This document shows positions 1 through 46,432 of a stretch of 46,432 nucleotides of DNA, piece by piece. The notes beneath the pieces were generated by a model, which did no database searches, was not told the DNA's origin, and saw only the letters and a list, made by a program, of their open reading frames with translations. The DNA comes from Alistipes sp. (lineage in GTDB: Bacteria; Bacteroidota; Bacteroidia; Bacteroidales; Rikenellaceae), in the NCBI GenBank assembly GCA_017416915.1, contig JAFQAN010000022.1:1-46432 (forward strand), written 5' to 3'. Positions within the stretch are counted from its first letter, which is position 1, and every line of letters begins with the position of its first letter. The position numbers and the translations under genes were made by a program.

Positions 1-857
1 GTTGTTGCTGTTGCCGTCATAGCCACCGCTGGCTGCTCTTCCACTACAACATCAGGCTGAACATCGGGTGCACGGCTGATGGTCGTCGAAGCATAGGGAG
101 ACTCCACCACGGGAGCATCCGCCACCTCAACAGCAGGGGCAACATCCTCGTCATCGGCGACGTTATCCCCCTCGTCTTCCTCCGCTGCTACCTCGACAGA
201 CTTCTTGCGGCGCAACTTATCACGCATCCAACGCGCGACGTCGCCAACACCACCTGCAACCTGCTCACCAGCATTATCCACGACGTGTATAAAGTTACGG
301 TTGATAAACAGACCCGTGAGAATCCATCCCGCGATGATAATGAGCAACGTGCCGATGCTGCCAACAAGCGCTTCGAGCCTATCGTTCATTGCTAAACCAT
401 ATCCACCGCCAAGGCCCGAGCCGAAGAGTTCCCAACGTGTACCGAAGAGGTGTGCAAGTGTCAGTGAGCCAAGCACCAATATCAACAGCGCACCGAGAGC
501 AAAGTGATTGAGGCGCAGCCTCTTATAGCGAAACATACGCCAGCCCAACACCGTAACGATAACTGCGATAATGAGTGCGAAAATGCCAAAACCCTCGCCT
601 ACCAAGGCGTGCGCCACCGAGGCACCCATCTCGCCGCAGACGTTGCTAAAACGCACCGCAACAAGCTCGTTGCCACGCTCCGCCAGAGCGCTCATATCCT
701 CCGCCCAATAGAAGAAGTAGGATACTATCGAGCAGAAGATAAAGACTCCCGCCGAGAGCATCACAAAACCCGTTATCCAACGTATATTTTCGCGCGTGGT
801 GGTAGTTACCGACTCTTCGGCAGCCACCGCCCTACCTGTTTTCTTATCTTTTGCCAT
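1..857 (-). CDS. ftsK: DNA translocase FtsK, N-terminal part (partial, runs off left edge)
   Basis: An open frame starts at the ATG at 857-855 and continues without a stop to the window edge (285 codons). After a basic N-terminus (MAKDKKTGRAV) come four hydrophobic segments at about residues 26-49, 92-111, 118-141 and 165-188, the FtsK 4TM membrane anchor. A cytosolic basic patch (RWMRDKLRRKK) and an acidic, Val/Ala/Pro-rich linker follow. In the family this anchor sits at the division septum, and the missing C-terminal motor pumps chromosome ends toward dif. The motor lies outside the window, so the name rests on the membrane domain plus linker. It is downstream of murI in the same direction with a 48-base gap and may be co-transcribed. 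Confidence 0.8.
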   Translation of the reverse strand, partial: MAKDKKTGRAVAAEESVTTTTRENIRWITGFVMLSAGVFIFCSIVSYFFYWAEDMSALAERGNELVAVRFSNVCGEMGASVAHALVGEGFGIFALIIAVIVTVLGWRMFRYKRLRLNHFALGALLILVLGSLTLAHLFGTRWELFGSGLGGGYGLAMNDRLEALVGSIGTLLIIIAGWILTGLFINRNFIHVVDNAGEQVAGGVGDVARWMRDKLRRKKSVEVAAEEDEGDNVADDEDVAPAVEVADAPVVESPYASTTISRAPDVQPDVVVEEQPAVAMTATAT

Positions 858-905
858 ACCTTATCGCTCGTCTAAAAGTCCTAAGCATAGAACAAATATA
901 CAACT

Positions 906-1709
906 TTATTTTCTAACATCGAAATTTGCCGCCCGCGCCAACAGCACATCTGCCTTACGCACCAGACGCTGACGGTACTCTTCGTCGGCAAATGTCAAAA
1001 ACTCAAACGTGGGCGTTGCACCCTGCTCGGCTCGCATATCGTAACGCTCCAAGAGCCACTCCACACGTCGTGCAACAGCCGCACCCGAGTCGATAACCTC
1101 GATACCGCGGTTGCCTATAACGCGCTCGATAAGCGGGCGCAGAAAGGGGTAGTGGGTACATCCGAGCACCACCCTATCGATACCCTTATCCATTAGCGGC
1201 TCGACAACACGTCGCACCACCTCGTACTCCTTATCGCCAAACTCGTCGCAGCCCTCGACAAGCTCAACAAAGCCCTCGCCAACGACCTTGACGACCTCAA
1301 CATCCTCCGAATAGCGCGCTGCCGTGCGAAGAAACATATCGCTGGCAAGGCTATGTTCGGTGGCAAGCACCGCAATACGGTGCGTCTGCGTGGTAAGGCA
1401 GGCGGGCTTCACGGCAGGCTCCAAGCCAACGATAGGCATCTCCGACCAGCGTGAGCGAAGATGCTCGATAGCCGCCGTAGTGGCAGTATTACACCCCACG
1501 ACAACCATCTTTACACCGTGACGCAACAGCTCTTCGACAGCCTCCTCAGCAAAGCGCGTAATATCCTCACGTGAACGTCCTCCATAGGGGCAGTTCTTGC
1601 CGTCGCCAAGATATATGAGCGACTCGTCGGGCAGATGACGATGTATCTGGTCCCACACCGACAACCCGCCAATACCCGAATCATATACTCCTATGGGTGC
1701 GTTGTTCAT
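906..1709 (-). CDS. murI: Glutamate racemase
   Basis: This 267-residue protein matches the usual length of MurI, which interconverts L- and D-glutamate in the cytoplasm to supply peptidoglycan precursors. Visible family motifs are the N-terminal GVYDSGIGGLS (residues 7-17, with the D10-S11 substrate site), the first catalytic cysteine in VGCNTATT (C73) and the second in GCTHYP (C184). Both catalytic cysteines are present, so the enzyme should be active. The gene follows aroK by 9 bases and precedes ftsK, suggesting one minus-strand housekeeping transcript. Confidence 0.95.
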   Translation of the reverse strand: MNNAPIGVYDSGIGGLSVWDQIHRHLPDESLIYLGDGKNCPYGGRSREDITRFAEEAVEELLRHGVKMVVVGCNTATTAAIEHLRSRWSEMPIVGLEPAVKPACLTTQTHRIAVLATEHSLASDMFLRTAARYSEDVEVVKVVGEGFVELVEGCDEFGDKEYEVVRRVVEPLMDKGIDRVVLGCTHYPFLRPLIERVIGNRGIEVIDSGAAVARRVEWLLERYDMRAEQGATPTFEFLTFADEEYRQRLVRKADVLLARAANFDVRK

Positions 1710-1718
1710 CTTTATAGG

Positions 1719-2234
1719 TTACTTAATATATTCCACTATACGCTCCACCACAGCACTGTCGCTGAGTGTCGTACACTCCACCTCGAAACGTGCCTTGGCG
1801 TAGAAGCTCTCACGCTCTGCCATCTGAGCGTTCATAAAGCGCAGCAGCTCCTCGTCGCTCTTGCCACGAAACATCGGGCGCTTATGGCGACCAAACTCCG
1901 ACATACGCGAGAGTATCTGCTCGGCAGAGCGTCTTAAAAAGATGGTTGTCCCGTGCTCGTTAAGCCACTCCATATTGTCGCTCCACGTAGGTAGTCCGCC
2001 ACCCGTTGATACCACAGCATCGCTCCACTCGGCGGCAATACGCTCCAAACTCTCACGCTCCGAGCGACGAAAGTACTCCTCGCCCTCGTAGAGAAAAATA
2101 TCGGCAATAGAGGCGCCTACGTAGCGCTCCACCTCGGCATCGGTATCGATAAACTTAACACCGAGGCAACGTGCAAGACGCTTACCCATAGAACTCTTTC
2201 CCGAGCCTGCGTATCCCACCAAAAATATCAGCAT
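1719..2234 (-). CDS. aroK: Shikimate kinase
   Basis: The 171-residue protein phosphorylates shikimate at the 3-hydroxyl with ATP in the aromatic amino acid and chorismate pathway, in the cytoplasm. It shows a P-loop GYAGSGKSS (7-15), the DTD motif (30-32) that binds Mg and shikimate, the arginine of the FRRSE motif (57-58), the GGG loop (78-80), and an RP motif (118-119) in the lid. Length and motif order are typical. It starts 11 bases after the parC stop and ends 9 bases before murI, so translational coupling within the operon is plausible. Confidence 0.95.
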   Translation of the reverse strand: MLIFLVGYAGSGKSSMGKRLARCLGVKFIDTDAEVERYVGASIADIFLYEGEEYFRRSERESLERIAAEWSDAVVSTGGGLPTWSDNMEWLNEHGTTIFLRRSAEQILSRMSEFGRHKRPMFRGKSDEELLRFMNAQMAERESFYAKARFEVECTTLSDSAVVERIVEYIK

Positions 2235-2245
2235 CGTCGCTACAT

Positions 2246-5119
2246 TTAGAACAGGTCGAGCTGCGCCGCCGAGAAGCCACTATTATCAATCTCGGGACGT
2301 TTCTTATAGTCCACCGTAGGGTCTGCCTTAATATCGCTACCGATAAGCTCCTCAACGTCGATAACCGCCTCGTCATCAGCCTCTTCCTCGGCGTCATTAG
2401 GCTCGGCATCAGCATCCGTATCCTCTACATCCGCCTCATCCACGTCGGCACCTACAAGCTCCTCGTCCTGCATAATATCTTCGTCTGTGAGGTCGGCATC
2501 CTCCACCGACTCCACATCCTCCTCTTCCGTCTGCTCAGGCTCGATAAAGGTGATGGTTGCCACATCGTACGTGGTAAGACGCTTACCCTTAGCCCTATGG
2601 CTCTTGATACCGATAAACTCATCCACCTCCACAATCTCCAACGGACGCTGAGAGTGCTGACCACCAAACTCGATGGCGAGCTTCGCACCGAGGCGGTCGG
2701 TGATAGCTACAAAGCGCATCGGAGCGCCCTCCTCCAAGAAGAACTGCACCTTGTCGGTAGCCTCCAACTGGAAGCGCTTCATATAGTAATACTTCTGCTC
2801 GCCGTCGTAGTAGCATAGAGCATAGACCTTATCGGCACGATAGCGCTCAACACGTATCGTATCGTCGGGGAAGTGCTGTTGTAGGTCGTAGCCCGTGATG
2901 TAGTACTGATTCTTCGAGGTCCACACCACAATCCTATCGTCGCCCTTGAACTCGCCAAGCAGACGTCCGCGACCATCGGCATTGAGGCGGCGCACATCAT
3001 CATCGTACCATATATTTTGACCACCGAGCGTCGAAGCACCCTTCTCTTTGAGAACAATCTTGTTGATGCTATATCGCGTAACGAGGTTACCCACACTCTG
3101 ACGGCCCTTGATAGCGAGTGTCGAGAGGTCAAGGTCAATGATACACTTCTTTAATCTCGCGCGCGGGCGCAGGTATATCTTCAATATCTCAGCCTCGCCA
3201 TTGGGGTTTACTGAGAGGTATAGCAACTCGCTCTTGGGCGTACCCTTGGTCAGGTCGTACTCCTTATCGCGTGTGATAGACTTGATGGCACAACGCTTCA
3301 TCATAATAGCGCCACCACGACCATCACGATAGAGCATATTGTATATCGTGCGCTCGTCGTTACGCTTATAGACACCTATGTAGTAGATGCCCTTATCGAA
3401 GAACGCCTTATCCGAAATCTTGGTAATCTTATAACGACCATCCTTCAAGATGACAATCACATCGTCCAAGTTCGAGCAGTCGCATACAAACTCCGAGTCC
3501 TTCATACTCTTGCCATAGCCAAAGAAGCCCTCCGCCCTATCGACATATAGCTTGGCATTCGACGACGCCACCTTCCACGCCTCGATAGTGTCGAACTCGC
3601 GCAACTCGGTGCGACGCTCCCTTCCCTCGCCATACTTCGCCTTGATACGCTCGAAGTAGGCAATGGCATAGTCGGTGAGGTGTTCCAAGTCGTGCTTCGT
3701 CTGCTTAATATCCGCCTCAATCTGCTTTATCTCGTTGTCCGCCTTGTCCGAGTCGTAACGCGATATACGAATGAATTTCAGCTCGGTTAGGTGCTGCACA
3801 TCCTCCAACGTTACCTCGCGGCGCAGACGCTTCTTGAATGGCTCCAAGCCCTTATCCACAGCCTCGTAGGCAGCCTCACGTGTGCGGCAACCCTCGATAA
3901 GTTGGTAGAGCTTATTCTCGATGAAGATACGCTCCAACGACGCCGAGTGCCACGCCTCGTTAAGCTCGTCAAGCTTTATTTGAAGCTCCTTGCCAAGCAG
4001 CGCCTTGGTGTGGTCGGTCGAGTAGCGCAAGATGTCGCTAACACCCATAAACACAGGCTTATCATCGACAATAACACACGCATTTGGCGAAATAGATACC
4101 TCGCAGTCGGTAAAGGCGTAGAGTGCATCGATAGTCTTATCCGACGACTCGTCGGCAGCTACCTGAATGATAATCTCAACCCTCTCGGCAGTGTTGTCAT
4201 CGACCTTCTTAATCTTTATCTTGCCCTTATCATTGGCCTTGATGATAGACTCTTTGATACTCTCCGAAGTGGTGGTATAGGGTATCTCCGTGATAGCCAA
4301 CGTACGCTTATCAATCTTCGAGATGCGGGCGCGTACCCTTACCGAGCCGCCACGCAGACCATCGTTGTAGTTGCCAGCATCCATAATTCCACCCGTCTGG
4401 AAGTCGGGAAGCAGCTGAAACTCCTCGCCACGAAGATAGGCTATCGAGGCGTTGATAAGCTCCAAAAAGTTGTGGGGCAATATCTTCGACGCCAAGCCCA
4501 CGGCAATACCATCGGCACCCTGCGCCAAAAGCAACGGAAACTTGACGGGAAGCGTTACAGGCTCCTCCTTGCGACCGTCGTATGCCAACATCCACTCCGT
4601 AGTCTTCTTGTTATACACCACGTCGAGGGCAAACTTCGAGAGACGAGCCTCGATATAACGTGCTGCGGCAGCCTCATCGCCCGTGAGGATGTTACCCCAG
4701 TTACCCTGCATATCTATAAGCAGACCCTTCTGTCCGAGCTGCACAAGCGCATCCTTAATAGAGGCGTCGCCGTGCGGGTGATACTGCATAGCCTGACCTA
4801 CCACGTTTGCCACCTTATTGTAGCGACCATCCTCAACACACTTCATAGCGTGTAGGATACGGCGCTGCACGGGCTTCAAGCCGTCGTCCAAGTGCGGCAC
4901 GGCACGCTCCAAGATAACATACGAGGCGTAGTCCAAGAACCAGTTTTTATACATACCCGTCAAGCGGCGCATATCGTCATCCGCCGAGGTCAGCGCACCA
5001 TACTTACCCTGTGGCACACCCTCGGCAGCATCCTCTGTCGTATCGACCGTCTCGGTAGCCTCTGCGATGTCTATGGTCTCATCGACATCGCGCTCCAACA
5101 TATCTTTTTCCTCCTTCAT
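2246..5119 (-). CDS. parC: DNA topoisomerase IV subunit A (ParC)
   Basis: This 957-residue type IIA topoisomerase subunit breaks and rejoins DNA with ParE to decatenate chromosomes. The breakage-reunion domain is clear: YHPHGDAS (113-120) in the quinolone region and the catalytic tyrosine Y155 in AAARYIEARL. Alanine 119 occupies the position of the GyrA Ser83 quinolone determinant. The last 100 or so residues form a very acidic, probably disordered tail that ends exactly in QLDLF, matching the beta-clamp-binding consensus QL(S/D)LF. The gene starts 8 bases after parE on the same strand, which supports ParC rather than GyrA. Five acidic-rich N-terminal decamers precede the conserved core, so a later start (M7) cannot be excluded. 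Confidence 0.92.
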   Translation of the reverse strand: MKEEKDMLERDVDETIDIAEATETVDTTEDAAEGVPQGKYGALTSADDDMRRLTGMYKNWFLDYASYVILERAVPHLDDGLKPVQRRILHAMKCVEDGRYNKVANVVGQAMQYHPHGDASIKDALVQLGQKGLLIDMQGNWGNILTGDEAAAARYIEARLSKFALDVVYNKKTTEWMLAYDGRKEEPVTLPVKFPLLLAQGADGIAVGLASKILPHNFLELINASIAYLRGEEFQLLPDFQTGGIMDAGNYNDGLRGGSVRVRARISKIDKRTLAITEIPYTTTSESIKESIIKANDKGKIKIKKVDDNTAERVEIIIQVAADESSDKTIDALYAFTDCEVSISPNACVIVDDKPVFMGVSDILRYSTDHTKALLGKELQIKLDELNEAWHSASLERIFIENKLYQLIEGCRTREAAYEAVDKGLEPFKKRLRREVTLEDVQHLTELKFIRISRYDSDKADNEIKQIEADIKQTKHDLEHLTDYAIAYFERIKAKYGEGRERRTELREFDTIEAWKVASSNAKLYVDRAEGFFGYGKSMKDSEFVCDCSNLDDVIVILKDGRYKITKISDKAFFDKGIYYIGVYKRNDERTIYNMLYRDGRGGAIMMKRCAIKSITRDKEYDLTKGTPKSELLYLSVNPNGEAEILKIYLRPRARLKKCIIDLDLSTLAIKGRQSVGNLVTRYSINKIVLKEKGASTLGGQNIWYDDDVRRLNADGRGRLLGEFKGDDRIVVWTSKNQYYITGYDLQQHFPDDTIRVERYRADKVYALCYYDGEQKYYYMKRFQLEATDKVQFFLEEGAPMRFVAITDRLGAKLAIEFGGQHSQRPLEIVEVDEFIGIKSHRAKGKRLTTYDVATITFIEPEQTEEEDVESVEDADLTDEDIMQDEELVGADVDEADVEDTDADAEPNDAEEEADDEAVIDVEELIGSDIKADPTVDYKKRPEIDNSGFSAAQLDLF

Positions 5120-5127
5120 AGGTCAGC

Positions 5128-7002
5128 TTAGTTTAGTTGTTTGAGGTTCTCGATAATATCCTCCTCGACACGCAGGTTGCCCACGATGAAGTCCTTGCGG
5201 TCGGGCGTATTCTTACCCATATAGAACTCCAACATATCGTGTATCGGGTCATCCTTCGTCAGACGCACACGGTCCAGGCGCATACCCTCGCCAATAAACT
5301 CCTTGAACTCGGCAGCCGAGATCTCACCGAGACCCTTGAAGCGTGTAATCTCCGCCTGAGCGCCACACCTCTTAATTGCCGCCTGACGCTCCTCATCCGA
5401 GTAGCAGTAGTGCGTCTCCTTCTTGTTGCGCACACGGAACAGCGGCGTCTGCAAGATGTAGAGGTGTCCCAAGCGTATCACGTCGGGGAAGAATTGCAAG
5501 AAGAACGATGTCAGCAGCAGGCGTATGTGCATACCATCGACATCGGCATCCGTTGCGATGATAACCTTGTTGTAGCGTAGGTTATCCATATCCTCCTCGA
5601 TGTTGAGTGCCGCCTGCAAGAGGTTAAACTCCTCGTTCTCATATACCACACGCTTGGTCAGTCCATAACAGTTGAGCGGCTTACCACGCAGCGAGAAGAC
5701 GGCTTGTGTGCGTGGGTCACGGCTCGACGTGATACTTCCCGACGCCGAGTTACCCTCCGTGATAAATATCATCGTCTGCTCGGCAAGGTCGCTCTTGTCG
5801 GTGTAGTGTATCTTGCAGTCGCGCAGCTTCTTGTTGTTTAGCGACACCTTCTTAGCAACCTCGCGCGCCTTCTTCTGCACGCCCGATATTGCTTTACGCT
5901 CCTTCTCATTCTCAACAATCTTGCGTTGCAGCGTCTGTGCCGTCTCGGGGTGCTTATGCAGGTAGTTATCGAGGTTGGTGGCAAGGAAGTCGCCCACAAA
6001 CTGACGCATCGTTACGCCCTCCTCCTTATCCTTCGAGCCGAGCTTTGTCTTGGTCTGCGACTCGAAGATGGGGTCATTGACACGTACCGACACCGCTGCA
6101 ATGATGGATGTTCGTATATCGGCAGGCTCGTAGTCCTTGTGATAAAACTCCTTGATGGTCTTGGCGATAGCCTCACGAAATGCCGCCTGATGTGTACCAC
6201 CCTGCGGCGTATATTGACCATTTACGAACGAGTAGTACGCCTCGCCATAGCCGTTGCCGTGGGTGATTACCACCTCGACATCTTCGCCCGAGAGGTGTAT
6301 GGGTGCATATAGAGGCTCACTCGATAGGTTGTCGTTCACCAAGTCTAAAAGACCATTCTTCGAGGTGTATGACACACCATTGAGAACGACCGTAAGTCCG
6401 AGGTTGAGATAGGTATAGTTCTTGACCATCTGCTCCACGAACTCAATATTGTAGCTATACTCGCCGAAGACCTCTCTATCGACCACAAACTCTACGTACG
6501 TACCGTTCTGCTCCGTAACACCACTCTCACGACGGTCGGTAAGCTCCAAGCCCTGCGAGAAGGTTACGGCACGTGCCTCGCCCTGGCGTACCGAGCGCGC
6601 GAGGAAGTGGCTCGACAGCATATTTACCGCCTTGACACCCACGCCATTGAGACCCACCGTCTTCTTGAACGCATCGCCGCCATACTTACCACCCGTATTC
6701 ATCTTACTCACAGCATCCGAAAGGGCATCGAGCGGAATACCTCGACCATAGTCGCGTACCGACACCTTGTCGCCCTCGATGGTTATCTCGATGCGCTTAC
6801 CCGCGCCCATAATAAACTCGTCGATGGAGTTGTCCACAACCTCTTTGAGTAGCACATAGATACCGTCATCTGCCTGTGTACCATCGCCCAACTTGCCGAT
6901 ATACATACCAGGGCGTAGGCGTATATGCTCCCTCGGCGAGAGGGTAACTATCGCATCGCTATCATACGCCGCAACGGGGCTATTTACGTTGAGTTCTGCC
7001 AT
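5128..7002 (-). CDS. parE: DNA topoisomerase IV subunit B (ParE)
   Basis: The 624-residue ATPase subunit partners ParC. It carries the GHKL ATP-binding fold: EVVDNS (E54 general base, N58 metal ligand), DYGRGIP (84-90) and [10 protein letters not shown] (117-126). A transducer domain with the QTKTKL lysine loop (near 318) follows, then a Toprim domain with EGNSASGSI (E416) and DADVDGMH (485-492). The length fits ParE; there is no long GyrB-type insertion. Its start is 7 bases from the upstream acyltransferase and its stop 8 bases from parC, so the three are almost certainly one operon. Confidence 0.95.
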
Positions 7003-7009
7003 ATTACTA

Positions 7010-7738
7010 TTATCGCTTATTTTCTCTTATCTGGGCAAGTGCCGCCACCATACTCTCGTGTACCTCTGCCATAGTCTCCTTGATAGAGTTATCGCGCACC
7101 TTATCGGCACTTATAGGAGGCAAAATCTTGATTGTTATACGGTTGCGCCAATTTATACGCCAACCGTTAAGGAAGCTCTTTGTGCCATCCAATACGATGG
7201 GCAGGATAGGCACTTCGGCATCCTTGGCGAGAATGAAGGCACCAGCCTTAAAGTTGTGTATCTCGCCATCCTTAGAGCGTGTGCCTTCGGGGAATATGGA
7301 TACCGATGCTCCCTTTGCAAGCCACTCCTTGCCCTTGTCGTGTACCAATGCCATCGCCTCCTTTGCACTCGCGCGGTTGATAACGATGTCGCCGTGCAGC
7401 AACAGCAGACGCCCCACCAGCGGGATTCTATACACCTCGCGCTTCGACACCCACTTGAAAACCAACGGTATCTTGTAGAGACACAATATGTCGCACATCG
7501 AGTTATGGTTGAGCGTTACGACGTATGGCTGCTTGGGGTCGATATTCTCTGCACCGACAACGTCTCGACGCATAAGTATCGGCAAGCCGAATATTACGTC
7601 GGTAATCCACTTTGAGAGGGTGTGTACCACCACACGCTTTTTGTCAAAGGGGTAGCATACCACAAAGGCGACATACGACGCAAGATAGAGTATGAAACAG
7701 AGTGTAAGTGCAACGAGATAATAGAGTAAACTTAACAT
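7010..7738 (-). CDS. 1-acyl-sn-glycerol-3-phosphate acyltransferase (PlsC family)
   Basis: This 242-residue enzyme should acylate lysophosphatidic acid to phosphatidic acid at the inner membrane. It has an N-terminal hydrophobic segment (first 30 residues), the catalytic HX4D motif in LNHNSMCD (H78, D83) and the FPEGTRS motif (149-155), the two hallmark acyltransferase blocks. I chose the ATG at 7738: the longer frame begins at a TTG that overlaps the -7 promoter element at 7778-7785 and would lie upstream of the transcript. It heads the operon with parE and parC. The exact acyl acceptor cannot be told from sequence. Confidence 0.88.
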
Positions 7739-7777
7739 AATAAACGCTGTTTTAATCGAGTATTCGCATAATTGAGG

Positions 7778-7813
7778 CAAAGTTACGAATTTTTTATTGA
7801 AACACGCTCAAAA
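7778..7813 (-). promoter_or_regulatory. Bacteroidota-type promoter for the plsC-parE-parC operon
   Basis: On the minus strand TAACTTTG (7785-7778) matches the -7 consensus TAnnTTTG, with TTTTG at 7813-7809 as a -33 element 23 bases upstream, slightly long spacing. Predicted transcription starts near 7770, which fixes the ATG at 7738 as the first usable start. Confidence 0.6.
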
Positions 7814-7939
7814 TAGCGAGGAAATTTTTATAAAAAATTTATTGTGCAAATGGTGGGGTTGAGTAAGCGCTGTCGGATGGGGTTTTTAGCAGGGGACGCT
7901 GACTAAAAATGGCTGAGGAGGGCGGGGGGGCTGGGGTGG

Positions 7940-8229
7940 CTGAGAGGCGCGATTGGCTGAGGCGCGCGATTGACTGGGAGCTGAGGGGCGCGCGATTGAC
8001 TGGGAATGACTGAGAATGACTGGGAACGCCTGGGAATGGCTGGGAAGCGCGCCAACGAGACTGCGGGAGACGGGACGACGAGACCGCGGGACGACGAGAC
8101 CACGGGACGACGAGACCACGGGACTGCGAGACTACGGGACCACGGGACCCCTGAAAAAAAACACAGGCGTTCTCAGGCGTTCTCAGGCATTCCCAGTTGT
8201 GCGGAGCTGTGCGAGGCTGTGCGGGGCAG
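7940..8229. repeat. Composite intergenic repeat A (10-base inverted tandems around 8-base tandems)
   Basis: The block has copies of GCGCGATTGACTGGGA, then decamers of the form TGACTGRGAA (about 7993-8046). Twelve units of CGRGACNN follow (8056-8150, one unit only 7 long), then CTGAAAAAA and CACAGGC, then reverse-complement decamers TTCTCAGGCG (about 8164-8195). A GTGCG-rich spacer leads to the hairpin unit at 8230. The two decamer arrays can pair across the octamers. The stretch 7814-7940 upstream holds AT-rich promoter-proximal sequence and degenerate G-rich copies. I see no credible gene; Ser/Arg-rich frames here are products of the 8-base period. Confidence 0.8.
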
Positions 8230-8355
8230 CTTGGCGTGAGAGTGGTGCAGATGTGGTGCCAAGTCGAAGTTTGACTGGATGGGGGTGTACTTGGGCGTAC
8301 ATCCCCATTCAGACGAACGAGCTTGGTGCCGCTGATGCGCCGCTATCACGCCAAG
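8230..8355. repeat. GTAC-tip hairpin unit A
   Basis: A 126-base imperfect hairpin. Its ends pair (CTTGGCGTGAGAGTGG with CCGCTATCACGCCAAG), the inner arm at 8257-8286 pairs with 8302-8330 using several G-U pairs, and the tip is GTAC-TTGGGC-GTAC (8287-8300). It ends 2 bases before the stop codon of the microprotein at 8358. It belongs to the eight-member family described in the findings. Confidence 0.8.
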
Positions 8356-8370
8356 GGCTACTCGCCCTTG
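8352..8370 (-). terminator. Small stem-loop spanning the microprotein stop codon
   Basis: CAAGGGC-TACTC-GCCCTTG forms a 7-bp stem whose loop contains the stop codon of the 37-residue gene. It also reuses the last bases of hairpin unit A. There is no U-tract, so termination here is uncertain; it may act with unit A as a 3' end structure. Confidence 0.4.
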
Positions 8371-8471
8371 CGCACCTTATACCACTCAACCTTCCACGGC
8401 CAAATACGCAGCTTAAATATCGACCAGCCGCCAAATAGCCAATGCCACCATTTACGTTCCTTTTGTTCCAT
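8358..8471 (-). CDS. Tryptophan-rich 37-residue microprotein
   Basis: This short frame starts at ATG 8471-8469, two bases after the stop codon of the GntR regulator, so translation is probably coupled. It ends at TAG 8360-8358. The product begins MEQKERKWWHWLFGGW and has seven tryptophans (positions 8, 9, 11, 16, 24, 26, 30) in 37 residues, with many Lys/Arg, giving a basic amphipathic or interfacial character. There is no signal peptide and no long hydrophobic span. I do not recognise a family. Its place as the last gene of an ABC exporter operon suggests a small membrane-associated accessory or modulator of the transporter, but that is inference. It could be chance, although the coupling and composition argue for a real gene. 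Confidence 0.55.
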   Translation of the reverse strand: MEQKERKWWHWLFGGWSIFKLRIWPWKVEWYKVRKGE

Positions 8472-8473
8472 AA

Positions 8474-8824
8474 CTATCCGTTTTTAGAGTTACTCTTTAC
8501 CTCGATTATAAGTCCCAAGAGGAGCAGTCGCTCACGCAGCTTGGGCAGCTCCTCGTCGATAAACTTCTTACGCTCTATGGCACACATCCTCTCGCGCGCA
8601 CCCTCCGCCACAAAGAAGCCGATACCACGACGGTTGAAGATGACGCCGTCGGCCTCCAAATGTTCGTAGCTGCGCATCACCGTATTGGGGTTTACGCCCA
8701 CCGACGCCGCCATCTCGCGCACCGAGACGATACGTTCGCCCTCAGGCCACTCGCCCGAGAGTATGCGTTTGGCGATAAGTTCGTATATCTGTCGCCATAT
8801 CGGTTTTTCCTCGTTGAAATGCAT
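8474..8824 (-). CDS. GntR-family transcriptional regulator, YtrA subfamily
   Basis: This 116-residue protein has an N-terminal winged helix-turn-helix of the GntR type (residues 8-75: PIWRQIYELIAKRILSGEW, then VREMAASVGVNPNTVMRSYEHLE and the wing RRGIGFFV). Only a short helical tail of about 40 residues follows. The lack of a large effector domain marks the YtrA subfamily, whose members repress neighbouring ABC transporter operons. It is the fourth gene of the ABC operon, 3 bases after the membrane subunit. Two sequences resembling the known YtrA operator (AGTGTA-N12/13-TACACT) overlie the promoters of this operon and of the divergent outer-membrane gene, so it probably represses both. Confidence 0.9.
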   Translation of the reverse strand: MHFNEEKPIWRQIYELIAKRILSGEWPEGERIVSVREMAASVGVNPNTVMRSYEHLEADGVIFNRRGIGFFVAEGARERMCAIERKKFIDEELPKLRERLLLLGLIIEVKSNSKNG

Positions 8825-8827
8825 AGG

Positions 8828-9472
8828 CTACATCTTTAATTGGCGATAACGCAACATAAAGTACCCCGCTACCCACGCCACAGCCGTAACAGCGATATTT
8901 ACCCACATCTTGACATCTTGAACATCGGCGGGCGAGGCGTACTTCGAGATAAGATATTGCACAAAGATTGTTATAATTGCCGCCAGAACATAGGGCAAAA
9001 AGGCTCGACGACGAATAGCCAGACTTATCAACAGCGCCACACCCTGCGTACCAAGAAGACCGATATAGAGGTAGTGGTTTTTGAATATCAGCGTCTCGAA
9101 ATAGGGGAATATCGGCTCATATATTGATATTGACACCGACACCGCCGCGGCATACACCGCCACAAACCACGCAGCAAGCACCACCGTCGTATTGAGCAGT
9201 ATGAAGGCATAACGCTCAGCAACAGAGACAGGCAGCGTATTGGCTACAACAAGGCTCTGACGACGGCGCAAATCACGTGTCGAGAGCATTGCGACATAGA
9301 AGATGTCGAAGAGCGCAACGGTGAGGCACATCGAGATACCCGTCTCGGATCTCTTCGTGATGAGCGTCATCAGCACAGGTAGCGCAAATGTGCCGAGTAG
9401 CAACATAAGGTACTTATTTTGGTTTTCGGTGTAATGCTTGACAAAGAGTCGAAGCAGAGCATTTGGTCTCAT
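8828..9472 (-). CDS. ABC transporter membrane subunit, putative
   Basis: A 214-residue integral membrane protein with about six hydrophobic spans (for example LMLLLGTFALPVLMTLI near residue 22 and AVTAVAWVAGYFML near the end) and a basic C-terminus RYRQLKM. The first ATG is at 9472; a TTG three codons earlier is less likely. It shares a plan with the next upstream gene, including SEQ-like VSVAERYAFILLNT matching VSAEEQMLFMLFNS in the partner, so the two are diverged paralogues that may form a heterodimeric permease for the ATPase encoded at 10207-11034. The substrate is unknown. Confidence 0.75.
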   Translation of the reverse strand: MRPNALLRLFVKHYTENQNKYLMLLLGTFALPVLMTLITKRSETGISMCLTVALFDIFYVAMLSTRDLRRRQSLVVANTLPVSVAERYAFILLNTTVVLAAWFVAVYAAAVSVSISIYEPIFPYFETLIFKNHYLYIGLLGTQGVALLISLAIRRRAFLPYVLAAIITIFVQYLISKYASPADVQDVKMWVNIAVTAVAWVAGYFMLRYRQLKM

Positions 9473-9498
9473 AACAATCAATTATATTGTAAGTTAAA

Positions 9499-10203
9499 CT
9501 ACCATTTCATCTGTCGGCGACGCAACGCCACGTAGCACAACGCATAGAGTATCACAGGAACAAGGCAGTAGAGCGTCATAGCGACCTCGGCGATATACTC
9601 CGTATCGCGTACTGGATTAAAGGGCAGTGGCGAGGCTGTCAATATCTCCACCAAGCCCCACAACAGAAGAACAACCGCCACGAAGGCGACCACATAGCTC
9701 ATCAGCAGGCTACGACGTGCCAGCAGGTTGATAAGTAGCGCCCCTGCGGCCGTAATCTGCACGAAGAGGTAGAGCGGCCACCGCAAGAAGACCTCGTCGA
9801 AGAAGAGCGTAAGGACGTACTCTAAGCCAAACGTATCCTCAAAGGTAACTAATCCGATAAGTAGCACAGACAACGAGGCGACAACGAACAGCAGTGGCAT
9901 CACTACCGCCGAGTTGAAGAGCATAAAGAGCATCTGCTCCTCAGCCGACACGGGAAGCGCAGCGGCGATATATCTTGTGCCGCGGTCTCGCATAAGATAG
10001 GTGTTACACTTGGCGATACCCAAGCCACAAAAGAGATATACGACAAGCGACGCTTCGACACCATTTACCACACTATCCGAGAGCAGCGAGAAGATTAATG
10101 GCACTGCCATAATCTCCAAAAAGAGTGTGAGATATTGTCGCCACAGCGCGGCATAGTGGTAACGTCCAAAGGCGACAGCACGTCGTAGAGATAGTGTTGC
10201 CAT
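9499..10203 (-). CDS. ABC transporter membrane subunit, putative
   Basis: This 234-residue protein has about six membrane segments (LTLFLEIMAVPLIFSLL, VVMPLLFVVASLSVLLIGLV, YVVAFVAVVLLLWGLV, LYCLVPVILYALCYVAL) and ends in RRRQMKW. The start lies 3 bases from the ATPase stop, so they are translationally linked. It shares the local motif LPVSAEEQMLFMLFN with LPVSVAERYAFILLN of the downstream gene, pointing to an old duplication. I infer it is one half of a heteromeric exporter in the YtrA-type operon. Confidence 0.75.
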   Translation of the reverse strand: MATLSLRRAVAFGRYHYAALWRQYLTLFLEIMAVPLIFSLLSDSVVNGVEASLVVYLFCGLGIAKCNTYLMRDRGTRYIAAALPVSAEEQMLFMLFNSAVVMPLLFVVASLSVLLIGLVTFEDTFGLEYVLTLFFDEVFLRWPLYLFVQITAAGALLINLLARRSLLMSYVVAFVAVVLLLWGLVEILTASPLPFNPVRDTEYIAEVAMTLYCLVPVILYALCYVALRRRQMKW

Positions 10204-10206
10204 AGC

Positions 10207-11034
10207 CTACCTAATAAAGAGTTCCGATATTGCCTTGCGGTTGGCTGTTGCGGCGTTGAAGAGCAACTCGATATTCAACGAAGACTCCTCGCCACTGTCG
10301 TTTACCGCCACCGCCACATCGCCTACAACGCTGCGCTCACGATATAGCACCTCCGCCCCATCCGACACGCGACCGAAGCTCAGACGGCTACATATCTCGG
10401 CAGTGGTGGCATTGAGCGCAACACCCTCCGTATCGAGGATGATGATATTGTCGATAAGCTGCTCTACATCAGCAACCTGATGTGTCGAGATAACGACCAT
10501 ACGTTCATCATCGACATAGCCCGCCAGCAGACGACGAAAGGCACCCTTCGACGGTATATCTAAGCCGTTGGTCGGCTCGTCGAGAAGCAGCATACGCACG
10601 TTGCACGCCAGAGCAAAGGCGATATATGCCTTCTTGCGCTGACCCATCGACAGAGAGTGCAGACGCACGTCGGCATCTACGTTAAGCTCGCGGCAGTAGC
10701 CGAGCATCTGCTCCATATCGAAATTGGGATAGAATGGCGCGGTTATCGCAGCATAACGTCTCAGCGAGACATTGGGTAGGTCAAACTCCTCTGGAACGAT
10801 AAACATACTACTCAGCATCTCGGGGTGGCGCTCCATTGGATTACGACCATCAACACATACCCGACCAGAATCGGGACGCATAATGCCGCAGACGATTTTC
10901 AGCAGCGTGGTCTTACCTATGCCGTTGCAGCCCAAAAGACCGTGTATATGACCCGTCGAGAGGTTGAGTGTGATGTTGCTCAAAACAGGATGTTTGCGTC
11001 GATAGGCAAACGAGAGGTTATTCAGCTCTATCAT
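10207..11034 (-). CDS. ABC transporter ATP-binding protein (YtrA-operon type)
   Basis: A 275-residue ATPase with Walker A GCNGIGKTT (35-43), the ABC signature LSMGQ (128-132), Walker B LLLLDEP (148-154) and the H-loop STHQ (about 186). A C-terminal extension of about 70 residues follows the nucleotide-binding domain. It energises the two membrane proteins encoded directly downstream. In YtrA-type systems such transporters are induced by cell-envelope-acting compounds; that link is by family only. The gene leads the operon and its promoter carries a YtrA-like operator. Confidence 0.9.
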   Translation of the reverse strand: MIELNNLSFAYRRKHPVLSNITLNLSTGHIHGLLGCNGIGKTTLLKIVCGIMRPDSGRVCVDGRNPMERHPEMLSSMFIVPEEFDLPNVSLRRYAAITAPFYPNFDMEQMLGYCRELNVDADVRLHSLSMGQRKKAYIAFALACNVRMLLLDEPTNGLDIPSKGAFRRLLAGYVDDERMVVISTHQVADVEQLIDNIIILDTEGVALNATTAEICSRLSFGRVSDGAEVLYRERSVVGDVAVAVNDSGEESSLNIELLFNAATANRKAISELFIR

Positions 11035-11075
11035 AATTAAAAATGTTTGTTTGTCGTTGTTAGTGCGAAGTACAT

Positions 11076-11131
11076 CGTGTATCGCACACTTAATACACTA
11101 CAAAGGTAGCCATATTTTTTGAAGATGCAAA
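11076..11131 (-). promoter_or_regulatory. Promoter and YtrA-like operator of the ABC operon
   Basis: On the minus strand TTTG (11131-11128), 19 bases, then TACCTTTG (11108-11101) is a very good Bacteroidota promoter. One base further on lies AGTGTA-N12-TACACG (11099-11076), a near-perfect inverted repeat covering the start site. Bound repressor would block initiation. The 370-base stretch 11041-11409 otherwise holds the divergent promoter and a leader hairpin, with no gene. Confidence 0.75.
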
Positions 11132-11227
11132 CTTTTCGCAATATTTTTTCGAGCGAAATCCCACACAAACGCCATAAATACATATATATAAGGTATAAAA
11201 ATTTATTGTGATTTTTTGCTCAAAAAA

Positions 11228-11284
11228 TTTGGAGGTATGAAATATTGCTGATATATTTGCAGTGTATTAGTTGAGTAATACACT
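11228..11284 (+). promoter_or_regulatory. Promoter and YtrA-like operator of the outer-membrane barrel gene
   Basis: TTTG (11228-11231), 20 bases, then TATATTTG (11252-11259) forms the promoter. One base later comes the operator AGTGTA-N12-TACACT (11261-11284), in which AGTGTATTA and TAATACACT are a perfect 9-bp inverted repeat. The spacing from -7 box to operator is the same as at the divergent ABC promoter. Confidence 0.75.
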
Positions 11285-11318
11285 AAAATTAGGCAACAAT
11301 TAAAAAAAATTGCAGTTC

Positions 11319-11372
11319 GGTGTTACTATTTCGACAAGTTATACGTTATATAGTTGTCGGAGCGAAGACACC
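11319..11372 (+). other. Leader hairpin upstream of the barrel gene
   Basis: In the roughly 145-base untranslated leader, GGTGT (11319-11323) can pair with ACACC (11368-11372), enclosing CGACAA (11332-11337) paired with TTGTCG (11354-11359). It may affect mRNA stability or be a regulatory leader. No known riboswitch is recognised. Confidence 0.3.
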
Positions 11373-11409
11373 AAGACGAGCAAACAGTAAAAATTAAAAC
11401 ATAGAGACG

Positions 11410-13800
11410 ATGAAAAGGTTAGGTTTCTTGCTTCTTGCAAGCATACTCTTTACGGCGGCGGCAGCCACAGCACAGCGTTATAACGTCACGGGACGCGTCA
11501 TAGATAGCGAGCAGAAGGTCATACCCTACGCCACTGCTGTCATCCTTGATGGCAACACACAGGCGGCAGGTGGCACGACAAACGACAAGGGAGAGTTCTC
11601 ACTTAGCGTAGCTGCGGGCGACTACACGCTGCAACTCTCGTTCATCGGCTACACGACATACCGCACCGAGATTAGCGTCGAGCAGTCGCTCGACCTCGGC
11701 GACATAACGCTTGTGGCAGATGCCACGCAGATTGACGAGGTGGTGGTAACGGCGCAGCTTATACGCCGCGAGGCAGACCGCTTTGTGGTGGATGTTGCCA
11801 ACTCGCCGATAGCCATAGGCAAGGATGGCGAGGAGCTACTTAAATCGGCACCAGGCGTATGGATAAACGACGACAAGGTGTCGATAAATGGAGCGTCAGG
11901 CTCGAAGATATACCTTAACGACCGTGAGGTACGCTTGGATGATGCACAGCTGATGGCATATCTGCGCTCGCTACGCGCCGAGGACATACAGCGCATCGAG
12001 GTAGTGCCACAGGTGGGTGCCGACTACGACGCATCGTCATCGGGCGGAGTAATAAAGATTACGACAAAGCGCCGCTTGGATATGGGTCTTATGGGTTCGG
12101 CTTCGCTTGTTGCGAATGGCACAAAGGGTATGTGGAATGTGATGCCGTCGCTATCGCTAAACTACTCGCAGGGCAAGATTAACAGCTACGCACGACTCTG
12201 GGCGGGCGGCAATGGTCAGAGCTACGAGACGGTAGAGCATACCGACTACACTTCGACATCTATTATCGACGCTGCGACGAAGATGGACGATCGCTCAACG
12301 TGGGCAGGCGGCAATGTAGGCGTCGTCTATGATATTAACGACAAGCACTCGCTGGGTGCCGAGTTGCAGTACAACTATTGGGACAGCAACGACAACAGCA
12401 CGACATGGACCGAACGCACATTTGGAGGGGCTACCACACGCAGTGATGGCGACTACAACAGCCACACACGCAGCAATATGCTCACCGCCACACTCAACTA
12501 CATATATAAGATAGACGATAAGGGTTCTACGGTAAAACTTATCGGCGACTACACCCGCTCGTCAAACCCCAGAGGCAACAACTACTACGACACATCGTAC
12601 GACTATGCAACGCCGCAGCTTGTGCGCGACTCAACCCACCGCTACAACTCCAACAGCCTCTACCAGCTCGGCACAGCAACCCTCGCCTTGGAGAAGGTGC
12701 TATCGCCCAAGGTAACGCTCAAAGCGGGTGCAAAATATACCTATAACAACAACGCCAACGACGCTACGTATGAATACCTCAAAGGCGACATTTGGCAGCA
12801 CAACGTCGAGCGCAGCTACGACATAGGCTACACGGAGAATATCGGCGCTGCGTACATCATCGCCTCGGCACGTCTCGGTCGCGTAAGCCTTGTGGGCGGT
12901 CTGCGTGGCGAATATACGTCGTTCCGCTCGAAAGATGGCCTGGTAAAGCAGGACTACTTCAACCTCTTTCCTAATGCCAACATATCGTACTCGCTGACCG
13001 CCGATGGCGCATACTCGCTCATCGCTCAGTACTCGCGCACCATATCGCGACCATCGTTTTGGGCATTGTCGCCCAACGAGACAAAGGTGTCGGAGTATAT
13101 GATACAGCGTGGCAACCCCGAGCTAAAACCGTCGTACAACAACTCGCTGTCGGTAACCGCCGTGCTGAAATATAAATACAGCATAAGTGTAGGTATGCAG
13201 ATTATGCAGAACGCCATACAGCAGACGACGCTTGTCGATAAGCAAAATCCCGAGCTGCTGATACTGCAAACCATCAACTACCCCACGCTTAACAACTTCT
13301 ACGCCTCGGTAACGCTCCCCTTCCAAATTACGAAGTGGTGGTCGGCAAACTTGAACTTTACGGGTATGTATATGGGACAGCGCATATATGAGGGCGAGGC
13401 TGTGCGCCGCAACTTTATGTGCGTGGCAAATGCGCAGACGTCGTTCACGCTGCCCAAGAACTTCTTTATCGAGTTGGACGGTATGTATATGCACGGCGCA
13501 CAGGCAGGCAACACGAAGATTGGCGACATGTATAACCTCAACCTGACTTTGAAGAAGCGTATGTTCGACAATAAACTGACCATCGCCCTCGGCGCACAGA
13601 ATATCGTTACCTCCAAGCAGCGCATATTTATCGAGGAGGAGACGTTTACTCGCGTTATGACGGCAGACCAGCCCTGGAATAGGGTCTCTGCGAAGCTCAG
13701 CATAAGCTATAACTTCAATGCTGGTAAGTCGTTCCGTGCCAAGTCGGTAGAGAGTGGTTCGGCAGAGGATAAGGGTCGTCTCGGCGGCGGCGGAAACTAA
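11410..13800 (+). CDS. Outer-membrane beta-barrel protein, TonB-dependent-receptor-like
   Basis: The 796-residue protein starts with a signal peptide (cleavage near AATAQ, residue 22). A carboxypeptidase-regulatory-like beta-sandwich follows (about 25-105, with VTGRVIDSEQKVIPYATAVI), then a plug-like domain (about 110-215: VVVTAQLIRREADRF, GVIKITTKRR) and a long barrel of alternating aromatic strands to the C-terminus. This plan fits the outer membrane beta-barrel family related to TonB-dependent receptors. It is divergent from the ABC operon and carries the same operator, so the two are likely co-induced. It could export or import the transporter's substrate or be an envelope-stress porin. 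The ligand is not predictable. Confidence 0.85.
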   Translation: MKRLGFLLLASILFTAAAATAQRYNVTGRVIDSEQKVIPYATAVILDGNTQAAGGTTNDKGEFSLSVAAGDYTLQLSFIGYTTYRTEISVEQSLDLGDITLVADATQIDEVVVTAQLIRREADRFVVDVANSPIAIGKDGEELLKSAPGVWINDDKVSINGASGSKIYLNDREVRLDDAQLMAYLRSLRAEDIQRIEVVPQVGADYDASSSGGVIKITTKRRLDMGLMGSASLVANGTKGMWNVMPSLSLNYSQGKINSYARLWAGGNGQSYETVEHTDYTSTSIIDAATKMDDRSTWAGGNVGVVYDINDKHSLGAELQYNYWDSNDNSTTWTERTFGGATTRSDGDYNSHTRSNMLTATLNYIYKIDDKGSTVKLIGDYTRSSNPRGNNYYDTSYDYATPQLVRDSTHRYNSNSLYQLGTATLALEKVLSPKVTLKAGAKYTYNNNANDATYEYLKGDIWQHNVERSYDIGYTENIGAAYIIASARLGRVSLVGGLRGEYTSFRSKDGLVKQDYFNLFPNANISYSLTADGAYSLIAQYSRTISRPSFWALSPNETKVSEYMIQRGNPELKPSYNNSLSVTAVLKYKYSISVGMQIMQNAIQQTTLVDKQNPELLILQTINYPTLNNFYASVTLPFQITKWWSANLNFTGMYMGQRIYEGEAVRRNFMCVANAQTSFTLPKNFFIELDGMYMHGAQAGNTKIGDMYNLNLTLKKRMFDNKLTIALGAQNIVTSKQRIFIEEETFTRVMTADQPWNRVSAKLSISYNFNAGKSFRAKSVESGSAEDKGRLGGGGN

Positions 13801-13876
13801 ACAATGCCGAGCAACGCGTAGAGTTGAGTAGAGCGCGGTCCTTATAAGAACGGCTGGGACGACAGGAGCGCGAAAA

Positions 13877-14063
13877 GGCGCGCGATTGACTGGGAAAGAC
13901 TGGGAACGGCTGAGAAAGACTGGGTGGTGCGCCGACGAGACGGCAGGACGACGAGACCACGAGACTACGAGACCGCGGGACCACGGGACTACGAGACTAT
14001 GAAAAACACAGGCATTCTCAGTCGTTCTCAGGCATTCTCAGCCGTGCGAGGCTGTGCGAGGCA
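13877..14063. repeat. Composite intergenic repeat B
   Basis: It has the same order as repeat A: GCGCGCGATTGACTGGGA, four forward decamers (about 13886-13925), eight CGRGACNN octamers (13936-13999), TGAAAAACACAGGC, reverse decamers (about 14011-14042) and the GTGCGAGGCTGTGCGAGGCAG spacer. The short piece 13801-13876 after the barrel gene stop shows nothing recognisable. No gene is supported here. Confidence 0.8.
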
Positions 14064-14188
14064 GCTTGTCGTCAGAGTGGTGTAGCAGTACCGCCGATAA
14101 AGATATTGGGCTGGATGGATAGTACTGAGCGTACATTCCATTCAGCCCAATGATTGAGGCGGCGCTGATGCGCCGCTATCACGACAAG
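14064..14188. repeat. GTAC-tip hairpin unit B1
   Basis: A 125-base hairpin. The ends are CTTGTCGTCAGAGTGG and CCGCTATCACGACAAG; the G-to-T change in the left end is matched by C-to-A in the right end relative to unit A. The inner arm ATTGGGCTGGATGGA pairs with TCCATTCAGCCCAAT, and the tip is GTAC-TGAGC-GTAC. Confidence 0.8.
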
Positions 14189-14190
14189 TG

Positions 14191-14318
14191 CTTGGCGGGA
14201 GAAGGGTTGCAGATGTGTTCTATCGCAAAAGAGAGTGCCGTGGGATAGTACTAAAACGTACAGCCCACGGCACTCTACTTTTTGGGATGGGACGCAGATG
14301 CGCCCTTATACTGCCAAG
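14191..14318. repeat. GTAC-tip hairpin unit B2
   Basis: A 128-base hairpin directly after B1, with ends CTTGGCGGGAGAAGGG and CCCTTATACTGCCAAG. The arm AGAGTGCCGTGGG (starting 14232) pairs perfectly with CCCACGGCACTCT, and the tip is GTAC-TAAAAC-GTAC. It ends 3 bases before the stop codon of the DPP III gene and so lies in that gene's 3' untranslated region. Confidence 0.8.
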
Positions 14319-14321
14319 CCC

Positions 14322-16334
14322 CTAATTCAGCGACGGCAAGAACGAATAATCCCTTCCATACTTCATCATCTGCTGCACATAGTTCGCAGGATACGAGATA
14401 CGTACATCAATGATATGACCAGTCTTATCATATACAGGCAGGTACTCGGGGTTTACGAAGCCACCATAAGGCTCAATATTCAAGGCATTGTTACGCTCTA
14501 TAACCTCGTTATGGAGCTTCGCATCTACCTTCACAGCATAGTCCTCAACAAGGGCGCGGCAAGCCTCATAGTCGCCCTCCGACTTGATGCGCTGCACCTC
14601 GCACAGAAGCTCACCAAATAGCTCGCGGAGACGCTCAAAGTCGTTTACGACGATATAGTGCTTACCATCCTTCTCTATCCACTCGATGACATTCTCCGCC
14701 TTGCCCTTCTCGTAGCACCACTCGGCGATGAGCTTACGGTTGCGCATGTGAGACTCCTCGACATTCTTGCCAGGCTCGATACGCGACAGCTGTGTCATCA
14801 TACCATTCATAATATACTTGCTATACTGCGCCCACGCCACGTCAAGCGTCGGGATAAGACCAATCTCCACGAGCTTCTCATCACCGAGGTAGTAGAGCGC
14901 AAAGAGGTCGGCACGTGCCTCCTCCAATGTAGAAGAGTAGGTGCGTAGCTCGTCGCCCTTGACACCTGGGGCAAGCTGTCCCGAGCCGTGACCAAGACAC
15001 TCGTGCAGGTCGGTATGGAGGTCATCGCTGAGCTTACCATACTTCGCCATACGCTCGCGGTCCTCGGCGCGCAGCACAAACTCCTCCATAAAGCCGTTGC
15101 CCTGTGCAGCCTTATCGTAGGCGTAGGTTATGTTGTCGATGGTTACCGACTTCGAGCCATGCTCCTTACGTATCCAGTCGGCATTAGGCAGGTTGATGCC
15201 TATCGCCGTTGCGGGGTAGCAGTCGCCACCGAGCATCGCCACGGTGATAACCTTTGCCGAGACGCCCTTAACCTTCTTCTTGCGATATTTGGGGTTGATA
15301 GGCGCGTTATCCTCAAACCACTGCGCGTTGGCAGCCATAATCTCCGTACGATGGCACGCCTCCTCGTCGCGGAAGTTTACCACCGACTCCCACGACGCCT
15401 TGCGACCGAGAGGGTCGCCATAGCTCTCGATGAAGCCATTGACGAAATCTACATTCGACTTGGTGTCCTGCACCCACAACACGCTATAATCGTCGAAATC
15501 CTTCAAGTCGCCCGAGCGGTAGTACTTGATAAGTGCCTCGACCACCTCGCGCTGCTGCTTGTTTGCCACCGTTGCAGCCTTCTCCAACCAATATACAATC
15601 TGCTCGATAGCAGGCGAATACATACCGCCTACACGCCATACACGCTCCACAACATTACCCTCCGCATCGCGCATCAGCTTCGAGTTAAGACCATACGATA
15701 TAGGCTCGGGGTTGTTGCCGTCGGCAGCTACCATCTTGGCGTAGAAGTCCTCGACATCCTGCTGCGTGACGCCCTCGTAGTAGTTGTTCGCCGAGGTTAT
15801 CACCACATCATCACCCTGCGTCTGATTGAGGCGCGAGGGGTACAACTCGGGGTCGAAGATGATGGCGCAGAGGAAGTCGTTGTCGATATGACGGTCTGTG
15901 TACTTCATATATCGCGACAGCTGCTCGCGGAACCACGCCTCCGAGAACTCGGGGACAAACTTGTCGTTCGAGTAGTGGTGGTGAATACCGTTAGCAAACC
16001 ACACCTTTTTCAAGTACTTCTCGAATGCCTTGAAGTCGTCGCACTCGCGGTCTGTTGTCGAGGTATATATCTTTTCGAGCGTACGACGTACGGCAAGGTT
16101 GTACTTAAAGTTCTGGTCGAAGAGTATGTCGCGACCACACTTCGCCGCCTCCGAGAGGTAATATACATACTCCTTCTCTTTGAGCGTCAGATTATCAAAG
16201 CCTGGCACCTCGTAGCGTATCACCTTGACATCGTCGAAGCGATCGACAATCCACGGCTTCTCTGGCTCTGCGGCAGTTACGGCTGTTGCCGCTGCAAAAA
16301 TTCCCATAGCGGTAAATCCTAAAAGTTTGTTCAT
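14322..16334 (-). CDS. Dipeptidyl peptidase III (M49 family metallopeptidase)
   Basis: A 670-residue zinc exopeptidase that removes dipeptides from the N-terminus of oligopeptides. The M49 signature HECLGH is at residues 444-449 (zinc ligands H444 and H449, catalytic E445), and the second motif EEARAD supplies the third zinc ligand (E472). The 28-residue spacing from first histidine to this glutamate agrees with bacterial members. An N-terminal signal peptide (about 1-22, ending TAVTAAEPE) suggests a periplasmic location, unlike the cytosolic eukaryotic enzyme. Transcribed alone from a good promoter at 16375-16405; two hairpin units lie immediately downstream. Confidence 0.92.
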   Translation of the reverse strand: MNKLLGFTAMGIFAAATAVTAAEPEKPWIVDRFDDVKVIRYEVPGFDNLTLKEKEYVYYLSEAAKCGRDILFDQNFKYNLAVRRTLEKIYTSTTDRECDDFKAFEKYLKKVWFANGIHHHYSNDKFVPEFSEAWFREQLSRYMKYTDRHIDNDFLCAIIFDPELYPSRLNQTQGDDVVITSANNYYEGVTQQDVEDFYAKMVAADGNNPEPISYGLNSKLMRDAEGNVVERVWRVGGMYSPAIEQIVYWLEKAATVANKQQREVVEALIKYYRSGDLKDFDDYSVLWVQDTKSNVDFVNGFIESYGDPLGRKASWESVVNFRDEEACHRTEIMAANAQWFEDNAPINPKYRKKKVKGVSAKVITVAMLGGDCYPATAIGINLPNADWIRKEHGSKSVTIDNITYAYDKAAQGNGFMEEFVLRAEDRERMAKYGKLSDDLHTDLHECLGHGSGQLAPGVKGDELRTYSSTLEEARADLFALYYLGDEKLVEIGLIPTLDVAWAQYSKYIMNGMMTQLSRIEPGKNVEESHMRNRKLIAEWCYEKGKAENVIEWIEKDGKHYIVVNDFERLRELFGELLCEVQRIKSEGDYEACRALVEDYAVKVDAKLHNEVIERNNALNIEPYGGFVNPEYLPVYDKTGHIIDVRISYPANYVQQMMKYGRDYSFLPSLN

Positions 16335-16374
16335 TTCGTTGGTTATTTATTACAATTATTGTTCTAACAATTTG

Positions 16375-16405
16375 TAAATATAGGCATTTTTTTCAAGACC
16401 ACAAA
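16375..16405 (-). promoter_or_regulatory. Promoter of the DPP III gene
   Basis: On the minus strand TTTG (16405-16402), 19 bases, TATATTTA (16382-16375). It leaves a leader of about 35 bases before the ATG. Confidence 0.6.
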
Positions 16406-16466
16406 CTATTTCCACCGATTTAATCAATATTACGGCACGGCACGTTCAACGAGGCAGAATTTTGAT

Positions 16467-16474
16467 TAACTTTG
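16467..16474 (+). promoter_or_regulatory. -7 element for the DUF486 gene
   Basis: TAACTTTG matches TAnnTTTG and lies 24 bases before the ATG. No convincing -33 TTTG is seen at the expected spacing. Confidence 0.5.
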
Positions 16475-16498
16475 CCGCAAAATAACAGATAGGAGACT

Positions 16499-16867
16499 AT
16501 GTTTTTCAAAGGATTATCGACCATCGGATTGTTGGTCTGCTCAAATATCTTTATGACCCTTGCATGGTATGGACACATCGCCTTCAAGTCGCGCTTGGAG
16601 CGCTACGGTATGGTTGCTATCGTGCTGCTCAGCTGGGGTATAGCACTATTTGAGTACTGCTTCCAAGTTCCCGCCAACCGCATAGGTAGCGCCGAGCTTG
16701 GTGGACCGTTTACGCTGTGGCAATTGAAGGTTATCCAAGAGGTTATCTCGTTGGTTGTCTTCACACTCTTTGCGGTGTTGTTCGTCAAGGGCGACCCGTT
16801 GAAGTGGAACCACCTTGCGGGCTTTGCCTGCTTGGTCTTGGCGGTATATTTCATTTTCAGGAAGTAG
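16499..16867 (+). CDS. DUF486 / DMT-type small membrane protein
   Basis: A 122-residue protein with four hydrophobic spans (about 5-25, 36-52, 75-97 and 102-120). It carries the DUF486 pattern: SNIFMTLAWYGHIAF near the start, FEYCFQVPANRIG in the middle and FTLWQLKVIQEVISLVVF before the third span. It belongs to the drug/metabolite transporter clan, but no substrate is established. It is a single gene divergent from the DPP III gene, with AGGAGA 8 bases before the ATG. Confidence 0.88.
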   Translation: MFFKGLSTIGLLVCSNIFMTLAWYGHIAFKSRLERYGMVAIVLLSWGIALFEYCFQVPANRIGSAELGGPFTLWQLKVIQEVISLVVFTLFAVLFVKGDPLKWNHLAGFACLVLAVYFIFRK

Positions 16868-16870
16868 CGG

Positions 16871-16898
16871 CTGCGCGCTGTCGCCACGCTCCCAAGCG
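16871..16898. repeat. 28-base dispersed repeat, copy 1
   Basis: The 28 bases beginning CTGCGCGCTGTCGCCACGCT recur with one change at 23293-23320, again on the left side of a hairpin-unit cluster. Confidence 0.6.
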
Positions 16899-17035
16899 GA
16901 GGTGCGCGATTAAATAGGAGGCGAGCTAACGAGACAACGAGACCACGAGACTACGAGACAACGAGACGCATAAAAAACACAGGCGTTCTCAGTCTTTCTC
17001 AGTCTTTCTCAGCTGTGCGCGGCTGCGCGTGGCAT
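16899..17035. repeat. Composite intergenic repeat C (short form)
   Basis: A reduced copy. The forward decamers are lost or degenerate (GCGCGATTAAATAGGA), five CGAGACNN octamers remain (16930-16969), then ATAAAAAACACAGGC, three reverse decamers ending TTCTCAG and the GTGCGCGGCTGCGCGTGGCAT spacer. No gene is supported. Confidence 0.7.
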
Positions 17036-17160
17036 CTTGGCGTCAGAGTGGTGCAGATACAACGCTCGGCGAATTTCGAGCCGATGGGCTGTACTAAGGC
17101 GTACTGCCCATTGGCGAGATAATTCGTTAGCGGAAGTAGATGCGCCGCTATCACGACAAG
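17036..17160. repeat. GTAC-tip hairpin unit C1
   Basis: A 125-base unit with ends CTTGGCGTCAGAGTGG and CCGCTATCACGACAAG (one unpaired position). The arm around GCCGATGGGC pairs with GCCCATTGGC, and the tip is GTAC-TAAGGC-GTAC. The arm sequence is unique in the window. Confidence 0.78.
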
Positions 17161-17162
17161 AG

Positions 17163-17289
17163 CTTGGTGGGAGAAGGGTTGCAGATGTGTTCTATCGCAA
17201 ATGAAAGTGCCGTGGGATAGTACTAAAACGTACAGCCCACGGTACTTTACTTTTGGGATAGGACGCAGATGCGCCCTTATCACGCCAAG
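17163..17289. repeat. GTAC-tip hairpin unit C2
   Basis: A 127-base unit whose arm resembles those of B2 and E1: AAAGTGCCGTGGG pairs with CCCACGGTACTTT through a G-U pair, and the tip is GTAC-TAAAAC-GTAC. The ends are CTTGGTGGGAGAAGGG and CCCTTATCACGCCAAG. It lies between C1 and the rpmA terminator. Confidence 0.78.
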
Positions 17290-17291
17290 AC

Positions 17292-17324
17292 AAAAAAAAG
17301 AGAGCTATAAAAAAGCTCTCTTTT
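17292..17324 (-). terminator. Rho-independent terminator of rplU-rpmA
   Basis: On the minus strand AAAAGAGAGCT pairs with AGCTCTCTTTT around a 7-base loop and is followed by a run of eight T. It lies 20 bases beyond the rpmA stop. Confidence 0.85.
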
Positions 17325-17343
17325 CTCTCTCCGTGCAATACGG

Positions 17344-17604
17344 TTACTCAGCAATAGGAGTAACGCTCACATAAGACTTACCAGAAGCCTTCTTGCAGAA
17401 GCCGACGGTACCATCGACCAAAGCAAACAGAGTGTGGTCCTTACCCATACCCACGTTCTCACCGGGGTTGTGTACTGTGCCTCGCTGACGAACGATAATG
17501 TTACCCGCCTTAGCGAACTGACCACCGAAAAGCTTTACACCGAGTCGCTTGCTCTCTGACTCACGGCCGTTCTTCGAACTACCTACACCTTTTTTGTGTG
17601 CCAT
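17344..17604 (-). CDS. rpmA: 50S ribosomal protein L27
   Basis: An 86-residue protein with the L27 hallmarks: N-terminus [20 protein letters not shown], then GVKLFGGQ and the [10 protein letters not shown] block. The N-terminal tail reaches the peptidyl transferase centre in the ribosome. There is no N-terminal cleavable extension of the Firmicutes type. It follows rplU by 20 bases and ends at the terminator at 17292-17324. Confidence 0.98.
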
Positions 17605-17624
17605 TTTCTACCAATTTTTAAGGG

Positions 17625-17936
17625 TTACGCATTAATTTCCTCAACGAGAACCTGCGTCAGATACTGACGATGACCGTTACATTTCTGATAGCCTGTTCTA
17701 CGCTTCTTCTTGAAGACAAGGACCTTGTCGTCCTTCAAGTGCTTCAAGATCTTGCACTTTACCGAGGCGCCTTCTACCACAGGTGCGCCCACCTTAACCT
17801 GACCGTCGTTATCCACAAGCAGGACTTTGTCGAAGCTCAAAGACGAATCTACTTCGCCTTGGAGACGGTGAACATAGAGCTTTCGACCCTTCTCAGCCTT
17901 GAACTGCTGACCTGCAATCTCTACTATTACGTACAT
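17625..17936 (-). CDS. rplU: 50S ribosomal protein L21
   Basis: A 103-residue 23S rRNA-binding protein. The family pattern is clear: [22 protein letters not shown] at the start, a central [16 protein letters not shown] and the [17 protein letters not shown]-terminal RNA-binding block. It is the first gene of the usual rplU-rpmA pair. Confidence 0.98.
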
Positions 17937-17965
17937 TTAATCTAAATAATTGAATGTTTAGCGCA

Positions 17966-17995
17966 CAAAGATACAAACATTTTCTCAAATTGCAA
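17966..17995 (-). promoter_or_regulatory. Promoter of rplU-rpmA
   Basis: On the minus strand TTG (17995-17993), 19 bases, TATCTTTG (17973-17966). The leader before the rplU ATG is only about 22 bases, too short for an L21-type autoregulatory leader. Confidence 0.6.
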
Positions 17996-18078
17996 CACTC
18001 CCCCACATTTTTTTTCATTTCTCAGGCTTTTTGCAATATTGCGCAGTGGTGGCACACTTTTGGTGCGTGGTGCGACGT

Positions 18079-18486
18079 ATGAGCAATATGCAACAACGAT
18101 ACCGCGTCGCCATCCTCGGCAGCTCGCTACATATTGCGCGTGCCATAGCTGCGCGCCTGCAATCGGAGCCATATACCGTACTGGTCTTCGACAACGCCGA
18201 CGAACTCCTCGACGTGGCGGCATTCCACCACCTCAGCCTCGTACTCGTCGCCGTCGATAACTACTCCACCACGGACAACGCCCTATATCGCACGGTGGAG
18301 CGGCTGCGGCGCGCAGATGTCGAGATATTTGTCATCACGCACCACCACAGCGTACGCCACACACTACACCTTTTGGGTGCGGGTGTTAGGCAGTGTATGA
18401 CCTTTCCTATCGCCGTGGAGCGGCTACGACGCAAGATAATAGAACATTTGGCTACAAAGCCGATATATATGGAGCCTGTATCGTAG
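18079..18486 (+). CDS. Degenerate response-regulator receiver-like protein
   Basis: A 135-residue protein, counting from the ATG at 18079 (a TTG further upstream is less likely). The alternation of hydrophobic strands and helices resembles a CheY-like receiver: YRVAILG, TVLVFD, LVLVAVD with D60 where the phosphoacceptor would be, VEIFVIT, then the end of the fold at TFPIAVERLRRKI. The acidic pair near the N-terminus is replaced by LGSS, and the conserved lysine before the cis-proline is phenylalanine (F109-P110), so normal phosphorylation is doubtful. There is no output domain. It lies between divergent rplU and cysQ. Function unknown; a pseudo-receiver or protein-interaction role is an inference. 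Confidence 0.6.
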   Translation: MSNMQQRYRVAILGSSLHIARAIAARLQSEPYTVLVFDNADELLDVAAFHHLSLVLVAVDNYSTTDNALYRTVERLRRADVEIFVITHHHSVRHTLHLLGAGVRQCMTFPIAVERLRRKIIEHLATKPIYMEPVS

Positions 18487-18515
18487 CACGGCACAATAAA
18501 ATATTGTCGCACAAT

Positions 18516-18547
18516 GTTGTAAATATCGAAATATATTCTTAACTTTA
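18516..18547 (+). promoter_or_regulatory. Promoter of cysQ
   Basis: GTTG (18516-18519), 20 bases, TAACTTTA (18540-18547), followed by a leader of under 15 bases to the ATG at 18562. Confidence 0.5.
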
Positions 18548-18561
18548 CAAAACCAACCATA

Positions 18562-19413
18562 ATGATACCTAAAACCATTGCTACGATGATAGACGACCGC
18601 ATCAGAGAGTACCTACTACCACAGCAGTTCAACGCTGCGGTACGTGCAGGCGCCGCCATTATGAAGATATACAAACATAGCGACGACTACGACATATCGC
18701 TCAAAAGCGACCACACGCCAATCACCGTTGCCGACCGTATGGCGCACAACACCATCAAGGAGGCACTGGGTACCACGCGCATCCCCATACTCTCGGAGGA
18801 GGGACGCCAGATGCTCTACGACGAGCGCCGCAACTGGGAGCTATATTGGTTGGTTGATCCGTTGGATGGTACGGTAGAGTTTATCAAGGGCAACAACGAG
18901 TTTACGGTGAACATAGCCCTTATGGAGCAGAACGAGTGCATCAGCTCGGTGATATATGTACCCTACCACCACAAGATATATATCGCTGAGAGGGGTCGTG
19001 GCGCGTGGGTTATGCACGGCGTAGAGCCAGACGCCTTGGCAGCATATAGCTACGACGAGATACATAGCAATATGGTGTCATTGCCTCTTGCCGAGGCTCG
19101 TCACGACGTCTTCCGCGTGGCGGTGTCGCGCTCACACCAAACCGACGAGACACATAGCCATATCGCCACACTGCGCGAGCAGCACCCCGACTTGGAGGTT
19201 ATCGAGCAGGGCAGCTCGTATAAGTTCTGCCTGCTTGCCGAGGGCGTTGCCGACTACTACATACGCACCACTACCACATCGGAGTGGGATACCGCCGCAG
19301 GCGAACTTATCCTCGCCGAGACGGGCGGCACTACCCTATCGTACCCCGAGGGCAAACGCCTGTCGTATAATAAAGAGGTGTTAGATAACCCGTGGTTTGT
19401 CGCCAAGAGATAA
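18562..19413 (+). CDS. cysQ: 3'(2'),5'-bisphosphate nucleotidase CysQ
   Basis: A 283-residue inositol-monophosphatase-fold enzyme that should hydrolyse 3'-phosphoadenosine 5'-phosphate to AMP, clearing a by-product of sulfate assimilation. Metal-site motifs are in order: LSEEG (78-82), the hallmark WLVDPLDGT (97-104) and SEWDTAAGELILAETGG near residues 240-256. Length and motifs are typical. It is a single-gene unit with its own promoter, convergent with the lipoprotein gene beyond repeat D. Inositol monophosphatase activity is an alternative, but the SDHTPIT segment favours CysQ. Confidence 0.9.
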   Translation: MIPKTIATMIDDRIREYLLPQQFNAAVRAGAAIMKIYKHSDDYDISLKSDHTPITVADRMAHNTIKEALGTTRIPILSEEGRQMLYDERRNWELYWLVDPLDGTVEFIKGNNEFTVNIALMEQNECISSVIYVPYHHKIYIAERGRGAWVMHGVEPDALAAYSYDEIHSNMVSLPLAEARHDVFRVAVSRSHQTDETHSHIATLREQHPDLEVIEQGSSYKFCLLAEGVADYYIRTTTTSEWDTAAGELILAETGGTTLSYPEGKRLSYNKEVLDNPWFVAKR

Positions 19414-19485
19414 GCTACGTCGCTGACAAAACGGGACAGGGGAGCAACTGAGAACGGCGGGAGGCGCGAGATTAGCTGCGTGGCA

Positions 19486-19615
19486 GTGCAAGAGAGTGCG
19501 GGCTGTGCGTGGCAGTACCACCGATAAAGAGATTGGGCTGAATGGATAGTACTAAACGTACACTCCATTCAGCCCAATTGTTTAGGCGGCGCTGATGTGC
19601 CGCTATCACGACAAG
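19486..19615. repeat. GTAC-tip hairpin unit D (degenerate left end)
   Basis: A unit of about 130 bases. The right end CCGCTATCACGACAAG is intact, and the arm ATTGGGCTGAATGGA pairs perfectly with TCCATTCAGCCCAAT (a near copy of B1); the tip is GTAC-TAAAC-GTAC. The left end has decayed to AGTGCAAGAGAGTGCGG, so the start is approximate. Upstream, 19430-19485 holds a worn remnant of the decamer/octamer block (CGGGACAG, CTGAGAACGG, GGCGCGAGATT). Confidence 0.7.
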
Positions 19616-19632
19616 GGGTCTTGCGACCCCTT
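19613..19632 (-). terminator. Stem-loop downstream of the 939-residue lipoprotein gene
   Basis: AAGGGGTC-TTGC-GACCCCTT is a perfect 8-bp stem with a tetraloop 19 bases past the stop codon. There is no clear T-run, so it may act together with hairpin unit D. Confidence 0.5.
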
Positions 19633-19650
19633 ATCGAATCTAATCAAAGA

Positions 19651-22470
19651 CTACATCTCAGCCTTGATCATAAAGGGCTCGAAGTAGTTACCCTCAGCAT
19701 CACACCAAGTGGTCCAAATCTCCATCATACCCTCAGTACCATAAAATACATCACCTATAACACCAGGAACCTCTACCCAATTCTCAATCCAGTTCCAGTC
19801 AGCATCATACTCACCCTTATCTACGAAGTAGCCATCAGCGCTGTACTCGCAAACAATAACTTCATCGTGAGAAGAGATATACTGAATCATAGCTGTTGCA
19901 CTGGTTGTATCAATACCAAACTCGGTGAAGTTACCAACATGCTCAGCAATAGAGTATGCGGTGTAGCCCTCCTTAGGAGCTACATACCACTTAAATGTAT
20001 AGAAGTCAGCAACAATCTCCTCCTCATACATTGCAACAACGGGCTTGCTGCTCTCCCACTCTGCGTCGGTCTTGTAGCGAATAGTACCCATATTCATTGT
20101 GGGGGTAAACTCAACAGCAGTTACCTTTGACAGCTTGAAGTTCTCATCCATAGCAGCAACGCAAACTACATATGTTGAGCCAGCAGCACAACCCTTGTAG
20201 GTAATCTGACCGTTCTCGAATGAGCTACCATAATACGAAGCTGCCGTATTATTATCTGAGTGGTGAACAGTGTATGGGCTATCTGAGTTCAAAACAAAAT
20301 ATGTAGATGCGCCATCAGCAGATGCCTTACATCTCTCTTTCCAATCATTGCTGCTAACACCCATTACCTTATAGAGGAACTTAACGGCACCATCACAAGC
20401 AACATCAATCTTAACACTCTCGTAGTTAAGGTCTGAAACCTCCACATCAACAACGAGGTCGCTGTACTCGATAGCCTTGTAGCCATACTCATAGGCAATG
20501 GGCTTACCCAACTTACCATCAGCATCAGCAGCCACAGCAAAGAGCATAAACCTATCACCAGGCTCACCCTCAACCGTCCAAGTACCAGCCGTACACCAAA
20601 TAGTATCGCCACCGTTCTTTACTGTCTCTGCCTTATTCTCGGGATCCATCAAGTACTCAATAATAAGCTCATCGGTATTGTAAGCAGCAGCCTCAAATAC
20701 GGGAACATACTTGAAGTAAACAAATGGCACCTTATCGGCATTAGCATTCAATACTACGGTCATCTGAGTATAGTCGTTGTAAGTGTCCGCCTCATTAACA
20801 GTAAACTCGATAGCACCACCAGATGTCTCCAAAGCCTTGGTAGCGAACTCCCAATAGAGGACATCGCTCTCTGTAAATACCAAAGACTCGTTCTCGGGAA
20901 CAATCCAGAAGATGTAATCATGACCAGGCAGTGCAGAATAGAAGCTCTCCAAACCTGAGATAGGACCAGTATAATTCAACTGAGTATTCGCATAGCCCCA
21001 CTGGAAGTAATAGTTGTTATCATTTGCATAGCTTGCATAATACTTAGTCGAGAACTCATCGGCATTGCTAATACCACAGAGGTAGCTATTAGCACCCTGC
21101 AACGAGAACTCTACATCTACGTCCAAGATACTCTGGTTAGTAACCTTGAAGTCAGCAACCAAATGGCGATAATCAAGAGTGATCAAATCGAATTCCGTGG
21201 CAATCATACCATCATAATTGGCATTCCACATACCTGGGCAAGCCCATATAACGTATTCGGCACCAGGAGTTAGCTCTACTGAAGAGCCGTCCATATAGCT
21301 GAGAAGTTCATCATACGCATAGAACAACTCATTGCCATAATAAAAGTCAAGCATACCATTGAACTGAGCAGGATAGCTGTAATAAGGGCAAGCCACAACC
21401 TCAGCTACAATCTTATCACCGTCAAACTCTGACTTAGGAACAAAACCGAACCATACAACACCTGCACAATAAGGATCCCAACCATTATTAACAAAGGTTA
21501 CGCCCTCTGAGTCAGCGCTGATAGTAACAGCCTTAGACGAAACTCGCATCTTAGCGATAGCAGAACTTCCGTTCTCGAAGGTTACAAGCATCTTAACCTC
21601 GCCACCCTCAGAAGCAGCACCCGAAGCAATTGCCTCACCAGAGGGAGCAGTAAAGTAGATCTCTACCTCACCAATAGCGCCAAAGTTCTCCTTAGCGTAC
21701 TCGTCCTCAACGACCTCAACAGACCAACCTGCGGGCAACTGGAACATATAATCAGCATACTCGCCAATGTTAGCATACAACGGGAGAGCCGTTGTAGTGC
21801 CAGGAGCAGCATACGCAGCATCTGTCCACACTGCAATAGCCTGACCCTCAACGTGTACCTTAACTACGGTACCATCAGCCATTGTGAACTGAGCGTAGAG
21901 AGGAATCGGGTTATCGTTCTCGTCGAACTGCCACTGAGAGTAGATAATCTCAGCCTTAACAACGCCAGTGTAAGTGCCAGTAGCTACCCAGCTATTACCG
22001 CCGTCGAACGATACCTCAACTGAGTTGGTCTCCTCGTTTACACGAGTCATAGGCTCTGCACCGATAACGGGGCAGTTTGCACCATTTACAGAGATAAGAA
22101 CAGCCTCGCCCTCAGCATTGTACTGAGCCCAATACTTAACGCCATCGTAATCAACGATAGTGATAACGCCATCGAGGTTAGCCTCGGGCTGAACGGTAAA
22201 TACGGTGTCATCAGACAAGGTAACGGTAGTAGTACCATCGTCGTTGGTAACAACACTCTTAACGGTTACCTGACCATCAACAAGGGCTCTGAGCTGGTCG
22301 ATTTGAGACTGCAAGTCATCGCGAAGCTGAGCAAGCTCCTTCTTCACGTTGTCAATCTCACCACGCAATTCGGTATCGTCGTACTGACACGACACAACCG
22401 ATGAAGCCAACATAGCCACAACAACAGTGCAGCCAATGATAGCTTTCAGATTAGAGAAAAACTTTTTCAT
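19651..22470 (-). CDS. Large surface lipoprotein with coiled-coil stalk (DUF4988-like)
   Basis: A 939-residue protein with a lipoprotein signal (lipobox SVVSC, C28). A heptad-rich coiled coil follows (ELRGEIDNVKKELAQLRDDLQSQ region, about 33-66), then a short beta domain (VTVTLSDDTVFTV) as in DUF4988 Bacteroidota surface proteins. The rest is beta-rich. At least three similar segments begin near residues 430, 545 and 680 (YRHLVADFKV, GGAIEFTVNEAD, YSDLVVDVEV), each with a W/Y-rich body, probably Ig or fibronectin-like domains. Acidic residues soon after the cysteine (QYDD) fit surface export. There is no enzymatic motif; I infer adhesion or glycan binding. It has its own strong promoter. Confidence 0.75.
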   Translation of the reverse strand: MKKFFSNLKAIIGCTVVVAMLASSVVSCQYDDTELRGEIDNVKKELAQLRDDLQSQIDQLRALVDGQVTVKSVVTNDDGTTTVTLSDDTVFTVQPEANLDGVITIVDYDGVKYWAQYNAEGEAVLISVNGANCPVIGAEPMTRVNEETNSVEVSFDGGNSWVATGTYTGVVKAEIIYSQWQFDENDNPIPLYAQFTMADGTVVKVHVEGQAIAVWTDAAYAAPGTTTALPLYANIGEYADYMFQLPAGWSVEVVEDEYAKENFGAIGEVEIYFTAPSGEAIASGAASEGGEVKMLVTFENGSSAIAKMRVSSKAVTISADSEGVTFVNNGWDPYCAGVVWFGFVPKSEFDGDKIVAEVVACPYYSYPAQFNGMLDFYYGNELFYAYDELLSYMDGSSVELTPGAEYVIWACPGMWNANYDGMIATEFDLITLDYRHLVADFKVTNQSILDVDVEFSLQGANSYLCGISNADEFSTKYYASYANDNNYYFQWGYANTQLNYTGPISGLESFYSALPGHDYIFWIVPENESLVFTESDVLYWEFATKALETSGGAIEFTVNEADTYNDYTQMTVVLNANADKVPFVYFKYVPVFEAAAYNTDELIIEYLMDPENKAETVKNGGDTIWCTAGTWTVEGEPGDRFMLFAVAADADGKLGKPIAYEYGYKAIEYSDLVVDVEVSDLNYESVKIDVACDGAVKFLYKVMGVSSNDWKERCKASADGASTYFVLNSDSPYTVHHSDNNTAASYYGSSFENGQITYKGCAAGSTYVVCVAAMDENFKLSKVTAVEFTPTMNMGTIRYKTDAEWESSKPVVAMYEEEIVADFYTFKWYVAPKEGYTAYSIAEHVGNFTEFGIDTTSATAMIQYISSHDEVIVCEYSADGYFVDKGEYDADWNWIENWVEVPGVIGDVFYGTEGMMEIWTTWCDAEGNYFEPFMIKAEM

Positions 22471-22555
22471 AAAATAGTTATTAAAATGGTTTGAAATAGT
22501 GTTTTATGTGTTTTAACGAAACATCGCACAATAGTAATCGCGATATTTCATATTA

Positions 22556-22586
22556 CAAAAGTAGTAATAATTCTTTGATTTGCAAA
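22556..22586 (-). promoter_or_regulatory. Promoter of the 939-residue lipoprotein gene
   Basis: On the minus strand TTTG (22586-22583), 19 bases, TACTTTTG (22563-22556), an ideal match. The leader is about 80 bases. Confidence 0.7.
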
Positions 22587-22699
22587 TTTTTTAGCGGAAA
22601 TAACGATATTTTTTTGCATAGTTATCGCATAATTAGTTGGGATATATGGATAAATTGCGTGATACAATGCATAAAAAAGCGTTTACAGGGGCTGAGACG

Positions 22700-23130
22700 A
22701 GGGTATGCGACGGGGAGCAATGGGTGGCGCGCGGGAGGCGGGGACGGCGGGGTGCGGGGTGCGGGAAGGTGCGCGATTGACTGGAAGGGGCGCGGGAGGC
22801 GGGGACAGCGCGGGAGATGGAGAGGGGCGCGGGAGATGGGGAGGGGCGCGCGATTGACTGGGAGGGGCGCGATTGACTGGGAGGGGCGCGCGATTGACTG
22901 GGAATGACTGAGAATGACTGAGAATGACTGAGAAGCGCGCCTACGAGACGGCGGGACTGCGGGACGACGGGACGACGAGACTGCGAGACGACGAGACTGC
23001 GAGACGACGAGACGACGAGACCACGGGACGACGAGACTGCGAGACAACGGGACAACGGGACAACGGGACACCTGAAAAACACAGGCGTTCTCAGGCGTTC
23101 CCAGGCATTCTCAGTCGTGCGTGGCAGTGC
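22700..23130. repeat. Composite intergenic repeat E (longest copy)
   Basis: GC-rich purine repeats (GGGGCGCGGGAGATGG type, 22720-22850) lead into several copies of GCGCGATTGACTGGGA and forward decamers TGACTGAGAA (about 22890-22934). Sixteen exact-length CGRGACNN octamers follow (22944-23071), then CTGAAAAACACAGGC and reverse decamers (about 23085-23115). All frames read through it give Ser/Arg/Val repeats and no credible protein. 22587-22700 holds AT-rich sequence without a recognised feature. Confidence 0.8.
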
Positions 23131-23150
23131 GCTATCGAGCGTGGTCGATT

Positions 23151-23288
23151 AGTGAATTTAGAGAGTTTAATGAGTTTAGGGATGTGCGGGCGATGCCCGC
23201 TACAAACCAAGTATCGGACGTCGTACCGCTAAATCGGGCGGCGCGCTCCCTAACCTCTCTAAATTCTCTAATCTCACTAAACTCCCTA
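23151..23288. repeat. Second inverted tandem pair inside cluster E
   Basis: The left array, starting AGTGAATTTAGAGAG and ending TTTAGGGA (to about 23181), is the inverse of the right array from TCCCTAACCTCTCTAAATTC to ACTAAACTCCCT (about 23247-23288). About 65 bases between them include GCGGGCGATGCCCGC. It mimics the decamer architecture with a different word. Confidence 0.65.
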
Positions 23289-23292
23289 CTAA

Positions 23293-23320
23293 CTGCGCGC
23301 TATCGCCACGCTCCCAAGCG
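23293..23320. repeat. 28-base dispersed repeat, copy 2
   Basis: Differs by one base from 16871-16898. It sits 6 bases before the left end of unit E1. Confidence 0.6.
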
Positions 23321-23326
23321 AGATTG

Positions 23327-23453
23327 CTTGGCGTCAGAGTGGTGCAGATGTGGTACATCGCAAAAGAGAGTACCACGGGATAGTACTAAAACGTACAGCC
23401 CGTGGTACTTTACTTTTAGGGATGTGCCGCAGATGCGCCGCTATCACGTCAAG
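23327..23453. repeat. GTAC-tip hairpin unit E1
   Basis: A 127-base unit with ends CTTGGCGTCAGAGTGG and CCGCTATCACGTCAAG. The arm GAGTACCACGGG pairs with CCCGTGGTACTT, where B2 and C2 have GTGCCGTGGG with CCCACGGCAC: both sides changed together. The tip is GTAC-TAAAAC-GTAC. Confidence 0.8.
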
Positions 23454-23471
23454 CTCTTATCACAGAAATTG

Positions 23472-23599
23472 AATTTTTGTCAGAAGGGTGCCGAGTGCTA
23501 CACTCGGCAAAAATGCCGTCGATGGGTAGTACTTGCGCGTACGTCCCATTGACGGCATTTTTTGTTAGGGGACGCAATCGACCCCTTATCACAAAAATT
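23472..23599. repeat. GTAC-tip hairpin unit E2 with altered ends
   Basis: A 128-base unit whose ends are AATTTTTGTCAGAAGGG and CCCCTTATCACAAAAATT instead of the usual CTTGGCGT and ACGCCAAG, still fully paired. The arm TGCCGTCGATGGG pairs with CCCATTGACGGCA, and the tip is GTAC-TTGCGC-GTAC. An extra small hairpin GCCGAGTG-CTA-CACTCGGC lies on the left side (about 23489-23508). The right end overlaps the stop codon of the gene at 23598. Confidence 0.78.
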
Positions 23600-24047
23600 A
23601 CTTAACTGCCGCCTGCTCCTGAGCCTTAACACGTGCAATCTCTGCCTTAGCCTGAGCAACCTTTCCCTTGTACTCAGCCTCGGTAGATTTTGTCTTAGCC
23701 TTAGCTGCGGTTATCTCCTGCTTGGTGCGGGCTGCCTCCTGCTTATAACGTGCATCGGCAACACTAATCTTCATCTTTGCCTCATTAACCTTGCGCTTCT
23801 GCTCGGCAACAACAACCTTGTAATGCTCCTTGACGCTCTGCAACTCGCTCTTTGCCAACTCAACACGATGGTTTGCGGCATCGGTGATACGACGCTCCTC
23901 GCTACGTACCTCACTCACGGCGCGCTTATGCTCGGCAACAGCACGGTCATACTCAATCTGCGCCTCGGCAAGGGTGCGTACAGGCTCCTGCGCCGTGGCT
24001 GTGCCTACGGCAGCAAACAACAACATCGTAAAAAACAATCTCTTCAT
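23598..24047 (-). CDS. Periplasmic coiled-coil protein of unknown function
   Basis: A 149-residue protein from the ATG at 24047 (a TTG three codons earlier is less likely). A signal peptide (MKRLFFTMLLFAAVGTATAQ) precedes an almost continuous Ala/Glu/Lys-rich helix (AEAQIEYDRAVAEHKRAVSEV to the C-terminus) with heptad spacing, and no globular domain is evident. It should be a soluble periplasmic rod. I do not recognise a family. The gene stands alone between its promoter and hairpin unit E2, which overlaps its stop codon. Confidence 0.7.
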   Translation of the reverse strand: MKRLFFTMLLFAAVGTATAQEPVRTLAEAQIEYDRAVAEHKRAVSEVRSEERRITDAANHRVELAKSELQSVKEHYKVVVAEQKRKVNEAKMKISVADARYKQEAARTKQEITAAKAKTKSTEAEYKGKVAQAKAEIARVKAQEQAAVK

Positions 24048-24098
24048 CTCTCTCAAATTTTAGGTATGTTACAATTTGAAAATAGTACTTCGTTGATA

Positions 24099-24131
24099 CA
24101 AAGTTACGAATTTTATCCTAAAAAGTGCAAA
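24099..24131 (-). promoter_or_regulatory. Promoter of the coiled-coil protein gene
   Basis: On the minus strand TTTG (24131-24128), 21 bases, TAACTTTG (24106-24099), immediately past the starch operon terminator. Confidence 0.6.
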
Positions 24132-24146
24132 TAATTATCAAAAATA

Positions 24147-24184
24147 ACACAGGGGCATCCAAAACCGTGTGGATGACCCTGTGT
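24147..24184 (-). terminator. Rho-independent terminator of the starch operon
   Basis: On the minus strand ACACAGGG and CCCTGTGT, extended by CATCC/GGATG, form a long stem followed by TTATTTTT. It is 35 bases beyond the stop of the last GH13 gene. Confidence 0.85.
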
Positions 24185-24218
24185 CGCAAAGCATTTAGTG
24201 ATATGTGGGAATTATATG

Positions 24219-26087
24219 CTATCGTTCGAACTCAACGATAAGTGCCGAGGCGGGAGCTACCCTACAACCCTCCATCTTGACACTCTCGCCCGTAACGACA
24301 TCCCTGCCCTCGTGGAGCTCCTTCGCAAGCTCCGCATAGCGCGCCCACGGCACCTCGCGCTCCGAGTCGGTATTGTTGATAAATACGAATACCACGTCGT
24401 TATCATCGTAACGGAAGTAGGCATAGGTATTATCGCGGTCGATGAAGTGGAGCGTGCGTCCGTTGTGGATGACACCCTTGCTCTTTCGCCAATTCATAAG
24501 GTGGCGCGTATAGTCGAAAAGCTCCTTCTGGTCGCCCTCGTGCTGCGCCCTATCGAAGAGGTTGCGCTCGTCATCGGCCCAGCCGCCAGGGAAATCGACA
24601 CGCAGCGTAGGGTGTCCCTTAGAGCGGTCCGAAGAGCGGAACAGCAGCTCGTCGCCATAGAGCATCTGCGGCATACCACGCATAGTGCAGAGCATAGCCG
24701 CAACAATCTTCATACGGTTTACATCACCCTCGACGACGTCGCCGATACGGTCGGTGTCGTGGTTTGCCGCCATAATCATCATATTCGACAGGTCGTGATA
24801 TACAAAGTCGTGCGACAGCACGTCATAGATGCGGGTCATACCCTTACCCCAGCCTGCATCGTTGCCGCCCTCGCTCATAGCAGCACGTATAGCGTCGTGT
24901 AGCGGGAAGTCCATAATAGATTTAAGGTGCGAGTTGAAGCCATCCTTATTGTAGTTGCCGCCCTGCCAATATGCCAACTGCGGGATAGACGATGTCCACA
25001 CCTCGCCGACGATATTGAAGTTGGGGTACTCTGCCATAACAGCCTCGCACCAGCGGCTCATAGGCAACTTCTCGTTATAGGGATAGGTATCGACGCGGAA
25101 GCCATCCAAACCCGAGTACTCAATCCACCACACAGCCCACTGCTTGAAGTAGTTGAGCAGGTACTCGTTATCGAGGTTCATATCCGCCATCGAACGGTCA
25201 AACCAACCACTCTCCATCTGGTAGAGGTCCGCCTTCGAGGCGTTGTAGTCCATATTTGTCGAGAATGTCCAGTTAGACTGCGTATAGCTATCGAACTTAT
25301 GCGTCCAGTCCTCGAAGGGCTGGTCGGAATACCACCAGTGCGACGTAGAGCTGTGGTTAGGCACAATATCCATAATCACCTTCAAGCCGCGTTTGTGGCA
25401 CTCCTCGACATAGGTGCGATATAGCTCGTTTGTGCCGTAGCGAGGGTCGATATGGTAGTAGTCGCTGCACGAGTAGCCGTGGTACGACGCACCATCCTCG
25501 TTGTCGAGCAGCAGTGGCGTACTCCATATTGCCGTAGCGCCGAGGTCCGCGATATAGTCTAAGTGGTCAATCATACCTTGCAGGTCGCCACCATGACGGC
25601 GTCCAGGCTTCGAGCGGTCCGCCTTCTCTACGGTATCGGGCGTAGAGTCGTTCGTGGGGTCTCCATTGGCAAAGCGGTCGGGCATAATGAGATAGACGAA
25701 GTCTGCCGTGGTAAAGCTCTCACGCTCACGCGACCCCGCCTCGCGCTCGGCGATAGTGTAGGTATAGTCGTAGTGGCGCTTACCCGATGTGAAGCGTAGC
25801 GTATAGTCGCCCGCCTCGGCATCTGCCGCGATAGCGACATCCACGAAGAGGTAGTTGGGGCTATCGGCACGGTGTATCTTCGCCACCGAGACACCCCTAT
25901 TGGCGGGAAGTATCGTGAGGTCGTAAGCCGAGATATTCTCGCCGTTAATCATCAGCTGCAACGGGGTGTTCATACCCACCCACCACGACAGCGGCTCGAC
26001 GTGGCGCACCTCGAACTTAGGCTTCGCCGCCGATACGGTTGCAACAGCTGCGAGCAGCACAAAAAGTAGTGTATATATTCGTTTCAT
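24219..26087 (-). CDS. SusA-like neopullulanase / cyclomaltodextrinase (GH13), periplasmic
   Basis: A 622-residue GH13 enzyme with a signal peptide (cleavage near VSAA, residue 21), an N-terminal beta domain of about 110 residues (the SusA/cyclomaltodextrinase N domain) and a catalytic barrel. Catalytic residues are visible: nucleophile D333 in GFRVDTYP, acid/base E362 in VGEVW and D444 in ANHDTDR; the first conserved region is DIVPNH (240-245). It should cut alpha-1,4 links of imported maltooligosaccharides in the periplasm. It is the last gene of the operon, 11 bases after the cytosolic GH13, and is followed by a strong terminator. Confidence 0.9.
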   Translation of the reverse strand: MKRIYTLLFVLLAAVATVSAAKPKFEVRHVEPLSWWVGMNTPLQLMINGENISAYDLTILPANRGVSVAKIHRADSPNYLFVDVAIAADAEAGDYTLRFTSGKRHYDYTYTIAEREAGSRERESFTTADFVYLIMPDRFANGDPTNDSTPDTVEKADRSKPGRRHGGDLQGMIDHLDYIADLGATAIWSTPLLLDNEDGASYHGYSCSDYYHIDPRYGTNELYRTYVEECHKRGLKVIMDIVPNHSSTSHWWYSDQPFEDWTHKFDSYTQSNWTFSTNMDYNASKADLYQMESGWFDRSMADMNLDNEYLLNYFKQWAVWWIEYSGLDGFRVDTYPYNEKLPMSRWCEAVMAEYPNFNIVGEVWTSSIPQLAYWQGGNYNKDGFNSHLKSIMDFPLHDAIRAAMSEGGNDAGWGKGMTRIYDVLSHDFVYHDLSNMMIMAANHDTDRIGDVVEGDVNRMKIVAAMLCTMRGMPQMLYGDELLFRSSDRSKGHPTLRVDFPGGWADDERNLFDRAQHEGDQKELFDYTRHLMNWRKSKGVIHNGRTLHFIDRDNTYAYFRYDDNDVVFVFINNTDSEREVPWARYAELAKELHEGRDVVTGESVKMEGCRVAPASALIVEFER

Positions 26088-26098
26088 CGCTTAAAATG

Positions 26099-27382
26099 TT
26101 ATTTGTGTAGTATCTGGAAGTGCCACGGCGCAATATCGCGCTCGACGTGGCTATCCAAGCGCACACGCTCGCCACTCAGCGCATCGCGGTAGTTGCCTGC
26201 ATAGATGCCCGTGCGGAAGTCGGCGTGTATGGTGTAGGGCGAGAGGTTTACGATAGCGACAACGCGGCTATCGCCCACCTCGCGCACAAAGGTCATCATA
26301 CAATCCTTGGCGTTATTCTCAATCTCGACCACCGCGCCACCGCGCTCGCCCGCAGCCAACGCCATCTCGCGGTGCTTCAAGGCACAGAGGCGGCGGTAAA
26401 ACTCCGTAGCACGGGTGTCGTGGTAGTGCTCGTCGGGGATAGGGTCGCTATCAAAGAAGCTGAACGAGTGGTCGTAGCCCACCTCCTGACCCGTATATAT
26501 GAGCGGCATCGTCGAGGGCATAAGGAAGGTCATCGCCGTCATCGTATCGAGGGCCAAACCAAAGCGAGACTGCTCCGAGCCGCTCCACGAGTTCTCGTCG
26601 TGGTTCGACGTAAAGCTAAGACGCATAGCCTCCCTCGGGTACTTGGCACGCTCGGCGTGGATAGCATTACGCAAATCCCACACACGGCGCGCACCCTTAG
26701 CGATGTCGCACATAATATGGTGGATGTTCCACTGATAGCTCATGTTGAAGGCGTTGTCGAAGAGGTTGTCCTCCTCCGCCTCGGCAAGCATAAAAATATC
26801 GGGCTTTATACGGCGCAGCTCCGCCGACGCCTCCTGCCAAAACTCGATAGGCACCAACATAGCCATATCGCAGCGGAAGCCATCGACGCCGAACTCCTCG
26901 ACCCAATAGCGCATAGCATCAATCTCGCCACGCCACACCTCACGGTTGGCGTAGTTGAGCTTCGCCGTATCGGTCCAGTCCCACGGCACAAGAGCCTCGC
27001 CCGAAGCATCGCGCTCATACCAATCGGCAGGCTTCTCCATAAGCCAACGAGCATCACGCGAGGTGTGGTTAGCAACCCAGTCGAGCAGAACACGCATACC
27101 CAGAGCGTGCGCAGCACGTACAAACGAGCGGAAGTCATCCGCCGTGCCGAACTCCTCGTTTACGGCGCAGTAGTCGCGTATCGAGTAGTACGAGCCAAGC
27201 GTACCCTTGCGCGATAGCTCGCCAATAGGATAGATGGGCATAAGCCATATAGCATCGATGCCCACGCTACGCAAGAAAGGCAACCTACGCTCGGCAGCAC
27301 GAAACGTACCCTCCGAGGTAAGTTGGCGAACATTCATCTCATAGAGTACCGCCGAGTAGCTCCATTCTGGATTTTTATACAT
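26099..27382 (-). CDS. Cytoplasmic alpha-amylase-family enzyme (GH13)
   Basis: A 427-residue GH13 protein with no signal peptide, so probably cytosolic. Regions: DWVANH (101-106), nucleophile D172 in GFRCDMAM, acid/base E201 in MLAEAEE, and D262 in TSNHDENSW. It is closely similar along its length to the lipoprotein at 27509-28942 (shared blocks LYEMNVRQ/VYELNIRQ, RKGTLGSYYSI, LDWVANHTSRDA). It probably hydrolyses short maltodextrins delivered by the MFS transporter. The 126-base gap upstream contains a stable hairpin that may tune its expression. Confidence 0.88.
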   Translation of the reverse strand: MYKNPEWSYSAVLYEMNVRQLTSEGTFRAAERRLPFLRSVGIDAIWLMPIYPIGELSRKGTLGSYYSIRDYCAVNEEFGTADDFRSFVRAAHALGMRVLLDWVANHTSRDARWLMEKPADWYERDASGEALVPWDWTDTAKLNYANREVWRGEIDAMRYWVEEFGVDGFRCDMAMLVPIEFWQEASAELRRIKPDIFMLAEAEEDNLFDNAFNMSYQWNIHHIMCDIAKGARRVWDLRNAIHAERAKYPREAMRLSFTSNHDENSWSGSEQSRFGLALDTMTAMTFLMPSTMPLIYTGQEVGYDHSFSFFDSDPIPDEHYHDTRATEFYRRLCALKHREMALAAGERGGAVVEIENNAKDCMMTFVREVGDSRVVAIVNLSPYTIHADFRTGIYAGNYRDALSGERVRLDSHVERDIAPWHFQILHK

Positions 27383-27446
27383 TGCAAAAACCGATGTTTA
27401 AGCAACAGAGCGACACTTTTGGTCGGTCCGTCCCTGTAAATGTTTA

Positions 27447-27495
27447 AGTGGGTGAATAGGAAGCATCGCCAATATGCGCCTCTTATTCACCCACT
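27447..27495 (-). other. Intergenic hairpin between two GH13 genes
   Basis: AGTGGGTGAATA (27447-27458) pairs perfectly with TATTCACCCACT (27484-27495); an inner GCAT/ATGC stem lies in the loop. On the minus strand no T-run follows, so an RNA processing or partial attenuation site is more likely than a full terminator. Confidence 0.5.
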
Positions 27496-27508
27496 CCGTG
27501 ATGTCTAA

Positions 27509-28942
27509 CTACTTAGCAGCTACTACACAAGCCCAAGCGCCAAGCTCCATCTGCTCACCAGCAACGAGCTTAACCTCCTTGCCGCAGGGGCAGGTATAGT
27601 CGCCAGCAACAGCCTCGGTAAGGGTTACCGTAACAGGCTCAGCCGAGAAGTTGAACAGAGCAACAACCTTGTTACCATCCTTCTCGCGGGTAAATGCCAA
27701 TACGCTCTCGGGAGCGCCCTCCATATAGACCATAGGAGCTACGTTTGCACCCGCAGCCAACACCTTATTAGCGTGGCGGAATGCTGCCATATTCTTGTAG
27801 TAGGTGCGGAACTCCTTGCCATACTCCGTATCAACAAGCTCCTTTACCGAGTCCTTCTCGAAGAACTCCAAGCGACGGTCGAGACCAATCTCCTGACCTG
27901 TGTAGATGAGGGGCTGGCTCTTAGGCAAGACAAAGGTCAGCGTAGCGAAGGCGCGGTAAGCATCACCCATACGCTCAAACTCGGTGCCTGCCCACGAGTT
28001 CTCGTCGTGGTTCGAGGTGAACATAAGACGCATAGCGGGTGCGGGGTACTTCTCGTCATCACGTGCAAGGTACTCTTTGAGGTCCTTAACACCCTTAGCA
28101 TCGGTCTTAATCATACCGTCGCCCGCAACATTTTTGGTCTCGCTACCACCCTTAGCCATAGCGTTGAAGATGTGGTGAAGCTCCCAAGCATAGGTGGCGT
28201 CGAAGCCGCTCTCGTGCAGCCACTCCTCCTCGCCCTCGGCCAACAGATAGAGGTCGGGGTTGATAGCTTTAAGCTCCTCCCAAGCACCCTTCCAGTAGTC
28301 GCCAGGGACATTCATAGCGACGTCGCAACGGAAACCGTCGATACCCAACTCTACCCAGAAGCGAAGAGCATCGGTCATAGCAGCGCGCATCTCGAAGTTG
28401 TTGTAGTTGAGCTTCGCAATATCGGTCCAGTCGTACTCAACGATAGGCAAGCCTGTCTCATCGTCCATAACATACCAATCCTTCTTGCCCTCCTGCCACC
28501 ACTTAGCATCGCGCGATGTGTGGTTAGCAACCCAGTCGAGGATGACCTTTATGCCGAGGTCGTGAGCCGTAGCAAGGAAGCTCTTAAAGTCGTCCATAGT
28601 ACCGAACTCGGGATTTACCGCCTTATAGTCGATAATCGAGTAGTACGAGCCAAGCGTACCCTTACGACCATCAACACCAATGGGGCTGATAGGCATAAGC
28701 CAAACAATATCCACACCCATATTCTTCAACTCGGGCAGATACCTCTCCGCAGCCGCAAAGGTACCCTCCTCGGTTGCCTGACGGATGTTAAGCTCGTAAA
28801 CTACCGAGTTGTACTTGTCATACTCACAGGCCTCAGCAGCCTTTACCCACACGTTAGCCTCATCAGTTGTCTTCTCGGCAGCCTTATTGCAGCAGCCTAC
28901 CAATGTCGCAGCAGCTGCGACGAGCATAAAAAATCTCTTCAT
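27509..28942 (-). CDS. Alpha-amylase-family lipoprotein (GH13)
   Basis: A 477-residue lipoprotein (lipobox TLVGC, C17) with a GH13 barrel. Nucleophile D207 is in GFRCDVAM, acid/base E236 in LLAEGEE and D313 in TSNHDENSWAG; DWVANH is at 136-141. It is a clear paralogue of the cytosolic enzyme next door, differing mainly by the lipoprotein leader and insertions near 265-295. A C-terminal beta domain ends the protein. No starch-binding module is seen. It is attached to the outer or inner membrane; which face is uncertain because the residues after the cysteine (CNKAAEK) lack an acidic export signal. Confidence 0.88.
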   Translation of the reverse strand: MKRFFMLVAAAATLVGCCNKAAEKTTDEANVWVKAAEACEYDKYNSVVYELNIRQATEEGTFAAAERYLPELKNMGVDIVWLMPISPIGVDGRKGTLGSYYSIIDYKAVNPEFGTMDDFKSFLATAHDLGIKVILDWVANHTSRDAKWWQEGKKDWYVMDDETGLPIVEYDWTDIAKLNYNNFEMRAAMTDALRFWVELGIDGFRCDVAMNVPGDYWKGAWEELKAINPDLYLLAEGEEEWLHESGFDATYAWELHHIFNAMAKGGSETKNVAGDGMIKTDAKGVKDLKEYLARDDEKYPAPAMRLMFTSNHDENSWAGTEFERMGDAYRAFATLTFVLPKSQPLIYTGQEIGLDRRLEFFEKDSVKELVDTEYGKEFRTYYKNMAAFRHANKVLAAGANVAPMVYMEGAPESVLAFTREKDGNKVVALFNFSAEPVTVTLTEAVAGDYTCPCGKEVKLVAGEQMELGAWACVVAAK

Positions 28943-28965
28943 TGTCTCTATGTTTTAGTTATCCA

Positions 28966-31086
28966 TTACTTTTTCACAACAATATATCCATAGGCAGGCA
29001 GGCTTACACGCACCTTACCCTCGCCCAAGCACTCTGCCTCGGCACCATCAACCTTAACAGCCGCTTCGAGCTTGTCGCACTGAGCAAACGAGGGCAGCTG
29101 CGCCTCAACCTCGCGGGCCTCGCCACGAATGTTCATTGCCACCAACACCCAGTCGCCCATATAGTGACGCACGAATACCCATACGTCATCATCGGCATAG
29201 AGTGTGCGGTAGTCGCCATACATCAGCGGCATAGAGCCTCGGCGGGTCTTCAACAGAGCCTGTGTTGCGGCATACTCCTTCATCTGGTAGTCGTCGTAGC
29301 CCTCGAAGCGCATCATATCGCGGTTATCGGGGTCGTTAGCTCCTGGCACACCATACTCATCGCCCTGATAGATACAGGGAACGCCTGGTACGGTGGTGAT
29401 AATAGCCTTCAACAGCGACAGACGGGCATAGCCCTTATCCTTGTCGCCTACGCCAACCTCACGTTTCCAGCCCTCAGCCTTATCGTCGGGACACCAGAGC
29501 GACATATCGCCACCTGCAATCGAGATAAAGCGAGGCTTATCGTGGTTACCCGTGATATTACCCATCGTATGGTGCGAGCCGTAGGCTGCCTCCGACTCCT
29601 CGACGGTGCGCACGATGTCCTCCATCGAGCGACCCTCCTCGATGATGACATCACGCGAGGTGTGGTAGAGGTTAAAGTCGAACTGCGAGTCAATCATACC
29701 CGACTTAATATACGAGCCAATAAGCTCCACCGAGCCATAGGTCTCGCCAATCTGCCAGAGTACACGCTCGGGCATGCTCTGCTTCTGCTTCTTGGTGAGC
29801 ATACGCCAGTAGTTGAGCGGAATGTGCTTGCAGGCGTCGTGGCGGAAGCCGTCGAACTCGAAGTTAAGCACCCAGTGCATAGCCGTATCGGTCATCTGCT
29901 GGCACACCTCCTCACGCTCCAAATCAAGGGTGGGGATATGCTTATCAAACCACGTCGTAAGACGCTCATCATCCCACAGGGCGATATTCTCGCGGCCATC
30001 GGGCAGGTAGAGCGGCGTAGTCCAGTCGGGATTCTGCTGCAACACGGGAGAGTCGATGTGCATATGGTTTGCCACGTAGTCCAAGATGACGTTGAGCGAG
30101 TTGTCGTGCGCCGTAGAGAGCATCGTACGAAGCTCCTCGTCCGTACCAAAACGCTTATCAACAACCGTGTTGTAGATAGGCCAATAGCCGTGATAGCCCG
30201 AAAACTTGGTCTTGGGGTCCTCGTTCTGACCCCACGCATCGTAGGGGTTCTGCGTGATAGGCGAGATCCATATTGTCGTAACGCCCAAATCCTCGAAGAA
30301 GCCATCCTCAATCTTCTGCGTGATACCTACGATGTCGCCACCCTGATAGTCCACCTTATCGAGGACCTCGGGCGAGTTAATCTTCCAGTCGTTAGCCTCG
30401 CTACCATTCTTGAAGCGGTCAATCATCAACGAGTAGAGAGCCTGCGACTGGTGGTCCTGACGACGTATATCCTTAGCATCGGTAACCACCTCGCCACGCT
30501 CCAACGGCAGCAACACATCGTTGAAACGACCATCCTCCGATGCAGCGAAGACTCTTACCACCGAGCGGTCGAACGACTTTGCATCGTCGGGCAGAGCCAC
30601 CTTGATAGTTGTGCCATCCACAACAACATCCTCAATACGCTCGTTCTGCCACAGTGCCACAGCCTCCTTGACGGGCTTAGCGGCAGCGATATAGGCATAG
30701 CCACCCTCGCTCTTTACTGACGACATATAGCTATCCTTGTCGCGCGCGCCACCAAGCACCACAATCGACAACGCCTCGCCATCGTGCCATACCTCGATAG
30801 TCGATACCAACGCATCGGCAGAGGTGGTGATGTCAAACTCGGCGTTATCCTCGCTCTTGGGCGTAACGATAAGACGCTCATCGGCGGTGGTTAGCTCATC
30901 GGCACCATCCCACTGCGGATAGTAGTCCGTAAGGTAGTGCGACGTGGTACCCGTAGTTATGCCAAGAGGCACAACAGGGGCGTTGTTGCCCAGTGCAAAT
31001 TCGCCATTTGCAACCTCCTCGGTCGAGGCGTTGCACGCGAGCATCATTGCCGCGATGGCGAGAGTTAAGAGAGTTCTAAGTTTCAT
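28966..31086 (-). CDS. Alpha-amylase lipoprotein, SusG-role candidate (GH13)
   Basis: A 706-residue lipoprotein (lipobox MLAC, C18). An N-terminal region of about 210 residues with beta character precedes the GH13 barrel, which begins around QALYSLMIDRFKNG. Catalytic residues: D417 in GFRHDACKH, E448 in QIGETYG and D516 in TGNHDKPRF; the first conserved region is DYVANHMH. It is the first enzyme after the SusC, SusD and SusE genes, the position and localisation expected of the surface amylase that makes oligosaccharides for import. Its fold resembles cyclomaltodextrinase-type and other N-domain-bearing GH13 members, so product specificity is open. Confidence 0.88.
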   Translation of the reverse strand: MKLRTLLTLAIAAMMLACNASTEEVANGEFALGNNAPVVPLGITTGTTSHYLTDYYPQWDGADELTTADERLIVTPKSEDNAEFDITTSADALVSTIEVWHDGEALSIVVLGGARDKDSYMSSVKSEGGYAYIAAAKPVKEAVALWQNERIEDVVVDGTTIKVALPDDAKSFDRSVVRVFAASEDGRFNDVLLPLERGEVVTDAKDIRRQDHQSQALYSLMIDRFKNGSEANDWKINSPEVLDKVDYQGGDIVGITQKIEDGFFEDLGVTTIWISPITQNPYDAWGQNEDPKTKFSGYHGYWPIYNTVVDKRFGTDEELRTMLSTAHDNSLNVILDYVANHMHIDSPVLQQNPDWTTPLYLPDGRENIALWDDERLTTWFDKHIPTLDLEREEVCQQMTDTAMHWVLNFEFDGFRHDACKHIPLNYWRMLTKKQKQSMPERVLWQIGETYGSVELIGSYIKSGMIDSQFDFNLYHTSRDVIIEEGRSMEDIVRTVEESEAAYGSHHTMGNITGNHDKPRFISIAGGDMSLWCPDDKAEGWKREVGVGDKDKGYARLSLLKAIITTVPGVPCIYQGDEYGVPGANDPDNRDMMRFEGYDDYQMKEYAATQALLKTRRGSMPLMYGDYRTLYADDDVWVFVRHYMGDWVLVAMNIRGEAREVEAQLPSFAQCDKLEAAVKVDGAEAECLGEGKVRVSLPAYGYIVVKK

Positions 31087-31152
31087 ACTTTCGTCTGTTT
31101 TAGTTTTCGTTTAGGGGCTGGCAGACCGTTCAAAGCCTGCCAACCAAAGCTA

Positions 31153-31186
31153 AGATAACGCGCGTACGTGTACGCGCGCTATCCTA
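31153..31186 (-). other. Strong intergenic hairpin after the SusE-like gene
   Basis: AGATAACGCGCGTAC and GTACGCGCGCTATCCT pair through about 15 bp, including G-U pairs, around a 2-4 base tip. A second stem (GGCTGGCAG with CTGCCAACC, about 31114-31145) lies beside it. On the minus strand there is no T-run. It probably stabilises the upstream susCDE-like mRNA or lowers read-through into the amylases. Confidence 0.55.
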
Positions 31187-31196
31187 AATAAGGTAA

Positions 31197-32639
31197 TTAC
31201 TCGGCAAGCTCAACCTTCATCTTGCCAACCTCATCAACAATAGTGAAGGTGATGTTGTACTTACCAGCAGCCTCAACCAACATATCCTTACCATTGTTCG
31301 TAAGGTCGTACTCACTGCCAATGGTAACATTTACGCCATCCTCAGCGTGACCGTAGTTGATAGTCCAAGCGCCATCGGCACGTACCTTGAACTTATCGCC
31401 TGCGGCGAAATCAATGGTAACAGTAGCCTTGCCATCAGCAACAGTCATAGCTGTATCGCTCCAACCGTTCATCGAGCCAGCCAAAGCCCAAGTGTGTCCC
31501 TCCAACGTGATAGGCTCGGGCTCGGGAGCAGGCTCACCACCAATCTCGGTGTAGGTAAACTTGCCATCAGCACCAGGAGCTGCCGACACCTCAAAGAAAC
31601 GGTGCTTCGAGAACTTAACGCCCGTAATATCTACGGTCTGCTGTCCATCGCCATTGTTGAAGATGATGTTACCTGTGGTATCAAATGCTTCGAGAGGCAA
31701 CTCATATACGAACCACTCTTTGTCATCGACAAACTCCTTAGTAACAATCTCCTCGCCTGGCCACTCGAAAGATACGCCCTTAACATCCCAGCCATAGAGG
31801 AACATCTTTGACCAGCCTGCCAACGAACGAGCATAGAGCTTTATCTTCTGAGGACCTACCTGCTCAGTAGCGATGTACTTGCCATCGGTAGCCTCAGCGT
31901 CGATGATGAAGTAACGGCTCTGATCCATCTTAACGCCGGTGATATCCTGAGTCTGCTGACCCTCGCCATTGTTGAAGATGATGTTACCAGTGTTACCCTC
32001 AGCATCGCGAGGAATATCGAAGTAGAAGTACTCCTTGCCGTCGATAGTCTCCTTGTTGTTGGTAATCTCAATTCCTGGCCAGTCACCAAAGTTACAACCT
32101 GTAAGGTCCCAACCATAGATGTAGCACTTCGACCAGCCACCCTTAGAGTGAGCATACATTCTCACAGCATCACGAAGCTCGGAGATAGTGAGTTCGAGAT
32201 CGCGAGTCTCAGAGTAAACAACATTATTGGCACCAACCTTTGCCGCGATATAGATCTGAACGGTTGTAGGCTCCTCATAAGCGATACCCAAACCACCCTT
32301 TTCTACCTCATTGCTAAGGCGATAAAGCACCATATTTGAGAGGTCAGCCTTAACATCAGTAAGACCCGTTAGAAGCTCAACAGAGTTATCGCCCAGCTTT
32401 GCACATACATCATACAAAATAGCCACAGGCGCCTTGAAGTCAGCTGCATCCCAGCTAATAGACATCTTCTCACCAGAGGTATCGTTATTGATGGTGATTT
32501 GAGTATTAGGCAACTCGTGAAGCACGGGTGCTACTGCGTCTTCAAGCGGTGCAATCTGCACCTTCTCAATATCGGTTTTGCAAGCAGTAGCCAAACCTAC
32601 TACCGCTGCAAACGCAGTTAAATATTTCAAAAATTTCAT
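31197..32639 (-). CDS. SusE/SusF-like starch-binding surface lipoprotein
   Basis: A 480-residue lipoprotein (C20 in LATAC). An N-terminal SusE-type Ig-like domain (about 35-150) is followed by two tandem starch-binding modules resembling CBM26 (158-258 and 265-365). Each has a GWSK..YGWD start, a WPG turn and an IIFNNG.GQQT.DITGVK core. A Pro/Glu linker (369-376) leads to a C-terminal SusE/F-type binding domain (380-480, with AGSMNGWSD). It binds starch at the cell surface beside SusC and SusD and has no catalytic motif. Two CBM26-like modules plus a SusE C-domain is a recombined architecture compared with classical SusE. Confidence 0.9.
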   Translation of the reverse strand: MKFLKYLTAFAAVVGLATACKTDIEKVQIAPLEDAVAPVLHELPNTQITINNDTSGEKMSISWDAADFKAPVAILYDVCAKLGDNSVELLTGLTDVKADLSNMVLYRLSNEVEKGGLGIAYEEPTTVQIYIAAKVGANNVVYSETRDLELTISELRDAVRMYAHSKGGWSKCYIYGWDLTGCNFGDWPGIEITNNKETIDGKEYFYFDIPRDAEGNTGNIIFNNGEGQQTQDITGVKMDQSRYFIIDAEATDGKYIATEQVGPQKIKLYARSLAGWSKMFLYGWDVKGVSFEWPGEEIVTKEFVDDKEWFVYELPLEAFDTTGNIIFNNGDGQQTVDITGVKFSKHRFFEVSAAPGADGKFTYTEIGGEPAPEPEPITLEGHTWALAGSMNGWSDTAMTVADGKATVTIDFAAGDKFKVRADGAWTINYGHAEDGVNVTIGSEYDLTNNGKDMLVEAAGKYNITFTIVDEVGKMKVELAE

Positions 32640-32673
32640 AATCTTTCTCTTTTTTATGGTTACTCACCGACAA

Positions 32674-34428
32674 TTAGTAAATATCAGGGTTCGTAAGACC
32701 TGGATAAACCGTAATCTGCGAAGCGGGGATGGGGAATACGTTGCGGCCAGCATCAAATGCCTGTCCTGTAAAGCTATCACCACCCTTGTAAGGCCACAGA
32801 TAAGTCTCCGCGTTGAAGAGGTTGTGGCGGATAAGGTCGGTACGACGATGACCCTCCCACATAAGCTCGCGAGCGCGCTCTGCAATGAAGAAATCAACCG
32901 AAGCCGAGAAGTTAGCATCCTCACTCTCAGCGCTAACCTTCACATCGCCCTCAACCTGAGAAGCGGTAGGTGCGCTAACACCTGCACGGGTAGCCAACTT
33001 AGCCAAGTAAGGAAGACCTGTTGCAGTCTCACCCAACTCGCGGCAAGCCTCAGCGTAGGTCAAGTAGATCTCACCCAAACGAATAACGGGATAGTCGATG
33101 CTTGCAAAAGTAGTTGAAGCGGCGGTCTCCTTATACTCAGCAGCGGTCTTGTCGTGAGGAACGTTATTAAACTTCCAGCAAGTCCAACCAGCCTTGAACT
33201 GAGAGAGTTCATCCTTCATTGATGAGTGGCGCAAGATAACTTCGTCCAATGTCATCTCGCCCTTATCAATCTTCTTCTGAGTCTCCTCATCTACCTTATC
33301 CTTCAACCAGAAGAACTGACCACGAGCATCATCGCAAGTGTAGGTACCAGCAGTCCAATCAACATCCTTCACATCGAAGTACATCTTGGCATACTCATAC
33401 GTGGTACGGATACCACCCCAACCCTCTTTTGTACCAATGGGGCAACCGTAGTTAGCAATATCGGTACTTGCAGCAGCAGCAGCCGTCAAGAACGTGGTAC
33501 CACCCCAAGACTGAGCAACAGTTGCATCATAATCGGCAGCAAAGATTAACTCCTTCAATGCATCGGGGTTCTGACCATTATCACCACGGAACAAATCGGC
33601 GTAGTTTGGACAGAGATCGTACTTGTTCAACTGGAAGAGCTTCTCGCAAGTCTGCTTACACTCCTTCCAAGCAGGAGTACCTGTATAGACCTCAGCATTG
33701 AGGTAAACACGGCTCAACAAGCCAAGCGCTGCGCCCTTACCTACACGAGGATACTCGGGATCAACGGGGAGCTTGCCATTGTCGCCAGACAAATCCTCCA
33801 ACTCCGATACAATAAAGTTGTAAATCGAAGCACGCGGAGCCTGAGGAAGGACATCACCTACGGCATCAGCCTCAGTACCGAAGGGAACAGAGCCAAAGCA
33901 ATCAACCAAAATCCAGTAGTAGAATGCGCGCAAGAAACGAGCCTCATCACGATACATCATAATACGCTCCTGAACATCTGCCTCAACACCACGAGCAGCG
34001 AGCTTGTCGGCAGAGGTCTGGCGCAAATACTCATTAGCATAGGCTACCGACTGCATAGCACGGTAGTAGATACCCGAAATTACGTCGTTCTCAGTAGCTG
34101 TCCAGGTATTCTTGTTTACTGCGTCGGTCCAAGCATCACCACCCCAAGCTACCTTGGCAGCATCGGTAGTAATCTCTTGACAAGCCCAGAAAGAACGGAA
34201 GGTCTCAGACGCACCACCATCGACACCTTGAAGGTCGGTTAGGTTGTGCGAGTTGAGCATCTTATAGATTCGACCTAAACCCTTGATATAGGCGGTCTCA
34301 TCAGCTCCGTAGGTATTGTCGGCAGTAGGATCCCAAGGGTTCATAGGAACGGTCTCCAAGTCCTTAACACACGATGTAAAGAACACCATAGCGCCGGCAA
34401 CCAAAGCTAAATATTTATTAATTTTCAT
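32674..34428 (-). CDS. SusD/RagB family starch-binding lipoprotein
   Basis: A 584-residue lipoprotein (lipobox FFTSC, C20) with the SusD/RagB pattern: an N-terminal region with NTYGADETAYIKGLGRIYKML, the family block RDEARFLRAFYYWILVDCFGSVPF near residues 155-180, and a C-terminal ARELMWEGHRRTDLIRHNLF ending in NVFPIPASQITVYPGLTNP. It caps the SusC channel and binds glycan outside the cell. It starts 19 bases after susC and precedes the SusE-like gene by 34 bases. Confidence 0.95.
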   Translation of the reverse strand: MKINKYLALVAGAMVFFTSCVKDLETVPMNPWDPTADNTYGADETAYIKGLGRIYKMLNSHNLTDLQGVDGGASETFRSFWACQEITTDAAKVAWGGDAWTDAVNKNTWTATENDVISGIYYRAMQSVAYANEYLRQTSADKLAARGVEADVQERIMMYRDEARFLRAFYYWILVDCFGSVPFGTEADAVGDVLPQAPRASIYNFIVSELEDLSGDNGKLPVDPEYPRVGKGAALGLLSRVYLNAEVYTGTPAWKECKQTCEKLFQLNKYDLCPNYADLFRGDNGQNPDALKELIFAADYDATVAQSWGGTTFLTAAAAASTDIANYGCPIGTKEGWGGIRTTYEYAKMYFDVKDVDWTAGTYTCDDARGQFFWLKDKVDEETQKKIDKGEMTLDEVILRHSSMKDELSQFKAGWTCWKFNNVPHDKTAAEYKETAASTTFASIDYPVIRLGEIYLTYAEACRELGETATGLPYLAKLATRAGVSAPTASQVEGDVKVSAESEDANFSASVDFFIAERARELMWEGHRRTDLIRHNLFNAETYLWPYKGGDSFTGQAFDAGRNVFPIPASQITVYPGLTNPDIY

Positions 34429-34447
34429 TGTCGTAACTATTTAATTG

Positions 34448-37400
34448 TTAGAAATTAAGGTTTACACGCAACGAGTAGATGCGGGGACGTGGCCAAATGC
34501 TTCCGTCCATACCAGTTACACCTGGAACCTCAGGGTCGAGACCGCTATACTTCGTAATAACAAATACGTTCTGAACACCTGCTGCTATACGCAAATCGAT
34601 GTCGGTGTTACCCATATTCTGGAACGTATAACCGAGGTTGATATCATCCAAACGGAAGAACGAGCCGTTCTCCAAGAACATATCTGAGTAGTTCTGCTCT
34701 ACCATATTTGCATCGGTCCAACGTGTCTTTGTAACGGTGCTTGCAAAGTTCGAGAGGATACCCGAGTTAGGATCTACGTACGAATCAGAGTTAGCAGCGA
34801 AGAAGTCGTTGTAAACATAGTTACCAACTGAGCCGTGGCCGTTGAAGCCGAAGTCCCAATTCTTGTAGCTAAGTTTGAGGTTGATACCATAGAAGAAGTC
34901 GGGCATAGGACTCTTGCCAGTGTTGTAGCGGTCCTCCTTAGAGATCTTACCATCGCCAGTGCGGTCGATAAAGGTATTCTGAATAGGATTACCATTAGCA
35001 TCGTATGCCTGCTGATAGGTCCAGAAAGTGTAAGGAGCAGAGCCTACGGTGTGCATCTGCAAGTCGCCCGCAGCACCCTCACCTGCACCCGAAGGCTTGG
35101 TCATATAGACAGCGTAGTTGGGATCATCCGAGATTTGAAGCTTGGTAAACTTAGTATCCTGGAACGTACCGTTGATACCGAAACGCAAGCTCCAATCAGC
35201 AGTACGTACGGGGTTAAAGTTCAATGAGAACTCAACACCCTGGTTGCGAATTGAACCTACGTTGGTCATTACCAAGTTACCATAGTAAACACCCAGAGGA
35301 GTAGTTACCTTGTTCAAGAGGTCCTTGGTGTCGCGACGATATACATCCAACGTACCATCGATAAGACCGTCGAGGAAGCTGAAATCAACACCGATGTTAT
35401 AAGTAGTAGTAGTCTCCCACTTAATAGTCTCGTCATATACAAGCGGAGTTAAGTAGTCCATCCAACCGAGACTACCACCCATATTTACTCTATCCGAGGT
35501 ATTTTGATTATCAGAATAGCGCGACAAGAAGAGGTAGTTCTCAATATCCTGCTGACCTGTCTGACCGTAGCTCAAACGGAGCTTCAATGCCGAAACAGCA
35601 TCAACATCCTTCAAGAACTGCTCGTTCTTGATGTTCCAAGCGAATGCCGCTGCGGGGAAGTAACCCCAACGGTTGTTCTTAGCAAACTTAGACGAGCCAT
35701 CGGCACGCAACGATACGGTCAATAGGTAACGTGAATCGAACGAGTAGTTGATACGACCGTAGAACGATACGAGGTAGCTCTCCTCCTGATACTTTCTGCC
35801 GAGGCTCTTGGGATTCTGCTCGCCAGTCTCGTTTGAATAAGAGATGTCGCGGTTGAACTGATAGAAGTTCTGCCAAGAGTAACCCAACATCACATCCAAG
35901 TTGTGCTTACCCCAAGTCTCATTAAAGTTGCCGTAGAACTCGATATCCTGGCTACGACGGAACTGTCTGCCCTCAGAGTACTGACCCCAACCACGGTAGT
36001 CGTTATCCTCGTAAGCCTGGAACGAACCTGGGTTAGTTCTATAATATGAGTCGTAGTCCGACAAGTCCAAACCAGCCTTCAAGTTGAAGCTCAAAGCCTC
36101 GAAGCCGTGAACCTTGTAGTTCAAAGCTACGTTACCCAGCACACGATATACATTACCCTTATTCTCAACGTCGTAAAGCATAGAGAGGGGGTTAGCTGAT
36201 ACCGAACCATTAGGAATAAACTCATCGCCACTGCCCGAACCTAAGTTCCAGAAACCGTTGGTGGTAGTAGTATCGATAGAGCCATCCTCGTTGTACCAGT
36301 AAGGTGCCTGTGTGGGGTTGTAGAATGCAGCAGTACCTACTGCGCCACCATCAGCATAGATCTGGTGAGTGTAAACACCCTTAGCATTTACCGACAAAGT
36401 GAGGTGATCCTTCAAGAACTTGGGAGCAAGGCTTACATCCAACGTTACGCGGTCGTACTTCGATGTTTCGAGCGTACCCTGCTGACCAGTATAGCCAACT
36501 GATGCACGATAGGGGAATACATCGTTGTAGTTACCATAGAGGCTCACGTTGTGGTCGTGCGAGATACCTGTGCGGAAGATTAACTTCTGCCAATCGGTGT
36601 TGTAGTCGCCCATAAACGACTTAATCTGACCAGCGTTAGGCAATGTCTCGGCATAAGCACGGAACTCCTCGGGCGACATAACGGGCATCTCGTTCGAGTT
36701 CTGCGAAACAGATACAGAGCCGTTGTAAGATACGTTTACCTTGTTGCCCTTACCCTTCTTGGTGGTGATGATGATGACACCGTTAGAAGCTCGCGAACCG
36801 TAGATAGCGGCAGCCGAAGCATCCTTCAACACGGTGAACGACTCGATATCGTTGGGGTTTACCAACGACAAGGGGTTAGCCATACCAGCACCTGCGTTGC
36901 TTGCTACGGGCACACCGTCAATAACGATAAGAGGATCGTTCGATGCGTTCAACGAAGCAGCACCACGAATACGGATGGTAGAGCCTGAGTTAGGACCACC
37001 ATCGCCAGGGATAACCTGCAAACCAGGAACCTTACCCTGCATCATGTCCTGTGTAGAGACCACAGCACCACGGTTAAGCTCCTCTGCCTTAACAGCTACT
37101 ACCGAACCAGTAAGGTCGTTCTTCTTGACCGTACCATAACCGATAATCACAACGTCATCGATCATCTCGGTATCCTCTTCGAGGACCAAATTCTGCAAGT
37201 TGCTCGAAGATGCAACAAGCTCCTGAGTCTTGTAGCCAATGAAGCTGACTACAACGATAGACTCAGCACTGCTAACCTTCAAAGTGTACTGACCATTGAG
37301 ATCGGTAGTTACACCATTAGTGGTACCCTGCTCAATAACAGAGGCGCCAATAACCGGTGTACCGGTAGTATCAACTACCACACCTTTAACCTCGTATTTG

Positions 37401-37477
37401 CTCTGAGCAAACACTTGGTACGGGGTTGCAAGCATTAGCATTGCGAGTCCCAAACACATAGTTAAGAATTTTCTCAT
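34448..37477 (-). CDS. SusC/RagA family TonB-dependent glycan transporter
   Basis: A 1009-residue outer-membrane transporter. After the signal peptide (1-24) it has a carboxypeptidase-regulatory-like domain (29-110), the SusC plug signature around DDVVIIGYGTVKKNDLTGSV (about 127-146) with the RIRGAASLNASNDPLIVIDG block, and a 22-strand-type barrel ending in YSLRVNLNF. It imports maltooligosaccharides across the outer membrane using TonB energy, with SusD as lid. There is no extra STN/anti-sigma signalling domain, so it is not of the sigma/anti-sigma regulated type. Confidence 0.95.
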   Translation of the reverse strand: MRKFLTMCLGLAMLMLATPYQVFAQSKYEVKGVVVDTTGTPVIGASVIEQGTTNGVTTDLNGQYTLKVSSAESIVVVSFIGYKTQELVASSSNLQNLVLEEDTEMIDDVVIIGYGTVKKNDLTGSVVAVKAEELNRGAVVSTQDMMQGKVPGLQVIPGDGGPNSGSTIRIRGAASLNASNDPLIVIDGVPVASNAGAGMANPLSLVNPNDIESFTVLKDASAAAIYGSRASNGVIIITTKKGKGNKVNVSYNGSVSVSQNSNEMPVMSPEEFRAYAETLPNAGQIKSFMGDYNTDWQKLIFRTGISHDHNVSLYGNYNDVFPYRASVGYTGQQGTLETSKYDRVTLDVSLAPKFLKDHLTLSVNAKGVYTHQIYADGGAVGTAAFYNPTQAPYWYNEDGSIDTTTTNGFWNLGSGSGDEFIPNGSVSANPLSMLYDVENKGNVYRVLGNVALNYKVHGFEALSFNLKAGLDLSDYDSYYRTNPGSFQAYEDNDYRGWGQYSEGRQFRRSQDIEFYGNFNETWGKHNLDVMLGYSWQNFYQFNRDISYSNETGEQNPKSLGRKYQEESYLVSFYGRINYSFDSRYLLTVSLRADGSSKFAKNNRWGYFPAAAFAWNIKNEQFLKDVDAVSALKLRLSYGQTGQQDIENYLFLSRYSDNQNTSDRVNMGGSLGWMDYLTPLVYDETIKWETTTTYNIGVDFSFLDGLIDGTLDVYRRDTKDLLNKVTTPLGVYYGNLVMTNVGSIRNQGVEFSLNFNPVRTADWSLRFGINGTFQDTKFTKLQISDDPNYAVYMTKPSGAGEGAAGDLQMHTVGSAPYTFWTYQQAYDANGNPIQNTFIDRTGDGKISKEDRYNTGKSPMPDFFYGINLKLSYKNWDFGFNGHGSVGNYVYNDFFAANSDSYVDPNSGILSNFASTVTKTRWTDANMVEQNYSDMFLENGSFFRLDDINLGYTFQNMGNTDIDLRIAAGVQNVFVITKYSGLDPEVPGVTGMDGSIWPRPRIYSLRVNLNF

Positions 37478-37546
37478 AGTGTTTTAGTGTTAGTTAATAA
37501 TGAGTTAATAAATTAGTTGTATTGTGTTTCGTAGTTCTGTATGGTG

Positions 37547-37622
37547 TAGGGCGGCGTAACCCGCCCTCCAATATACCAAAATAACAACATACGCACAAGC
37601 GCGGGCGCTGATGACTCGCGCT
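37547..37622 (-). other. Two hairpins between the MFS and SusC genes
   Basis: AGGGCGG pairs with CCGCCCT around a 6-base loop (37547-37566), and AAGCGCG pairs with CGCGCTT (37596-37622). No T-run follows on the minus strand. They may separate expression levels of the transporter and susC mRNAs. I found no exact Bacteroidota promoter in the 158-base gap. Confidence 0.4.
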
Positions 37623-37635
37623 TATGCCTCGTAGC

Positions 37636-39231
37636 CTACTCCTTGCGACGAGTATTGATGCCAAATACCGCCAACGCACCGAGCAACAGCGATACACCCG
37701 CAATCACGAGCATAATAATCTGTCCGCTCTGTACCGTCTTGGTCTCAACCAATGTCTCTTCGGTCGCGGTATCGGTCGCGGCCACCTTCTCAGCAGTCTC
37801 CTCGGTCTCAGCTACCTCCTCTACGGTCTCAACAGTCTCCTCAGCGGTCTCAACAGCCTCCTCAGCGGTCTCAGCCACCTCGGTAGCACCCGTAGCCTCA
37901 ACATCCGAAGCCTCGGCAACATACTCAACAGCTACCTCTTCAGTCGTCTCCGATGTCTCGACAGCAACCACCTTAGCGTCGCTACTCTTAGTCTCTACAA
38001 CGATAGTCTTCTCTTCGCCACCAAATGTTGTAAAGAGGAGGCCTCCGACCAAAGCTGCCACAATCTGCGGCAAACAGATAGTGCAGTTAAACAGACCGAG
38101 ATACGAGCCCATCGACTTACCCGACAACGAGTTGGTAAGCAGTGCAAAGGGCATTGCCAACATTGCAGCCCACGCGCAACCAATCAGCAAGAACGACACG
38201 AAGAGCGTATATTGATCGTGAATAAAGTATGTCGAGATAAAGCCCACAGCACCCAGCACGAGGCTGAACGAGTAGCCAAACTTAACATTCTTGAACTTAG
38301 GCAGCACCATAGCCCACAAAATAGAGCCGATAGCCTGAACTGCAAACAGAACACCCGTCCAGTTACCAGCAGCCTGATATGCCTCAGACTTGGGGTCCAA
38401 AGTATCCCAAACAGTCTCGGCGATACCACCCGTGGTATTATTCCACATATAGAGGAACGCAAACCACGAGAAGAACTGCACCAGACCAATCTGCCAGAAC
38501 GCCTTAGGAGCGTGAAGCAAGAGAGTAATAAGGTTTGTCTTCTCTTCGTTTTCCTCCTTCTTGATATTGTGGAACTTGGCATACTGCTCGGGATCCATCT
38601 CCTTAACGGTAAAGCCCGTATATAGTACACAGAGGATAAGAATCAACGCTCCTACGTAGAACGACCAAGTAACCGAATCGGGAATCATACCGTCGGGAGC
38701 CTCGTTGCTGACACCAATGAAGGTAAAGATGTAGGGGAAGAGGTAGCCCACCAACGAGCCAGCATTACACAGAAGGCTCTGTATAGAGTAAGCCTTAGTC
38801 TTCTGACGCTCGTTCACCATATCGCCCACCATCATCTTGAAGGGCTGCATCGCCATATTAATAGACGTATCGAGCAACATAAGCATTATCGCGCCAAATG
38901 CCAACGCCGCCTTAACCGTCATATCGAAACTACCCGAGTTGGGCAACAACACCATAACGATAATGGCTACGATAGCACCAACGTAGAGATAGGGCTTACG
39001 ACGACCCCACTTGCACCACGTCTTATCGCTCATCGAGCCGACGATAGGCTGAACAATCATACCCATAAGAGGGGGTAAAATCCAAAAGAAGCTCAACGTA
39101 TGGGGGTCTGCACCCAACGTTGCGAAGATGCGGCTGATGTTGGCACTCTGCAAAGCGTAGGCAATCTGCACGCCGAAGAAGCCGAAGCTCAGGTTCCACA
39201 TCTGTCCAAAAGAGAGATCAGGTTTTTGCAT
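37636..39231 (-). CDS. MFS sugar transporter (maltodextrin uptake, SLC45-like) with an acidic loop
   Basis: A 531-residue inner-membrane transporter of the MFS/GPH-like group. The N-terminal GQMWNLSFGFFGVQIAYALQ is followed by the loop 2-3 motif GSMSDKTWCKWGRRKPYL and about twelve membrane spans. Between spans 11 and 12 an unusual segment of about 98 residues (404-501) is almost wholly Glu, Thr, Val and Ala with VETAEE-like repeats. With standard topology that loop is periplasmic. It is the first gene of the starch operon, so it probably moves maltose or maltooligosaccharides into the cytoplasm. No clear promoter was found upstream, only the palindrome at 39356-39368. Confidence 0.85.
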   Translation of the reverse strand: MQKPDLSFGQMWNLSFGFFGVQIAYALQSANISRIFATLGADPHTLSFFWILPPLMGMIVQPIVGSMSDKTWCKWGRRKPYLYVGAIVAIIVMVLLPNSGSFDMTVKAALAFGAIMLMLLDTSINMAMQPFKMMVGDMVNERQKTKAYSIQSLLCNAGSLVGYLFPYIFTFIGVSNEAPDGMIPDSVTWSFYVGALILILCVLYTGFTVKEMDPEQYAKFHNIKKEENEEKTNLITLLLHAPKAFWQIGLVQFFSWFAFLYMWNNTTGGIAETVWDTLDPKSEAYQAAGNWTGVLFAVQAIGSILWAMVLPKFKNVKFGYSFSLVLGAVGFISTYFIHDQYTLFVSFLLIGCAWAAMLAMPFALLTNSLSGKSMGSYLGLFNCTICLPQIVAALVGGLLFTTFGGEEKTIVVETKSSDAKVVAVETSETTEEVAVEYVAEASDVEATGATEVAETAEEAVETAEETVETVEEVAETEETAEKVAATDTATEETLVETKTVQSGQIIMLVIAGVSLLLGALAVFGINTRRKE

Positions 39232-39355
39232 ATTTTGTAGTTTTAGGTACTAGTTAAAAATTGTTGATTTATTGCAGTTTATTAAAATATTTAATAACGG
39301 CATAATCATATCGATACAATTTTACAAAAAATAAATCAACCTCACAAATAGAAAA

Positions 39356-39368
39356 TACCCAAAGGGTA
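39356..39368. promoter_or_regulatory. Palindrome in the divergent MFS / histidine kinase intergenic region
   Basis: TACCC-AAA-GGGTA is a perfect inverted repeat and a possible operator. The 294-base region 39232-39525 otherwise contains the kinase promoter and AT-rich sequence, with no gene. Confidence 0.3.
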
Positions 39369-39475
39369 AATAATGCTGACGAGTTGCAATATTTGGCAAC
39401 CGAACGGTAAAACCTACCACCAAGACACAGAGACCCAACCACTGAGACCACACGACAGATACCTTGCGCCAAAAT

Positions 39476-39506
39476 TTTGAAATTAGAGAATAATTGCATA
39501 TCTTTG
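39476..39506 (+). promoter_or_regulatory. Promoter of the histidine kinase / regulator operon
   Basis: TTTG (39476-39479), 19 bases, TATCTTTG (39499-39506): a perfect consensus match, 20 bases upstream of the ATG. Confidence 0.75.
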
Positions 39507-39525
39507 TGAAAATTGCCTTATCACA

Positions 39526-40908
39526 ATGAAGGAGCGCACATTAGCAAATATCCTTATCGTTCTGCTGTTTGCGGTACTACACTTTGCCGTAGCGGTAATA
39601 AGTCGCATCCTCGACTATTACGACGATATTCCACTGACCATACTCACAATTACGATGGTACTTGTGATATCGCTCCGCAACCATACCCGCGTAGAGCTTA
39701 TGGCGCTACTAATGCTCGTTGCCGTGCTACTCGGCTTCTTGATTGGATCGTGGCTCTGGGCTCCGATAAGCAAACTTGTGGATAACAGCTACATAGCCCC
39801 TGCAATATCGACATTTATCATCACTACCGCATTAGGCTTGGCGACGGACGCAATCACACAGCGAAGCAAGCGTTTTCGCACCGACGCCTACACCTGGCAA
39901 CTATCCACACCCAAGATTGTAGCGATAGCAATCTCGATTTTGGCGCTACGCATAGCCTATACACTGATGTTCCGCACCAACATCTTCACCGAGGGCATGC
40001 TCCTTGGAAATATCGTAAGCATTTTGAGCAATTCGTGGGCGATTTTGGTGCTTTTTATCGGCAACGTCATACTCACGATGCGCGTTCAAAAGCGCCAACG
40101 AGCTAAGCAGACACACAGCATAGGGTGGGGTCTCTCTATTGGCATACTGATAATTCCACTCATCACCACGGCGATAATCTACTTTGGTCTGCCACAGATG
40201 GACTCTCCGTACGAGGAGGGGGTCATCGATTTTGTAAGAATCCTCTCAGCAGCACTACTCATCGACCTCTTAGTCGTTACGTTATGCTACTTCGTACAGC
40301 TATCGCTATGGTCAAAGCACGAATTGAACGAGGAGCGACAGCAGAAACATCGTGCCGAGTACCAGTACGACCGACTTAAACAGCAGATAAACCCGCACTT
40401 TTTATTCAATTCGTTGGGTATCCTCGACTACTTAGTTCAGGAGCGCGAGACGGAACGAGCAAGCTCCTTTATACGCAAGCTTGCGAACATCTACCGATAT
40501 ATGCTCAACAACGACCAAAAGAGGCTGGTTAAGCTCTCCGAGGAGCTTGACTTTACGGATATGTATATCGACCTTCTCAAAGAGCGATTTATCGAGGGTA
40601 TGGTTATTGAACGCGAGATAAACGAGGCTCTACTCGATAGACATATTGTACCCTGTTCACTCCAACTATTGGTCGAAAATGCCACTAAGCACAACATCGT
40701 TGCAGGCGATATGCCGCTAACCATACGCATAGCCACCGAAGGCGATATGCTGGTAGTAAGAAACAACCTTCAACGCCGCAAACACGGGCAACCATCAACG
40801 CGGCTTGGACTGGCAAATATACAGCGCCAATACTTAGATATAACGCGCCGCGATATAATTATAGAACAGACTGAAAATGAATTTATTGTAAAGCTTCCGA
40901 TAGTATGA
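39526..40908 (+). CDS. LytS/YehU-type sensor histidine kinase
   Basis: A 460-residue membrane kinase. About eight hydrophobic spans fill residues 5-260, with no periplasmic ligand domain. A short coiled linker (LNEERQQKHRAEYQYDRLKQ) leads to the His_kinase domain with phospho-acceptor H291 in QQINPHFLFNSL. The ATPase part has LLVENATKHN (N385) and the G-box RLGLANIQRQY. This combination defines the LytS/YehU class, which signals to LytTR regulators. The stop overlaps the next start by 4 bases (ATGA). The stimulus is unknown; the multi-span sensor suggests a membrane or small-molecule cue. Confidence 0.92.
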   Translation: MKERTLANILIVLLFAVLHFAVAVISRILDYYDDIPLTILTITMVLVISLRNHTRVELMALLMLVAVLLGFLIGSWLWAPISKLVDNSYIAPAISTFIITTALGLATDAITQRSKRFRTDAYTWQLSTPKIVAIAISILALRIAYTLMFRTNIFTEGMLLGNIVSILSNSWAILVLFIGNVILTMRVQKRQRAKQTHSIGWGLSIGILIIPLITTAIIYFGLPQMDSPYEEGVIDFVRILSAALLIDLLVVTLCYFVQLSLWSKHELNEERQQKHRAEYQYDRLKQQINPHFLFNSLGILDYLVQERETERASSFIRKLANIYRYMLNNDQKRLVKLSEELDFTDMYIDLLKERFIEGMVIEREINEALLDRHIVPCSLQLLVENATKHNIVAGDMPLTIRIATEGDMLVVRNNLQRRKHGQPSTRLGLANIQRQYLDITRRDIIIEQTENEFIVKLPIV

Positions 40909-41681
40909 TAAAAGTACTTATTGTAGAGGACGAGATACCTGCACAGATAACACTAAAAAAGCTTATTGATAGGTGTTGTCCGAACAATCGTATAGTGATG
41001 ACGCTTAGCTCGGTTCGCTCGACCGTAAAATGGCTCAAAGAGAACCCCGACGGAGCAGATGTAATTTTTATGGATGTTGAACTTTCCGACGGCATCTGTT
41101 TTGAGATTTTTGAGCAGGTGCAAATATCGGCAAATGTCATCATCACCACCGCCTACGACAACTACGCCATCAACGCCTTTAAGATTGACAGCGTAGATTA
41201 TCTTCTCAAACCCATCGTCGAGGAGGAGTTAGTGCGCGCCTGGGAGCGCTGTCGCGAGCGCATTGAGGCAAAGAATGGCCCCAACATTGAGGCTCTGCTC
41301 GACATTGTAACTCGTGCAGGAGCGCCACAAGACAAGGAGTACAAAAAGCGTTTTATAGTCAAAACGGGCGAGAAGTTTGTAATCATTCCCGTCGAGGAGT
41401 TGGCATACTGTTTTTCGGAGGACAAAAGCACATACGCTGTAAGTAAAAATGGCTCGCGACGGCTACTCGACTACTCGCTCGACACGGTGCAAGAGATGCT
41501 CGACCCAAAATCGTTCTTCCGCATCTCGCGCAGCTGCATAGTATCGATTAATGCCATCGAGAATATATCGAAGCATCTTGGGACACGCCTTAAACTGCAA
41601 CTCAACCCCCGCACAGACGAGGAGGTAGTTGTAAGTCGTAGCCGCACATCCGACTTTTTGGAGTGGCTCGATAACAATTAG
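40905..41681 (+). CDS. LytTR-family response regulator
   Basis: A 258-residue regulator. The receiver domain (1-120) has acidic pocket E8-D9, phospho-acceptor D57 in VIFMDVELSDG and K102 in YLLKP. The C-terminal LytTR DNA-binding domain (about 150-256) includes RFIVKTGEKFVIIPVEELAY and FFRISRSCIVSINAIENI. It overlaps the kinase gene by 4 bases, so the two form one two-component system. It diverges from the starch operon and precedes the exopolysaccharide genes, either of which it might control. No direct evidence of target sites was found. Confidence 0.93.
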   Translation: MIKVLIVEDEIPAQITLKKLIDRCCPNNRIVMTLSSVRSTVKWLKENPDGADVIFMDVELSDGICFEIFEQVQISANVIITTAYDNYAINAFKIDSVDYLLKPIVEEELVRAWERCRERIEAKNGPNIEALLDIVTRAGAPQDKEYKKRFIVKTGEKFVIIPVEELAYCFSEDKSTYAVSKNGSRRLLDYSLDTVQEMLDPKSFFRISRSCIVSINAIENISKHLGTRLKLQLNPRTDEEVVVSRSRTSDFLEWLDNN

Positions 41682-41700
41682 CACTCTTCAAGAGGAGTTG

Positions 41701-41767
41701 GCATAAGGAAGAGGGCAGAGGCGTTTGGTACTATAAGACACCACCGCTTCTGCCCTCCTTTTTATGC
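41701..41767 (+). terminator. Terminator of the two-component operon
   Basis: AGGGCAGAGGCG pairs with CGCTTCTGCCCT, extended outward by GCATAA and TTATGC; the T-run CCTTTTTA lies in the right arm. The loop is GTACTATAAGAC-like and may recall the GTAC tip of the hairpin units, but ends and length differ. Confidence 0.7.
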
Positions 41768-41861
41768 ACCCACGCTGCCCGTAGCAATGGCTCGTCGCGC
41801 CCACGCATTATGCGCGACAGGAGTGCCTCTTTTCAACAAACTGCAAAATAAAACCTAAAAC

Positions 41862-41895
41862 TTGGTTTCAATTCGGGAATATTTTAGTATATTTG
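41862..41895 (+). promoter_or_regulatory. Promoter of the exopolysaccharide operon
   Basis: TATATTTG (41888-41895) with TTGG at 41862-41865, 22 bases upstream. A leader of about 75 bases precedes the ATG at 41977. No antitermination gene of the UpxY type is present in the window. Confidence 0.5.
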
Positions 41896-41976
41896 CGCGG
41901 GTTATGTGCATTATGGTACAAGCCTGTTTGCAATAAACCGAGATATAACATTGTAAATCAATAAAAAAGAGAAAAT

Positions 41977-42780
41977 ATGAAGTATTACAAATTATTCATT
42001 CTAAGCATCGCCATACTTTTGGGTGCTTGTAATGCACAAGATCGAGTGCTATATCTGCAAGATGTGAAGAGCGGCACCGAGATCGACCTGCCTGAGAACT
42101 ATCTTATCCACCTCAAACCGCTCGACCAGATTACGGTTGTGGTTAATAGCAAGAACCCCGAGTTGGCAGTGCCGTTCAACACTTCATCGAGCTACAACTC
42201 ACTATCGGGAGCGCCAACAGCAGGTGGTTCTGCAACTGAGGCTTCATTACAGGTACTCACCGTCGATGAGAGCGGCTATATCGATATGCCTATCATCGGT
42301 CGCGTCAAGTGTGCGGGTTTAACACGTCAAGAGGTTGCCAACTCTATCGAGAAGAAGATTAAGGATGGCGGTTATATCGTCGATCCTAAGGTAAATGTTC
42401 GCTTTGCAAACCTTACAATATCTGTTCTTGGCGAGGTAAACCGCCCTGGACGTTACGACATTCAAAAGGACCAGCTGACCATCTTCGAGGCTTTGGCCCT
42501 TGCAGGAGATATGACCATATATGGTGGACGTGAGGATGTAGCCGTGATTCGCGAGAAGGATGGCAAGAGCGTTATTACAAAGCTCGACCTTCGCTCAAAG
42601 GATATATTCAATTCGCCTTGTTTCCACTTGGAGCAGAATGATGTTGTTATCGTAAGTCCCAATAAGTATCGAGCAGCCACATCAGAAATCAACCAAAACC
42701 GTTCGTTCTGGATTTCGTTGGCATCGACGGGTATCTCACTTGCAACGCTTGTAATGACAATTATCACTGTATCTAAATAA
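41977..42780 (+). CDS. Polysaccharide export lipoprotein (Wza-like)
   Basis: A 267-residue lipoprotein (lipobox LLGAC, C18). It has a polysaccharide export domain (about 45-130, starting KPLDQITVVVNSKNPEL), an SLBB domain (about 145-225: ISVLGEVNRPGRYDIQKDQ) and a C-terminal hydrophobic helix (FWISLASTGISLATLVMTII), which in the family crosses the outer membrane. It forms the outer-membrane channel for capsule or exopolysaccharide. It lies 11 bases before the Wzc-like kinase gene, its usual partner. Confidence 0.92.
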   Translation: MKYYKLFILSIAILLGACNAQDRVLYLQDVKSGTEIDLPENYLIHLKPLDQITVVVNSKNPELAVPFNTSSSYNSLSGAPTAGGSATEASLQVLTVDESGYIDMPIIGRVKCAGLTRQEVANSIEKKIKDGGYIVDPKVNVRFANLTISVLGEVNRPGRYDIQKDQLTIFEALALAGDMTIYGGREDVAVIREKDGKSVITKLDLRSKDIFNSPCFHLEQNDVVIVSPNKYRAATSEINQNRSFWISLASTGISLATLVMTIITVSK

Positions 42781-42791
42781 ACTATTGAAAT

Positions 42792-45209
42792 ATGTCTGAT
42801 AATAAAGAAGTTAAAGCAAAAGAGAAGAAGACTTCGCGTAAGTTTTCGTTCTACGACCTTGTGCAATTAGTGCTATCGAACTGGTACTGGTTCGCGCTGT
42901 CGCTTATCATCTGCTTCCTCTGCGCCGCCTTCTACATCCGCCGCACCGCCCCCATCTACGAGCGTAAGGCATCGGTACTTGTAAAGGATACACGTAAGGG
43001 TGCAAGTGCTGAGGTTACTGCATTCGCCGACATCACTGGCGGCATCGGTCGCCGTTCGGTTGATAATGAGGTACATATCTTCAAGAGCCGCCGACTGATG
43101 GAGGAGGTAATAAAGAAGTATGACCTTACAACTAAGTACACTGTAAAGGGTCGTATCCGCACCACAGACCTATATGGTCGCACCCCCGCACTGGTAAAGT
43201 TTATCACTTTGGAGTCCAACAAGTCGGGGTCGTTCAAGTATGTTATTAACAAAGAGGGCGAGGTAACCATCCGAGAGTTCTCCAATGGTAGCGGTTTTAG
43301 CGCAACTATCAATGCAGGCGATACTATCGCCACACCTCTCGGAAGCATAGTATTTATCCCCACAACCTTCCTTGACAACTACGCTGGCAAGGAGATTAAC
43401 GTCTCGCGTTACACGCTCAACGACATTACTGAGGCGTACCGCTCGCGCTTACAGTGCAACATTACCGACAAGATGGCTTCGGTTATCAATATCTCGTTTA
43501 CGGACGAGGTCCCCAAGCGCGCCGAGGATGTTATCAACGGTATTATTGATGCCTATAACAACGATGCTATTTCGGATAAGCAAGCCATATCAACTATTAC
43601 CGAAGACTTTATCAACGAGCGTCTTATAACCCTCGGCAAGGAGCTTAACCTCGCCGATAGTGAGATTGCATCGTTCAAGCAGGAGAACCGTATGTATAGC
43701 CCCGAGGACGAGGCATCGTTTAGCGCCGAGGAGATTGCACGCCTTAAAAAGGAGTCTATGTCGTTGGAGGGTAGCTTGGAGATTGCACAGTATATCCTTG
43801 ACTATGTGCAGAACGACGCAACGGGACGTAGCCTTATCCCCGCCGCTACGGTATCTATGAGTGGCGCTTCGACATCACTCGCTTCGCAGATCGACTTCTA
43901 TAACAAGAATGTTCTTGACTACCAGCGTCTGCTCAACGAGTCGTCGGAGACCAACCCCGTCATACTGGACCTTAACGCACAAATTTCGTCGTTGCGTAGC
44001 TCGATTGTCGCCTCGTTGGAGTCTCATATCGAGAGTTTAAAGCTGCAAATCAAGAATGTAAGCAACGAGCAGCGCAAGGCAGACTCGCGTATGACAAGCT
44101 CGCCTACCAAGGAGAAGGAGCTGCTCTCTATTACACGTCAGCAGAAGGTCAAGGAGGAGCTATATATCTACCTGCTCACCAAGCTCGAAGAGAACGCCCT
44201 TACGGGTGCCACTGCCGAGAGCAACGCCCGCGTGATTGACTACGCTTATGGTAGCAACCGTCCTATCAGCCCCAAGACAACGCTGATATACCTGATGGCT
44301 GTTATCATTGGTGTTATCATCCCCTTCCTTATCCTCTATATTATGGAGTTACTCAACACGTCGGTACGTTCGCGCCGCGAGGTTGAGGATGTCATCAACG
44401 CCCCCTTCCTCGGCGAGATTCCCCGCTTCGATGGCAAGGCTGAGTACGACATTGTTGTTAAGGAGGAGAGCCGCGACGTTATCTCTGAGGCATTCCGCAT
44501 CTTGCGCACGAACATCAGCTTTATGTCTATCGACAAGAATGTGCAAACCATTATGATTACATCGTCGATACCGCATAGTGGCAAGACCTTCGTCTCAACC
44601 AACCTCGCCGTGACGCTGGCACTCTCGGGCAAGAAGGTGCTTCTTATGGACTTCGACCTTCGTCGTCGCACCCTCTCTAAGCAGCTCGGCCACCGCAACG
44701 ACCGTCGAGGTCTCACAAGCTACCTCACAGGCAAGATTGAGAACCTCAACGACGCCATATCGCACACCTCTATTAACGAGAACCTCGATATGATGTATGC
44801 TGGTCCTCAGCCACCTAACCCCTCGGAGATGCTTATGTCGCAGCGTGTTGATGCCCTTATCGAGGAGCTTCGCAAGCAGTACGACTATATCATCATCGAT
44901 AGCGTTCCCGCTATGGCTGTTGCCGATGCGATGATTATCGACCGCTTTGTCGATTTGGCTATCTACGTCATCCGCCAGGGCAACCTCGACCGCCGACACC
45001 TGCCCGATATTGAGCAGCTCAGAGAGGAGAAGAAGTTCAAGAATATGAGCGTTATCCTCAATAGTGTTGTCCACGACAAGCACACCTATGGCTATGGTTA
45101 CGGCTACGGCTACAACTACTCATATAGCTACTACTGCGAGGATGGCACCATCTCTCCGTGGAAGCGTCGTTGGCATAAGTTTAAGCGTCTTTTCAAAAAA
45201 CGTAAGTAA
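42792..45209 (+). CDS. Polysaccharide co-polymerase with tyrosine autokinase domain (Wzc-like)
   Basis: An 805-residue inner-membrane protein. It has a Wzz domain with first membrane span near 30-50, a long periplasmic region with coiled helices (about 270-480) and a second span (497-521). The cytoplasmic BY-kinase has Walker A SGKT (596-599) and Walker A' LLMDFDLR; the late aspartate motif is IIDSVP. The C-terminus carries a tyrosine cluster (about 764-784, GYGYGYGYNYSYSYY) before a basic tail. Autophosphorylation of that cluster controls polymer length and export in the family. It is a single-chain proteobacterial-type arrangement, as usual in Bacteroidota. Confidence 0.94.
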   Translation: MSDNKEVKAKEKKTSRKFSFYDLVQLVLSNWYWFALSLIICFLCAAFYIRRTAPIYERKASVLVKDTRKGASAEVTAFADITGGIGRRSVDNEVHIFKSRRLMEEVIKKYDLTTKYTVKGRIRTTDLYGRTPALVKFITLESNKSGSFKYVINKEGEVTIREFSNGSGFSATINAGDTIATPLGSIVFIPTTFLDNYAGKEINVSRYTLNDITEAYRSRLQCNITDKMASVINISFTDEVPKRAEDVINGIIDAYNNDAISDKQAISTITEDFINERLITLGKELNLADSEIASFKQENRMYSPEDEASFSAEEIARLKKESMSLEGSLEIAQYILDYVQNDATGRSLIPAATVSMSGASTSLASQIDFYNKNVLDYQRLLNESSETNPVILDLNAQISSLRSSIVASLESHIESLKLQIKNVSNEQRKADSRMTSSPTKEKELLSITRQQKVKEELYIYLLTKLEENALTGATAESNARVIDYAYGSNRPISPKTTLIYLMAVIIGVIIPFLILYIMELLNTSVRSRREVEDVINAPFLGEIPRFDGKAEYDIVVKEESRDVISEAFRILRTNISFMSIDKNVQTIMITSSIPHSGKTFVSTNLAVTLALSGKKVLLMDFDLRRRTLSKQLGHRNDRRGLTSYLTGKIENLNDAISHTSINENLDMMYAGPQPPNPSEMLMSQRVDALIEELRKQYDYIIIDSVPAMAVADAMIIDRFVDLAIYVIRQGNLDRRHLPDIEQLREEKKFKNMSVILNSVVHDKHTYGYGYGYGYNYSYSYYCEDGTISPWKRRWHKFKRLFKKRK

Positions 45210-45211
45210 CT

Positions 45212-45604
45212 ATGGCAAATGCAAATAGCTTGGTTATAGCTATCGACTTTGACGGCACGTGCGTAGAACACGACTATCCCGATGTCGGCTTGGATGTTGA
45301 GGGAGCAGTTGATGTGCTACGTGCGCTGACCGCAAAGGGTCATCATTTGGTGCTATATACTATGCGCTCAGGCGCTAAGCTCGACGCTGCAACACGCTGG
45401 TTTAAGGAGCGTAAGATAGAGCTGTGGAGTATCAACCACAACCCCGAGCAGGCGGAGTGGACAGAGTCTATTAAGGTATATGCCGACTACTACATCGACG
45501 ATGCCGCCTTGGGTTGTCCGATAATGTTTATCGATGGTGTCCGCCGCCCCGTGGTAAACTGGGCAAAGGTGCGCACACTGCTCGAAAACAACCACGTGCT
45601 GTAA
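45212..45604 (+). CDS. HAD-superfamily phosphatase-like protein
   Basis: A 130-residue small HAD protein. Motif I is DFDGT (12-16; nucleophile D12, acid D14), motif II the threonine in LYTMRS (T50), a lysine at 88, and the acidic motif YIDDAALG (D96, D97). There is no large cap domain. It starts 2 bases after the BY-kinase stop, so it is translationally coupled to it. It could be a sugar-phosphate or nucleotide phosphatase, or possibly act on the kinase pathway; neither is shown. A terminator follows, so it closes this transcript. Confidence 0.85.
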   Translation: MANANSLVIAIDFDGTCVEHDYPDVGLDVEGAVDVLRALTAKGHHLVLYTMRSGAKLDAATRWFKERKIELWSINHNPEQAEWTESIKVYADYYIDDAALGCPIMFIDGVRRPVVNWAKVRTLLENNHVL

Positions 45605-45623
45605 TCTGCACGATGCAATAACG

Positions 45624-45655
45624 ATGGAGGGGTACCAAATGGTTACCCCTCCATT
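45624..45655. terminator. Bidirectional terminator between convergent genes
   Basis: ATGGAGGGGTA pairs with TACCCCTCCAT, and the inner CC/GG pairs around AAAT. It lies 20 bases after the HAD gene and 26 bases beyond the stop of the convergent gene. Confidence 0.75.
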
Positions 45656-45680
45656 GTTATTAATATCTGACACGAATCCA

Positions 45681-46142
45681 CTATCTCGGCAACGGGAACG
45701 ACAACGTGCGGGCATCGCGATACGCTCCGGGGTAGTTCTGCCACGGCATATAGTTGAATGCCGAGCCGTTCGATATTGTTATCGTAGCACTCCCTGAGCT
45801 TCCTACACGCAGCCTTAACGTGCTTCTATCAACTGCCGATGGCGGTGGTAGCGCGATACTTGGCACTATTGCCGACTGCTCCCATAAATGCTCCTTCACG
45901 CCCAACGGCTGTAACAACATAACGCGCTGATGTGGCATCCACGAGCGTATCATTAGCGAGCGCTCCAAGTCGGGTGCAAGGTCGTAGTAACGCTCCAATA
46001 TCGCCGCCACATTACTACCCTGCTCGTCATCTGTCAAGACAACGCCACCCTGCACCGTAGCACCCTCGGGCTGCTGCGCCATAGCTTGTGGCACGGCAGC
46101 AGATAGGAGCAGTATAGGCAGTATGGCATATAGGCGTTTCAT
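45681..46142 (-). CDS. Secreted protein of unknown function
   Basis: A 153-residue protein with a signal peptide (MKRLYAILPILLLSAAVPQAMAQ, cleavage near residue 22). The mature part has a helical segment (VAAILERYYDLAPDLERSLMIRSW) and then a Pro/Ser-rich beta-type C-terminus (LRLRVGSSGSATITISNGSAF). I do not recognise a family. It is convergent with the exopolysaccharide operon, so probably not part of it. The upstream region has TACTTTTTTG, two bases longer than a proper -7 box, 19 bases after TTG; its promoter is unsure. Confidence 0.6.
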   Translation of the reverse strand: MKRLYAILPILLLSAAVPQAMAQQPEGATVQGGVVLTDDEQGSNVAAILERYYDLAPDLERSLMIRSWMPHQRVMLLQPLGVKEHLWEQSAIVPSIALPPPSAVDRSTLRLRVGSSGSATITISNGSAFNYMPWQNYPGAYRDARTLSFPLPR

Positions 46143-46349
46143 AACTAATCTTATAAGTAATTAACGCAGACTCCCCGCAAAAAAGTACGTCATAGCTATA
46201 TTATATCAATAATTCTGCCTTATCCGCACAACTGATTATTAAAGAATACTCGTCAGCCCGACATTGAGCAGGCGGGCGCGTAGCGGGCGACTTTTGGGGC
46301 TTATTGGTCAAAATTAGTACATAAAATCGGAGCAATTGATTGATTTTTA

Positions 46350-46357
46350 TATATTTG
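46350..46357 (+). promoter_or_regulatory. -7 element before the right-edge gene
   Basis: TATATTTG lies 18 bases before an ATG at 46375. No -33 TTTG is found at normal spacing. Confidence 0.4.
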
Positions 46358-46374
46358 CACTATTTGCGTTAGAA

Positions 46375-46432
46375 ATGGATAAAAAGTTTGCCCAAAATGT
46401 GGGCATCGCACCCTCGTCAAACACGGCTACAA
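46375..46432 (+). CDS. Start of an unidentified gene (partial, runs off right edge)
   Basis: Nineteen codons from ATG 46375 to the edge read MDKKFAQNVGIAPSSNTAT without a stop, 18 bases after a good -7 box. Too short to identify; no signal peptide begins here. Confidence 0.4.
   Translation, partial: MDKKFAQNVGIAPSSNTAT

What the first reader, a model, noticed from the sequence alone, without database searches (positions are those of the whole stretch)
8230..23599. Eight-member family of 125-128 base hairpin units with a conserved GTAC-T..C-GTAC tip
Units at 8230, 14064, 14191, 17036, 17163, 19486, 23327 and 23472 share four properties: nearly constant length, paired ends (CTTGGCGTCAGAGTGG type with CCGCTATCACGCCAAG type), long inner arms and the same tip. 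The arms differ between units but remain complementary, for example GTGCCGTGGG/CCCACGGCAC in B2 versus GTACCACGGG/CCCGTGGTAC in E1, and the ends change as TTGGCG/CGCCAA versus TTGTCG/CGACAA. Paired change with fixed length implies selection on structure, as RNA or as a cruciform/mobile DNA end. I know of no named family that matches.
Basis: partly seen in the sequence, partly recalled or inferred. Interest (0 to 1): 0.82.

Follow-up and report, generated by a model that had tools for sequence, protein, structure and literature searches.

The report
Folded repeats parked at gene ends
A gut bacterium related to Alistipes carries at least 150 copies of a 127-base foldable DNA repeat, nearly all facing one way and often sitting directly behind the stop signal of a gene, which looks like an undescribed family of small mobile elements.

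Summary
The eight window units belong to a family with at least 150 copies in this 1.97 Mb Alistipes-like (Rikenellaceae) genome (scoring cap 150), found in 40 of 61 genomes of the genus. Similar hairpins with the same tip occur in a Chitinophagaceae and a Spirochaetaceae MAG. Covariation is strong: 23 of 35 pairs change on both sides, 0 of 500 shuffles reach it. One strand's fold is selected: G.T to A.C 191:12. Two further properties: 145 of 150 copies share their contig's orientation, mostly on the G-poor strand; and the 3' edge abuts the stop codon of an opposite-strand gene, 36 of 52 clusters within 8 nt, 2.6 expected. In other species 26 of 40 coincide to the base; one starts on the last base of a tRNA gene. 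No Rfam, viral, phage, plasmid or E. coli match. Y1 and IS110 transposases were not found; reverse transcriptase is missing from most carriers examined. Best reading: a non-autonomous, REPIN/ERIC-like mobile hairpin targeted to 3' ends of genes; its enzyme is unknown.

The parts
8229..8356 (+). unit A (tip GTACTTGGGCGTAC)
   Evidence: fold; model R1 95.7 bits
14064..14189 (+). unit B1 (inner arms ATTGGGCTGGATGGA/TCCATTCAGCCCAAT type)
   Evidence: fold; R1 99.4 bits
14190..14319 (+). unit B2; its 3' edge lies 2-3 nt from the stop codon of the minus-strand M49 peptidase gene
   Evidence: R1 133.7 bits; gene; distance
14322..16334 (-). gene (Peptidase_M49) whose stop codon is abutted by unit B2
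17035..17161 (+). unit C1
   Evidence: R1 96.7 bits
17162..17290 (+). unit C2; directly behind the intrinsic terminator of rpmA (minus strand)
   Evidence: R1 129.7 bits; site comparison
17344..17604 (-). rpmA (ribosomal protein L27; name recalled from the sequence), site used for the filled/empty comparison
19495..19616 (+). unit D, degraded 5' outer arm
   Evidence: R1 44 bits; fold
23326..23454 (+). unit E1
   Evidence: R1 141.9 bits
23472..23599 (+). unit E2 (extra hairpin in the left half); its end overlaps the stop codon of the minus-strand ORF 23598-24056
   Evidence: R1 99.2 bits; ORF; junction
7999..8032 (+). left arm of a larger hairpin of degenerate CTGGGAATGA-type repeats upstream of unit A
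   Evidence: inverted repeat, 88% complementary
8164..8197 (+). right arm of that hairpin
13906..13922 (+). left arm of the companion hairpin upstream of B1
14029..14045 (+). right arm of that companion hairpin
22906..22934 (+). left arm of the companion hairpin upstream of E1
23088..23116 (+). right arm of that companion hairpin

Best explanation
The units are copies of a non-autonomous mobile hairpin element of about 127 bases. SHOWN: the family is high-copy in many species, structurally selected on one strand, oriented alike within contigs, and placed with its 3' edge against the 3' end of a gene on the opposite strand. INFERRED: the active form is the folded unit strand (single-stranded DNA or RNA), recognised mainly through the tip (GGGATAGTACT..GTACAGCCC in the commonest type) and the conserved CAG/ATC internal loop near the base. 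An enzyme supplied in trans joins its 3' edge to DNA at a gene's 3' end (behind a stop codon, a terminator or a tRNA), preferably for genes read in the direction of the replication fork. Repeated use of the same gene end stacks units in tandem. Arms drift as long as they stay paired.
For: At least 150 copies in the genome; 0 to at least 56 per species among 61 genomes of the genus, own included. Several arm types occur together in tandem clusters. Covariation 23 of 35 pairs, 0 of 500 shuffles; across species 29 of 38 pairs. G.T against A.C cells on the unit strand 191:12 and 140:13. Orientation: 145 of 150 with the contig majority; random mean 100, maximum 115 in 2000 draws. Local GC3 skew of the unit strand negative in 55, positive in 13, zero in 1 of 69 clusters. 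Gene-end abutment: 36 of 52 clusters within 8 nt, 2.6 expected, maximum 8 in 5000 simulations; 0 of 63 within 20 nt on the other side. In 40 units from G017, G067 and G057, 26 coincide with a stop codon to the base; one begins on the last base of a tRNA-Gln gene (L311: unit 1071-1199, tRNA 998-1071); one follows the rpmA terminator (L296). Four of ten abutted proteins scanned match Pfam profiles up to their own C-terminus (TIM, GreA, YidD, peptidase S46), so their stop codons look native. At rpmA, units directly behind the terminator in G000 and G067, none detected in 27 of 30 loci. Two Spirochaetaceae units (L277, L279) abut an antisense stop codon.
Against: No mobilising enzyme was found: Y1_Tnp 0 of 14 genomes with a working control; IS110 Transposase_20 0 of 19 with a working control; Y2_Tnp 0 of 19 but the control rang nowhere, so uninformative. 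RVT_1 is in 7 of 19 genomes: present in copy-rich G003 and G006, absent from G000, G004, G011, G017, G021, G022, G067 and G074. No target duplication or excision was shown, and no nearly identical filled/empty pair was at hand (87-91% identity around rpmA for the closest species). If the skew reading is right, the better-folding strand is not the lagging-strand template, the strand usually exposed at the fork. The five Chitinophagaceae units do not abut an antisense stop codon. Sites shared between species (3 secure of 18 genes compared) could also reflect a host function.
Confidence: 0.6

Rival explanations
1. A selected host 3'-end element: the hairpin stops or blocks transcription arriving from the opposite strand, protecting the 3' end of leading-strand genes from antisense and head-on transcription; copies spread by recombination and are kept by selection.
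For: Placement against stop codons in antisense orientation; the strand such a transcript would carry is the better-folding one; convergent pairs (+U-) are over-represented, 32 of 69 clusters against 89 of 528 adjacent gene pairs, the latter including pairs inside operons.
Against: 20 of 69 clusters have no gene reading towards the unit (-U-); no T-run follows the unit in the junctions printed (by eye); rpmA keeps its own terminator and still has two units; 21 of 61 genomes of the genus have no detected copy; most gene ends occupied in other species are empty in G000.
Confidence: 0.2
2. A SINE-like retro-element: an RNA copy of the unit strand is joined at RNA or DNA 3' ends and copied into DNA, which would give a precise 3' edge next to stop codons, tRNA ends and terminators and a variable 5' side.
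For: Precise 3' edge and variable 5' side; a unit beginning on the last base of a tRNA gene; G-U tolerance on one strand; RVT_1 present in copy-rich G003 and G006.
Against: No RVT_1 protein in G000 and seven other copy-bearing genomes examined; no shared promoter-like 5' flank seen between species (by eye).
Confidence: 0.1
3. Old ERIC/MITE-like double-stranded transposon remnants; paired changes come from template switching within the palindrome, not from selection.
For: Length near 127 bp, imperfect palindrome, intergenic, TA at many gene-side edges, as described for ERIC/RU-1 (PMC2759123, passages); template switching is a known source of paired change (recalled).
Against: Template switching should make perfect palindromes (inference), whereas G.T pairs outnumber A.C 191:12 on one strand; orientation is 145 of 150; no sequence match in the E. 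coli collection.
Confidence: 0.1

Closest known systems
REPINs mobilised by RAYT (TnpA-REP) transposases
   Same: High-copy extragenic hairpin of fixed length with compensatory changes in the arms and a folded single strand as the presumed intermediate (PMC3116915, passages).
   Different: REPINs are two inverted REPs with conserved ends and a variable middle; here the tip is the most conserved part and the ends vary. No Y1 transposase in 14 genomes. Uniform orientation and stop-codon abutment were not among the features in the passages I saw.
ERIC / RU-1 repeats of enterobacteria
   Same: 127 bp, stem-loop, TA at the ends, sometimes at gene 3' ends (PMC2759123, passages).
   Different: No sequence match in the E. 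coli collection; here orientation is uniform within contigs and one edge is fixed against gene ends.
IS200/IS605 elements and their miniature derivatives
   Same: Strand-specific hairpins and targeting of the lagging-strand template (start of the abstract of PMC6006769, search listing).
   Different: No Y1 transposase found; no constant target tetranucleotide seen; the better-folding strand is the lagging-identity strand.
Group IIC introns
   Same: Insertion directly behind transcription terminators (recalled, not looked up).
   Different: 127-base hairpin; no reverse transcriptase in G000; no Rfam match at gathering scores in the window.
Integron attC sites
   Same: Folded single-strand sites placed behind stop codons (recalled).
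   Different: Conserved tip and dispersal over the chromosome; integron integrase not searched.

Membership tests
REPIN/RAYT | Y1-type (RAYT) transposase encoded in the genome | tested here: not met
   PF01797 0 of 14 genomes (draft MAGs), control positive in E. coli
REPIN/RAYT | hairpin of nearly fixed length with compensatory arm changes | tested here: met
REPIN/RAYT | conserved ends with a tag tetranucleotide such as GTAG | tested here: not met
   outer ends vary (CTTGGCG, AATTTTTG, ATTTCTTG types), tip conserved
ERIC (RU-1) | sequence similarity to the repeats present in E. coli | tested here: not met
   units B1+B2 against the E. coli collection (20,395 records), E limit 0.01: no match
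ERIC (RU-1) | TA target duplication | tested here: inconclusive
   TA common on the gene-side edge, usually not on the other edge (by eye)
IS200/IS605-derived | TnpA Y1 transposase in the genome | tested here: not met
   PF01797 0 of 14 genomes
Group II intron | intron RNA core | tested here: not met
   no Rfam match at gathering scores in the window
Group II intron | reverse transcriptase in the genome | tested here: not met
   PF00078 absent from G000 and seven other copy-bearing genomes, present in copy-rich G003 and G006
IS110/IS1111 derivatives | transposase with Transposase_20 domain | tested here: not met
   PF02371 0 of 19 genomes, control rings
IS91/ISCR (Y2) | Y2 transposase | tested here: inconclusive
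   PF04986 0 of 19, but no control genome rang
Any Rfam family | score at or above gathering | tested here: not met
   0 in the window; with a relaxed limit on 13850-14330, seven miRNA or ctRNA models all far below gathering
Integron attC | integron integrase and cassette array | not tested
   integrase not searched

The most novel reading that the evidence does not exclude
A previously undescribed family of selfish folded strands, found in Bacteroidota and in a Spirochaetaceae MAG and marked by a constant tip, that integrates at the 3' ends of genes (behind stop codon, terminator or tRNA) of fork-codirectional genes by an enzyme that is neither a known single-strand transposase nor a consistently present reverse transcriptase: functionally a bacterial counterpart of SINEs.
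Probability: 0.25. Interest if true: 0.92.

Novelty: new variant of a known kind. Interest (0 to 1): 0.78.

Why it matters
Small mobile palindromes of bacteria such as REPINs are tied to a known transposase and, as far as I know, do not read gene ends. A family with base-precise placement behind stop codons, 97% uniform orientation within contigs (145 of 150) and strand-specific covariation points to an insertion mechanism that senses gene ends and probably fork direction. It also reshapes the 3' ends of core genes (a GroEL-like chaperonin, TIM, GreA) in uncultured gut Bacteroidota, and could serve as a marker of replication direction in fragmented MAGs.

Tried and rejected
Rejected or not supported: an Rfam family; viral, phage or plasmid origin (0 viral contigs with the commonest tip pattern; no blastn match in the plasmid and phage collections); RAYT/IS200; IS110; IS91 Y2 (uninformative because no control rang). 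Reverse transcriptase: missing from most carriers examined but present in copy-rich G003 and G006. A phylum-wide search with R2 found nothing in 394 other genomes, but only 8 candidates per genome were scored with strict filters, so absence is not shown. Literature searches listed no description of this family; the library holds only open-licence PMC papers.

Considered and left as speculation: the TA|A and TA|G junction recalls A-site mRNA cleavage by RelE-type toxins (recalled). The first base of the unit can equally belong to the stop codon (or to the tRNA's last base), so the cut may lie after a complete stop codon.

Weak points of my counts: genes are longest-ORF guesses; at E2 (window 23472) this picked a wrong ORF, so E2 is not counted as stop-adjacent although it is. 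The 100 units were copied by hand from the 191 rows, leaving out 3 rows cut by stretch ends and the lower-scoring opposite-strand rows of the same places. The strand list was copied by hand. The 40 sampled stretches of G000 were chosen on contigs known to hold units. In one search the 40 units are the top-scoring one per fetched stretch, taken from the best-scoring rows. In one search, 45 genes were queried against 845 kb and 18 had a hit; two pairs of queries are the same gene, four hits (33-54% identity) are probably paralogues, and 4 were flagged as having a unit, one of which (L301, 46%) I do not count. In one search some downstream stretches were as short as 121 or 337 bases, so 'none detected' is weak there. 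Alignment A2 contained opposite-strand rows and was not used. The Spirochaetaceae and Chitinophagaceae units were found by the tip pattern, so their tip is conserved by choice of search; binning errors in those MAGs are not excluded.
Full report
WHAT IS THERE. The eight units lie on the + strand of the window at 8229, 14064, 14190, 17035, 17162, 19495, 23326 and 23472. All carry the tip GTACT-N-GTAC with long inner arms. Seven of eight have paired outer ends; unit D (19495) has lost its 5' outer arm and scores 44 bits; unit E2 has an extra small hairpin. Six of the eight fold markedly better on the + than on the - strand (B2 -80.8 against -57.2 kcal/mol with RNA parameters); D differs little (-57.3 against -53.4) and E2 not at all (-60.3 against -60.8). 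With DNA parameters B2 gives -40.8 against -29.0.

FAMILY AND STRUCTURE. A covariance model built from 40 units of the own genome gave 150 matches there, which is the scoring cap. In a sample of 845 kb it gave 100 units after I removed opposite-strand shadows and cut matches, in 69 clusters of one to four. On the 40 units 95.1% of cells are paired (shuffled 80.0%, sd 0.7) and 23 of 35 pairs have changes on both sides; 0 of 500 shuffles reach any of the five measures; sliding the partners by 1-3 columns drops pairing to 30.5-49.9%. On 29 units from this and other genomes, 29 of 38 pairs have double changes. Mispairs are one-sided: 191 G.T against 12 A.C cells in the first set and 140 against 13 in the second. 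Selection therefore acts on the fold of the unit strand. From general knowledge of strand mutation bias, C-to-T change is expected on the G-rich strand, which would give A.C rather than G.T on the unit strand, so that bias does not explain it (inference).

ORIENTATION. Of 150 matches in 31 contigs, 145 share their contig's majority orientation; random orientation gives 100 on average and at most 115 in 2000 draws. Genes in the sampled stretches run both ways. The unit strand has negative local GC3 skew in 55 clusters, positive in 13 and zero in 1. With the usual skew convention the unit strand is then the lagging-identity strand and the abutted gene is codirectional with the fork. Exceptions: of the five minority-orientation units, the one in C14 lies in a stretch of reversed skew; those in C5, C7 and C20 have positive skew on the unit strand and are real exceptions; C6 has one unit on each strand, both with positive skew, near a skew switch.

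PLACEMENT. In the unit's reading direction the next gene is on the opposite strand in 57 of 69 clusters. Of 52 such clusters with both flanks known, 36 lie within 8 nt of that gene's stop codon (uniform expectation 2.6; maximum 8 in 5000 simulations) and 42 within 20 nt; on the other side 0 of 63 lie within 20 nt. In 40 units fetched from three other species, the last base of the stop codon is the first base of the unit in 26, as in ..TA|ATTTGTTGTGATAAGG; in 6 the gene runs ten bases into the unit and uses its TGA; 5 have the stop 1-14 bases before; 3 have no long ORF ending there. Of these 3, L296 follows the rpmA terminator and L311 begins on the last base of a tRNA-Gln gene (unit 1071-1199; tRNA 998-1071). 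G017 L288 lacks several C-terminal residues present in G000, so insertion can also fall just inside a gene. Of ten abutted proteins scanned, TIM, GreA, YidD and peptidase S46 match their profiles to within 1-2 positions of the end, so their stop codons look native; a GroEL-like chaperonin, DnaJ and a type III glutamine synthetase are abutted too. In the window B2 lies 2-3 nt behind an M49 peptidase gene, E2 overlaps a stop codon and C2 is directly behind the rpmA terminator, while A and D lie 118 and 35 nt from the next stop codon.

MOBILITY. At rpmA, of 30 loci, G000 has two units and G067 one unit with other arms directly behind the terminator; G074 has a unit about 300 nt away on the strand of rpmA; 27 show none. 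G017 also has a unit there. Copy number among 61 genomes of the genus runs from none detected (21 genomes) to at least 56 (cap). Of 18 genes with a unit elsewhere that had a hit in the G000 sample, 3 secure cases also have one in G000. G000 and G011 share a unit-bearing gene end with different unit types. Remnants of about 13 bases of an older unit edge between stop codon and unit (L096, L105, L101) suggest repeated insertion at the gene-proximal edge.

DISTRIBUTION. Of the 80 listed, 76 are Alistipes or Rikenellaceae MAGs, one is a Chitinophagaceae MAG and three are contigs of one Spirochaetaceae MAG. In the last two genomes 5 and 6 tip matches were found, none with the reversed pattern. They fold into the same kind of long hairpin, better on the unit strand in every case folded. 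Two Spirochaetaceae units (L277, L279) abut an antisense stop codon and a third, cut by a contig end (L281), probably does; none of the five Chitinophagaceae units does. R2 scores seven of the eight loci given at 24-32 bits, E 9e-6 to 7e-4; the tandem L286 scores only 14.5 bits, E 0.14. The gene behind the L279/L194 unit is a class II (D/K/N) tRNA synthetase. There was no match in 16 genomes of other families of the order and none in 394 genomes of the phylum sample, where sensitivity was low.

MECHANISM. The placement and strand signature ask for a process that knows where genes end and perhaps which way the fork moves. I favour a folded single strand inserted by a trans-acting enzyme at gene 3' ends (0.6 for the mobile-element reading; DNA or RNA is open). 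Against RNA: 20 of 69 clusters have no gene reading into them. Against fork-exposed DNA: the better-folding strand is not the lagging-strand template. Of the known mobilisers, Y1 and IS110 were not found; reverse transcriptase is absent from most carriers examined but present in G003 and G006; Y2 could not be judged. These are draft genomes, so a missing gene is not proof.

KNOWN KINDS. REPINs are nearest in behaviour: the 2011 paper says that length and hairpin capacity of the middle are what counts, with common compensatory changes (PMC3116915, passages). TnpA-REP work stresses strand discrimination by irregular stems (PMC8266576, passages). ERIC/RU-1 repeats are 127 bp with TA ends and are sometimes at gene ends (PMC2759123, passages). 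A defining feature of each was tested and not met (Y1 transposase, conserved ends, E. coli match), so I file it as none of these but as a new variant of small mobile palindromes.

Noticed in passing
window 7880-8229, 13850-14063, 22700-23326: Upstream of the units lie long arrays of degenerate 8-10 base repeats (CTGGGAATGA, GACGAGAC, CAGGCGTTCTCAGG) whose outer parts are complementary, forming a second, larger hairpin. Arrays with other repeat words flank some units in related species (by eye).
   Followed up: partly
window 23147-23273: Another inverted pair of degenerate AATTTAGAG/CTCTAAATT repeats around a 71-base spacer, apparently a further type of the same degenerate-array hairpin.
   Followed up: no
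G000:C6 around 40 kb (L097, L098): GC3 skew changes from + to -, which may be the replication terminus; the two nearby units face opposite ways and are exceptions to the skew rule.
   Followed up: partly
L311 (G067:C45:35100-37300), 998-1199: A unit starts exactly on the last base of a tRNA-Gln gene.
   Followed up: yes
window 24219-37477: Starch-use cluster: TonB-dependent receptor and SusD-like genes with several alpha-amylase-family genes.
   Followed up: no
L126 (G074), unit at 1128-1254 on the minus strand: In G074 a unit lies downstream of rpmA on the strand of rpmA and appears to abut the stop codon of the convergent gene instead (by eye).
   Followed up: no
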